Below are positions 1 through 64,000 of a stretch of DNA of 64,000 nt, piece after piece. Position numbers and translations under genes: made by a program. The DNA is from Azadirachta indica (taxonomy: Eukaryota; Streptophyta; Magnoliopsida; Sapindales; Meliaceae), in assembly GCA_022749755.1 (NCBI GenBank), contig CM040444.1:4529009-4593008 (forward strand), in the 5' to 3' direction. The notes under the pieces were generated by a model, which did no database searches, had not been told where the DNA came from, and worked only from the letters and a program-made list of their open reading frames with translations. Position 1 is the first letter of the stretch, and the number at the start of each line of letters is the position of its first letter.

Positions 1-2004
1 TTAATTGTTCATAGAGACGTCAAATCAAACAACATCCTGCTTAATTCTGCCTTTGAAGCTCACGTCGCCGATTTCGGCCTCGCCAAATTCTTGATCGATG
101 GCGGCGCGTCGGAATGTATGTCGGCAATTGCAGGGTCTTATGGCTACATTGCTCCAGGTACGTTACAGTCAGCATTTTTGGCTCCTATATTCTTTCTTAT
201 GTATTCATTTATTTATTTTTAAATCTAAGAAAAAATTATAATATAGCAAAATATATTCCTTATATTCTTGTAAATTTTAAAAATTCTATTTTTTAAAAAA
301 ATTAATGAAATATAATCAAAATTAAACAGTTACACTTAAGTAGAAAATGTAATAAACAATTTTATTTATTAAAAAAATAAAACGTTTCATATAATTTGAA
401 AAATGTAATAGATATAAATAAATTAATTAATCGATTGAATGAAATCAATTAAATTGATTGATGAAATTTACAATTCCATCAATCATTATCAGTATCTCTG
501 CTTAAATGACTTTTAATAGTACTGAAGAGGTTGAAGTTAGTTAATGGGTGTGTATTAAACTGTCAAAACCGTGGGCCACATACTTATTTATTCTCTGCCG
601 TTAGATTGTCCTTGGAAGGTCTGATTATCAGAGGAGATTAAGAGTAAAGGACAAAAATTTAGCGTATCAAATAATCATAGCCGTCTGTTGATAACACTGT
701 AGATCTAACGGTTAAATCTTAGTTCACATTCCGGTTATTTTGTGACCGTCGATACCTAGCACAACTTCCCTGAATTTATATCTGACGGTCACCAAGGCCT
801 TAAAGCCTAAAATAGAATGGTACTTACCGTTCAGAAAAACTACCCCTGCTAAAGTGACAGCACTAAGTTCACCCGTGATTTGTGCTACGGAGACAGACAG
901 ACAAATGAAAAATAGAATTTTATAGGTAATCCCACCAACATCAGAATTACTAGATTGGTCACTGACGCTAAATTTTTTTATTGTGATTAATTTTTCTTGG
1001 GGTCTACAAATCAGACGGGGATGTGAGAGGTCAATCTGACAATCTAAGGGCAATGACGTTCTGACGCTGTCGTCTTAAACGACAGAACGTCGAGTGTCGT
1101 AAAAGCTAACCGACATCATGCACACACATCTATTAAGTGAAAGCCAATGGTCCATAATCTAAATGGACCAAATCTAAAACCTTTTTACTTTTTACTTTTT
1201 TTTATCTAATAATATAAACCCTACAAAATATTTGGGCTTACGTGTAAAGTTTGTGTTTTTTTAAAAAGGATTTTATATATTTTGTATTTCACGTCCTAAA
1301 TGTTAAATTCAATTCTTTTTCAATTATTAATATAATATATTTTATTTTTTAAATTATTGATGCTTAAATTATTATGTTCCAGTAGAAAGAGTTGGGTGTA
1401 CCGAAAATCTATGCAGTGTATTTAGACTTTAATTTTCGATTTGGGCCTCAAACCATCCCTTGGCCCAAGAAGATCACCCCTAGTGTTTTTTTTTCTAATT
1501 TCTTATGCATGGTATTTTTATTTAAATGTTCACATTAATATTGTTATTGAACGAATTACTAATAATATATTTCTTTTTTCAGAATATGCATACACATTAA
1601 GAGTAGACGAGAAAAGCGATGTGTATAGTTTCGGAGTCGTTCTCTTGGAACTCCTCACCGGACGTCGGCCGGTGGGTGATTTCGGGGAGGGCGTCGACAT
1701 AGTTCAATGGAGTAAGAGAGCAACAAACGGGAGAAAAGAAGAGATTATGAGCATTGTTGATCCAAGGCTAACATTGGTACCAAAAGAAGAAGCAATGCAC
1801 TTACTCTTCATAGCAATGCTGTGCATTCAAGAAAATAGCATTGAGAGACCAACAATGAGAGAAGTAGTTCAAATGCTATCTGAATTCCCTCGTCATTCTC
1901 CTGACTACTACCAATCTTCATCTTCTTCATTGAAGAATCTTGAAAAAGACCCAAAAGTTTGCCCTAATAACAATAAATTGAAACACAACGATCTTTGGGT
2001 TTGA
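1..2004 (+). CDS. BAM3: LRR receptor-like kinase, CLV1/BAM clade (BAM3-like), 3' part
   Basis: This is the C-terminal half of a Ser/Thr kinase domain plus its tail; the LRR ectodomain, membrane segment and kinase N-lobe lie left of the window. Exon 1 ends at 157 and exon 2 spans 1583-2004, joined by a GT-AG intron that splits the Glu codon of the APE motif. In the 192-residue fragment the catalytic loop HRDVKSNN is at 4-11, DFG at 24-26 and APE at 51-53. Next comes [20 protein letters not shown], then the GVDIVQWSK and [16 protein letters not shown] stretches. From family knowledge, the intron position and these stretches match CLV1/BAM receptors, which bind CLE peptides at the plasma membrane in meristem and phloem development. 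The VQWSK segment and EAMHL..IAMLC favour BAM3 over CLV1; that assignment is from memory of the family. The tail is Ser-rich and ends NDLWV. The visible catalytic residues are intact, so the gene looks functional. Confidence 0.9.
158..1582 (+). other. BAM3-like intron with an atypical inserted segment
   Basis: The intron begins GTACGT and ends TTTTTTCAG. Most of it is AT-rich, but about 540-1140 is clearly richer in G and C and carries repeated GACGT-, CTGACGGT- and CGTC-type words, including near-palindromic runs around 1058-1100. A 109-codon minus-strand frame (1053-724) crosses it, but I recognise no domain. It looks like a separate, probably transposon-derived, insertion in the intron. 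Confidence 0.5.
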
Positions 2005-2154
2005 GGAAACTTGAGAAATTTTATATATAATTTTTTTAGGGTTTTATTGGTGTTTTAATTAATTAAATTAGCTTGATTTTGTTATAGTATTTTTATGTGC
2101 AAAGTATATCTTTTCTTTTTCTAGAATTTTTAATTTTAGAATTAGATTAGGAAT

Positions 2155-2178
2155 AGAGAGAGAGAGAGAGAGAGAGAG
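2155..2178. repeat. (AG)12 microsatellite
   Basis: Twelve uninterrupted AG units lie in the 3' flank of the receptor kinase gene, about 150 bases after its stop. This is a likely length-variable marker. Confidence 0.97.
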
Positions 2179-2479
2179 GATTTGGTGACCAAAGAGAAGT
2201 AGAAATAATTTATGGGTACTTGCACTTCTTTTTAAGTAGAAAGAGTTTAATTGCAAAGCTTAATGGAGTTGAGGATGCTCTTTGTATTATATATTGTGGC
2301 CATGATATACATAAAAATTTATATTTTATAGTTTAATTTATGCATATTTCTTTCCTTTATTTTTCCCATATTTTAATCCTGTCTTTTGTTTTCAATATTA
2401 ATTTTAGGAACATATTTATTATTTATTACAATACGAATAATTTTTAACCATTATTTTCTAAATAAAGATGTAAAAATTT

Positions 2480-2832
2480 AATAATATTCAGATTATCACT
2501 AAGTTATGTCATAAAAATGTATTATATTGAAATAAAGTAAGAATATAATAAAATTTAATATTAATATCTATGCTCAAATTATGATATTAGAGTAATATTT
2601 TTATCGAATCTATATATTAACATGAATATTTAATATTATTAAATTTTTTTTAACCCTATTCAATTAATATATAGAAATCATAGACCTAACAAGACATTTC
2701 AATAGAATATATAAAGGCATGTATAAAATGTAAAAGTGCATAAAATATAAACATCCCCTTCTGTTATTATTATTATCTATTTTCTTTCTTCCATTAAAGG
2801 TTTTATCTTAAATCTTGTTAAAGGAAATTAAA
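2480..2832 (+). promoter_or_regulatory. 5' flank of micro-exon gene A, shared with D and E
   Basis: The stretch is repeated with small differences at about 20390-21130 (copy D), and its proximal part at 25520-25663 (copy E). Shared landmarks are AAGTTATGTCATAAAA at the distal end, then GAAATCATAGACCTAACAAG, ATTTCAATAGAATATATAAAGG and TTCTTCCATTAAAGG just before the ATG. The TATATAAAGG near 2710 could be a TATA element. Conservation over the whole flank reflects duplication and does not prove function. Confidence 0.5.
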
Positions 2833-3589
2833 ATGGATTATTTTCGCTGCAGCTGCTTCAAGAGTGTAAGAATTATTTCTGCTATTTACCTTTGATCTAC
2901 CCATTTTACTCATTAATTAATAAATTTTATTTTATTTTTACTTGTCTTATATAGAAATCATCTGATCATCAGAATGAATTCAACAAAGAAGAAGATGAAG
3001 AGAAGAACAGTTCTAAGCAAGTAGTAAAATTTTATTCATATGTACCTATATAATTGTTTTTTATTTTTCCCAACAACTTATTTGCCAATTTTTGTATTTA
3101 TTATATTGATTAAAAAATTAATTAAATTTATTTTCCTTTTTTCTTTAAAATTGTAGAATTTGTGGTTTGTATTTGGTAAACAATACAGTACATTAAAGTA
3201 CGATATTTTATTTTCAATATTGTATATATGTGTAAATTGTATGGATATATTTTTTATACGGGTCTAATCCAAACCCAAATTTAACCCGAACTCAACCAAG
3301 CCCAAAGTATATATTTGAGCATTTAAAAAAAAAACTTGTAATTGATTTTTTCTTTATTTTAGTGAAAATTGACTGCTCTCCCTCATGTAGTTTTTCCCTT
3401 GAAAATTTTAGAAAATTTTCATGTAAATTCTGTGTTATTTTATAATTATTTTGATTTCTATTTGTTTTGGTTAATTAAATTTCATAACAAAAACTATACT
3501 TGGATTTTAATCAATTATATCTCATATGGCTTTAACAATATGAGAAGGCTGTTGGCAGAACTTCAAAGAAAAGAAGCATGCAAAACCTA
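2833..3589 (+). pseudogene. micro-exon gene A, MDY type, truncated
   Basis: Exon 1 (2833-2865) encodes MDYFRCSCFKS and is followed by GTAAGAATT. Exon 2 (2955-3023, after TATATAG) encodes 23 residues beginning KSSDHQNEF and rich in Glu and Lys, then GTAAAA. Both introns are phase 0. Exon 3 should match the one in copy E (25954-26040). It is recognisable from 3542 (AAGGCTGTTGGCAGAAC), but about 50 bases are missing inside it and its donor site is gone, because the sequence runs AAACCTAATAAAATT where E has AAACCAGAGGTATAT. The last exon is absent: the region matching E from about 26400 to 27450 is deleted. The function of the family is unknown. This copy looks dead unless the first two exons are used in some other way. 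Confidence 0.6.
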
Positions 3590-3599
3590 ATAAAATTAC

Positions 3600-5390
3600 A
3601 TAAATTTATTTATTTACTTTTTCTTATCTGAGTGTTAACTTCGGTTCTTATTTATACTTGAATTTTTATTAATTTTTATTTTTATTGTTGGTGAGATTTA
3701 CGTGCCTGAGTTAAATATTGAGTCTTTTTTTTATCGTATTATTATAATTAATATAGTATTAGTTTTTTTCCTAATGAATTAAGTAGAGTGATTTTACTAT
3801 ATACAAATTTTTAAATATTTAATGTATATATATATATATAAAAGAAAGGATCAATAATTCTATACTTTTTTATACATATATTTAGATTTATTTATAAACC
3901 GTTAGATGTATAATATAATAAAAAGAATTTTTAATAATATTATAAATTGTATCATATGGACATTTTAAAAGTTAGACATAACACAAATGTAATAAAAAAA
4001 TATTAATGTGCTTGAATTTTATAAAATAGATACATTTGTCTATTTCTATGTAAAAGTGTATTAAAGTTAAGTGTCTCTTATAAAAGATATCATTTTCAAA
4101 AAAAAATATTCCAATGTGTTATGTCACAAGTCCAACTTTAATCAATCAACTTAAAATCTTTCAATAAAGTAGAAAAATAGAGTTATTTTTAGTTTTGCCT
4201 CCTAATTTATTGATATATATTAGATATTACTATCAATTTATTAAAAGTCTGTCATTTCATCTCTAAACGAGGAAAAAATGATTATTTCACCTTTTCTAAT
4301 TAAAAGTAAAAAGAATAATAACATTTGAGTCACTGAACTTTTTTTAAATAACAAATTAAGACATACTTTAATTAATTTTAACATTTTAATTCTTAGTATT
4401 ACATCAATCCATTAAATAATAATAAAATACAAATTTACCTACACTGATTGAATTTAAATGAATACTTTAACTATTTATTTTTAATATAAAATATAAACAT
4501 AAAACTCTAATCTACTGCTTCTATTGCCACCTTTCCTCTCCTCCCATCTTCAAATATGTCACCATTATTATCACCTCCATTTTTATTTTTTTATCTTTTC
4601 TATTATCTTTTATTTTTTCTCTCTCTATCACTGTCTTAGCCAAGACCATCGCCATTGTTTCTTTCTCTTTTTTGCAAATACAAATTTTTTACAAATTATA
4701 TCCAAAAAATTATCGATAAAAACTACAATAATTGCCCAAGCAATTCCCTATCATTTTTGTTATTATTTGTTTTCAAAAATTATGAATTAAAGTCATGTAT
4801 TGTGAGTTTAAGTTTGTTTTTTTGATGATCTATCTCTTGAGTAGCTTTATAAACGATTATGAGGAGGACAATAGCTGAGATAGTAAAAATTAACAATAAA
4901 AGAAAAGAGTATTTAAAACTAGAATAAAGGATTTAGTTGATGATGAGAAAATAGTAAGAGAAATTGATATATTTTTTTAACAAAAAAGGGCGCATGAGAA
5001 GTTGATATATTTTTTCTGACAAGAAATCCTTTGAATTTTTTATTAAATTTAGTAAAATTGGTTTTTTAATGTTGGAGGAAAAAAGTGAATTATCTCTCAA
5101 AAATTTTAATGGATAATGATAAATGTAATAGCAATACAGTAGGGACTAAAATATTATAATTGGTCAAAAGATATCATTATTTGTTAGTTTGTCAAAATTT
5201 AGGGCATAAAATTATATTATCTCTTTTTATTTCTAATTTAAAAATAAAAATAAAATAATTATTTTTATGTTATTTAGGAGTGGAGTGATAACTTTCAATA
5301 AATTGGTATTATTTTTTATGTATATAAAAAAAATTAGAGAGAAAAATTGAAAATAACCAGAAAAATATTCCTCGATATTTTTACCCTCAC
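3600..5390. other. A-B intergenic DNA with a MITE-like insertion
   Basis: 3600-3860 and 3955-4180 align with the DNA after copy E (about 26070-26360 and 27460-27660), and 5390 onward aligns with 27685 onward. The stretch from about 4185 to 5325 is absent from the E-F block. Its ends are weakly inverted: TATCAATTTATTAAAAGT near 4230 against the complement of CTTTCAATAAATTGGTAT near 5295. It looks like a non-autonomous DNA element of about 1.1 kb. The 88-codon frame at 4524-4790 inside it is low-complexity and I do not call it a gene. Confidence 0.45.
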
Positions 5391-5621
5391 TCAATTAATT
5401 CCATTAGCCAAAGGCATCGTATACCCAACAAGAATTAATTTCATGGAATATATTCGAGGAATGTGTAAAATATAAGCATTAAAGTATTCATAATGATAGA
5501 AATCAGAATTATTGATCAAGCTAGCTACTTCATCGCCTCCATTATACAAGCTCTAGCTTAATTTCTTCTCCATTAAATAAATTAATTTAATTTCTCTTAG
5601 CTCTTGACGAAGAAATTAAAC

Positions 5622-6920
5622 ATGGATTATCTCAAATGTTGTTTAAAAAGTGTAAGAAATTTCTGCAACTATTATTTTTTACAACTTCAATTGTATGCAA
5701 ATTATTTAAATTACTCATAAAATTTTTTCTTAGTTTGTGTAGAAATCAGCTGAGAATAGTGAATTGCAAGAGGAGAAAAAATCTAAGAGAAGGGTAAAAT
5801 TTTATTTATAATATTTTCTCCCTTTTTTTGGGTGCAAATTAATTATTAATTGTTCTTATATTCATTGAAAAATTAATTGTCAATTATTCTTATATTCATT
5901 GAAGTCTTAACTAACTAATTGTATTCATTCATTTATTTATTTAGTTTTCCTTTTTGTGTTCTTGAACTTTTATTAACTATTTTTTCTCATAGACTGGTCA
6001 TAGAATTTCACGGTTAGTTGCCCTGGGGAAGGCACCACGTGGGACTGCAGATAAGAAGGTATTATTTTGACGAAAGGTTATATTTTTAAAATACAAGTAA
6101 TAAAAAAAGTGTTTAAAATTGGTTGTATGTGTTTAAAATTTATTTTTAAAATAAAAAGTATTTTTTTAAATTTTAACTTAAAGTGAAAAATAATTTTTTT
6201 TGTTGTTTTGAACCATTTTTTAAAAATTTATTTTTAAATTAATTACTATTTTGTTAAAACAATTAATTTATTAATTTTTGTAAACAATATTAAATTCATT
6301 CTTTTTTATTATAAAAAGTTATTTATAACGAATAATTATAAATGTATTTTCTGTTTTTAATAATATCAATTTTATAATTTTAAATATACCATTTAAAAAT
6401 GTTATTAAATAATTATTTACTTTTCCCTTATTTCGGTTTTAATTAACTTCAGTTGATACATGTTTTTGTATTTTCACTGAACTTGAGTTTTTTAGATAAT
6501 AACATTCAGGCCTCTAAAACTTCAAATTTTTATAAGAAAGATATAATTTTTTTTTATAACAAATAAGTCCCTAACTTCTTTTACAGTAACAAAATTAACT
6601 TTACGATATTGAAATTTGACCATCACAGCAATACAATATATGAATTATCATTTAAAAGTGCTTCATTCATTTTAATAGCAATTACAAACCCATTTATTAC
6701 AAATAATGAAATTAAATTTTAATTTGTAAAAATATAAAATTTTAGAAATCTAAAAAATCTATTAATTGTTATACATTTTTTATAACAATGACTCTACGTA
6801 ATATTAATAATAGTTTTTTGTGTTATCATTTTTTTTTTTATCGTTGTTGTTGTTGTCATCGTCGCTTACAAAAAGAAGGTAGAGAAGGAATTCAAGCAAG
6901 TGAAAGAAAAGAGGAATTAG
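5622..6920 (+). CDS. micro-exon gene B, small basic protein of unknown function
   Basis: The model has four exons joined by phase-0 introns and predicts 63 residues. Exon 1 (5622-5651) encodes MDYLKCCLKS, then GTAAGA. Exon 2 (5743-5793, after TTTGTGTAG) encodes KSAENSELQEEKKSKRR, then GTAAAA. Exon 3 (5993-6058, after TTTCTCATAG) encodes 22 residues including RLVALGKAPRG, then GTATTA. Exon 4 (6876-6920) encodes KVEKEFKQVKEKRN and stop. The last acceptor is the weak point: the homologous TAG seen in copy C is TCG here, so I used the next AG (ACAAAAAG), which keeps phase 0. The product is strongly basic, Cys-containing at its N-terminus and otherwise likely disordered. A Cys pair after MDYLK could be acylated; that is inference. 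I do not recognise the family. The paralogue F at 28832 confirms the exon boundaries by conservation. Confidence 0.55.
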
Positions 6921-7640
6921 GAGATGGATAGAAGTTGATAAGATCAGTAAGCATGCAAAATAAGCTTCTAAAGAAGAAATTCAAGCTTGAAATAGAAGAA
7001 ACCACAATTGTTCATAAATTTTAAATGTTAATTAAAGTAATTGTACATATTCTTTCCAAATATGTTATTATTTATGCTTTAGTGTGAATTTATCTGTCAT
7101 TCACCTTTCTTAACATTTATCCTAAATTTTTTATTTAAATGGCATGGAAAATTATATTTATCATCAAATTATTGAACGTATCATTTAATGATTCAAAGGA
7201 TGATTCAGCATGAGTTGATGATAGGTCAATTAAATTTAAAAATTTAAGTTAAATTTTGTAAGGAATAATATTACCAATTTTTTTTAATATTACACATTGA
7301 TTAAACTAATTTCTTCAAAATATAGTGTAAGTCAGATTTTATAAATTCCAAACTTATTTTACCTTCTTGAAAAACAAAAATTTATATTAGTTAAAAACCA
7401 ATTAATACCTTAATAGTACCACTTAATTAATAGGATATCAATAAATAGGTACATAATCTCTAGCAAAACAATAAATAAGAACATACTTGATTACGCATAA
7501 CAAATAGCTTCTTCAGGTGACATAAGTGACACTAAAAACTAACTAAAACTATGGACCAATTCGTTAAAATTACTCAAGTATATTCTTATTTATTGTTTCA
7601 CCAAAGTTTAAAGACCTATTTATTAGTATCCCCTTAATAA
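6921..7640. other. 3' flank of gene B
   Basis: This non-coding AT-rich DNA aligns with 30149-30850 after copy F. No gene is seen. Confidence 0.6.
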
Positions 7641-7644
7641 ATTT

Positions 7645-9680
7645 TAGAGTAACTACATTAAAGTCTCTAAATTTTAGCTAATTAATTTAATGAGTCCTAC
7701 TAATTTTAAAAGTATTCTTAAAAGTCCTAATCTGTTGGTGATCGTATAGATTCTCGTAGGGCTGACGGCTTGAGTCATTCGAATTGGAGATTAGAGAGGA
7801 ATATTATACAAAATTGAGGATCAGATGAGGCTCAAGTATAATTTTCATCCCCGTCCTCAAAATAGCTCGGGGATAGTGATGACCCTTTTTACCCGACTCG
7901 TCCCCGATTCGAAAAATAATTTGAAAATTGTTCGGTTAAATTATAATTGTATCAATATTATTTAATAAATAATTATAGAAGTTTAATATCTCTTATTTTA
8001 GTCAATCAAATCCTTCAAAAAAGTTTACAATTTTTTTAATTTAATCAATTAGGTCTTTCACATAATATGATTATATTTTTTTTTAAATCTTAAATTGTTA
8101 ATTATATAGATATATATATAAATCCTAAAATAAAAGAAAACCCTCACCTTCTCTCACAACCGCCTTCAAAATATTTTTGTACAAAATATATAAAAAAATA
8201 AAAAACTCTAAGATTAATTTAATATATTTTCTAAACCTTATTAATTCTATTAAAAATTAAATTATAATTTACTACTACACTTATTTATTTTTCTATTTAT
8301 ATAGGTTAATGAAAAATTATAGTAAATGAATCAATCAAATTTGATATTTTATTCTAACAAAATTTTTATTAGCTGCAATATTTTATATAAATTATCTAAA
8401 TCAAATTGATGATTGTTGTCAATTATTTTATTTTTAAAAATTAATTTACGAAAAAAAAAATAAATATTTATTATTATTATTATATTATTTTGATAATATC
8501 TGAAATAACAATTTCACATATGAGAAATTAATTATTTTATAAATATATATAAAGGGAAATCTCGAGATTTAAAAAAAAAGTGAGTTGCTCTCACCTTTCT
8601 ATCTTCTACTCACAATCACTTTCTATTCATTACAAGTGAGAATAGTTTTTGTAAACTTGAATTACTTAGCTGATTATTAATGTTATGTACAAGATTTTTG
8701 ATTTTTTTAATTTTACAAACTTTTGACATTATTTTTGTGATACTTACAATTTCTATAGATATGTTCTTTATTTTTGAAAATTTTATATTTGTAATCAAAT
8801 TTATATTATTAGAATTTACAAATTATAATATTAAAATAGAATTATTGTTCCTTCAAATAATTATAAAGAAAAAAATAGTAATAAAATTATATTTAAATAA
8901 TTGTTAACGATATAATTAATGTTAAATTACACAATTATTTTATATTAATAATAACAATTCAAAAATAATATTTTTAAATGATATAAATTAAATACGTGTT
9001 CTTTATTAAATATATTTTATTCACATATTTGAATAAAAGAATGAAGTTGATATAGTGGTGAGATAATTATTTATATTTTTTTAAGTTTAAAGTTCAAATT
9101 TAAACAATTACAAATTCTTTGTTTTTAAGTATAAAATCGAAACAGGATCAAAGTCGTGTCGAGAGCTTGAGTTGCCCAAATCGAAGATGGGCCAGAGATT
9201 CCTATCTATCCCTGGCCTGTTACCATCCTATCGTCCGTTACTGAAAAAACTTGATCCATAAAATTCAATCTATATTATGCATCCTCTCTTCTGATACATT
9301 TATCAAACAATCACCAAATTCTCTTCAGCCACATAGCCAAAGTAATGGGGCAGTGGTCCTTCTTCTTTCCTAGGACTGTTATTTTATTTAGTTGACTTAC
9401 ATATTTTATTTTTAATTAATAAAAATGCAAAACAAATATTAATGGACAAATAGAAAAAGAATAAAAAAATGTTGGCCAATAGAATGATGACATGTCACAA
9501 TAAGTTGGCAGCCATGTTATAATATCTCAGTCATTATCACTAAAAGATGTCAATTTATCATCTTATCTATCTTTCCATCCAAATTCAGTGTACAAGTAAC
9601 CGACTGAAACTTTGAAGGATAATTTTGAAATTAGTAGAACTTATGCGATTAATTGCTAAACTTTAGGGACTTTAATGTCA
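7645..9680. mobile_element. non-autonomous DNA transposon, about 2 kb, with TIRs of about 55 bp
   Basis: The left end (about 7653-7705) reads CATTAAAGTCTCTAAATTTT and continues to CCTACTAATTT. The right end (about 9625-9678) is its inverted complement with few mismatches: AATTAGTAGAACTTATGCG through TTTAGGGACTTTAATG. The whole interval is missing from the homologous F block near 30850-30890, which supports insertion. The interior holds a C/G-rich patch (7830-7910, with CCCGACTCGTCCCCGATTCG) and another near 9150-9235, but no transposase frame. I could not define a clean target-site duplication. Confidence 0.65.
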
Positions 9681-11600
9681 TTCAATATCATCTCAAAACA
9701 TTTTACTAATTAAATTAACTAATACCCTCAATAATATTACTCAACTATACACACTGAATAATATATATATTTATTTATTTATATACATGCATACACATAG
9801 ACCCCAATTTATACTTAACTAATTACATGAACAAAAACTAATAAACCATGAATATAAACCATACACTTGTCCAATCTTGCTGCAAAAATGGAGCTCAATC
9901 TTTAGACCTCTTGTATTACACCGAACTCTTTCTAAGATCTTTCTGTAAAATGGAATTGAATTGATCAAAAAACTTCTTGAACAAATTCATATAATTAGTA
10001 CCCACAAGAGGATTACTCAATTAGTTTGAGCACACATGCATTATTTATCTTATGGAGTGGTAGTTAGGTACATACTTTTTTTTTTTTTAAATCTTAATTT
10101 AAAATTTTGAACAAATTCTTAACAATTCATTTAATTTAGTTTCATATAATATACTTAAGAACGAAAGTACAAAGGTAAAATTTGATGTTATTAATTTAAT
10201 ATTTGGCAATGGTAGTACTCACTTTTTTTTTTTTCACAACGTCCAATGAAAGGTTTAATCATCATCATGTGTTTATTATGGGAATAGATTTCTCCGTATT
10301 GTAGATTTAACCCTCAGTAAGTGGAGTAGAATCCTCGACTTAACTAGTTTTGTCCTCTTTATTAGTTAAGAGAGTGATTACTGTTTACTTAATTTTAAAC
10401 TTTTTAAAATAAACATATGTTAATAATTTTTTAATTAATTTACTCTATTCACTTTAAGGGTCAAATTGATATTCTATTGTCAAACAAAACTTCTTGAAAT
10501 ATATTTTTATGAGTAAAACTTTTGCAAGTCTGCTTTTTAACAAATTGTTTTTAATTATGTAGTTATCAACAATTACTTTTCCTAAAATTTGTATTATTTC
10601 ATTAATAAATATTTTAAAGTATATCTTATGAGAAGAATAAAGTAAATATTTCTCATAAACTAAATATGTAACAAATAGATAAGGGTATTTTAGACAATTG
10701 ACTTTTTATAAGTCTAATTTTAAATTTCTCTTAATATAAGTAAACAATTATTTTTAAAACTTAAGAAATTATTCCTTTGTTAAGATCAAATAAATGACAA
10801 TAATTTTTTTTTTAAAATTTAATATTCAAAATGCTTTTTAATTAGACCCTAAAACATCATGTCTAACTATATATAAACGAAAATAAGACATTTTATCTTA
10901 ATAACTCATTATAAGTTATAAATTAATTTTATCTCCTGATTCATTCAATAAAAATATTAATATTTTTGAGTTAGGTAATTTATTTGAACTACTGCTGAAA
11001 TGAGCTAAATTTTAAGGGAGTAAATGAAATTATACCTAAATAGAAAGATATTTGCTGAAGTTAATATTGTCTTGGTTATTCCTTATAATGTGAATCACGG
11101 CTTCTCTTGTTGCAAAATATAACTGGAATAAAGTAGTGTCTTTTTTGAAAAATATTCTCCAACATAGAATTTTTAAATATTTGAGGAATTTGAATTACTT
11201 TAAATTTTAAGATCTTATTAAGATTCCTTTGTAGAAAAAGGTTAGCTAACTTAGACCATTCATTTTGTTTTTATCCTTCTTTTTCCTTTTGAAAGTTCAA
11301 TCACCTTTTTTATTTTTCCTACGTTAGCAACTATGATGTCATAGTCTAACGATATGAACAGATCAATTTCATGGTGTGACTAAAAAGAGAAGAAAATAAA
11401 TTAATTTTGTTATATAGAAAAGAAAAAAATATAAATTAATTTCGTGCTTGTTTCCACATATCCTATTGGAGAATTTATATTTTTGTAATTTATTAATATT
11501 TTTCTTTTAAGAATCTATAGTTTATCCTAAAAGCCAAGATTTTTTTGAAAAAAATTTATAGATAATATTATCTAAATTACTTTTGCGTTGCTTAAAACCA
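9681..11600. other. B-C intergenic DNA, duplicated in the F-G interval
   Basis: The region aligns with about 30890-32660. Shared landmarks include ATAATTAGTACCCACAAGAG (9993 and 31197) and GCTAACTTAGACC-type words (11243 and 32340). No coding frame is supported. Confidence 0.6.
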
Positions 11601-11601
11601 G

Positions 11602-12230
11602 TGTAAGAAATAATGTATTAAAATTGATCTCATTGAATTAAAATTATGATATGATAAAAAAATATTAGGTATAAATAGATAGTAAACAAAAAATACAAAA
11701 ATAATAAATAAGATTAGAGCAAATAAGAATTTATTTGGTTCAGCAAAATTATTTACATTCATAGAGCAAATACTCGTAAGGTCTTTTCATTAAAAGTAAA
11801 AGATGGAATCTTTACAAGATGACTCTTTTCTCCAAATTAACTTCTTCAAGTTTCTTCCTCAAATACATAGTTTTTATAATGCCTCTAAAAAATCTTAATT
11901 CAAGTAGATTTTGGAATCATAATTTAGGAAAGTTTTTGGTATCCTAATTCAAGAAGGTTTTGGTATCCTAATTTAAGTAGATTTGGTTATTTCCAATTTT
12001 TCGGGTTCTCGCGTCCTTGGGTTGTTTGTCACTTATCCTCTTCAAGTCAAGATGTCAACTTTATCTTGATTTCTTGGGCTCTCAAGATCTCGAGTTCTCG
12101 AATATCGTGTCTAAACTTCTTTAAGTCAGGATAACAATTTCACCTAAACTCTTTAAGTTCTTGAATTTCCGAGTTCCCATGTTCCTGAATTCCCATGTTC
12201 TTGAATGAAGTTTCAAATTTACATGTTTGG
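11602..12230 (-). repeat. copia element 1, 3' LTR (left)
   Basis: It is similar to 16109-16657: both contain the ATAAATA-GTAAACA, ACAAAAATAATAAATAA and GGTTCAG stretch, then repeated GGTTCTTGG/GTTCTCG words. The exact ends are uncertain by about 25 bases. Confidence 0.7.
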
Positions 12231-12411
12231 TCCTTTCATGATGCATTGGATTTCTACTTAAGTGAAACATACTTTAATTATTATAATACACTTTAACTCA
12301 CTTCGAGATAGACCCAATTCTCTTGCTAAGCCTTTAAGCCGTAATGCTTCCTTTATTGTATCTGCTACTACAACATACTATGCTTTTGTTTTTGATAAAC
12401 CTACAACATGT

Positions 12412-12729
12412 TTAAGTGTTTCTTTTTAGCAAATTTGTGCAATTACGTAAAGAAGACGTATAACTTGTTATGGACTTTATCTTATCCAGATCCCCTACAA
12501 AGATAGCATCAACATATCCTTCCAGCTTTATCTGATCATCTTTAAATATTTTGTACACTAGAAAAAATTTAGTATCTCTAAGATACCTCAGAATCCATTG
12601 AAAATCCTGCCTATGACTACTTCTAGAATTAGCCATGAATTTATTAACCACACTGCTAGTGTCTATAATGTCTAGTCTTCTACATATCATTGCATACATA
12701 AGGTTTTCTACTATATTTGCATAAGGCAC
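12412..12729 (-). pseudogene. copia element 1, RT C-terminus/RNase H fragment
   Basis: The 105-residue frame has the copia hallmarks PYANIVENLMYAMICRRLDI, WILRYLRDTK, LEGYVDA and GDLDKIKSITSY (the family has GDLDxRKSTSGY). It is the part joining reverse transcriptase to RNase H. It is followed downstream on the minus strand by 12400-12290, with more broken RNase H sequence. Confidence 0.88.
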
Positions 12730-13620
12730 TAATTCTATTTATTTCTTCTCATCTTCTATTTTTGGACTTTGAGAACTCTAGAACTTAAGTGAGATACCAG
12801 AGGTTTGGAATTTTCATCCTCAATTTCTCCAGAACCTTCTTGATGTGCTTTCCTTGTGACAGAAATATTGATCTCTCACTTTTGTTTCTTTTCAATTCAG
12901 TGCCCAACTTCTTCCTTGCTAGCCTTAAATCCTTCAGTTCAAAAGTTTCGTTCATCTACTTCTTCAACTTATCAATCTCAGCCTTGCTTGGACAAGTTAT
13001 CAGTATGTCATCTGCATATAAGAGTAGATGAATTGTTATGCCATCTTTAGAGTTTTAAATATATACAATTGTCATACATGCTTTTGATGAAGTTTTACTT
13101 GATCATAAATTCAACAAATTTTAGGTACTATTGCCTTGGTAATTGCTTGAATACATAAAGTGACTCTTTGAATAAACACATCGTTCTTCTTTCTCGAGAA
13201 CTACAAATCCCTCACATTGAGTCATCATAATATTCTTTAACAAATCATTATATAAGAAGGTTGTCTTTTCATCCATTTGTTTAAGTTTTAAGTCTTGAGA
13301 CGTGACATGTGTTAAAAGTACTACTGATAGAGCTATGTTTCACCATTGGATAAGCACTTCTATGAAGTCTACCCCTTCTTTTTGAGTGAAACTTTTTGCA
13401 ACGAGTTTGGCCTTACACCTCTTTGGCTCGCCACTTTAAATGCACTGCTTAATTTTATAAATCCATTTGCACCCAAGAACTTTCTTATTCTTGGGTTTGT
13501 CAATAAGTTGGCTAATTTTATTTTTTTTTATCAAAGACTTTCTTTCTTCTGCATAGCTTTGATCCATCTCTCTTTACAATTGGAAATTATAGCTTCCTTA
13601 TAATTTGTTGGTTCTTCATC
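12730..13620 (-). pseudogene. copia element 1, reverse transcriptase remains
   Basis: On the minus strand, about 13025-12870 encodes LLYADDILITCPSKAEIDKL, with the YADD catalytic motif of copia RT, followed by LKDLRLARK and later LSQGKHIKKVLEKL. Farther upstream (13600-13350) broken copia RT sequence continues. Frames are interrupted. The plus-strand frames over this stretch are antisense shadows. Confidence 0.8.
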
Positions 13621-14036
13621 TATGACTTCAATTGCAACTATTAGTGCATATGCTATTATCTTAGCATAACCAAACTTATTTGGAGGTTTAATTGTCCTCG
13701 TTTTGTCCCTTGCTAACTAATAATCATCAAGATCATCCTAATATGTTTGTTTAGCTTGTTCTTCCTGTCAAGTCTTATCTCATTAGTCTAAGTTGTATTA
13801 TGACCCTAGGTGTCTAGAACCCGAGATTCCAGTGTCTGCTCCACCTCAATCTAAAGCTTTTCAGATTTTGGTTCTATTGTCTGGTTATTAATTGATTTTT
13901 TTTTCTTTTTGATAATCAAGTAAAGCTTTTTCATGAAACTTTACATCTCTACTTAGGATGTATTTTGATGGCTTAAGTGAGGGACAACAAAGCTTATATC
14001 CTTTGAAACCATTTAAATAACTAATAAACACATCTT

Positions 14037-14720
14037 TTATTGTTTTAGCATTAAGCTTCCTTTAATTTTATTTGTGCATAGGCAGGGCAAATAAAAATTT
14101 TCAAGTGATTGTATGATGTTATATGCATAGGCAGGGCAAATAAAGATCCTCAAGTAACTATATGATGTTTTTTTTCCAAACCATATGTAAATAGGAGTTT
14201 TAAGCCCAATTCGTATTAATGGACTCTTATTTACAAGATATGTTATTGTCATCAAAGCTTCTGGTCATAGAGACTTTGGAATCCTTGATTGCACCAATAA
14301 ACATCTTACCTTCTCAATTAATGTCCTATTCATCCTCTTAGCAAGACCATGTTATTGTGGAGTCATTCTCACAGTTCTATGTCTTGAAATGTCATTTTCC
14401 TTATCGAAGTTCTTAAAATTTTGATTGCAATACTCTAAGCCTTTGTCAATCCTTAGCCATTTTATCTTTTTATCTGCCCAATTCTTCACTTGGAACTTGC
14501 TATTTAAATTTCTCAACCACTTAATCCTTAAATTTTAGCACATATACCTAAACCCTTCTTTGTCAAAGATAGAAAAATATTTTGAACCATCTAAGAAACG
14601 GACTTATGAAGGTCTCCACAGATTTTAGTGATCCTTTTTGTTTTGTGCTCAATAATCCCAAATTTTACTCTTGTAGACTTTTTTAAGAGACATTCTTCAC
14701 AAAAGTCTAATGATTCAATC
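14037..14720 (-). pseudogene. copia element 1, integrase fragment
   Basis: The minus-strand frame 14255-14037 reads TYLVNKSPLIRIGLKTPIYI, then FGKKTSYSYLRIF, as in the C-terminal side of the copia integrase core (YLINRSPS...KTPEEVWSG...YSNLRVFGCPAY). Broken integrase sequence continues up to about 14720. A short internal duplication (14081-14168) disrupts it. Confidence 0.82.
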
Positions 14721-15092
14721 TTATTATCACCAAATACTCCATGTTCACTTAATTCCTTTATCATTTTCATTCATATAATCTAACCTCATATATCACAACC
14801 TATTTTTGCTATTGTCAAACTCTGTTGTTATATTAATAGAACTAATGATAGTAGATTCATCTAAGATATATAAAGCATATTTCCTTAACCTTTTCACAAG
14901 TACTATAGAACTGTTAATAACTTTCAAATTCTCATTCTCAACCTTGAATACGTACCTAGATTTGTCTAACGTCTCTTAAAAGATCAAGTTTTTTTCAGGT
15001 TTGGGACATGCCCAACTTGATGTAATTTTCTTATCATTTCATCAAATATTCTGATCTTGACATTGTTAATCCTAAATGACCTTACATGCTTC

Positions 15093-15292
15093 ATTATTAC
15101 CCATTAATACTTTTCCCCTGTTACATTTTTGATAAGATTTAAACATATTTTAATTAAGGTACATATGGAAAGAACAACCTAAATCTTCATTATTACCCAT
15201 TAATACTTTTGCCCCATTACATTTTTCATAAGACTTAAACATATTTTAATTAAGGTACATATGGAAAGAACAACCTAAATCTAACACCTACT
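15093..15292. repeat. tandem duplication of about 100 bp inside copia element 1
   Basis: Two adjacent units (about 15093-15190 and 15191-15288) both contain TCATTATTACCCATTAATAC, then TTAAACATATTTTAATTAAGG and ACATATGGAAAGAACAACC. They differ at only a few bases, so the duplication is younger than most of the decay of the element. Confidence 0.9.
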
Positions 15293-15394
15293 CTCCTTCT
15301 GTCTTGGCACTAGATGCAATGAGTAGGTCTGTAGACTTAAAGCAATCTTTTATTACAATAACTTTTTCTTGTTCTTTCTCTCTAGATAATTCTT

Positions 15395-16078
15395 CTTGAA
15401 ATATCCTTCTTTTTGGCAATCAAAGCACTTTAGGATCTTGGCTTTGACTTATATCTAACATGTTTCTTGCCCATATTCTCTTATTTTTTTGGTCGTCCCT
15501 TTACTATCAAACCTTCTCATATGCCTATGTTCCTCTCTTATTATTTTCTTTCAATTCTTTATCGTAGAGAGTAATGTTTGACTATAAGTTAAAGTCTCAA
15601 CAAAATGGTCATATAATTTTGGCAAAGAACTTAACAAGATTACTGCCTGGTCCTTATCTTCAATCTTCACGTCTATTGTTTCAAGGTCAAAAACTACTTT
15701 ATTGAATAGATCAATGTGTTACTTGATTAGGGTCCCTTCAGCCAAAACAAGAGTATATAATCTTTTCTTTATGTATATCTTATTTGCCAAAGGTTTGGTC
15801 ATGTAAATTACTTGTAAGTTGTTCCAAAGCTTAGCTGCAGTCTTCTCTTTCAAAACTTTCCTTAAAACCTCATTCCTCAGACTTAGCATAATTTCAAAAT
15901 TAGCTTTTCTCAGAATCTCTGTCTTCTTAAATTTTGTCAACGTATTAGATATCTCGTCATCTCTTTCAAAAGCATCCTCTAATTTTTGATGAACTAAGAT
16001 TGTCCTTATCTTTAAATGTCACAAGTTGAAGTCATTCTCTCCATTGAATTTCTTTAGATGAAACTTAGGAAGAGACAT
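15395..16078 (-). pseudogene. copia element 1, gag with zinc knuckle
   Basis: The frame starts at 16078 with MSLPKFHLKKFNGENDFNL, then a stop where the family has Trp. The frame 15940-15719 carries the UBN2-type gag signature (EKTAAKLWNNLQVIYMTKPL, KKRLYTLVLAEGTLIK). The zinc knuckle CFDCQKEGYFKKNYL lies near 15440-15395, with the final Cys replaced by Tyr/Asn. Confidence 0.85.
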
Positions 16079-16108
16079 TGTTATAGGGAACCTGGCTCTA
16101 AAAACAAT

Positions 16109-16657
16109 TGTTGCATAAAACCAATCTCAGAAACAATGTCCTAACATTGTTTTGATTAAATCAAGATTATGTTCTGATAAAAAAAATATTAAGTCTAACT
16201 AAATAGTGAACACAAAACACAAAAATAATAAATAATATGAGAGCAAACAAAAATTTATATGGTTCAGTCAAATTGCTGATGTCCATGGAGTAAGGTTTTT
16301 TTTATTTTTTTTTCATTAGAAGTAGTGGAAGATGAAATTTTTGAAAAATGACTCTTTTCTCTCAAATCCTAATTTAAGTAGGTTTTAGAATCTTAATTCA
16401 AGTTGGTTTGATTATTCTTAAGTTCTTGGGTTCTTGATCACTCATCTTCCTTAGGTTAAGATGACAACTCCATCTTGACTTCTTGGTTTCTTAGGTTCTC
16501 GGGTTCTCATTTTCGTACATTCTCGGGTTCTTGAATAATACATGTGAACCTCATCAAGCGTGGATGATAACTTCATATTGACTCCTTGACTCTTTAGGTT
16601 CCTAGGTTCTCAGGTTCTCAAAAATTTGATGTATTTACTTTCATATTTTTTCTCAGA
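16109..16657 (-). repeat. copia element 1, 5' LTR (right)
   Basis: It pairs with 11602-12230. The primer-binding-site-like sequence lies immediately to its left. Its right edge is set by where alignment to the G promoter resumes (AAATTATTTTGGAATAAAG). Confidence 0.7.
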
Positions 16658-16659
16658 AT

Positions 16660-16848
16660 AAATTATTTTGGAATAAAGTGCATTCCATGTGTGGGAAGAG
16701 AATAAAGAATGCTTGAAATATAAGCTTGTTATCACATATAAATCTTTAATTATAGCATTAGAAATTTTCATATTCACCTTCATCCGCTCTATACATAATA
16801 AATTAATTCTTCCTTCTCTCAAATTATCCTTTGTTGAAGGAATTCAAA
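16660..16848 (+). promoter_or_regulatory. gene C promoter block, conserved in G, H and J
   Basis: Landmarks shared with the G, H and J flanks are TTGGAATAAAGT (16670), GGGAAGAGAATAAAG.ATGCTTGAAATATAAGCTT (16695 on, best in G) and TTCATCCGCTCTATACATAA (16778-16797), the last probably the TATA region about 55 bases before the ATG. H has TTCATCCACTCTATATATTA and J TTCATCCGCTGCATATATTA at similar distances. Confidence 0.55.
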
Positions 16849-17825
16849 ATGCCCTGGTGTTTTGGAGAAGTAAGACTTTCTGCAATTAACTTTATCTTTC
16901 AATTTACTTTCATCTTTTTTGCATATTATTTAAATGATTTTTTAACTAACAACTCTACGTCTGTACTTATCACCTTTTGTATAGTTTATTCATGTCAAAA
17001 TTTTACTTTTAAAATGATAAAAAAATAATTATTTCCTTTTGGGTATCAACTTTAGTTCTAAACTTGGTTGGTTATTTTTTTACAATTATTTTTTTGTGTT
17101 TATATTTGTTGTATAATGGCAACTGACGGCTTCCTTATTGTTTTGTATTTGATGATAAAACTCAAAGCCTGAAACTAAAGACGACAAACCAACCGAGGAA
17201 AAGCCTAAGCCAGAGGTACTTTCTCTTTCTTTCTTTAAGCTTTTACTCTTTATTCGTATTTTTATTTTTATTTTCATTTAATTAAACGGCTGCTTTTGTT
17301 TTTATGGTGGTGATGAAATGCTGTAGCCCCCCAAAAAGGAAGAGGACCCAAAGGTGGTAAAGTTTTTCATTAGTATAATATAATTATGTATTCTTTATTT
17401 ATCACACACACACATATATATAAACTTGAATTTTTATTGATTTATAATATATATATTGCTGGTCAGCCAAAGACTGAAGAAAACAAAAAAGATGAAGTTA
17501 AGCAGCCACCTTCAGAAAATAATAAGCCATCGGTAAATGTTTATTGATAATTTCTTTTTTTCTTTTATTTTCATTTCTTCTTTTTATTTATTGATTTTTA
17601 ACGTTAATTTAATGATGGTTGCTTTTGTTTTCGTTGTTGTCATTGTTGTAGCTGCTTCTCAAAAAGGAAAAGAAGAAAGAGAACGAAGAGAACATTGAGG
17701 CGCCGCTGCTCCAAAAGGAATTAAAGAAGAAGAACGACGCGAACATTGAGTATCTTAAATGTAATTGTCGTATGCATATTCTATATGACTGTGGTATGCA
17801 TATTCGACGTAAGAAAAAATTTTAG
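16849..17825 (+). CDS. micro-exon gene C, Lys/Glu/Pro-rich small protein
   Basis: Five exons with phase-0 introns predict 112 residues. Exon 1 (16849-16869) encodes MPWCFGE, then GTAAGA. Exon 2 (17168-17215) encodes PETKDDKPTEEKPKPE. Exon 3 (17327-17356, after CTGTAG) encodes PPKKEEDPKV. Exon 4 (17467-17532, after GGTCAG) encodes 22 residues ending QPPSENNKPS. Exon 5 (17652-17825, after TTGTAG) encodes 57 residues: LLLKKEKKKENEENIEAP, a second copy of the same KK..N..NIE pattern, then a Cys/His tail with two RMHI/GMHI repeats ending RRKKKF. Every junction has GT and AG. The protein would be highly charged and disordered apart from the short N-terminus with Trp and Cys. The paralogue G supports the boundaries of exons 1-4. 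I know no family or function. The lack of stops across five exons argues that this copy is, or recently was, coding. Confidence 0.65.
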
Positions 17826-19540
17826 AAGGGACAGATATTGGCGTCAATAAATTTCTGTAATGTATATGTTTATTTTGAAATTATATTAATTAATAATGAG
17901 ATAAAAAAATCAAAGATATATTTATATTTTTTATTAAACTATTTTATTTAATTAAATTATCGTATTTAAAATTTTATCCAAATATAATTTTTTGTTTTAT
18001 TGTTAATTATGGATTCAAAATTGGGTATTATTTTTGATCATGTGTTTGAAAGATCTTATTATTTATTTGTAGTAAAGTCTATCAAGTTTTAACCTATGCT
18101 TTTGTTGCTACAATTATAATAAACATTAATGGTTACTTTATCAATAATATATTATAAAAATAAAAATGATGAAAACATTGCTTTATTACTACATATTTTT
18201 CATATAATTAATGCAAATTTATCTGAGAATCATTTTAAGCAAGTTATTAAGAACCAAGGAAAATTAAACTTTTGAATTTTTTGAGGGAAAAAAACATAAG
18301 CAACTTAAGATATTAAAGTATAATACACTAAAATTATAATTATAAATTATAACAACATAAGAGTATGTGAAACAAATCCATCAAAGTTTGTAAGAATAAA
18401 TTGTAATAAAACGAGAGAATAAAATAGAATCTATTAAAGTTAATAATCACAAATTATCTAGTCAAATTCAAACTACTATTATCAAAGTTAAAATTCTTTT
18501 ACCAGTATAGTATATATAGATAAATATCTTCTATAACATTAAAATAAAAAATCTATCCTCAAAACTCCCATAGTTGATGAATCCAAATGATATTGGAACA
18601 AATTCATTGAACTCCACAAAAATAATTTAATATAAATTATTTAAAGAATAATAGATGATAATCCTCAAATTATAATTTATAAGAAGTTTAAAATATACTT
18701 ATTAAGTTAAAATGTCTCATAAATAAACTTTCGAATCATGAACAATTATAAGTAGGGACGGAGTTTCAATATGGCGTACAATTTTTTAAAATTTTTTATG
18801 ATAATATTTATAACTGGAGTAAAAATATTTTAGTCCATAAATTTTGAAAACACAAAAAAAATTAGGATATAATTTAACAAATTATAATATTTTCGTCCCT
18901 ACTATTATGATAGAGTTACAAAGATGTCAAAATTAACAACAAAAATAAAAATTAGCCTTAGTGTTTTTATTTTTCTACATCTTCTTTGGTTTAAAACTCT
19001 AAAATGTATATTAAAAAAAAAAACTCTAAAATCACAATCCTCTTTTTCTCCTTTAGAAATTCATAGAAACTGCTAGCCATCAGTGATAGATTCATTGATG
19101 GAACCAAACAATCTTCATCATAACATAGCAAGCTTCATCAACACTACAACCACTAATCTCCTTTCTCTTCTCTTCTCTCCCAAACACTATTGTTGCTAGC
19201 CCAGTTGTCAAATCACCTCGGCATTGGAGAGATGACTGTGATGAGTATACTCTGTTCAATTAGGTGTATGGTAATGCTAGCAAGTAAGGTGTGAGAGGAA
19301 TAAGTAGTGGGTATGAAGATATATAGTGGTGGTGGTGGTGGGTATTTTAGACAATTGATGCTTTTAAAAAAAAAAAAATTCTAAAACCATTTTTTAAAGG
19401 CTAAATTTAGATTTCTCTCAATAGATATAAACCATTCTTTTTAAAGCTCAAAAAGGTGTTCTTTTGTTACAATCTAATGAAAGAATAAAATAAAAGACAA
19501 AATATACATATATTTTAAAAAAATTTAGTATTCAAAAAGC
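17826..19540. other. 3' flank of gene C
   Basis: 17826-18730 aligns with the flank of gene G (33812-34510 and 36060-36290). From about 18730 the similarity is lost. 18760-19400 holds a less AT-rich stretch with TC-rich words (19150-19190) and a GGT run (19323-19342), probably an insertion. No gene is seen. Confidence 0.5.
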
Positions 19541-20389
19541 TCTTTAGACCTTGGGTACACTTGGTAGCACATACTAGACTGTATCAAAATAAATGCACTG
19601 GATTGTATTGGATTAAAATGCATTAGAGTGTATGAAAATTTAATATAGTATTATGTTTTGTGTTGAATTAGACTAATTAAATAAAAATTATTTTTTATGA
19701 CTTAATTATCTACTATTATTTATTAATAATTTAAATTTATTTTTTTTGGTCACCACAGACTACCACAGTCCATTGTTGACAACCACATGTCATCATTGAT
19801 CGCCAACAGTCATCTGATGAATTATCATGCATATCATTAGAATCATTAGAAACCACTCTATGCACTAAAATTTTTATTGTTGTTTGAGTGATTAATTGTC
19901 ATAAATCTAATGTTGCATTTTTGAGTGCAAAAAATTTAATTATGAATTTACAGCAAATAGTTGCTCAAATAATGATGATGATAACACTAGTACGTGAAGC
20001 AATTGATAAAGATTATAATGATATTTGCAATGACTCAAATAATGGTGACAAATGACCAATATTGGTGGTCTATGGTGAATATAATTTTTCATATTTTTTG
20101 TGAACTCTAACCCTAGTGGTAATGATATTTCCATAGTCATGTAGAGCAATTCATGAGAATTTTATTGATGCTGGCGATGGCTTCAACAGATGCTAATGAG
20201 TGTTGATCGATGGTAGCTAGAGATAGATATTAGGTGACCGGTAGTGATTGATAAAATAACTTGATAATAAAATAATATTAAATTTTATTTGTAGTTTTCC
20301 TGCAAGCTTGACCGTAAGGGTGCGAGTCAAGTTTTTGCATCTAAGATTGTTTTCAATTTAATTTAAATCGTGTAAAAATGAAGCAACAT
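19541..20389. other. possible non-autonomous element before copy D
   Basis: The segment begins with CTTGGGTACACTTGGTAGCA-like DNA, as in some hAT-type MITEs, but I could not match an inverted end. The 69-codon minus-strand frame at 19940-20149 has no recognisable content. Confidence 0.25.
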
Positions 20390-21204
20390 TGAGATTATAA
20401 CTATGTTATGTCATAAAAGTGAATTATATTTAAATAAAGTAAGAATATAACAAGAATGAGAATATGTTCATAGAGATAAAATTTAATATTAAGATTTATG
20501 CTCGAATTATGATATTAGTGATAACATTTTTAGTGTTAAAAAGAATATGTTAGCATGAATAATTAATAATTAAATATTTTCATCAAAAAATTCTTTACAC
20601 TATTCAATTATTCCAAAGAAATCATAAACCTAACAAGAAATTTCAATAGAGTAAAATATATAAGGGTTATTTTTACATACTTTTCCTAATGTTTATTGAA
20701 ATTATCTAATTGACCAGGTACTGACCATTGAAAAAAAGTAAATGACTAAAATAACCTCATTAATGAATCCTTAAACCTACCATTATTTTACCTATTCACT
20801 TTTTTGCTTTCTATTTAACTTCTAAACTACTAATCAAAAATAATATTTGAGATTCATTGATTATTATTATTTTTATTTTTGTTGTTGTTATTATTATTAT
20901 TGTTACTATTATTTATTATTTTTATTATTTTTAACATGCAATCAACTAGATAGAAATACTATAATATGAGAGAACTTTGTGAATTTTTCCAAACTTTCCG
21001 TCTATTTTTAATTTCCACAAACCTCAGAAGAGGTATGTGAAAATAGCCCTAATGTATAAAATGAAAAAGCATCCTCTTCTATTATATATTGTTATTATTA
21101 TTTTCTTTCTTCTATTAAGGATTTTCTCTTAACAAGCTTTCATAATATTGATAAGGAAGATTTAATTTGATGTTGTTGTTGCTATTTTGCAGGTGTGGTT
21201 ATGT

Positions 21205-21780
21205 GGAAAAAAGAAATTTTTGCAAGGTTAAGATTCTTTCTTATTAAAAAGTTGTGGCTTTCCTAAGGTAATTAGGAAATCATACATTCCTTGTAGTATT
21301 AGGGTTTTAGCAACACTATGTCTAAAGCATATCTTTGAGTGCTATGCATCTTCTTATAGCCATGTGTGCCACATACGACAGAATATTACATTGTATAATG
21401 TCTCGATTGATGCCCCATTCTTGTAGCAGTTTCTAACATGTTTGTGCATTTTCTTTAACTATTTTTCTTGCAGATATTGATGCCGCAAGATTGCTATCTT
21501 ATGCTGTTCGGAACATATTCATCTTGTTTTGTTGTTAAGCACATTTGGAGTAATAGATTATGATCTAGTCTTTGCTATTTAGAAATTATTGTGACAATTC
21601 TTTGTGTTATACTTAAGGATTTAGATATTCTAAGAGGATTTGAAGACATAATGTTTATGTTCTTCGGGAGAAGAACTCGAATTTCTTTGGGAAAAGAAGT
21701 TATATTCATTGAAGAGAGTTCAACAACATCAAAAGTCAAGGGATCTCATGAAATGAGGCCATCTAAGAAAATTTAACACT
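21205..21780 (+). repeat. left arm of a 570-bp inverted repeat
   Basis: It matches the reverse complement of 23064-23630 along its length: AATTTTTGCAAGGT.AGGATTC, TTAGGAAATCAT.CATTCCTTGT, CAGTTTC.AACATGTTTGTGC and GTTCTT.GGGAGAAGAA are shared. The small frame at 21591-21776 lies in it and is not a gene. Confidence 0.85.
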
Positions 21781-22599
21781 GTAGCAACAACAAAGAGGAG
21801 TCTTTGTTTTGTACAAGTTTATTGGTATTTGTGATTATTTATTTCTTAGTGGATTATTTTCTTTGAGCATGGCCCTATGGATGCAGGATTGAGAAATTTG
21901 AACCATGGTAAAAATCTTTATTCTTCATTTTTAAGGCTTGATTATAATTACTCATGAGAATCTTCTAATAATAGTTAATTAATTTAATAATTAATTAAAA
22001 TTTAGAATTAACCTACCAACGAATCTATTCATTGGTATCAGAGTAGGTCATTAACTTTTATGTTGTGAGATCTTGGTGGTGTGATTCATTTTTTGTGTAA
22101 GAGTGGATTTTCAAAGGGAAGGAAGATCAATTTTGAATTACTAATGTGCATTCGAAAACCAGGATGAATTGAGTTTTTAATAAATAATAACAATAAGTTT
22201 GAATTTTGATCCAAACATACAAAATACAAGATACGCAATAAAGTAAAATAAGATAGAGTTAAGGGATTGAAAATTGAATTTATAGTGATTCAGTAAACAC
22301 TCAGCTTATGCCTACGCCTACTCCTTCAAGCTCCATTTAATTTCACTAATGCCAAGTCTTGATCTCACAAGACTTCTTTAAATAAAACCAAGGGATTGTG
22401 GTACCTTTTAATCTTTACAAGTGCCACCTCAAACACTTAACCAACTTAGGATTCATGATATCCTACAACTCTTATAATATTTGGCTCATGCTAAACACTT
22501 ACAATATCATTCAACCAAGTGAAAGACCCACTTCTTTCACTTTCTTACAACAAAATTAAACATGAATAAAAAACAATAACTTACAAAGGATAAGATATT

Positions 22600-23060
22600 T
22601 TGCAAGTTACTCATGAAATGATCTGAGATTCAAATGCTTACTACCAGATTTGAAAATTTGAGAATGCATGACGATGAATTACTTGCTAATTTTTACTGTA
22701 AATTGAATGATATTACTAATGAATATTATGCCTTAGGTGAATAATACTCAGAGACTTGCAAGGAAAATTTTACAATGACTTCCTGAAAGATTTCAAGAGA
22801 AAGTTACATTAATTGAAGAAAGCAAAGGTATTGATAAATTGAAAATGGAAGAATTAATGGGATTATTAATGACTTTTGAGATGAATCTGAAAGATTAAAA
22901 GAAGGACAAAAGCCTAGCACTGCAAATCACTGAAACTCAAAGTAATGAGGATGAGAAGAGTTTAGATTTTCAAAAATCTAAGGGCCTTTCACTTACCAAA
23001 AATTTCAATAAGATTTTGAAAAGAATGGGGCGTAAACCAAATACTCCTTTTTGTTGTCAC
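22600..23060 (+). pseudogene. copia gag (UBN2) fragment
   Basis: Translation with stops and frame changes gives FENLRMHDDELLANFYCKLN, then LPERFQEKVTLIEESKGIDK and MEELMGLLMTFEMNLKD. This is the UBN2 core of a copia gag of the type RFENLRMxDDE...EELxGSLxTFEMNL. The zinc-knuckle start (PFCCHCC) is cut by the right arm. Confidence 0.85.
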
Positions 23061-23063
23061 TGT

Positions 23064-23690
23064 TGCGTTAAATCTTCTTAAACGGCCTAGTTTGAAGAGA
23101 TCCCCTTACTTATGATGCTATTGAACCCCCTTCAATGAAGATGGTTTCTTGTTCCTAAGAAATTTAAATTCTTCTCCCAAAGAACATAAACAATAAATCT
23201 TCAAATCCTTTTAGGATATGTAAATCATTAAGAATAACACAAAGGTGTCTCGCAACAATTTTTATTCTCTGACGAGTTCACTATTAAAATTCTTAAGGGA
23301 TAAGAGCAGCTAAATAGCCAGGGCTATATCACAAATCTATCACTCTAAGTGTGCTTAACAAGAACATGAGATGAATATGATCCTATCAAGTATCGGGTAG
23401 CAACCTTATGGCATCAGTATCTCCAAGAAAACTAGTTAAACAATATGCACAAACATGTTGGAAACTGCTGCAAGAATATGACATCAATCAAGACAATTAA
23501 TGTTAGCATATATTTAGTGCCGCTAAAACCTTAATGCCACAAGGAATCCATGATTTCCTAATTCCCTTGGAAAAGTCACAACTCTTAATAGGAAAGAATC
23601 CTGACCTTGCAAAAATTCCTTATTTTCGCAAATTCATTTTTCTTTTGTAGGACTTCTACTCACATAAGGCCAACAAAAGTCCCAACGTTT
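23064..23690 (-). repeat. right arm of the inverted repeat
   Basis: It is the inverted partner of 21205-21780. Beyond the pairing, the complement of 23640-23690 reads TTGTTGGCCTTATGTGAGTA, a plausible LTR start (TGTTGG), so this arm may hold the true LTR 5' end. Confidence 0.8.
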
Positions 23691-24395
23691 ATTAAACATT
23701 TGGTTATCATAAATAATTTTTGAAAAAAATTATGTAATTACTTTAATATACAAGTTATTAAGACTACATTATAAAAAATAATATAAAATTTTTAAAATAC
23801 AATTAGAGTATTTTAGAGCATTTAACCTTCAAAAACTCTACTATAAAACATAAAAAATTGGACTTTTTCTATAATAGAAGTAAATGATTTTTTTAATTTT
23901 TAAAAACATTTTTCTGTTGCCAACTAAACAATACTATAAAAATTAATTACAAGGGACTTTTAACATTAAAAAAGCTCTTTGCCTCTTAGGATTTGTTTTC
24001 TTTTATTTTTTTAAATTTGATGTTCTATGCATATTTTAAACTAGTTTTATGGTTTATATATTGCATTTAGGTTATATTTTTAATTTTTTATTCTTTCATT
24101 TGATATATATATATGTATATATAATGAAAATTACGATGGATGAAAATCTCGATGGATGAAAAGCAAAGATATTAAATAAATTCATTGATATATCTTTATT
24201 AGTAATTTAATTTATATAAAAGCGTTTTTAAAGTTGTGCAATCAAACAATTGACTATCACAAGAGAGCTTTTCTAATTGGTAACTAAATGGTCAAAATTT
24301 TTTTTCTAAAAAATTCTATTTGAAAAAACTTTGTTGGTAAAAACTCCACTTCGACAATTTCCACGTCAAAGCCAAATCAAATAGACCCTAAATTA
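23690..24395. mobile_element. MITE-like DNA, possibly two nested hAT-type elements
   Basis: The right edge reads CAAATAGACCCTAAATTAC, whose complement (TAGGGTCTATTTG) resembles hAT MITE ends. A second such edge, GCCAACTAAACAATACTATA, lies near 23920. The left end is not clear. This interval is absent from copy E between comparable positions. Confidence 0.4.
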
Positions 24396-24710
24396 CATTT
24401 CAAGCTTTTTTCTTTTAAAATCATATTATCATAGTTAACGTAATATTATTTTTCTTCTACTGAGTTAAGTATCTAGTTTCACTAAATACAAATTTAATGC
24501 AAATAGATAAAAATAACTGTTAAATTCAGTTCTTAATTTAATTTTTCAAACTTTAACATTTTTTTAATTGTTCGATTCATTTTATGATTATAACTCTAAC
24601 TAAATGATCATTTTCTTTGTTATTTTTGTTGTTAGTGCTGGCCTGATCTGCTGAAGTGAAGAAGTCCAGCAACAGAAAAAACTCAGAGATCTGATTTCTT
24701 ATCTTATTAA

Positions 24711-25663
24711 ACTGAACTGGATTAATAATTAAACAAAAAAGAATATTAATAAAATGACCAACATTTGTTTTAATAATAATTTGTTAATTAATATAAAAGC
24801 GTGCTTGGGATATTGTCTAACACTATTAATTTATTGGTATTGGTACAAATTGAATTAATTATACCGAATTATGAATATTGTTGTTCTATTTTTTTATGTT
24901 AATTATAATATACTGGATAGAATAAAATTATTTATTACAAGTCTATCAATAATAAAAACTCGTTTGAGAGTGTGTGTGTGTATATATATTAGCAGTTCTC
25001 TCATTTAGCAGTGTTTAAAAAGTAGTTAGCATTTAATTATCAACTATAAAAAAAAAGACATTTTAATTGAGTTTTAAAAGTTAAATTAAATGTTTATAAA
25101 AAGAGTAATGGTATTAACAGATCCCTAAAATATATATTTTAAATATTTTTTTCAAATTAACCATTATATAAAATTAAATATAAATACAATAAATATTAAT
25201 ATATTAGTGATTTTTTTATATTTTTATACTTTTAATAAAAATAAAATAAATATTTAACAATAAGAATATTTTATTTTATAAATATCTTAAAAATAATTAT
25301 TATTTTGTTGTCATAAGTGTTTTAAAACAAAATCAAATAACTAAAATTGTCATTAAAATAACTGCAACTTTAACCTCTAAAAAATATTGCTACATTACTA
25401 CTGCCCTGTTTCTCTAGTTTTTTGGGTAACATATCATTCATAAATAATGAATAAAAATAGAGGTGTTGCTAAATAGGCCAAGTAAATGAACATGAAACTA
25501 GGGTTTTTTTTTCCCTCCCTTTTAATATTCCAAAGAAATCGTAAACCTAGCAAGACATTTCAATAAAATGTAAAGGAATTTATACAACGTAAAAACATTA
25601 TGAGTATTATTTTCTTTCTTCCATTAAGGATTTTCTCTTTAACTCTTGTTAAAGAAAATTAAA
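24711..25663 (+). other. D-E intergenic DNA and gene E promoter
   Basis: 24720-24960 and 25420-25510 match the DNA after gene E. 25520-25663 matches the proximal promoters of A and D. A short GT/TA repeat lies at 24969-24988. No other gene is seen. Confidence 0.55.
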
Positions 25664-26648
25664 ATGGATTATTTCAGCCTCGGCTGCTTCCAGCTGAGTG
25701 TAAATTATGTTTCTGCTATTTGTCTTTGAGTACTTCTATTACATAAAAATAATAAATTTTATTTTATTTTATTTTTTCTTTTATGAATTCATCTGATCAT
25801 GAGAATAAGTTGAACAAAGAAGAAGATCAAGAGAAGAAAAGTGCTAAGCAATTAGTAAAATTTTATTTATGTACGTACCCGCATAATTTTTTTATTATTT
25901 TCCCATCAATTTTATTATACTGATTGAAGCATGAATCATACTTGGATTATGAGAAGGCTGTTGGCAGAACTTTGAAGGAGAATGTTTTGGCTCTGGGAAT
26001 GGCGAAGATAAAAAGAGAAAGGAAGCATGCAAAACCAGAGGTATATATCAATTATTGGTAAAATCTTACTAATAAAATTACTTACTTTTTCTTGTCTGAG
26101 TATCATCTTCAGCTCTTATTTATACTTGGATTTTTATTAATTTTTAATTTTATTTTTTATTGTTTAGTGGGATTTGCTTACCTAACTTACATTTCGAGTT
26201 TTTTATCATATTATTATAGTTAACATGGTATTATTTTTCTTCTATTGAGTTAAAATACAAACTTTCTCATATATATTTATATGAGAAGGATCAATGAGCT
26301 CTAAAAATTATACATATTTTACATTATTTATAAACTGTTAAATTTATGTATTTTTAATTGTTGAGATTGAATATAATATGTGTATTAATTATATGGTGCA
26401 TTAATTATACATATCAAATTTAATCTCAACTATATATATATATATATGTTTTGATAAAATAAATGTTAATTTTGGTTCGTAATTTTATTTAGTAAATTTT
26501 AACATTTTTTTTTTGTTGAATTCATTTGTGATTATAACTCTAAATAACATGATGTTTTTCCTTACTATCATTGTTGTTGTAAGGCCTGGCCCTGCAGCAC
26601 AAAAAGGAGGTGAAGAAGTCCATGCAAGAGAAAAACTCAGATATCTGA
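25664..26648 (+). CDS. micro-exon gene E, MDY type, probably expressed with a shortened exon 2
   Basis: Four phase-0 exons predict 74 residues. Exon 1 (25664-25699) encodes MDYFSLGCFQLS, then GTAAAT. The exon 2 acceptor that is TATAG|AAA in copy A reads TATGAATTC here, so AG is lost; the next AG (CATGAG) would give exon 2 at 25804-25854 encoding NKLNKEEDQEKKSAKQL, still in phase. Exon 3 (25954-26040) encodes 29 residues beginning KAVGRTLKENVLALGMAKIK and ending RKHAKPE; its acceptor, TTATGAG, lacks a good pyrimidine tract. Exon 4 (26598-26648, after CCCTGCAG) encodes HKKEVKKSMQEKNSDI and stop. The reading frame holds across all junctions. Skipping exon 2 or 3 would also keep the frame. Function unknown; N-terminal Cys8 could be modified. 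The weak acceptors make this model less certain than those of C or H. Confidence 0.45.
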
Positions 26649-27734
26649 TTTATTTTCTTATCAAATTGAACTTGATTAATAGTTAGAAAGAAGAAAGAAC
26701 TGGATTATACAGAATTGTTTATGTCTATACTCCATAGTAAATTAAGAAATAATAAAATATGAATTAGAAAGAAATATTTTATACAGTTTCCAACTTTTGT
26801 TTTAATATATTTATTAATTAATAAAAAAAGTGTGTTTGGTGTATCATATATAAAATATTAACTTTTTGTACCGGTATAAATTGAATTATTTCCACTGAAT
26901 TATGAATATAGTATTATTCTATGTGTTTTTGTGTTAATCATGGCGTGCTAGGTAAAATAAAATTACAAAAATATAGTTGGCTCTAAGAGAATAGTAAACA
27001 ATGAGAGAAACGCGAAAAAAGGGCTTTTGTGATTCGATAATAGCTAGACTTATTAGATCAAAATTTGAATTTGATTTGTGGTTTAATACCAAGAATCTCC
27101 TGGGTGATTGTACCCATTCATGAATAATACATACAGTAAAGGTGTTGTTCAGTAGGCCAGGCCATTATAACATGAAGATAGAGTGCTTTTTTTTTTTTAA
27201 TAAATATTTTGGGCTTAACACACAGTTTAAGCAAGAAAATTTACCGGCTCAATATATGGATGGGTATAAAATACGGATAATTAATTAAAATATTTCAATA
27301 TAATTTAAAAATAAACTAATAATAATAATATATGCTAATTAAAAGTCATGATATTTTGATAATCTTAATTAATTACCATTTTAAAAAAACTTAAAAATTC
27401 ATACTAAGAAAAATCCAAATTTATTCAACTACAAATTCAAAATACTTACATTAGATGTACATTTTAAAAATTAGACATATCGCAAACATAATAAAAAACA
27501 CTAATGTGCTTGAATTTTGTAGATTTATTTGATATAACACTACACGTTAATCTACCTCTATGTAAAAATAGGTTGAAGTTACGTGTCTCTTACAAAAGAT
27601 ATCCTTTTTAAAAAAGATATTTCCACATGCACAAGTGCAACTTTAATTAAAGTAAAAATATATCATCCATAATTTATAACTTCACTCAATTAATTCCACT
27701 AGCCAAAGGCATCATATACCCAACAAGAATTAGT
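26649..27734. other. 3' flank of gene E, with an AT repeat
   Basis: Non-coding. A (TA)n run lies at about 26432-26448. 26700-27180 is shared with the flank of D, and 27460-27730 with that of A. An AATTAATTA-rich stretch at 27280-27440 is not in A. Confidence 0.5.
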
Positions 27735-28650
27735 TCGTTTGGTATTGCTAATTAACACTACAAAAATACTTATCGAAGTGTTTGATAATTTTAACTAAAA
27801 GTATTTGTCTATAGTAGTTAGCATGCTTTTTGAATTAGCACCTAGTGAGGTGCTTTATTGAAAGTAGCACTTAAAGTGCATAAGCGAGTACCACTCCAAT
27901 TTTAATAAAAATAATGTGATTGCCAATATACCCTTAATAAACTTTCAAAATTTCAATCAATTTTAATGAAAATTTTATCATTCCCAACATGCTTCTAACT
28001 AACTTTAAGAATTTCAATCCTTATCATATTTTGTTATATTTCTCTTTTAATTGAATATTTTATTTTTTGATTATTCAATTTACAATTATTTTTATGACAA
28101 ATTTATTTACTTGATTTTTTTAATAGTAATCATGACAAATAAAACAGTAATTATTTTTAGAGATTATTTATAAAATGAAAAATATTATTATTACATAATT
28201 ATTATTTTATTATTAGTGTATTTATTATTATTATTAAAAAATATTAAATATAAATATATGACTAACACATGGATATTTATTATTTCTTTATTAGAAAACT
28301 CATAGATAATAGTTAATTTACAAAGTATAGAATGTCAATTTATTTTTATAAATTTTATTTTATTTTTTAAAATTATTTATTTTTATTAAAAAAATACTAA
28401 TGCATAGTTATTAACTTATATATTACTTAATTGAAAAAAATATTATAATATTTATTTTAGTAATTTGTTAAAACTAAAATGCTTTTTTATTATAAATTCA
28501 AACACCTAATTTAACACCAAAAAATAATATAAATACTTTGGATAACCGTTAGATAAATCGTAACTAGTTTTCTAAAAACTGCTCAAAAATGTTAAAAAGT
28601 ATAAATGCTAAGTATATTATCACTTTCACTCACAAATGAACCCTTAATTT
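27735..28650. mobile_element. hAT-like MITE in the promoter region of copy F
   Basis: The homologous B flank runs from AACAAGAATTAATTTCATGG (5428) without a break, while in F about 900 bases intervene between AAGAATTAG and TTAATGGAATATAC. The ends are GTTCGTTTGGTATTGCT on the left and, complemented, GGGTTCATTTGTGAGTG on the right: an imperfect inverted end of the style common in hAT MITEs. The interior is AT-rich and non-coding. Confidence 0.6.
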
Positions 28651-28831
28651 AATGGAATATACAAATGCGAGGAATGCATAAAACATAAGCATTCTTTAAT
28701 TAATTATTCGATTAATTCACCTGAAAGTATTCTTAATAATGTATATTAAAATTATTCTAGCTAGCAAGCTCCTTCATCCCCTCCATTATACAACCTCTTT
28801 CTTCTCTTCGCTCTTGATGAAGAAATTCAAC

Positions 28832-29241
28832 ATGGATTGTATCACATGTTGTTTCAAAACTGTAAGAAATTTCTGTAATTATTCTTTTTGAGTACTTCCA
28901 TTGTATGCAAGTTATTTAAATTACTCATAAAATTTTTCCTTGTTTGTGTAGAAATCAGCTGAGAATGATGAATTGCAAGATAAGCAAAATTCTAATAGAA
29001 GGATAATTTTTTTTTGGGTGCAAATTAATTATTAGTTGTTCTTATATCGATTGAAGTCTTAAATAACTAATTGTATTTATTTATTTTTCCTTTTTGTGTT
29101 CTTCAGTTTCTATTAATTTTATTGTTTTCTCAATGGCTTTAACATTATGATATATCATAGGGTCGTGATAGAAGTCGACGTTCATCACTTCGTTATGGGG
29201 GGCACCACCTTCAGCTGCGGATATGAAGGTATTGTTTTGAC

Positions 29242-29275
<34 letters not shown>

Positions 29276-30148
29276 ACACCCTTATGTGATATTTAAAAAA
29301 AATTATTTTTATATTTAAAAATAGAAATAAAAATAAATATGTTTGGAATTGGTTGCATGCTTTGTACACTTTGTTTTAAAAAATAAAAGGTATTTCTTTT
29401 TAAATTTTAACTAAAAGTGAAAAAATAATTTTTTTTGTTGTTTTCGACCATTTTTAAGAATTTCATTTTTTTAAATTAATTACTATTTTATTAAAACAAC
29501 TAGTTTATCAATTTTTGTAAATAATATTAAACTCATTCTTTTTTATTTTAAAAGTTTAATTTTAACAAATACTTATAAATATATTTTCTGTTTTTAAAAA
29601 TATTATTCATATAATTTTAAATATACCATTTAAAATTGTTATTAAATAATTATTTATTTTTCCCCTTATTTCAATATTAATTAACTTCATTTGATATATG
29701 TTTCTGGATTTTCAATAAACTTAGTTTTTTCTAGATAACAACATCCAGGTCTCTAAAACTTTAACTTTTCATAAGAAAGATATAAAAATATAATTTTTTT
29801 ATTTATAGCAAATAAGTCCCTAACTTCTATTAAAGTACCGAAATTAAATTTGACCATCACAACTGTACAATATATAGCTTATCATTTAACTCAATCATTC
29901 TAATGGACATTACAAACCCATTTTTTACTAATAGTGAAATTATATTTTAATTTGTAAAAACATAAAGTTTTAGAGATCTAAATAACCTATTAATGATCTT
30001 ATATAAATTTTACATGCATTACTCTATAATATAAAATAACAAGTTTCTTGTGTTTTTCATTTCTTTTGCCGTTGCCATTATCGTCGTTGTCGCTTACAAA
30101 AAGATAGCGGAGAAGGAATTCAAGAAAATGGAAAAAAAGAATAAATAG
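28832..30148 (+). pseudogene. micro-exon gene F, MDC type, donor-site mutant
   Basis: This is the paralogue of gene B in the second block. Exon 1 (28832-28861) encodes MDCITCCFKT, then GTAAGA. Exon 2 (28952-29002) encodes KSAENDELQDKQNSNRR, but its donor reads AT (AGAAGG|ATAATT) where B has GT. Read-through would add ten residues, ending INY and a stop. Exon 3 (29161-29228, after CATAG) is two bases longer than in B and carries a TGA in the expected frame, near its end. The last exon (30104-30148) encodes IAEKEFKKMEKKNK and stop, after the same ACAAAAAG acceptor as B. Intact ends with a broken middle suggest recent decay or an altered splice form. The CxxCC N-terminus is the most Cys-rich of the array. 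Confidence 0.6.
29251..29272. repeat. (AT)n microsatellite in an intron of copy F
   Basis: An uninterrupted AT run lies just after exon 3; copy B lacks it at the matching place. Confidence 0.9.
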
Positions 30149-32700
30149 GAGATGCATATAAGATGATAAGATCAGTGAGCTTCAAAAATAAGCTTATAAA
30201 TAAGTACCTCTAGCTTGAAATGGAAGAAATCAAAATTGTTCATAAATTTTAAATGTTAATGAAAGTACTTGTATATATTCTTTCCAAATATGTTATTATT
30301 TATATTTTGTGTGAATTTGTCTATGTTATTCACTTTTCTTAACATTTGTCTCAAAACTTTTCATTTAGATGGCTTGGAAAATTATATTGTATCAAATCAT
30401 TGAACATATCATTTAATGCTTCAAATAATAATTCTACATGAGTTTATAGGTCAATTAAATTCAAAAATTTAAGCTATATTTTGCAAAGAATTATATTACC
30501 AATTTTTTTAATTTTAATATTAGACAATAATTAAACTAATTTCTTCAAATTTTAGTATAAGTCAGATTTCATAAATCTCCGACTTATTTTATCTCGAAAA
30601 AAATTATACTAATTAAACCAATTGATATGTTTAATAATATTACTTAATGAACAGGATATCAATAATAGGTTCTTAAGTTCTAGCAGAGCAATAAATAAAA
30701 AAAATACTGGATTATTTATAACAAGTAGATTCTTGGATGTTAAGTGACCTCTGTGACACTAAAAAATATTAAATCACTAAATCAGAGACCAATTTGTTAA
30801 AATTACAAAAGTGTATTCGTAGTTTTTGCAAAACTCAAAGATTAATTTATTATTGTCCCCCGAATTAATTTTAATGAGAACTCAATGCCACATCAAAGTA
30901 TGTTTCTAGTTAAATTAACTAACAACCTCAATAATGTTACTCAATTGATTCTAGTAGAAATTGAGTAATACATACACATGCACAAATATGCACCCTAATT
31001 TGTATTGAAACTAATCAGATGAATTAACATAAACTAACTAGATTTTGAAGATTTCAATGTACATGAATTTGATCAAACTGTTCTCTAATCTTGCTGTAAA
31101 ACTGGAATTCAATCTCCAGATCTCTCGTAACTGTAAAAATGGAATTTGATCACAAAACCTCTTGAACAAATTGATATAATTAGTACCCACAAGATATAAT
31201 TAGTACCCACAAGAGGATTGCTTAGTTAGTTCAATACATATCAATTATTTATCTTATAGAGTGATAGTTAGGTTCCGTTGTTTGTTATATCTTAATTTAA
31301 AATTTTGAGACAAATTCTTAACATTTCATCTAGTTTAGCTTCGTATATAATAATTTAATGCTATTAATTCAATCTTTCACATCATAATACTCACTTTTTC
31401 ACAACTTGAGTTTAAGAATTCAATCCTCATTATATATAAGGAACAGATTTTCACATATAATTAACTTGACCCTCGTTAAATGGGGTAGAATCGTGGACTA
31501 GGCTAGTTCATGTCATTAAGACAGTGATTACTTAATTTTAAATTTTCTAAGTAAAGATGATAATATTATTTTTAAATGATTTTATTCTATTTTTTTTAAA
31601 CCAAAAGTAATAAAAATTATTTAACTAGATTTTTTTCTTTTATAAGTAGAATAGTTGACAACACTTTTATTATTTTGTTATTAATGGTAACTTTGTATTA
31701 TTTTAGGTAGAGTATTTTTTTTAAGTATATTTTATGAGAAGAATGAAGTAAATATTTAATAAGAAAAATGAGAGTATTTTAGACAATTAACACTTTAAAA
31801 ATATTAAAAAACTTCATGTCTAACTAGACATAAATAAAAAACAAGACATGTTATCTAATTACTCATTATAAATAAAATAATTTTCTCAAGAATTTCATTT
31901 AATAAAAGTAGTAATTTTTTTGAGTTAGGGAATTTTCATTTTTTTTTAAAATTTTAAGAGGTACATATATGTGTCATAATTTAAAGCATATGAAGTAAAG
32001 TGAATTTAAGAGTTTGAACATGTAGATTTGAGGGACTATGTGACACGTTTTGAAATTATTCGGACAACCATTGAAATGAGCTAAACTTTAAGGGACTATA
32101 CAAAATTATTCCTAAATAAAAAGATAATTGCTCAAATAAAAAGATAATTGCTCAAGTTCATATTATCTTGTTTATCCCTTATAATGAGAATCATGGCTGC
32201 CTTTAATTATTGCAAAATATTCTTGGAAAAAGTAATAATTTTGAAAAATATTCTCCAGCATAATATTTTTAAATATTGGAGGAATTTGAGTTATTTTAAG
32301 CTTTAACATTGTATAAAGATTCTGTTATAGTAAAAGGTTAGCTAATTTAGACCTTTCATTTTTTCATTTAAAGGTCAATTATTTCTTAATTTTTCATTAC
32401 GTTAGCTACTATGATGTTTTCATTTGACGATATAAATAGATAAATTTTAACATTTAGCTCAATAAAAAAGAGAAAGTATTTTAATTTTGTTATTATAAAA
32501 AGAATATAAGTTAAACTTGTACTTATTTTCACATTATCTTATCAGAAAATTTTTACTTCTGATTAACTTTTCTTTTTTTAACGAATCTATACATTCTCCA
32601 AAAACATGAAATTTTTTTGGAAAAAAATTTATAGATAATATTATTTAAAGTGTTTTTGTCTTGATTTCTCTAGAAATAATAATGATTGATACATCACAAC
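30149..32700. other. F-G intergenic DNA, duplicate of the B-C interval
   Basis: It aligns with 6921-7640 and 9681-11600. It contains two very short tandem duplications: GATATAATTAGTACCCACAA at about 31173-31215, and AAATAAAAAGATAATTGCTC at about 32114-32153. Neither the 2-kb TIR element nor copia element 1 is present here. Confidence 0.6.
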
Positions 32701-32704
32701 TCTA

Positions 32705-32913
32705 ACCAAATTATTTTGGAATAAAGTAGGCGCTTCTGTGAAAAACATTTCCGTGTGAGGGAAGAGAATAAAGGATGCTTGAAATATAAGCTTGTTATCA
32801 CTTATAAATCTTTAAGTAAAGAATTACAAATTTTAATATTCTCCTTTATCCACTCTGTACATAATAAATTCTTCCTTCCTTCTCTCAATTATCCTTTGTT
32901 CAAGAAATTCAAA
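32705..32913 (+). promoter_or_regulatory. gene G promoter block
   Basis: It is nearly identical to the gene C promoter (TTTTGGAATAAAGTAGG, GTGAGGGAAGAGAATAAAGG, GCTTGAAATATAAGCTTG), with a TCTGTACATAATAAATT TATA-like region about 55 bases before the ATG. Confidence 0.5.
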
Positions 32914-33811
32914 ATGTGCTGGTTGTTTGGAACAGTAAGACTTTCTGCAATTAATTCTGTCTTTCAATTTATTTTTATATTTTATGCAAATTATTTAAAT
33001 AATTTTTTAACCAATAACTGTACTTCTCACCTTTTGTATAGGTTGGTTATTAATGTCAAAATTTTACTTTTAAAATGATAAAAAATTAATTATTTCCTTT
33101 TTGGTTATCAACTTTAGTTCTAAAATTGATTGGTTATTTTGTTTTAAATTATTTTTCATGTTTATACAAAACTGATAGCTACCTTATTGTTTTGTGTTGA
33201 TGATGAAACTCAAAGCCTAAAACTAAAGAAGACGAAGCAATCAAGCAAGAGAAAAATCCTAAGCCAGAGGTATTTTATTTCTTTTTTTGAACAAAAGCAT
33301 AAGTTTTTACTCTTTATTTTTATGTTTATTTGCATTTAATTAAATGGGTGCTTTTGTTTTTATGGTGGTGATGAAATGCTGTAGCCAAGACAAAAGGGAA
33401 AGGAGACAAATTATGAGCCAAAGGTGGTAAAATTTTTCATTAATAATATTTTTTTTATTTAAACCTCATTAATAATTAATATATATATATATCACACACA
33501 CAAATTTGGATTTTTATTGATTAATTATATTATATATTGCTGGTCAGCTAAAGAAAAGACAGACGATTAATGAGAATGAAAAACGTGAAGATGAGCAGCC
33601 ACCTTCAGAAAATTATAAGCCATCGGTGAATATTTATGAATATATAATTTCTTTTTTTTCTTATATTGCCAAATTAATTTTTCTTCTTTTTCGTATTTAT
33701 TTTTTAATGTTAATTTTATGATGGTTGTTGTCGCTGCTGCACAAAATGGGATTGAAGAAGAAACAGAAGGAGGGGAATATTGAGGAGCATGGGAAGCTTG
33801 AAAGTCCATAA
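32914..33811 (+). CDS. micro-exon gene G, paralogue of C
   Basis: Five phase-0 exons predict 82 residues. Exon 1 (32914-32934) encodes MCWLFGT, then GTAAGA. Exon 2 (33216-33269) encodes PKTKEDEAIKQEKNPKPE. Exon 3 (33385-33426) encodes PRQKGKETNYEPKV. Exon 4 (33548-33625) encodes 26 residues, from LKKRQTINENEKREDEQPPS to ENYKPS. Exon 5 uses AG at 33756-33757 (33758-33811), encoding KKQKEGNIEEHGKLESP and stop. At the position of the C acceptor TTGTAG, this copy reads TTGTCG, so the exon is shorter, yet still in frame. Conservation of exon edges, frame and charge pattern between C and G, while the introns diverge, is the best evidence that the family encodes protein. Product: Lys/Glu-rich, disordered, with a Cys/Trp N-terminus. 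Function unknown. Confidence 0.58.
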
Positions 33812-34509
33812 TTTTTTTTTCATATAAATTCATTGATGAAGATGATAGAATGATCATATTTCTTGTATGCATACTAAATGTAAGAGAAAAACTTAGATGA
33901 GTAGACATCAATATACTATTCAATAAATTTTTATTATGTATATGTTTACTTTGATATTATATTAATCAATAAAGAAATATAAAATTTAAAATATACGTAT
34001 GTTTCTATTGAATGATTTTATTTAATTTATAGTATTTAAAATTTTGTCTGAATATAATTATTTTATCTTATTGTTGATGGATTCAAAGTTTGGCAATTTT
34101 AGGTCATATGCTTGAAACATCTTTTATTTATGTGTATTATTGAATGATTATTTTGTCAATAATATATTATAAAAATAAAAAAGATGAACACAGATTTATT
34201 ACCACATTATTTTTCTTACAATGCAAATATATCTAAAAATCATTTTAAACAAGTTATTAAGAACCAAGGAAAATTAAATTGTTGAATCTCTTGAGGGAGA
34301 AAAAAACATAAAGAAATAAAGATATTAAAGTACAATCCATTAAAATTCCAGTCATAGATTATATAACAACATTTATGTGAAACAAATCCATCAAAGTATA
34401 TAATAATAAATTACAACAAACCGTGACAATAAAATAGAATATATTAGAGTTAATAACCACAAATTATAAATTCTAATTTAAGCTAGTATTATCAAAATTA
34501 AACTTTTTT
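33812..34509. other. 3' flank of gene G
   Basis: Aligns with 17830-18500 after gene C. No gene is seen. Confidence 0.55.
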
Positions 34510-36060
34510 ATCAGAATCTTTAACTTACAAGTTTCTAAAATTTGGACTATTGGACTAATTAGTCTCAATAATTTCAAAAATACTCATTAAAATCTCAATT
34601 GATTAAAAAATAATAATCGTACCCTTATCAGTAATATTATTTAACAAAAATAACTATTAAATCTTTTAAAATTTGACAAACTATAATATATTTATCTAAA
34701 ATAAATAAAAAAATTCGTAATATTATTTTCTAACACATTAGTAGTATAATATTTTTTAATACAATTATAAATTTATTTATTTTTATAGATAATTTAAAAA
34801 ATATATTTTATCTATCTATAAATATATTTTATTTAAACATAAAATAATGATACGTATTGTATTATAAATATAATTTTTTATAAATTAATATTTGTTTGTA
34901 CTTTATTTATTTATTCTAATATTTAATTAGTGTTAAATTAATAATCTATTTAAAATAAATAAGTAGAAAAAGGACATGAAAGGTCTTAAGATTTGGCTTA
35001 ATAGACACATAAGTCCCAGTACTTTCAAAAATACTCATTAAAACCCTAATTTATTCTAAAAAGATGATTCTATCCTTACTAGAAACATTTATTTACAAAC
35101 ATTATTATTACATATTTAAAATTTTAGAAAATATAATATATTCACAAAATACTTTCTAAATAGTACATCAATAATATAAAATTTATTAATGTATTATAAA
35201 CTTATATATTTTATAAATAATAAAATTTATTTTATTATATTTTATATATTTTAACTATATATAAATATAAATTATAGAATAATCATAAATATTATATTAT
35301 AGTATATTTCACTTGCAGATTAATATTTATTCATGATTTATTTTATTTATTTTCTAATACTCAATTAATATTGAATTGTTAATATATTGTAAAATAAATA
35401 AATTTATATTTTAGTTATTATAAATTAACAAGTATTATTTTTGGTACTTATAGAATATATATAAACATAATATATAATATATAAGTATTATTAAAAAGTA
35501 TTAACATGATTTATTTTATCATAAATATATTAATAAATATTTTATATTTAATATACTATAAAATACTATTATGATTTATTTTATTAATATATTTTTAATA
35601 AATATATATTATGTTTTATCTAATTTTAATGATTTAATAATAATTTTTGTTAAATAAGTATTGCTAGTAAGGGTATAATTGTCTTTTAAAAATAAATTGG
35701 GACTTTTATGAGTATTTTTAAAATTACTTAAACTTATATATTCATTACGCCAAATTTTAAGGACCGCTATGTGCTTTTCTCTAAATAACTTTACATTTTA
35801 GTTATAGTGTATTAATAAATAATTGTATAAAAAATATTCATACATAAGTATTATCTTATAACACTATCAATATTTTATAAGATAATGCTTATAATTAATC
35901 ATTCTATTTATTTTTATTTAGGAATTTAAAAATAATTTGATAACTACTATTAAATAAGGGGGGTATCACAGTTATTTTCTAGTAAATTGAGACCCTAAAG
36001 ATTGTTTTTGAATTTAGTAAGATTTAATCAGTTAAATAGACTATACCTTAGAAATATGTA
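34510..36060. mobile_element. nested foldback/MITE-like elements in the G flank
   Basis: The interval is absent from the C flank, where the sequence runs on at about 18490-18520. An inner pair of inverted ends (about 34980-35095, with TTAAGATTTGGCTTAATAGAC, and the complement of about 35655-35790) shows long similarity around TTTCAAAAATACTCATTAAA. An outer pair (about 34525-34650 and the complement of 35940-36050) is a more diverged version of the same end. The centre is almost pure A and T. This suggests one element inserted into an older relative. Confidence 0.6.
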
Positions 36061-36847
36061 AATTCTTTTCCCTTTTTACCAACATTACATATATAAATAA
36101 AAATCTTCTATAATTTCAAACGTAAAAATCTATCCTCGAAACTCTCATAGTTGATGAATCTAATGATATTAAAACAAGTGCATTGAACTCTTCATTAAAA
36201 TAATTAATTAACATAAATTATTTTAAAGAATAATACAAAAAAATCAAAAATTATAATTTGTAAGAAATTTAAATTATACTTATTGATAAAAAATATGTCC
36301 ACAAGTATTAAACGCAAATTTAGAAGTTATAATGGAAATAAGAATCAAAAACACATCTCTGTGTCAAATATTTTATACAATAATTATAATTTCACAAATT
36401 TGAACTGTTAAATTTATTCGTTGTAAGAATTCTTGCTAGATTTCAACATATACCTCTCCATCTGACTTTTTATCACGTTTGTTTTTTCCTCCCCTTTTCT
36501 TCTTTTTAAAAGCTTGCTTTATATCAAAGAATTTTCAGGCCCGTGCCTCACATTTTCCACCACATTCGCTTCAACACAATGGAATATTTTAACAAGTTTA
36601 GTACAATGAATGATGAATCATAACTTGTCGTCAACAAGTTTTTAGTATTCGACATTATCATTTATATGTGAATGTATAGCTTTTGGTATTCATTTTATCG
36701 TTGTTAGCATCTGTTGAAAAAAAAAAGCAAATTTGAGCAAAAGAGGAAAGACAACAAGAAGATTGATAACTTCTTAGATTGAAGATCATAATAAAATAAT
36801 TTTAATATTGATGAAGACAACTCAATATCATACGTAGATACTAGAAG
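36061..36847. other. outer flank of block E-F-G
   Basis: 36061-36290 still matches the flank of C (18510-18720). Beyond that no match to the first block is seen and no gene is evident. Confidence 0.45.
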
Positions 36848-36996
36848 GAAAGTTATGTAGTATGAGTTGTATAACAATTAATTGTAAATATTTTATACTT
36901 AGACAAACTGATTTTTATAGCTAATTGCTGGTAGGGCTATTATTTATATGGTATAAGCATTTGGAAATCTCAATAATTTTTTGATCCCTTCTCCCA
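36848..36996 (+). repeat. copia element 2, 5' LTR
   Basis: Matches 42322-42470 (GGAAAGTTATGTAGT, TTGTAAATATTTTATACTT, ATAGCTAATT.GTGG, GGCTATTATTTAT). Approximate right end. Confidence 0.75.
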
Positions 36997-36999
36997 CAA

Positions 37000-37910
37000 A
37001 TGGCTGACCCAGAGACAACTCCAAGCACAAAAATTCTTTCTGCTACCTCCTCCAGTCAAAATCGTTTCACTATTATCAATCCCTTTGATAATGCTTCATC
37101 TCTTCTCCATCAACACCAATGCACAAATCTCCATTAAAATCACCACCTCCAATTATACATTATGGCATTTTCAGTTTAACACAATTCTAATAGGATATGA
37201 CCATGTCCCACACAAACCATTATGATTGATGATGACGAAATTCAAAATTCGGATTACACCTTATGTGCTCGACAAGATCAACTAATACTCAATGTTATAG
37301 CTAGCTCTATTTCTTCAAACCTTATTCCTTTTATTGCTTCAGCTCGCACATCACAGCAAGCTTGCGATATTCTTGCCAACACCTATGCCAAACCTTCTCG
37401 AGGGGAACTTATACAGTTGAAAGAGGATCTCCGTCTACTTACAAAAGGCACGTAGTCAATTACAAAGTACATGCAACGAGTAAGAGTTCTCATTGATGAA
37501 CTCGTCATGCTTAATAACCCTATCAACAATGATGATCTTATGCTAAAGATCTTAAGTGGTCTTGATGAAGATTGCAAGGATCTCTGCTCAGCTATTGATG
37601 TTCGCGAAAGTCTTATTACGTTTGAAGAATTGCATGAAAAACTCATCAACTTTGAAGCACATTTCAAGTATGAAGCAAGAAAAAAAGCTAACCTTCAAAC
37701 ATGCCAGCCTCTGCTAAACCAACACAAAAACCTTTTCATAACCCTCAAAAATATCAACCGCAAAATCATCCCTTCTACCCACTAACCATAAACAAAAATC
37801 ATCCATCATATCAACCTAATCCACAACCTCGTCCCTAACTCAGAAAGTGCCAACTGTGTAGGGGGAAAAGCCATTCCTCTAAATGCTGTCTAATGTTCGT
37901 GTGTTTCAAC
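37000..37910 (+). pseudogene. copia element 2, gag with zinc knuckle
   Basis: It starts MADPETTPSTKILSATSSSQ at 37000 and is soon frameshifted. Frame 37222-37455 carries LILNVIASSISSNLIPFIAS and the GELIQLKEDLRLLTKGT segment. Frame 37471-37785 continues with MQRVRVLIDELVMLNNPI. The zinc knuckle CQLCRGKSHSSKCC lies at about 37846-37890. This is the RE1-like copia gag type. Confidence 0.88.
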
Positions 37911-38009
37911 CAACACCAACCTAACACCAAGACCACTCGACCTTCTTCTCTTCAAGCTCATTTTGCCACTCTTTAAGCCCATCTCGTAGGTGCTCTTGCA
38001 CCCTCTAAA

Positions 38010-38300
38010 CCTGAATTGCTTCTAGACTTTGGAGCATCCCACCATGTGACAATTGATCTTCAAAATTTGTCTCTTCACTTGGAGTATCCTGTTACTGAGG
38101 CCATAGATATTGGAGATGTCATCGGACTACCTATCACCCACACAAGTTCAACCACCTTATCATCATTTTCTACAACCTTTAATCTCGATATCATTTTACG
38201 TGTTTCATCTATGAAAAAGAATTTAATTTATGTTTCTCAATTTTGTTCTAACAATGTTTTTATAGAATTCTTACCATCTTCTTTTTGTGTAAAAGATCTT
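38010..38300 (+). pseudogene. copia element 2, aspartic protease region
   Basis: LLLDFGASHHVTIDLQNLSL occupies the position of the family motif D-S-G-A-S; the catalytic triad Ser is Phe here, so the protease would be inactive. LRVSSMKKNLIYVSQFCSNN, a typical stretch after the protease, follows. Confidence 0.8.
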
Positions 38301-38479
38301 CCTACGAGGGCAACACTATTGCAAAGAATGACCAGAGAGTGTGTTTATGAGTGGCTGTGTTCATCACGAACAACAAAGCTTGTCATTGCCTTTTCCTCAA
38401 TATCACCAACCACAAAGCCTATCATTGCATTTTCTTCAATATATCATTGCCTTTTCTTGAATACCAACTAATGTCGACC

Positions 38480-39144
38480 AATGGTATAGTTGTCTTGGTC
38501 ATCTATCCTCTAATATTTTACGTCATTTACTGTCACGTAAAGTTTTATTAATGTCATCGTCGTTGATCATATCGGATTTTTATTATAATCCTTGTCAATG
38601 CAATAAGACTCACAAGTTACCATTTTTATCCTCATCACTTACAAGCTTTCATCCTCTTTAAATATTATATTCAGATGTGTGGACATCTCTAGTTGTTTCG
38701 TATGATGGCTATAAATATTACATTATATTTGTTGACCATTTCACTCGATACATATGGTTTTATTATCTTAAGCAAAAATTTAATGTTCATGACATTTTTG
38801 CGCGCTTCAAATTATTAGAGGAAAATCCTATTATTACAGTTTATACTGATAATGGTTGTGAATACATTGCATTAAAATCCTTTCTCATACAAATGTGTAT
38901 CTCTCACCTTACCACTCCTCCACACACTCTTGAACACAATAGGTTTTCTGAATGTCATCATCACTATATCGTTGAAATTGGCCGCACATTACTTCATCAT
39001 ACACACAAGCCTTTCACTTTTTGGCCTCATGCTTATACCATTACCATAACCATATATCTTATTAATCAAATGCCAAAGGTTTGTTTTTTCATGCAATCTT
39101 CATTTGAAAAACTTTTTGGCACTCCACCAAATTACACGAAGTAA
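38480..39144 (+). pseudogene. copia element 2, GAG-pre-integrase and integrase
   Basis: WYSCLGHLSSNILRHLLSRK (about 38480) is the pre-integrase start, followed by a broken His/Cys region (NPCQCNKTHKLPF). The frame 38677-39144 has the catalytic Asp in SDVWTS, the second Asp in YTDNGCEYIAL, and the Glu in EHNRFSECHHHYIVEIGR. The core is readable, but the rest of pol is not in one frame. Confidence 0.88.
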
Positions 39145-40039
39145 AAAGTCTATGGTTGTTTCTGCTACTCGTAGATTCTACCATATGGGTTTCACAAGCT
39201 TGACCCTTAATCCAAACCATGTGTTTTTCTCGACTATTCATCCACCTAGATTGCATATCAATGTTACGATCCAATTTCAAAAAAAAAAAAATTTCTTTCA
39301 AGGTATGTAACATTATAGAATCCATTTTTCTCTTTTCTCATCAATTCACCCATCTTACCTCACCTTATTGAAAACACTTTCGAAGAATAGACCTTATCAG
39401 ATCCTTTTATACTTCCTTCTTTGACCATTCATTCTCATAACTTACCTACTTTAAAAATCTCCTGCAAGCATGACCCCTTGAACCTACCTAAAGTTATTAA
39501 CCCAAATAATCATTCTTCCACTTTCTCCCCTAATAATTCCCCCATTAGATCCCCCTTTTCCAAATCAAATGCTCTTCATCAAGATATACCTTATCAAATA
39601 AATCACGTTACTTAATTGACAATTCAATTTTTAACTCACAATTCCAAAATTCAAGCTCATTATTCTTTGTTAACCAACCAAAAGATACTTCCCCTCTCTA
39701 AACAAAAAATTCCTTTCTTTCCCTAATCAATCTCTGCTTATACGTTTATTCTTCCGAAGTTGGTGTGTATACGACAATTCATGAACATCATCACTATTGC
39801 GATTGCAAGGCAGGCTCTTAAACGAATCTCCTTCCATATCTACCATTTCAACCTCACCAAATATATGTCATCAAGATATAACACTTCCAAATCTATATTC
39901 TCCTACACCTCAACAAAATTATCCCATGAAAGCTCGAGTAAAAAATAGCATGCACAAACCCCTTACCAAACTTGGCCTTACCACTTTACACAATTTTACT
40001 CACCCCATAAAACCTACCTTTATCAACCAAGTTCTAAAA
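39145..40039 (+). pseudogene. copia element 2, integrase-RT linker
   Basis: Fragments such as the broken RFYHMGFTSLTLNP and SRHVTFDE-like regions follow the integrase, with stops in every frame. The short frames here (39421-39615, 39760-40042) are Pro/Ser/Thr-rich linker remnants and not separate genes. Confidence 0.6.
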
Positions 40040-40690
40040 TAATTTAAATGGCGTGTGGCTATGTCTAATCAATTTAATGCACTTCTTTGCAATGAAACTT
40101 GAATTCTTGTATCCTCTAACTCCTCATGAATTTGGTTGTGTACAAATGGTTGTTTTGCATTAAATAGAACCCAGATAGAAAAGTTGAACACTATAATGCC
40201 TACCTTGCTGCTATAGACTTCCACCAACGCCTAAGTATTAACTACCATGAGACATTCAATCTTGTAATCAAATCGACCACCATCCGTGTTTCATCAGCTT
40301 TACACTATCAAAAGGGTGGCCACTCAAGCAACTCGATGTTAACAACTTTTTTTTTCATGGCATTTAACCAAGAATGTTTATATGAGTCAACCCTTAGGCT
40401 TTATTAATACAAACAATCCAACATATATTTGTCACTTAAAGAAAACTCGCTATAGCCTTAAATAATCCCCGAGAGCATGGTATCACAAACTTCTCCAATT
40501 TCTACTATTTTTTGGGTTTATTGATTCGCAGACAGATACTTCTTTATCCATCTATACATAAAATGGATGTCACAATGTATTGCTTAGTATTTGTAGATGG
40601 CTTGATTCTTACAAGAAGTAGTCCTCAACACCTTGCACATTTTGTTTGCTAACTGGCAGCAAAATTTTCATTGCAACATCTTGCTAACCT
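40040..40690 (+). pseudogene. copia element 2, reverse transcriptase N-part
   Basis: Broken RT reading includes FKWRVAMSNQFNAL (family WRxAMxxEFxAL), then QPLGFINTNNPTYICHLKKT, SPRAWYHKL and LLFFGFIDSQTDTSL. It ends shortly before a nested insertion at about 40695. Confidence 0.82.
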
Positions 40691-40694
40691 TTTT

Positions 40695-41467
40695 TACTAT
40701 TGGATTGGGTTTTCTTCTATTTGGAGATGGCCCAAATTTTCTCTTCAATAGTAACTAAGCTCAATTATCTCAAGGACATCTTGGTCTTTTCTTAAGTAGG
40801 ATTTAGTGTTTAATTTGCTGTAATATATATATGTGTGTTAAGAAGAGATCATTTTTAGAGAGAGGCGGGCACTGTTCACGAGAGAGAGGCAGAATATTTC
40901 GGAATAGTTTTGATCAAGTAAACTCAAAATAGTTTTGATCAAGTGGCTGATCAGTGGTCAATTCGTGGTCCGATTGAGCTGAAAGTTTACCAGTAGTTTT
41001 CTAACTCAGAAGACTAAATTTTGAACGGTGGAGATCAGATTTAGAGCTCCCTTTCTCCAGATTTTGTGGTTGGAAGTTAAGCCATTATTTTGTTGATGTT
41101 TTTCTTGAACCCTCTCTAATTTCTTTGTAAAACTTGATTGTTTGCCAAGATTGTGTGATCTTGAGAATATTGTGGATGTGTACCTCTAGTTTTAATTAGA
41201 GAGAAATTGTGTATTCTCATTATTTGATTATAGTGGAGTTGTTTTGGGTGGACTACGGTTCCGTGATTTTTACTGCTCACATTGAGGAGGTTTTCCATAT
41301 TAAAATTGATTGTGTTATGGTTGTTTTATTAATGATGTGGTTGCTGTCCAAGAATTGATTTTGTGCCTAAAGATTGTTGCTCTATTTGTTTGTTTCCTAT
41401 TAAGTTCACGCAAGCGGGGATAAGGTAATTATTGTGCTTCTGCAAATTGGTTTGTATTAGTTTATCC
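40695..41467 (+). repeat. solo LTR-like block nested in copia element 2
   Basis: RT coding similarity stops before 40695 and resumes exactly with TYLLGVEVLPSRM at 41468. In between is non-coding DNA with a GAGAGAGGC-type leader (40855-40900), TTGGATTGGG near its left edge and TATCCCAACA at its right edge (an inverted TGTTGGGA/TCCCAACA-like terminus). This fits a solo LTR, though an internal duplication (AATAGTTTTGATCAAGT, twice at 40900-40940) is also present. Confidence 0.7.
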
Positions 41468-42315
41468 CAACACTTACTTGCTTGGTGTCGAAGTTTTACC
41501 ATCAAGAATGTTGTTCTCTAATCTCAACATAAGTATATTCTTAATCTCTCAAAGAAAACCAATATACTTAATGCCAACGACGTTCAAACATTAATGTAAC
41601 CAAATCATATGCCAAGTCTTCACAATGGTACTTCCCTATCAAATGCTATAGAATACTAATATAGTATTGGTGGACTTCAATATTTCTCTCTCATTCTCCC
41701 TGAACTTGCCTTTATGGTCAATAAAGTTTCTCAATTTATGAATCGTCTAATAACTCAGCATTGGATTGTCATTAAATGGTTGCTTTGTTATCTAGAGGTA
41801 CGATCACTTACGATTTGTTTCTTCATTGATAATCATCCTTATTACTCCATGGTTTTTTCTGATGCAGATTGAGCAGGAAATATAGATAACTGCAATCTAC
41901 AAGTGCTCATGTTATATTTCTTGGTCATAATGCAATTTCTTGGAGTTTAAAGAAACAACGTATTGGTGCTCAATCCTTCACCGAAGTTAAGTATCGAGCA
42001 GTTGCCTTTATCATTGCTAAAATTACCTAGCTCCAATCATTGTTATGGAACTATAAATCCACTTGCCAACCATACCAAGATTTATTGTGGCGATATCGGT
42101 GCTAGATATCTATCTACAAATCCTATTTTCACACTCACATAAAGCACATTGTCGTAGATTTTGATTTCGTTTGAGAAATAGTGTAGAATAGTGACATCCG
42201 AGTTTCTCATGTTTCATCCAATGACTAACGCCTTTACCAAGCCGCTTTCTCATCAATGCTTACAAGATCTTTATGTCAAGATTAGCATCCTTCCTAGGCC
42301 ACCATCTTCGAGGGC
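41468..42315 (+). pseudogene. copia element 2, RT C-part and RNase H
   Basis: After TYLLGVEVLPSRM come broken RT/RNase H phrases in shifting frames, including an SDADWAG-like TCTGATGCAGATTGAGCAGG (41860-41880) and a run matching SSAEAEYRA (about 41980-42005). Confidence 0.78.
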
Positions 42316-42317
42316 AT

Positions 42318-42490
42318 ATTAGGAAAGTTATGTAGTCAATGATGGCAAGTTGTGTATCAATTAATTGTAAATATTTTATACTTGATAGCTAATTAGTGGC
42401 AAGGCCATTATTTATTTCCTTTTAAAATTAATTACAATTATTGTATATATTTTGGAATCTAATAAAACGTTAACTATTCTTTTCCCAATT
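42318..42490 (+). repeat. copia element 2, 3' LTR
   Basis: It follows a purine-rich stretch (CGAGGGCATATTAGGAAAG). Pairs with 36848-36996. Right end approximate; TA/CA microsatellites (42518-42556) follow. Confidence 0.7.
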
Positions 42491-42569
42491 CAATATTTTC
42501 TCTTTCTACCTTTACAAGTATATACATACATGTATACATACATATACACACACATAATGCGAGAAGAAA

Positions 42570-44552
42570 GTATTTGGTTTCATCTTTATAGAGTGTGTTT
42601 TGCTTGGTGGTGGAGTCTTGTCATGCAGCTTCTACTTAGGTTATTGGTGATGGTTCATGGGTGAATTTCTGGCATGATCCTTGGCTGTCCTCTCTAATCT
42701 TATCGCCTAATAATCCGTGGCATTTTTCTTCATTGTTTTCTTTTGTAATTAGAGATAGTAATTGATGTGTTCTAGACGAGTTTTATGAGATGATTCCACA
42801 TCTTAGAGATTCTATTATGAATATAACTCTTCCACATCTGCAATGTCCTGATCGTTTAGTGTGGAAGTCTTCTAAGCATAGGATCTTACTCTTAAAGATA
42901 GTTACAATTACTTTTGGATTCACAATAGGACTTAGATTTGGTGCAACTATTTATGGAAGAATTTTATTCCTCCTAGGTTTAGGATGTTAGTTTTTTGTGT
43001 TCTTCTGTATAAGTGCCGACAAATGAAGTTTTAAGATCAAGGGGTCTTTGTATTGTGTTTGCTTGCTCCCTTTGTGATGGTTTCTCTTGTCTAGAAAAGA
43101 TCAATCATGTTTTGTGCATGTTCTTTTGAGAGGAAGATTTGGTAGTGGCTGAGTAATCTTTTCCATCTTTCTTTGTTGTCTCACTCTTTTTGTTTAAAGC
43201 TTCAGAACTGGATTATTGATTGGGCCTTTAGTCCTCAATCATCCAATATCTGGCTTGATCTCTTGTTTTTGTTAGAAATTAAACTTGATTTGACTCAAAA
43301 TAAATTGGGCTTATAAGATTTAAGCTTAAAAATAGTGTGGCCCAATTTCTAAAAAATTTTAATAAAATATTTAGATATTTATAGAATAAATATCTAAATA
43401 TTTAGTAATAAAAATCTAGTTAAATATAATATATATCTAGATATTAATAGTTAATATATAGATATTATTATGTATAGTTCTAGAAGGAAATTTGTAACTA
43501 TTAGATTAGATGTGTTGGCATAATGTTAACCATTGGTTAAGAATGTGTCATACTATAAATAGGGGTGAGTTCTTCCATTATAAATTAAGCCAAAAATTAG
43601 AAATCAATAAAATTGTGAGCTTCTCCTTCCTTCCTTATCCATAATTATTGCTAACTAATTTATCTCCTCTTGTCATATAAGCCCTTCACCTTTCAAGAGT
43701 TTTGTCTTTTATGCTATTTGGCATGCTAAGAATCGACTGCGTTTTGATAATGTCCTTCCTTCATTTAAGAGCATTCAATTGGATATTTTGGCACATATAC
43801 GATACTTGGGAAGCTTTGATCCTGTTTTCGTTAAGTTTGGTTATAATAGACATATTTTATCTAATTTTGGGATTTCGCTGCATTTGGGTAAAGCTCTTCA
43901 AGTTATTCTTTCCTAGCATCCTCCAATAACTGGTTAGATCAAGATCAACACTGATGGATTAGCTAAGGGTAATCCTGGTCCTTTTGCTTGGGGCTTATGT
44001 TTCGTAATGGTGTTGAAGGCTTCATAGGTAAGTTTGGTTTAGCTCTTGGTTGTCAAATTGTATTCTTTGCAGAGATTATGGCTATTATCTTAGCCATTGA
44101 AATTGCTTTTAACAAGGATTGGTTCGATCTCTGGCTTGAGAGTGATTCAATGTTGGTTATTCAACTTCTCCTTAAAGACACCTCCTTGGTTGCTTTATAA
44201 CATGTGGATTAATTGTCATTTGTTGCTTCAAAGATGAACTTCTGATTCTCATTCTTTTCGGGAAACTAATGCAATGGCAGCTACATTGGCAAAATTAGGT
44301 TTGCATTGTGATTCTATTCATTAGTAGTCCTCTTACCCTTCCTTTATTAGTAGTTTGCTTGTTCATGATGCTAGTGGATTTCCTTGTTACCAATTTACTT
44401 AAGTTTATTGGGTGTTCCTCTTTTTGTTTTATGGTATTTTTAAAGGTTAAGGCTCATTATGTCTCCTCTTGATTTTTATCTTTTTTCTTCTCTATTTTGT
44501 TTTTAATAAATGATCCTTGTTTGTCAAGGTTTCACGGAAAAAGAAAAAAAGT
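42570..44552 (+). mobile_element. 5'-truncated L1 LINE: ORF2 tail with RNase H, split by a solo LTR
   Basis: Only the end of ORF2 is left. 42640-43260 holds broken zf-RVT-like sequence (GDGSWVNFWHDPWL near 42645-42690). 43700-44330 carries AIWHAKNRLRFDNVLPSFKS, then an RNase H domain (INTDGLAKGNPGPFAWG, GFIGKFGLALGCQ, FAEIMAIILAIEIA, LWLESDSMLVIQLL). The 3' end, TGTCAAGGTTTCACGG followed by A-rich DNA at 44536-44550, is the usual tail of plant L1 elements. Frameshifts and stops show it is dead. Confidence 0.88.
43267..43690 (+). repeat. solo LTR-like insertion in the L1
   Basis: The L1 reading WLDLLFL breaks at about 43267 and resumes at about 43690 (SPFTFQEF..VFYAIWHAKN). The interval begins TGTTAGAAATTAAAC, has a TATA box (CTATAAATAGGGGTG at 43553) and an AATAAA signal (43607), and ends near CTTGTCATA. 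This is what a small LTR looks like. Confidence 0.7.
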
Positions 44553-45200
44553 ACAACAAGCTTCAAGGTTAAGATATAACATGCCACCTAGTTCTTGATT
44601 GGGTAGTAAAAGAAGGCATGCCCTTATGGGAAGGCATGCGTTCAAGTCCTGTAAATACATAACTCTCCACATAAATTGTTGGGACATCTTTCTATTATAT
44701 TAGAGTGTGGATACTCTCCTTCTAATTTGTGGCAGACATCTTACTGAATATTTGTGACCATTTGGGACCTCTTTCTACTATATTAGAGTATAGACACACA
44801 CTCTCTCTTCCCACCATATTTAAGTATGGGTATCTCTCTCTAATTTGAGGGCGCCTATATACTTTCTCTCTTCCCACTAGAGTGTAGGTACTCTCTCTTT
44901 AATTTGAAGGCAGAAATCACATTCAATGTGTCTAGAAATCTAGGGGGTGCAACATAACTGTCCTAATGTATATCACTAGATTTTAATGGAATACTCAAAA
45001 CCCAGTAGAATCCTAATGTATATTAGTATATTGTAATGTAATAATCTAAAAAATTAACATTCCATTAATTAACAGTTCCAACTAAAATAAAAAAAAAGTA
45101 GATAATGGCTAAAAGAATTACTGTTTTGATTGTCTATAGAAATATTGATCATGGTTCCTAATAAGAATTAAAGAAAAATTCTAGTCAATATTCACCATAA
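44553..45200. other. L1-H intergenic DNA with local tandem repeats and a hairpin
   Basis: 44612-44642 forms a short hairpin (AAGGCATGCCCTTATGGGAAGG). GCGTTCAAGTCC (44638-44649) resembles a tRNA T-loop or B box, but no full tRNA can be folded. From 44680 to 44910 a unit of about 80-100 bases recurs three or four times: TCTACTATATTAGAGTA, then ACTCTC, then TCTAATTTG.GG. No gene is seen. Confidence 0.5.
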
Positions 45201-45204
45201 TTAA

Positions 45205-45420
45205 AATTCTATCAGCATCTTGGAATAAAGTAAAATTCTCCAATGAAAATATTTCCCATCATCGTTATTTCCATGTGACGAGGGAATAAAGGAATGCTTT
45301 AAATTTAAGCTTAAATTATAAAATTACTCTCTCCTTCATCCACTCTATATATTACTAATTCTTTCTTCTCTGTATTAAATATTTTCTCTGAATCACTAGC
45401 TTTTCTTGAAGAAAATCAAA
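45205..45420 (+). promoter_or_regulatory. gene H promoter block
   Basis: Shares TTGGAATAAAGTA, GTGACGAGGGAATAAAGGAATGC and TTCATCCACTCTATATATTA (45336-45355, likely TATA) with C, G and J, ending 65 bases before the ATG. Confidence 0.55.
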
Positions 45421-46620
45421 ATGGGCAACTATCTTGGAACTGTAAGAGTTTCTTCAATTTATCGAATACTTTGATTTTTATGCAAATATTTTAAATAACT
45501 TATACTAAGATTCTATTTGATAATTTTAAAATATGTAGATACTAGCTTTTGTATAGTTTAGTTAGTGGTAAAATTTTACTTTTAAAATGATTAAAAATTA
45601 ATTCTTTCTTTCTTTTGTGTGCCGACTTTAGTTTGAAAATTGATTTCTTTTATTATTTTATTGGGTGATTATATTTTCTGCAACATGATGATGACAATTG
45701 ATTATGGCTTCCTTTTTGTTTCGTGTTGATGATGAAACTCAGACTACTGAAAATAAATCATCTGAGGAGGCATCCTACACAGGAGCTCAACAACAGAGAG
45801 AACTTCAGCAACCGGTCTTTTTTTCTTTACTTCTTTTACGAAAGTATAATTTCTGTTTCTTTTTTCGCTTTTGGGCAATTTAATTAGTTAAAAATTTATG
45901 CATTTGTTTGCGTGGTGGTGATAAAATTCTATAGCCTCCTGGGGGAAGGATGAGGCGTAAACCGGAAGAAAAGGTAAAATTTTACTCCTAAGATATATAA
46001 TTTTAATTTGCTTTTGGTTAATTTCATCTTTAATTTCTGATACTCTATTTTTTATACGTTCATTGATTCATCAGTTAATAAGATATATATGAATGGTGAT
46101 TGTTGAAGGTAGCATCACCATTAAATCATAATTTTCTTGTATTGGAATGATATTGTTTAAGGTTTTGCTCACATGCACATGCAAGCCTTCTTCTTCCTCA
46201 CTTGGGAAGTCAAATTCAATGGACTTATCACGTGAATCCAAATAATTATCATCCATTTTTTCGGTAATCGAGATGTTGTTTAACTTTTTTCTCATCTGAC
46301 AAATTTGGCATGTGGATTTAAGGATTTGAGCATCATGTTAAAGTATTCCTTAACCTAAACATTTAAACTTAAACTTAAAGTCCAAATTGAATATTTATGA
46401 TATTTAATGATGAACTCTGTAGGGGAACAACCTGCGTTATGGAAGGCAGTTACTTGAGGATGATAACCCACCACCTGAAAATGAGCCATCGGTAAAGTCT
46501 CAATGCTAATTTTTCTTGTTTACTTCTTGTTTTAATTTATAGGTTTATTTTGCATTAATTTTATGACCATTGTATTTATTGTTGCTACCGCAGAAGATAT
46601 CCGATGAGCAAAAGAAGTGA
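45421..46620 (+). CDS. micro-exon gene H, MGN type, intact
   Basis: Five phase-0 exons predict 75 residues with no irregular junction except one GTCTTT donor. Exon 1 (45421-45441) encodes MGNYLGT, then GTAAGA. Exon 2 (45743-45814) encodes 24 residues, starting TTENKSSEEASYTGAQQQ and ending ELQQP. Exon 3 (45935-45973) encodes PPGGRMRRKPEEK. Exon 4 (46423-46491) encodes 23 residues, starting GNNLRYGRQLLEDDNPPP and ending ENEPS. Exon 5 (46594-46620, after ACCGCAG) encodes KISDEQKK and stop. Gly2-Asn3 with Gly6-Thr7 fits the N-myristoylation pattern, so membrane tethering is plausible but inferred. The rest is polar and likely disordered. Exons 2-5 correspond one to one with those in J and K. No transposon has entered this copy. 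I recognise no homologue or function. Confidence 0.65.
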
Positions 46621-47197
46621 GAAGATAACGTTCGAGATTGAGCAATGTGAACTTGAAAACCCATGATATAATAACTTCGTCAATGAAGACGATGGGCAAT
46701 AAATACTTTTTTAATCTTCTCTTATTTGTCATATAATAAGAATTAAATTATGTTGATAACTAGATATGTATTATGTTATAATGTGATGACTTCAATTTGA
46801 AATATATGTTGAGCTACATATTTTAGAATTGAGAGAGAGGAATATCAATGCTGAATTTTTAACGAGACGAACAGAAGCATAGTCTTTTGGCAATAATCTT
46901 CGTCCATTCTCACCAATTTTTATTATTTTGAGTTCAAAATTGCCTTTAATTAAAGTAACTGTAAGAATTTTCTTCAATTTATTTTCAAATACTTTATCTT
47001 GTATGAAAATTTTTTAAATAACTTAACTTAGATTGTATTAATGATAAAATTTACTTTTAATGAATTGTTTTCTGTTTTTTTTTTTTAAAATTGATCTTTT
47101 TTCTCAAACTTTATTTTGTCTTTATATTTTCTGCAACATGATGATGAAAATTCATTATGGCTTCCTTTTTGCTGTTGGTTGGTGAGGAAACTCAAAG
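46621..47197. other. H-K intergenic DNA; exon 1 of K deleted
   Basis: 46800-46950 matches 54840-54990 before gene J (TCAATGCTGAATTTTTAACG, GAGACGAACAG, TTCATTCTCACC). At 46953 the match jumps straight to the intron after J exon 1 (GTAAGAATTTTCTT), so the K promoter and exon 1 have been deleted. Confidence 0.7.
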
Positions 47198-47564
47198 ACT
47201 AAAAATAAATCAAACGAGAAGGCATCCACCCTAGGCACTCAACAACAGAGAAAACTTGAGAAACTGTTATTTTTTTTAATTTTTTTACGTTAATATAATT
47301 TCTTTTTTAGCTTTTTGGCAATTTATTAGATAAAAAATTGCGGTGTTGATGAAATTCTATAGCCTCCAGGGGGAAGGGTGAGAAGGATTGCCAAAAAGAA
47401 GGTAAAATTTTATTCCTAAAATATATAATTAAGTAGCTCGATTCCTTATTTTTGTTTGCCTTTCGGTTTCATCTTTAATTCTCATAATAATTTTTTATTT
47501 ATTGAACGTTCATTGATTCAACAATAATATATATATATATATATATGATTAGTGATTGTTGTAT

Positions 47565-49440
47565 CGTTTGCACTTAAAGATTAAACTCGAAGTAAAATCT
47601 CATAATTATTTTTATATAAGATGAAGTTGTTACCTTGATTTGACTAGAATCGACTATGGTATTTAAACATTTGAGAACTCAAAAAATCAAGAACTCAAGT
47701 TGTCAAGATGGAGTTATCATCTTGATACGAAGAGGATCGACTATATTATCTAAGAAATTGAGAATTTAAGAATTCAAGGATAGGGGTTGGGCAATGATTT
47801 GGGTGGAGACAGTTATTTGTAAAGATTCCATCTTCTACTTCAAATGTAAAGACTTTAAATGTTTTTGCCTTGTGGATGAAAGACAACTTTGCTTAATCAC
47901 GTAAAAATTTTTGGTTGTTTTTATCTTTGTTCTGATCTTGTTTATTCTTTCTATTTTTGTGTTTATTCTCTAGTCGGACCTTATAAGGTTTCATCATGTC
48001 ACAATCTTGATTAAGTTAGATTACTGTTAAGGCATTATTTCTGAGATCAAGTTTTTCGCAATAACCAGAATTATAGCCAAGTTCCCAATAATAATGTCTT
48101 TACCTAATTTTGATATGGAGAAATTCAATGGTGAAAATGACTTGGATTTGTGGCGTTTGAAGATGAGACCAATTTTGCTTAATCAAAAGTTGGAGGATGC
48201 TCTTAAAGAATAAGACAAAATGCCTAATACATTGAGAAAAGCCAATAAGAGAGACTATGAGGAAACTCATTTTGAAATTTTGTTTAGAATAGCTTAGATG
48301 CGATTTATGTGACCAAGTCTTTAGCCAAGAGAATATACTTGAAAACTCATTTTGAAATTAGGCTAAGTAACGAGGTTCAACAGGAAGTTTCAAACGAGAA
48401 GACTATTGCTGAGGTTTAGAATAACTTAGATGCGATTTATATGACAAAATCATTGGCCAATAGAATATATTTGAAAAAAGGATTGTATAATCTTGCTAGC
48501 ATATTGTATAATCTTGCTATAGGTGAAAAATCCCAATCAAGGAATATATTGATCAATTGAATAAGGTAGTTCTTGATCTTGAAACAACATATGTGAAAAT
48601 TAAAGATGAGAACTTGATGCTGATCTTATTGAGTTCTTTGTCAAAATCTTATAACCATTTTGTCAAGACTTTAATACATGGTTGAACCTTACCCTTTATG
48701 ATAATTGTTAAAACAACTTTAAACTCCAAAGAACTGACAAGAAAGCAAGAAAGGAGGAACGTTAGCATAATGAGAGAAAGACCAAAAGAATAAGAGAGCA
48801 TGGGTACAAAACATATTAGACCTAAGCCAAAGCCAAATCCTTATGGTGCTTTCATTGTGATAAAGAAGGAAATCTCAAGAAAAACTATCTAAAAGGAAGA
48901 ATGAGGATAAGGTAGATGGCGATGGAATTATTGAGTATTGCTTAAAATCTACAGACCTCTTCTTAGCATCTAGTACTAAAACAGAAGGTGAGTAGGTGTT
49001 AGATTCAAGTTATTTTTTTGATATGTACCCTAATTTGAATATATTTAGGCCTTATTAAACATGTAGTGAGGGTAAAGTATTAATAGGTAACAATGAAGCA
49101 TGTAAGATCATTAGGATTGGTAGTGTTATGATTAGAATTTTCAATGAAATGTTAAGAAAATTGTATTAGATTAGGCATGTATTCGACAAGAAAAGAAACT
49201 AAATCTCCTTGGGAATGTCAAATCAACATTCAAAACTGAGAATGAGATCCTAAAAATAGTTAACAATTCTACGGTACTCATGAAAAGAGTGAGGAAAAAT
49301 AGTTTACATGTCTATATCCACATGTTATTATTGGTTCAATAACGATTGAGTATTGTTTAGATTCCTCCACACACTATACTTTGAATATGATCGCAATAAT
49401 TTATTGCTGGAAAGCTCTGAATATTTAGTTTTCGACACAA
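47565..49440 (+). mobile_element. copia element 3 (family of element 1), 5' part only
   Basis: A 5' LTR (about 47565-48060) is followed by gag and a little more, then the element is cut at about 49330-49440. It lies in intron 3 of K at nearly the same point as element 4 in J (both after GTGATTGTTG), which suggests a single ancestral insertion. Confidence 0.8.
48102..49320 (+). pseudogene. copia element 3, gag, zinc knuckle and protease remains
   Basis: Gag starts at about 48102 with MSLPNFDMEKFNGENDLDLW and runs to a stop after LEDALKE. UBN2 sequence follows with an internal duplication (48250-48345 against 48352-48480). The zinc knuckle CFHCDKEGNLKKNY is near 48845-48890, and a protease region LDSSYFFDMYP near 49000. 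IRHVFDKKRN and ISLGNVKST mark the pre-integrase stretch near 49165-49215. Confidence 0.82.
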
Positions 49441-49484
49441 TAAACTAGACATGATTCCGAGTTGTTTAGAAGAAGTTATGTTCA

Positions 49485-50815
49485 TTTTAGCAATTCATAC
49501 TTAGTGACCATCCCTAGCAATAGTGCCAAAAAGTTGTTCGCAATAACATTAACATTTGTACATGTAACCACAACTGCTTGAGTCATGACAAATGATCAAG
49601 TGATAAGTAAGATTATCATCTCAAAAGGACTGAATCTTTAAATTAAAGCTAATTATTATGTTTAACGACAACCTAGTTTTATCTAGGCAAACTAATCAAG
49701 AAACATGTTCAAAATAAAAAGAAAATCAAATAACACATTGAATTAAAAGAAATCAAAATCTCTGTAATAGTAGTTCTGGGGTCTGGACTTCACTCAATTT
49801 TTCATATCTATCTTTTATTTAGTTATTGTCCATGCGTTCTGATTCATTTCAATAATCACGAGTTTAAGATTAACCTTTTTACCTCTTCCGAGTGTTAAAT
49901 GAGATCTCATGCATGATTAACCAAGTTAATATATATCCCATTCATTAAAGTTTATCCGTATTTACTACTAAGGAATTGATCACCTCTCTCTCTTATAATA
50001 TCCTAAGTATTAATGTGATTATCTAAGTGTCGATCTTCTATTAGACTCACAACAACTTAGATTGCATCATTTGAAACCGATAAACGAGTCAGTCATTCCT
50101 AAGCATGAAATTATTAACCCAAAATCAACTAATTTATTATGCTACAAATTAAAGGCATAATGCAAAGAGGAAAACAAATAAATTCAATTGCAATGTACAG
50201 TTCTTATATAGGGAATGAGAGAAAAATGGATTAACGTTTCAAATTTCAAATTAGGATTTTGGTTACAAATTGAATATAATGGATAATAATTTTGATTTAG
50301 GAATTTAAATTTGAATTTTGAAATTAGAATTTATAGTTTAGATAGATTAGTTTTATTTGATTTTTAAGTTGGATTTTAAGTTATCACTTTTTGAATTTAA
50401 AAGCCTTACTGCAGAGAATTGTTATTTTGTCCACTAAAAAGATGTTGGGTCAAGGTTGCCAGCATAGTCTCTAGATTTTACATTCTTCTATCAAGTGTAT
50501 CAACGATTCTTTTGTGTCAAACCTTACCCTGTCGAAATTGCTTGGCAAGATTCTCTGTTAGACATTTTTTTTTTATTCTTAACTTTTTTTTCGCTCAACA
50601 ATTCAAATGCTCCCTCTCACTTTTTTTTTTTTTTTTACATTTTTTTACACAACAATTCTAACACTGTCTCAGCTTTCTTTTTTCCACTTTTTATCCCACT
50701 CAATGACCTAGTCACTTCAAACACTCCCACTTTTTTTTCTAACTCAACAACTCATAAACTATTTCACTCTTTTTTTTTTTATACAATACAAAATAAAAAC
50801 AAATAGATATATTGC
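49485..50815 (-). mobile_element. Ty3/gypsy-type LTR fragment, minus strand
   Basis: The complement of 49502-49530 reads CTTTTTGGCACTATTGCTAG and continues GGATGG, a worn version of the TGGCGCC(A/G)TTGCCGGGGA stretch that follows the 5' LTR in plant gypsy elements. The AT-rich LTR-like DNA to its right contains T-rich runs (50570-50790). The frames at 50419-50806 are T-run artefacts. The right border is approximate. Confidence 0.6.
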
Positions 50816-51519
50816 AGAAGGTTTAACCATGCAAAACAAAAGGAAAAAAATTTTAGAACAATATTTTAGGAGGCTTAATTGTCCAACAGTATCACAATAA
50901 TGATTAGGTGGCTTTGCCTACCAAATAATAATAATAATAATAAATGAACATTAGTGAAGAAGGCACAAAAAGGAAAACAATAAAAATGGAGATGATGAAG
51001 AAAGGTAGTATATTAGATGATAGATTGGTACTGACAGGAAATTCTCGTCTGATACAGTGATAGGTTCTAATACTATTTGATGCAGTAGAGTTTACTAGAT
51101 TTCGCTCTAAATTATGTCCTCCAATGAGAAGGGAAATAATAGAATTCTCAAAAAGAAAATTTAGAAAAAACTAAGAACTCTTGATGCTTGATTCACAACT
51201 GAGATATCACTCCCCTATTTAAACTTGTGGAGGGGTAAGGCAACTCTTTAATAAATGGTTAGGATTGCACCTCATTTTGATATAATAGAGGGCATAGATT
51301 CAATCTCACCTACCACACTTTATATAAGCAATAACATCACCGTATATGTTAGAGAAGCAATAACATCACTCACACATTGTTTTGGGTTTGGTTTTGTTGG
51401 CTTGCTGCATCATTTAAGTATTTTTCTCGCATGATATAAACTTGTCTCGCGGATCTCATGATTCGAACACCATATTAAGGTATTATTATAACATAAAAAT
51501 CAAACTTGAAACTCTACAG
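50816..51519. other. rest of K intron 3
   Basis: 50923-50943 is an (AAT)n microsatellite. 51410-51519 matches the end of J intron 3 (TTTTTCTCGCATGATATAAA, 51420 and 62872). 50945-51400 has no recognisable content. Confidence 0.5.
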
Positions 51520-51742
51520 GAAAACACATTGCATCATGGAAAGGGTAATATACCCAAGGTCTAGTGCTTTGAATCTGATGATCAAATTGAGCCATCGGTA
51601 AAGTGTCAATGATAACTTTTTTCTTGTTAATTTTACAGGGTTAATTTATTTTAGTTTGTATTAATTTTATGATCATTTTGTTTTGTTGTTCTTATTGCAG
51701 AAGACATCCGATGAGCAAAAAAAGTCAGAAGATAACGTGTGA

Positions 51743-52379
51743 GATTGAGCAATGGTAGCTTAAAATGCCATAATCAAATAACTTCCTCAATTAACGGTGG
51801 ATAATAAATATCATATATGCAGAATGACTACGTTCCCTGTGATGAAAATTTCGAACATCATATATGTACAATAATTAATAGTATTTGGTTTTATACGATA
51901 TTTTTGTTAGGTTGTGATTCCAAATTCTGACTTGGCTTGCCGTGAGATAGATTTATGCCAGCTTTTTAGCTAGGATGCATCAGTTTTTAGCTGGCAACTG
52001 GGTTATATAGTTAAGCAAGTAAATTGGAGAAATCAGTTAGGAGTTGGTTAAAAGTCAGTTCTCAACTACTTAGATTAGAGCACAGCTTTTTATGTTAGTT
52101 ATTTCTATTACAGTTTTTTATTAATCAAAAGGAATACTAATTTTATTAGAATGGGTAAAAGGTTAAAAAAAAAAGGTGGCCTGAAGGAATACAAATAAAA
52201 TCAAGTATCAAAGAATAACATGAAATTTAAAATCTATTGCTTGACATACAATCACTGGAACCTGTGCTGACTGACTACGAGTGAAATATCTAGAAGTGCC
52301 AACAACAATTCCTTTCTTCTTTACGGATTTACGCACCTCCATCTGCAAATCATCATTGCCTTCAGGCCTCTAGCATTTT
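51743..52379. other. 3' flank of K
   Basis: 51743-51910 matches 63202-63370 after J (GACTACGTT.CC, ATATATGTACAATAATTAATA). 51950-52370 is not in the J flank and holds no recognised gene. Confidence 0.55.
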
Positions 52380-52985
52380 CAACATCAGGAGACATGGATA
52401 TGGAGTTAGGGTCACTAGATTGTCATCCATACCTGGGGGGAAGGCGAAGGACGTTTAGCTCCAGTTGGTTGAACTTTTCTGTAGAAGCACATGTATCAAA
52501 AGAAGCAAAGTTGGTCAAATCTACACAAATTGTGGATCCTTGGAACCTGTCATGTAGAAGAAATTTTAAATGATTTGGAATGAGAATCACTCAAACGTTT
52601 TGCTTGACTGATTACCATTACAACTCGCAATTTCAATAGAAGTCCCACATCTATAGGAGAGGCCGATCACCAATTATAGATCATCGGCACTTGCTGTTTA
52701 GAATTCATCAATTTTTGTGATGAGTTAGGTTTATCAGAGCTACTACCTGAATCATTTGCATTTTCAACATGATTGGCTCGTTCATGTGTAGATGGGTAGA
52801 CTTTTTTTGGGTGGTACATTCCTATATAGTAGTAGAATCTTTCTGAGCTAGGCTAGGAACCACTTTCTGAACAAATGTCTCATCAATAATCTTTGGTTCT
52901 TTGTGAGTTGAGGTGGATTGAGAGTTTTGACAAGGCGATAAATCTGACGGGTTAACTTGAGATTCGTTTAGCATTCTCTTACATC
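52380..52985 (-). pseudogene. unknown coding-like fragment, copy 1
   Basis: On the minus strand, phrases such as HKEPKIIDETFVQKVVPSLA followed by QKDSTTI, and EKFNQLELNVL followed by RLPPRYG and QSSDPNS, appear with stops between them. The segment is a diverged copy of 63375-64000. Ser, Asn, Asp and Gln are common and the base composition is richer in G and C than the surroundings, so it probably derives from a protein gene. I do not recognise the protein. Confidence 0.4.
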
Positions 52986-53873
52986 AAAAGTTTAAAGCTA
53001 GATATTAAATGAGATGAGCCTGACGATGTTGTATCCTTGATGAAAGGAATTAATTAAAAATTAATCTGCCTTTCTTTTGAAATATACCATCTTGTAGGCT
53101 TAACTTGTTTCTGATACTTGACTACTTTGTTGGTACTGTTCTACTAGCTAATTTCTGCTATTGTTAGTTCTAAAGAACTGAGGTTGTTGGCTTAGTTCTT
53201 CATTTGTTGTAGCCAAAAACCATTACAATTTTTCGTCTTTTTTTCTTATAATAAGAATTAAATTGATATTGATATAACTAGAAGACGTTGTATTATATAA
53301 TGTTATGATTTCAGTTTGAAATACGTTAAGTTACATAATTAGTTAGTGGCATGTTATTGCCAAATTTCTAACTAGACGAACAGAAAGCATTGTCTATTGA
53401 TAATGATTTTCGTCGATTTTGACCAAATTTTATTATTTTGAATTCAAATTGCATTCGAAGTAATTGGGAGCTGACCTTCTAATGCAATTTTCAATATTTT
53501 AATTTTCTTCCTTTATAAAATTTTGTCTTTTTGAGAATCTTTTATCACTTTTGCTAAGTTACTAGAAGATATAAGTTTTACATGTATACCAAATATATTT
53601 ATTTCATTTTAATCAATAAATCTTCCTCCCATCTGAAAGGCCGAAACTAAATTTTGACAAATTCTCTAATAATATTGACAATTGTACCAATCTAAAGGCA
53701 TTTTCGTATTTAACATGGGAATTAAATTAATTAAAGAATATTATGTGACCTTAAAAATGGGATCATCAAGAAACAAAATAACACTTATTAATCAGAAACT
53801 AATTATTTCTCCTTCATTTCCATAGAAAATTCTTTCTTCTCCAATTAAAGACTCTCTTTAATTAGCTTCACAA
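52986..53873 (+). other. 5' region of copy I
   Basis: 53230-53470 matches the stretch before K and J (TTCTTATAATAAGAATTAAATT, ACTAGACGAACAGAAAGCAT). 53690-53873 is a J-like promoter (TCTCCTTCATTTCCATAGAAA in place of TTCATCCGCTGCATATATTA), without a clear TATA. Confidence 0.45.
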
Positions 53874-54011
53874 ATGGGCAATACCTGCTGCTTTGAAATA
53901 GAGACAGAGCAGGTTTTATATTGGCTCTACTTTTTCTCATCGTGCTTTCTGTTATTAAAAACATCTTGGGTTTTCAGCAAGGTTCCTTACCTTTTGCCTA
54001 CCTTGGTGTAA
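53874..54011 (+). pseudogene. micro-exon gene I: MGN start fused to an L1 fragment
   Basis: The ATG lies where H and J start, and the frame reads MGNTCCFEIETEQ before running into L1 DNA in a non-L1 frame. There it continues as a hydrophobic stretch (VLYWLYFFSSCFLLL) to a stop at 54009-54011, 45 residues in all. No GTAAG donor follows the seventh codon as in H and J. Gly2 with Cys5-Cys6 would suit myristoylation and palmitoylation. All downstream exons are missing, so this is either a broken copy or, less likely, a chance chimeric peptide. Confidence 0.45.
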
Positions 54012-54285
54012 ACATTTTTCGAGGTAAACCACAACGTTGTCATTTACAGCCTCTTGTGGATCGGATTAAGTCTAAGCTTGAAGGTTGGCAAGGAAAAATT
54101 CTATCTATGGTAGGGAGAGTTCAGCTTGTTCATTCGGTGATTGAGTCTCGTTTACTTTATAGCTTCTCCGTGTACAAGTGGCCAACTTCTTTGATTAAGC
54201 TATTCAATAGCTGGTGCAGAAATTTTATTTGGTCAAGGGACTGTAACACTCGTAAAAAATTATTAATACTTCAATTTTAAACATA
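53910..54285 (+). mobile_element. L1 ORF2 fragment (RT C-terminal part)
   Basis: Frame 53921-54280 reads ILGFQQGSLPFAYLGVNIFR, then DRIKSKLEGWQGKILSMVGR and VQLVHSVIESRLL, and ends NFIWSRDCNTRKKL. This is the standard plant L1 stretch GFxxGxLPFxYLGVPIF...KLxxWKGxxLSxxGRVxLVxSVI...NFIWSG. Both ends are truncated and no tail is visible. Confidence 0.92.
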
Positions 54286-55366
54286 ACTTACACAAGTGAG
54301 TAATATATATTAATTATTAAATAAAAGTAATATTTAGTAAATATTTATTTTGTTATGCTTTCAAAATTATGTTTAAGTATAAAGTGACAAGCATACACTA
54401 AATTTCATATTTCTTTACTATATGAAGTCATGACATATGCACTTTTAAATTGACATAAAATTACTATATTTTAAGTTTATTTATTTAGTTGTTTGTAAGA
54501 AAAAGTATCTAATGTAATCCAATAAATTATACACACAAGTTATGTTACAGTACACTTAGTTATATTATATATATATTTGAATTATTATGCTATAACTTAT
54601 AACTATTTTGTTGCTATTTCTAAATTTTAAGTTGTAATTTTTAAATTTTTTATTATAAATCATAATTTAATAATTGAAAACAAAAGAATTAAGGAGTTGT
54701 ACATATACAAATTCTTTATGACCTCATTCATATAGATTGTATTATTGTAAGATGTTATATCCTGTCATCATACTAATGAAAATTATCAATGCAATAAAAA
54801 TATATATATATTTGGAGGACATATAACAACAATACATCAATGCTGAATTTTGGGATTGAGAGAGCGGGATATCAATGCTGAATTTTTAACGAGACGAACA
54901 GAAAGCATTGTCCTTTGGCAATAATCTTTGTTCATTCTCACCAAATTTTATTATTTTGAATTCAAAATTGCATTTAAAGTAACTTCGAATCTCTTAGTGT
55001 GACTTACAAAGATTAAATTTAGTTTTATTTTTATATAAAGATTTTCTATTTAAGAATCTCTCTTTAAAGACAATGGAAATATCAGTTTTTAACTTTGAAT
55101 TACATTGGAATAAAGTAGTACTAAAATAATACACACATACACACACTATGAAGGGTACTTCTCCCAATTCCACTAATGTAAAGGGATTTTCATGTTTAAC
55201 GTGGGAATCAAAATAAGGAATACTTTGTGACTTTAAAACTTACATCATCAACAAACATAATATCACACATTAATTAGAAAATTTTCTCTTGCCTTCATCT
55301 TCATCCGCTGCATATATTAGTAAATATTTTCTCTCAATTGCTAACTTTTTTTCGAAGAAAACCAAA
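54286..55366 (+). other. I-J intergenic DNA and gene J promoter
   Basis: 54286-54840 is AT-rich with no recognised content. 54840-54990 is shared with the region before K. 55100-55366 is the J promoter: TTGGAATAAAGTAGTA (55109), AACGTGGGAATCAAAATAAGG (55199) and TTCATCCGCTGCATATATTA (55300-55319). A CA repeat lies near 55132-55146. Confidence 0.5.
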
Positions 55367-58300
55367 ATGGGCAACTGCGTTGGAACCGTAAGAATTTTCT
55401 TTAATTTATTTTCAAGTACTTTCATCTTGTATGAAACTTTTGTAATTAACTTATCTTAGATTGTATTAATGATAAAATTTACTTTTAATGAATTGTTTCT
55501 AGTTTGTTTTAAAATTGATTTTGTTTCCAATTTTATTTTGTCTTTATATTTTCTGCAACATGATGATGACAATTGATTATGGCTTCCTTTTTGTACTTGT
55601 TTGTTGATGATGAAACTTAAAAGACTACTGAAAATAAATCATCCGAGAAGGCATACACCACACTAGCTCAAGAGCAGAGAAAGCTCGAGAAACTGGTATT
55701 TTTTTTTTTAAAAAGTATATTTTCCTTTTCTTTTTCTTTTTCAGCTTTTTGGCAATTTATTACATAAAAAATTGATGGTATTATTGTTGTGGTGGTGACG
55801 AAATTCTATAGCCTCCAGGGGGAAGGGTGAGAAGGATTGCCAAGAAAAAGGTAAAATTTTATTCCTAAAATGTATAGTTAAGTTGCTTTATTCCTTATTC
55901 TTGCTTGCCTTTCGGTTTCATCTTTAGTTCTCAAACTAATCTTTTATTGATTGAACGTTCACTAACTTAACAAATAATACAATATATATGAATAGTGATT
56001 GTTGAATTGTATTGTATTATAATCGTATCGATAAGTGTGAAGAATAGATACTTCAAATTTAGGAGCTAAAGTTGGCTAAGACTCAAGTATCTTTGATCTA
56101 AAGTAGACAACTATGCTGATTGAGAATCCGAAAATCTGAGAAACCAAGAAGTCAAGGTAAATTTGTCATTTTGACTTGAGTCAAATCGACTATGGCATTT
56201 AAAAACCTGAGAACCCAAAAACTCTAGTAGTTAAAATGGAGTTACAGTGACTCCATTTTAAATAGAGAACGTAAGGACACAAGGACTCTAAGCGGGTTTG
56301 TTATCTTGACTTGACGAACATTAACTATGAACCCAGAAACCTAAGAACCGAGCACCCGAGGAACAACCATTAATTTGAGTTAATTTTTTAAGGTTTTTTT
56401 AGGGGTATTTTTTTAAAAGACCAAAAGCATTAAAAATGTCCTACGTTCAAAAGAAATAAGAATAGGGTGGAGATTTTAGTGGAGATAGTTATCTTGTGAA
56501 GATTTTATTTTCTATTTTTAATGAAAAGAGCTGAAATATGTTTGTCTTGTGGATGAAAAGCAATTTTACTTAGCCATGTAAATCTTTGGTTATTTTTATC
56601 TTTATTTTGATCTTGTTTGTTATTTTTGTTTTTATGTTTATTCTCTTGTCAAACCTTGATAAGGTTTCATCAAGTAACAATCTTGATTTAATCAAATTAG
56701 TGTTAAGGCATTGTTTGTAAGCTCGAGTTTTACTTTAAAATTGGTATTAGAACTAAAGTTCCCAGTAATAATGTTTTTAACTAACTTTGATATGAAGAAA
56801 TTCAATGGTGAAAATGACTTTAACTTGTGGCATATGAAGATGAGGCTAATTTTAGTTCAACAAAGGTTGAAGGATGCTTTTGAAGGATAAGGCAAGATGG
56901 TTCATACAATGAAAAAAGCAAATAAGAGAGAGATTCTAAGGAAAACTCATTTTGAAATTGTGCTAAGTTTGAGTAATGATATTTTAATGGAAGTTTCAAC
57001 AAAGAAGATTGTAGTTGGGGTTTAGAATAGCGTAGATGCCATTTACATGACTAAATCTTGGTCAATAGAATATGCTTGAAGAAAAGATTGTATATTCTTA
57101 TTATTGATTTTAAAATAATAGAAGTGAAAATTAAAGATAAGAAGGGGATAATCTTATTGAGTTTTTTGTGAAAATCATAAAACCATTTTGTTGAGACTTT
57201 AATATACGGTCAAACCCCACTCTTTACGATAAATGCTAAGATAGTTCTGAACTCCAAAGAATTGATAAAAAAGCAAGAAGGGAGAAACTCGAGCATAACA
57301 AGAGGGAGACCAAAAGAATAAGAGAATATGGGTACAAAACATGTTAGATCCAAGCCAAACACCTTAAAGTGCTTTCATTGTTAAAAAGAAGGACATTTAA
57401 AGAAAGACTATCTAGAAAGGAAGAATAAGAAGAAGGTAAATGGTGATACAACTATTAAAGATTGCTTCAAGTCTGGAGATATTTCTTATTATATAGTACT
57501 GACACAAAAGGTGAGTCATTTTAGTTTCAAGTTGTTCTTTTAATATGCTAACTTATTAAACATATGGTGGGGATAAAGTATTAATGGTTAAGAATAAAGT
57601 ATGTAAGATCGTTAAGATTAGTAGTATCAAGATTAGAATGTTTGATGAAATAGTAAGAGAATTGTATCAGGTTAGGCATGTACCAGACTTGAAAAGAAAT
57701 TGAATCTCATTGGGAATATTAAATTAGCATTCAAGCTAAAAATGAGAACCTAAAGTAGTTAACAATTTTATGTTACTTATGAAAAAAGTAAGGAAAAATA
57801 GTTTATATATCTTGGATGGATCTGCAATTACTGGTTTAGTAACTAAAACAACAAGGTTTGATAATAGCAAGACTAGATTGTGGCATATAAGTTAGACCAT
57901 ATAAGTGAAAAATCATTAAAGGAGTTAAATAAACATGAAACGTTTGGTAATAATAAGATTTAATGATTGTGTTTATGTAAAGAATGTGTTAGGGACATTT
58001 ATAAGAGTTTGGAATTGTTAATCACAAAACAAAAAGGATCTTGGAATACATTCTCTTAGATTTAATGGGGACCTTCACAAAGTTAGTCCTTATGTGATTC
58101 AAAGAAATTTTTATCCTTGATAGATGATTGCTCTATAAGAGATTTGTTAAATATGTTAAAATCTAAGGATTATGTGCTTAAAAAGTTCAAGAGTGGAAGT
58201 TTCAAGTAAAGAATCGAATAGATAAAAGGGTGAAATGGCGATGAGTAACAATGGTATAGAACATTACAATTAGAAATTTGATAATTTCTGTATGAAAAGT

Positions 58301-61300
58301 AGTATTTTAAGACACAAAAATTGTGAGAATAATCCAACAACAAAATGGTATTTATCAAGCAATGAATAGGATGTTTGATTGAGAAGGTCATATGCTTATT
58401 AGTGCATTTAACGATTTCAATGTTTTTGTGGGTAGAAGCTTTGATGACAACAACATATCTTGTAAATATATGTCCATCAATAATAATTAAGCTCAAAACT
58501 TCTGTTGAGATGTGGTATGGGAAGAAGTATTATATAATCACTTGAAAATCTTTGGCTGCATTGTCGTTGCACATAAAAATCAATGGAAGTTAGATGCTGG
58601 AGTAATAAAAGGTGCATTTTTAGCTGTCTAGAGGGTGTAAGCTTTAGTGTCCCTCACTTGAACCACCAAAATGTAGCCTCAGTAGAGATGTAAAGTTTTA
58701 TAAATAAACATTACTTGATCTTCAGCCAGAAGTACAAAATGATGATGACTAGAAATCATAACCAAAATAAGAGAGACTTTAGATTAAGATAGAGTAGACA
58801 CTAGGATTTTAGGTTCCAAACTCTTCAATTAGAACACAACTCAGATTGATAAAAACAAGACTTAATAAGAAGAATAAGTTGAAAAAATAGGTTCGATATG
58901 CTTTTGATGATTATCAGTTAGCAAGGGATAAGACAAGGAGGACAATTAGACCTTTAAGTGGGTTTGATTATGTTGATATAATAGTATATATATCATGATC
59001 CATACTATTAATGAATATGTATGGCAATCTAGATCACTTAATTTGTAGAATAGATATTCATACGTATTAATCATATGCAAGGAAACATATTTGAATTGAA
59101 GTCATAGATGAAGAACCTATAAGTTACAAGGAAGCTATAAATTTTAACCATAAGTGAAGATAGACTAAACCTATGCAGGAAGAAATCTTTGATGAAAATT
59201 GAACTTGATAACTTGTTGACGACTTAAGACCAAGATGTTGTTGAGTGCAAAAGGATTTATAAGATCAAGAAGGGTATTTTTTTGTTTAAATCAAAGAGTT
59301 ATAAGGTCGAGCTCATTGCCAAATGCTTTGCTTAGAAAGAAGGTTTAGACTTTAGAAGTGTTTTCTCTTATGGTAAAACATAGCTTTATTATAGCACTTT
59401 GTATCTCAGGACTTGAAATTTAAGCAAATAGATGTTTAGGAATATTGTGACAACTTACCCTAATTGATTTATACTCTTCGAAAAAGAAAGATTAGCTAAG
59501 TTTATTAAAGAAGTCACATTATGGCCTCAAATGATCAACAAGGCAATAGTACTTGAAGTTTGATGAATTTATGATCAAGTAAAACATTATCAGAAGTAAA
59601 TATAACAGTCGTGTATACTTTAAAACTTTTAAGGATGACATAATAATTCTTCTACTCTTATATGTATTTGACGTATTGATAACTTGTCTAAAGAATTATA
59701 AGATCGATAAGTTGAAGAAGCAATAAAATAAAGCTTTTGAAAAGAAAGGTTTAGGGCCAAAAAAGAAGACTTTAGACATTAAGTTAAAAACATGTAAAAA
59801 TGAAAATCAATACTTTTATCATGAGAGAATCATAATAATGATAGTTCTAAAGAAATTTGGGATGCAAAATTCTAAATTAGTCATGACACCTCTAACAACT
59901 AACTTTAAGCTCTTAAGTTGAGAAAGTTGATGAGGAAAAAGAGATGGAATTAGTATTTGCAATACTAGACATTGTCTATGTTTTTATTATGGTTCATAAG
60001 ATCATAGCTAATCTTGAAAGTAATCATTAGCAAATTGTAAAATAGGTTATGAGGTACCTTATAAGTGTAAATGAAGTTAGTTTAATGTTTTAACATCTAT
60101 AATGAATTAGATGAAGTTGTAAAAATATGTTACTGCAAACTTTGCAGGGGATTTAAATAAGAGTAGGTCCATAACAAGTTATATATTTTTTTCATGTGAT
60201 GTATAATCAACTAGAAAGCCGCACTTCAACATGTTACAGCTTTATCAACAATAAAAGTAGAGTATGTTGCAATAACAGATGCAATAAGGAAAACATTGTG
60301 GCTCAAGGGCTTGATAGAAGAACTAGGCTTATTTGAAGAGTATGTTGTAATGCATTATGATAATTTAGAGTGTGATTCACTTGAGCAAGATTCTAATACA
60401 TCATTAAAGGTTTAAACATATAAATCTTAAGCTTTATTTCATAATGGATCAAATTGCCATAGGTTGTAGACTTGGTGACAATATTGTTAATATACTAATA
60501 AAGTTATTACTGAGCACTAATTTCAATTTATGTATGAACTTGGCGAGTATCGACAGCTTATAAGGACGTTGGTTTAAGCAAGAACATGTAAGAGAGGGAA
60601 AAATTAGAAGCAAGGTAGAGAATTGTGAAGATTAAGTGCTTCAAATTCTAGAGTTAAGGTTGGCTGAGACTCATTAATCTCTAACTTAAAGTAAACAACT
60701 ATACTAACTAAGAACTATAAACCTATAAAACTAAAGAGTTAAGGTAAAGTTGTCATCTTAACTTGAGGAGGATCAACTATAGAATTTGAGAACTAGAAAA
60801 TCAAGGACCTAAGTAATTAAGATGGCGGTCGTATTGCCTTGAGAAGGATATGCTATGGTATCCAAAAACCAGAGAACCTGAGAACTTATGGACTTAAGGA
60901 CCTATGTGAGTTTGTTATCCTAATTTGAGGAAGATCACCTATGATATTCAAGAACTCAAGAAATTACCATTAACTTGAATTACAGTCTTTCAAAGGTGTT
61001 TATGGGTATTATTTTTATCAAATACTAAAGGCATTGTGAAATCCTGCATTATGGAGAAATCGGATGTGGAGATGACTTTAGTAAAGAGAGTCATCTTGTA
61101 AATATTCTATTTTTTAATTCTAATTAAAAGATTTTACATGTACTTGTTCCGTAAACGTAAGCAATTTTGCTTAACCACAAATTCTAGGTTGTTTTTATAT
61201 TTTGCTTTGATATTGTTTGTTATTTATGTTTTTGTGTCCATTTTTTGGTCGGACATTGATTTATAAGGTTTGGTTAGGATGCAATTTTCGTTCAATCAGA

Positions 61301-63201
61301 TTAGTGTTAGAGCATCATGTATAAGATCAAAATTTTCCAATAATAAAGATTTAGATAATAATATTTAAGATTTAGAAACATCTCACATAAAAGTTCGACA
61401 TTTCCCATGTAAAGCTTTGATTTTATTTAATCGATTTGTCATATGGTTTCAAATAATTAAATGAATAAAAGATATTCAAATCCGTAAAGTTGAACATAAC
61501 TAATTTAAATATCCATTAAAATATAATGATGGAGCTCAGTAAGGCCTACAATGGCCTTACCCTCCAAATCCACAGGCAAGTTTAAAATATACAATTATGT
61601 TTTTACAATTTTAGTCTTAAACATAATTTCTTTTTTTACCATTTCTATGCAGATTTTTTATGTTTAGGTTTTGACCCTCTAAATTTTCTTTTGATTTCGC
61701 CACTATTTATATATAGCTAAAATATAAATAAGATAATAAAAATAAAATATATTATAAAATAAGTAAATTTATAATATATTAATAATATTAGATTATCATG
61801 TGCTATAAATTAATATTATTTATTTTATTAATGTATTTTAGATCACTTTATTATATTTACTAAAATTTAAATATTTAATAGTTACTTGTACTAAACAATT
61901 ATAGGAGTATATTCAATTTTTTTTGATAAATTTAAATTTTGATTAGTATTTTTGAAATTATTAGAATTAATAAGTGTAATAATCCAAACTTATCTTGAGA
62001 ACTTGGATGCCCTTTACCCTAATTAAATTGTGGGCAATGCTATCGTCACTAATTTTCCAAAGTTCTCTTTAAATTTTAATCTTAGCCAAAAATTACCTAA
62101 CAAATTAAATAGTTTACATTTTTTAGAACTTTTTACACCACCAAATATTATATTTGTAGTTTATTATTTTACGTATCTTTTTGACTTCCACATATTATGA
62201 TTTTTTTCTTTTTTAAACCAAAAATTTTCTATATCTACGTGTGTTAATTACTTCTATAATTACTAGATTTTAACTCTCGTTTTTTATTTTTTTAAACCCT
62301 AAATTTCTGTCTGTAATTGTGTGTGCACCTATGTGCATGCATGCATGTATGTTCGTGATTTATAAAAGTTTTTAATTGAGAAAATACTAATACTGTATTT
62401 ATTAATCGGGATACAAAAACCTAGAGAAATAAAATATTTTATGTAAGGGTTTATAAACAATACAAATGTTATTAACATGAGTATGAGTAACATTTAGAGG
62501 GTTTGCATAACAGCAAAAAGAAAAAACGAAAAAAATTGAGAAGATCGAGATTCAATGAAGAAAGGAGACAATAAATGCCATTTTTAGAGCTAAACAAGGT
62601 GTTATATATATATATATATATATATATTTATAGTTTTAAGATGTTTTAGCACAGAAAATTAAAAAAGGTTTTAAAAGAATTTTAAAGGAAGACAATAGTA
62701 TCATCCATAAATTATGTTTCTTTTATATCGAGTGAATACCGTTTAACATTCCCCTCACATGCAACCTTCATTCTCCATTACTTGGGCAATCGAATTGCAT
62801 TAAATGGAAATTTTACAAGGGTCCAAATATTTATAATTTAATTGTTTTGAATTTAGACATGTTTAAGCATTTTTCTCGCATGATATAAATTTGTCTTTGT
62901 GGATCTAACGATTTGAACACTATATTAAAGTATTATTTAACCTAAAAATTTAAACTTAAAACTCCACAGGAAAACACGTTGCGTCATGGAAGAAGTTCTA
63001 TGCCCGATAACCAATCTCCTGAATCTGATGACGAAAACTGCGCAGCCATTAGTAGAGTTTCAATGATACTTTTGTTTCTTTGTTTTATAGATTTATTTTA
63101 ATTTGTATTCATTTTATGATCTTTTTGTTTTGTTGTTGTTATCGCAGGAGACATCTGATGAGCAAAAAAGTCAGAAGACAACGTCTGAGATTGAGAAATG
63201 A
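55367..63201 (+). CDS. micro-exon gene J, MGN type, with a copia element in intron 3
   Basis: Exon 1 (55367-55387) encodes MGNCVGT, then GTAAGA. Exon 2 (55624-55695) encodes 24 residues, starting TTENKSSEKAYTTLAQEQ and ending KLEKL. Exon 3 (55812-55850) encodes PPGGRVRRIAKKK. Intron 3 is about 7.1 kb and holds copia element 4. Exon 4 (62970-63051) starts ENTLRHGRSSMPDNQSPE; it has four extra bases near its end, so its donor (ATTA|GTAGAG) is phase 1. Exon 5 (63148-63201) would encode ETSDEQKSQKTTSEIEK in the old frame. In the shifted frame it stops after RDI at 63158, predicting 74 residues. MGNC with Gly6-Thr7 is a good dual acylation start (myristate on Gly2, palmitate on Cys4), suggesting membrane attachment; this is inference. 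The large intron and the frameshift make expression uncertain. Function unknown. Confidence 0.5.
56036..56740 (+). repeat. copia element 4, 5' LTR
   Basis: Starts TGTGAAGAATAGATACTTCA and pairs with 60624-61340 (TGTGAAGATTAAGTGCTTCA). Contains repeated GAGAACC-AGAA words like the LTRs of element 1 in complement, and is followed directly by the primer binding site. Confidence 0.8.
56771..57520 (+). pseudogene. copia element 4, gag
   Basis: Starts MFLTNFDMKKFNGENDFNLW (56771), then KMRLILVQQRLKDAFEG and a stop. UBN2 fragments (THFEIVLSLSNDILMEVSTK) and a zinc knuckle with a stop in it (CFHC*KEGHLKKDY, near 57370) follow. The minus-strand frame here is a shadow. Confidence 0.82.
57540..58640 (+). 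pseudogene. copia element 4, protease/integrase remains
   Basis: Contains IVRELYQVRHVPDLKRN, NSLYILDGSAITG, a pre-integrase stretch (KTRLWHIS), and the broken integrase phrase KKDLGIHSLRFNGDLHKVSP. Then follow MWYGKKYYII and later LSRDVKFYK before RT. Confidence 0.75.
59100..60560 (+). pseudogene. copia element 4, RT and RNase H remains
   Basis: Broken RT reading includes RIYKIKKGIFLFKSKSYKVE and LIAKCFA, and KEGLDFRSVFSYGKT. The RNase H part reads ALSTIKVEYVAITDAIRKTL, then WLKGLIEELGLFEEYVVMHY (60240-60360), a strong copia match. Confidence 0.82.
60624..61340 (+). repeat. copia element 4, 3' LTR
   Basis: Pairs with 56036-56740. The two LTRs differ at many positions, so the insertion is old. 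Confidence 0.8.
61346..62969. other. distal part of J intron 3
   Basis: 61530-61600 has a short palindromic patch (AAGGCCTACAATGGCCTTA), a possible MITE end. A GCATGCATGCATG run lies at 62334-62347 and an (AT)n run at about 62603-62627. 62700-62969 matches the corresponding intron of H and K. No gene is seen. Confidence 0.45.
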
Positions 63202-63374
63202 TAGCCTAAAATGCCATAATGAAATAACTTCGCCAATGAAAGATGCGCAATAAATATCATATACGTATGATGACTACGTTTCCCATGATGAAAATTTAGA
63301 CACCATATATGTACAATAATTAATACTATTTGGTTTTATACAATATTTTTGTTATATTGTTATTCCAAGTTCTA
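63202..63374. other. 3' flank of gene J
   Basis: Matches 51743-51910 after gene K; non-coding. Confidence 0.55.
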
Positions 63375-64000
63375 ATTTGTAGCTAGAATGCATCAGTTTT
63401 AGCATTAGAAGAAACATATTTGAAATCAGGGTCACTAGATTGTAGTCCATACCTAGGGAGAAGGTCAAGGAGGTCCAACTCCAGTTGGTTGAACTTTTCC
63501 TAGAAGCACATGTATCAGAATTAGAAGTAAAGTTGGTCAAATCTACCACCAATTTTAGATCCTTAGGAGCCTGAAGCAGTTTTAACTGATATGGAATCAG
63601 AATCACTCGACGTTTTGCTTCATTGATTACCATTACAACTTGCACTTTCAGTAGAAGTCCCACATCTGTTGGAGAGGCCCATCACCAATTGTAGATCATC
63701 TGGTACCTGCTGTTTAGAATTCATCAATTTTGGCGATAACTTAGGTTTATCAGAGCTAGTACCTGTATCATTTGCGTTTTCACAATGATTGGCTCATTTC
63801 GTATTGTGTGGGGTAGACTCCTTTCGGGTGGTACATTCCTGTATAATAGTAGAATCTTTCTGAGCTTGGCTAGGAACCACTTTCTGAACAAATGTCTCAT
63901 CAATAGACTTCTGTTTTTTGTGAGTTGAGGCGGCCTGAGAGTTTTTAACAAGACAATAAATCTGACGGGTTTTGTTACCTTGAGATTCTTTAGCATTCTA
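63375..64000 (-). pseudogene. unknown coding-like fragment, copy 2, cut by the window edge
   Basis: Minus-strand reading from the edge gives AKESQGNKTRQIYCLVKNSQ, then THKKQKSIDETFVQKVVPSQ, AQKDSTIIQECTTRKEST, a stop, TSSDKPKLSPKLMNSKQQVP and finally LELDLLDLLPRYGLQSSDPD. The frame that reads like a real protein is polar and Ser/Asp-rich, with three or four stops. It is the better-preserved copy of 52380-52985. No family is recognised; the gene may continue to the right. Confidence 0.4.

Follow-up and report, generated by a model that had tools for sequence, protein, structure and literature searches.

A tandem array of micro-exon genes predicted to encode small charged proteins in neem, with homologues in Melia azedarach

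A 64,000-nucleotide stretch of the genome of neem, Azadirachta indica (C5:4529009-4593008; hereafter the window), contains chains of very short open segments bordered by GT and AG. This raises the question of whether such segments form genes and, if so, what proteins they would encode and how the copies change. The original prediction described tandem micro-exon genes of "unknown small charged proteins", a description supported by our splice models and by two Melia proteins that carry the same exon-encoded segments. The reading that we prefer, with a probability of about 0.58, is a Meliaceae-restricted tandem family under birth-and-death evolution, whose members would be membrane-tethered, disordered small proteins assembled from in-frame cassettes. 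Searches covered the 280.8-Mb genome in 21 contigs.

Exon models and extent of the array

Exon coordinates, splice sites and translations were worked out by sequence, with the last-exon acceptors of copies B, F and G picked by eye. The features of the window are given below in window positions.

1-2004, + strand: LRR receptor kinase gene, 3' part (open reading frames and Pfam kinase); neighbour of the array, outside the micro-exon family
2833-2865, 2955-3020, 3545-3631, + strand: copy A, splice model; 61 aa, MDYFRCSCFKS...
5622-5651, 5743-5793, 5993-6058, 6876-6920, + strand: copy B, splice model, last acceptor by eye; 63 aa, MDYLKCCLKS...
16849-16869, 17168-17215, 17327-17356, 17467-17532, 17652-17825, + strand: copy C, splice model; 112 aa
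21053-21132, + strand: fragment left from the 5' part of an A-type copy (sequence match)
24653-24724, + strand: fragment left from the last exon of an E-type copy (sequence match)
25664-25699, 25954-26040, 26598-26648, + strand: copy E, splice model; 57 aa
28832-28861, 28952-29002, about 29161-29228 (degenerate), 30104-30148, + strand: copy F, splice model, last acceptor by eye
32914-32934, 33216-33269, 33385-33426, 33548-33625, 33758-33811, + strand: copy G, splice model, last acceptor by eye; 82 aa
45421-45441 (MGNYLGT), 45743-45814, 45935-45973, 46423-46491, 46594-46620, + strand: copy H, splice model; 75 aa
47198-47266, 47363-47401, 51520-51597, 51701-51742, + strand: copy I, splice model
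53860-53898, + strand: fragment, first exon (ATG at 53874) of an MGNTCCFGS-type copy, with a LINE-like piece directly 3' (LINE label by eye)
55367-55387 (MGNCVGT), 55624-55695, 55812-55850, 62970-63053, 63148-63201, + strand: copy J, including the earlier "K", splice model
56030-61328, + strand: old Copia-type LTR element in J intron 3, with LTRs at 56030-56724 and 60618-61328 that are 66% identical

Nine family copies with at least two exons (A, B, C, E, F, G, H, I and J) were found in the window, together with the three fragments. The earlier count of at least eleven genes was therefore too high: "K" (62970-63201), previously taken as a separate gene, corresponds to exons 4 and 5 of J, which lie beyond the Copia-type element that splits intron 3. 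An ATG-containing first exon of 21-36 nt followed by a GTAAG or GTAAA donor was present, as predicted, at A, B, C, E, F, G, H and J. The predicted chains of short in-frame exons with GT-AG borders were found in six of the nine copies (A, B, C, E, G and H), which are intact to the stop codon with GT-AG at every modelled junction, but F, I and J are damaged. Copy F has lost its exon 2 donor and carries a stop in the degenerate exon 3, and it is probably a pseudogene. Copy I is a pseudogene: exon 1 is missing, the exon 2 donor is lost, and there is an in-frame stop in exon 51520-51597. In J exon 4, a GT is located at 63052-63053, two bases within the modelled exon, and a cut at this GT would leave 82 nt and break the frame. 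This cut would be the sole exception among the 37 modelled window exons, all of which are otherwise multiples of three. These exons range from 21 to 174 nt, with 21 of them no longer than 51 nt and 33 no longer than 81 nt.

Three subtypes lie in the window: A/B/E/F (MDYxxCxC... or alike), C/G (MPWCFGE and MCWLFGT) and H/I/J (MGNYLGT, exon lost and MGNCVGT, respectively). Matches between 2664-18703 and 25522-36284 indicate a block duplication of A-B-C and E-F-G. Individual exons also differ between related copies. An A-type exon at about 25786-25851 in E has no acceptor AG, and the frame stays open when this exon is omitted; the last exon of C contains a 51-nt tandem duplication. Intron 3 of copy I contains a Copia relic that is 77-80% identical to the J element in the main matches. 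As I and J share exons 2 and 3 and both have a related element before exons 4 and 5, the insertion is probably older than the I/J duplication.

The array begins downstream of the end (position 2004) of the LRR receptor kinase gene, which starts at about C5:4526498, lies on the same strand, and which we take to be BAM3-like. Its extent had been given as 2833-63201, but the array runs on for 103 kb past the window, to about C5:4695.6 kb. We aligned 26 first-exon starts, from A (C5:4531841) to u13 (C5:4695539), spanning ~164 kb on one strand of one chromosome, with 9 of the 26 inside the window; this count refers to aligned starts, as the distal array was read in part, up to C5:4697102. The DNA of gene H gave 32 matches in the whole genome, all on the + strand of C5 at 4545.8-4695.6 kb. 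B-type DNA (4 matches) and A-type DNA (3 matches) were likewise found on C5 alone. With the DNA of copy C as query, 14 matches were obtained; three of them belong to the array, and the other eleven, which are short and lie outside it on C5, C9-C13 and C19, we read as repeats. For d0, a copy downstream of the window, 92 matches were obtained from 40 scored candidates; most of these represent a dispersed repeat of the d0 intron, and the gene parts of d0 mapped to C5.

Outside the window, d0, d1, d5 and a shortened d2 are open to the stop with GT-AG borders, and d7 was modelled in part. The d1 copy starts with MGNSQGT and has five exons and 72 aa, d0 starts with MGNTCCFGS and has 73 aa without an H-type exon 3, and d5 starts with MGTSLQT and has seven exons and 137 aa. 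In d2, a deletion has apparently brought exon 1 close to exon 5, and the predicted reading is MGNSQGTKISDE followed by a stop. Many downstream starts have few recognisable further exons, and d6, u1, u5, u10, u11 and u12 are broken. On balance, the earlier observation at this locus is partly confirmed.

Melia homologues and predicted protein type

In the ten models scanned for stops, the own frame contained either none or the final one alone, while a shift by +1 base gave 0-4 stops per model and a shift by +2 bases gave 0-14. With so few stops in the +1 frame, an open frame alone is weak evidence. The case for the splice models beyond chance is carried, at the level of sequence comparison, by a match in Melia azedarach. 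The profile search suggested with the original prediction was run with spliced proteins against a protein database: a profile of six spliced proteins was compared with 5.77 billion proteins (783 candidates scored), and at E ≤ 1 it gave a single match and no other, the M. azedarach hypothetical protein OWV82_012338 (P0001; E = 9.7e-18). P0001 and spliced d1 both have 72 aa and are identical at 60 of 72 positions without a gap. Counted by exon, the identities are 7/7, 14/19, 11/13, 23/26 and 5/7. The two are collinear with equal segment lengths, which places OWV82_012338 and its like in the same family. Copy H is 58% identical to P0001 over the length of H.

A second profile (2 candidates scored) had as its sole match another Melia protein, OWV82_012335 (P0002; E = 1.1e-7). 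P0002 parallels exons 3-7 of d5, including the Cys-rich tail (by eye; BLASTP identity 68% over 91% of the query), and the Met-Gly first exon is absent from the protein as deposited. The locus tags of P0001 and P0002 are three apart, their contigs have equal lengths, and both proteins are annotated merely as hypothetical protein. For the M. azedarach genome, the available part of the paper reports that seven tissues were sequenced by RNA-seq (reads PRJNA906055), and a splice-junction tool is among its references (PMC9976607); the OWV82 tags may belong to this genome. We infer that the neem copies are spliced as modelled. Two word-based protein searches suggest that the family is restricted to Meliaceae.

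These matches also bear on whether the models could be an artefact, with GT, AG and short open stretches put together by eye. The DNA is AT-rich and offers many GT/AG pairs, there is little information in exons this short, and few stops interrupt one of the wrong frames either. Against this, a profile of the spliced proteins retrieved a Melia protein that aligns gap-free with the five-exon d1 model, and we regard chance as extremely improbable.

As for the type of protein, complete products would have ~57-137 aa. The spliced sequences are 29-47% charged, and by their charge and hydropathy 13 of the 13 tested (B, F and G in part) are placed on the disordered side of the dividing line. AlphaFold, applied to P0001 alone, gave a mean pLDDT of 66 and a pTM of 0.14; these scores, obtained with no alignment, are weak but consistent with disorder. 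Pfam gave nothing above the cut-offs in the models scanned, and no domain that supports any function. A relationship with heavy-metal-associated (HMA/HIPP) genes was considered and dropped, as there was no Pfam match.

The first exons encode 7-12 residues, contain Met-Gly or Cys and show no hydrophobic leader by inspection. Among the 26 aligned starts, ATG was at or near the aligned place in 23; Met-Gly was present in 15 of these 23, and 12 fitted G-{EDRKHPFYW}-x-x-[STAGCN]-{P}, the N-myristoylation pattern, which we used for scoring. Three of the nine starts in the window are of the Met-Gly type (H, J and the fragment at 53874). Copies A, B, C, E, F and G have no Met-Gly and contain a Cys within the first eight residues instead. 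The leader 5' of the ATG and the GTAAG donor are widely common to the copies, including those that have lost the ATG. Since the leader and first exon are alike also in u10 and u11, which are without ATG, this likeness may reflect recent duplication.

EF-hand-like exons are present in the distal array at C5:4651416, C5:4656176 and C5:4661985, and a homologue search with the last of these found nothing. The exon at C5:4656176 reads as a self-contained frame. An origin of the family from myristoylated EF-hand genes in the distal array was considered and dropped.

Divergence between copies

The original prediction held that exons are kept between copies while introns diverge, which was not borne out. 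It named two outcomes that together would refute the array, the lack of a spliced transcript at any copy and exon substitution no different from that of introns, and the ten homologous stretches compared showed the second of these. The exon/non-exon identities were 0.80/0.84 for C/G, 0.79/0.78 for H/d1, 0.77/0.77 for H/J, 0.79/0.72 for d1/J, 0.85/0.84 for B/F, 0.82/0.80 for A/E, 0.76/0.70 for H/d0 and 0.75/0.67 for d1/d0. The two stretches of I/J gave 0.85/0.86 and 0.76/0.84. Exon identity was never significantly above non-exon identity: exon divergence equalled non-exon divergence in nine stretches (p ≥ 0.107) and was higher in one, the second stretch of I/J (p = 0.04).

NG86 dN/dS values were 0.55 for H/d1 (p = 0.10 for dN versus dS), 0.33 for d1/J (p = 0.025), 0.47 for I/J (p = 0.21) and 0.43 for H/d0 (p = 0.12). 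For the pairs singled out in the original prediction, the ratio was 1.57 for C/G (p = 0.48) and 0.44 for H/J, with K now part of J (p = 0.057). Only one of seven tests, d1/J, reached p < 0.05, and the tests are not independent, since some copies occur in more than one pair. Gaps with a length that is a multiple of three were more frequent inside exons (8/14) than in non-coding DNA (26/107; p = 0.022), although the stretches overlap and are not independent. Three gaps of 3, 3 and 4 nt that span an exon border were scored as non-multiples of three, and the codon alignment used for dN/dS was excluded from this count because it forces exon gaps to threes. The architecture and frame of the copies are held, and their sequence is held weakly.

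Such a pattern might be left behind if no more than one or two copies were functional and kept in Melia, with d1, d5 and perhaps d0 or H as candidates, and the rest were relics whose borders persist because their decay is recent. The lack of exon conservation relative to introns fits this explanation, as do the frame breaks and damaged splice sites seen among F, I, J and several of the copies further downstream, the retrieval of two Melia proteins and no more, and the nearly stop-free +1 frame. Yet no modelled splice site is lost in C, G, H, d0, d1 or d5, and their frames stay open over 72-137 codons; non-exon divergence is 16-33% in the pairs compared among C/G and H/d1/d0. We consider it possible but rather doubtful that most of the array consists of relics.

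The C/G and B/F pairs might point in another direction, toward an arms-race family in which diversifying selection lets amino acids outpace silent sites while the architecture is held. C/G differ by 31 non-synonymous and 5 synonymous changes and B/F by 12 and 0 in exons 1-2 or by 21.5 and 1.5 when exon 4 is included, with dN above dS in both pairs. When C/G and B/F (exons 1-2) were pooled, the non-synonymous rate exceeded that of introns (p = 0.048). The comparison of dN with dS did not follow: besides the C/G value given above, p was 0.11 for B/F exons 1-2, 0.36 with exon 4, and 0.15 for the pooled pairs. Moreover, F is probably a pseudogene, and dN/dS in the H group is below 1 (0.33-0.55). 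Diversifying selection is compatible with the birth-and-death family that we prefer, but as the main reading it was dropped because the dN versus dS tests were not significant, and we judge it unlikely.

Known systems and the proposed explanation

The micro-exon genes (MEGs) of schistosomes have symmetric exons and yield variant proteins by alternative splicing. The neem array shares with them tiny symmetric exons between longer introns, tandem expansion of paralogues and transposons in introns. With a length of no more than 81 nt, 33 of the 37 window exons fall within the range of MEG exon sizes. The available parts of two MEG papers report transposon enrichment and raised dN/dS (PMC10526429, PMC4350168). 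According to the first of these, most MEG micro-exons are 15 bp, against 21-174 nt in neem, and MEG products are secreted (PMC10526429), whereas the neem first exons have no hydrophobic leader by inspection. The comparison with MEGs made in the original prediction therefore stands for the architecture and fails for the protein type; the likeness is taken as a structural analogy only. Taken as a whole, the earlier interpretation is partly supported.

Plant microexons of the MEPDB collection are of the same size class as the neem exons. They are known as single microexons within larger genes rather than as genes almost wholly of microexons. As far as the available text of two reports goes, such microexons (up to 51 nt) are often missed in annotation (PMC12409088, PMC8831610). 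A literature search found no paper that joins plant microexons, a tandem array and myristoylation.

Among plant proteins, the plasma-membrane cation-binding proteins DREPP/PCaP resemble the plan predicted for the neem family, with its putative Gly2 myristoylation; the accessible part of a PCaP1 report describes Gly2 myristoylation and a charged, hydrophilic protein (PMC8457133). That the neem proteins are diverged relatives of DREPP/PCaP is nevertheless very improbable. PF05558 (DREPP) had no match in the scanned models (A, F, I and J were not scanned singly), and the genome's DREPP matches (8 of 8) are on C12, with a first piece 114 nt long. The CCCC tail end of d5 and P0002 presumably resembles that of CYSTM proteins and was seen in the d5 type alone; CYSTM was rejected because neither P0002 nor d5 had a Pfam match at E up to 5, a limit at which HMMER filters drop most matches above 0.1.

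In the Meliaceae-restricted family that we propose, each gene would consist of a similar 5' leader, an ATG first exon of 21-36 nt and one to six further short exons. Myristoylation of the segment encoded by the first exon, alone or together with palmitoylation, would attach the protein to the inner face of the plasma membrane. The body, which is short, charged and probably disordered, could then serve as a loose binding surface, such as an adaptor, a decoy, or a charge-based binder of lipid or Ca2+. Only analogy, with other fast-turnover arrays and with PCaP1, hints at a role in immunity or signalling; the available part of the PCaP1 report describes this protein as N-myristoylated, located at the plasma membrane and necessary for elicitor-induced immunity (PMC8457133). 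More tentatively, the array may be a plant counterpart of MEGs, found only in Meliaceae, that arose as a lipid-anchor exon and the leader before it were joined time and again to changing sets of in-frame micro-exon cassettes, producing rapidly diversifying, disordered proteins tethered to the inner membrane as decoys or adaptors in immunity or symbiosis.

Gene finders can easily overlook genes that consist almost entirely of exons of 20-90 nt, and a 164-kb array with 26 such starts suggests that plant families of small membrane-tethered proteins may be uncounted. The array also offers a testable case of one anchor exon common to diverging bodies. It would change through tandem duplication, transposon insertion and decay, and because intact, decaying and transposon-split copies lie next to each other, it allows one to trace how symmetric micro-exons turn over. 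Exon loss, gain and duplication were all seen between copies. Since exons, singly or in pairs, have lengths divisible by three, cassettes could be gained, lost or duplicated without loss of frame, and the symmetry of the exons makes exon skipping possible as a source of variants. In d5 and d7, the symmetric units are exon pairs rather than single exons, and one such pair is present twice in d5 (50+85 and 50+88 nt).

Transposon-like elements in the window

Besides the element in the intron of copy J, two more Copia-like elements and a LINE-like fragment lie among the micro-exon gene copies:
12204-16277, antisense: Copia-type element, 5' of copy C
36846-42383: second, broken Copia-like element
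53897-54280: LINE-like fragment, immediately 3' of exon 1 in an MGNTCCFE copy

The antisense element resembles the one in the intron of copy J. The second element has repeat-like ends (36846-36900 and 42321-42383), and its matches in Pfam, to the Pol beta-barrel and integrase, were weak. The LINE-like fragment was labeled by eye and had no meaningful match in Pfam.

Other repeats in the array

A repeat of ~600 bp occurs 3' of the last exons of two copies, and the pair is 83% identical:
52374-52977: 3' of copy I
63394-63999: 3' of copy J

The intron of d0, an array copy outside the window, contains a dispersed repeat (L011, ~6240-6720) with numerous genomic matches.

Other genes in the assembly

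In the distal array, beyond the window, EF-hand-like genes or exons are scattered among degenerate copies (C5:4651416-4662185; L016, L065, and L048). Additional matches were found on contigs C10, C7, and C14, and on C5 at 3.4 Mb.

Contig C12 of the assembly (G000) carries two occurrences each of a DREPP gene and a BAM-like kinase, at ~0.47-0.51 Mb and 6.21-6.24 Mb, ~5.74 Mb apart. For each gene, the two occurrences scored equally or nearly so, and this pairing is possibly an assembly duplication.
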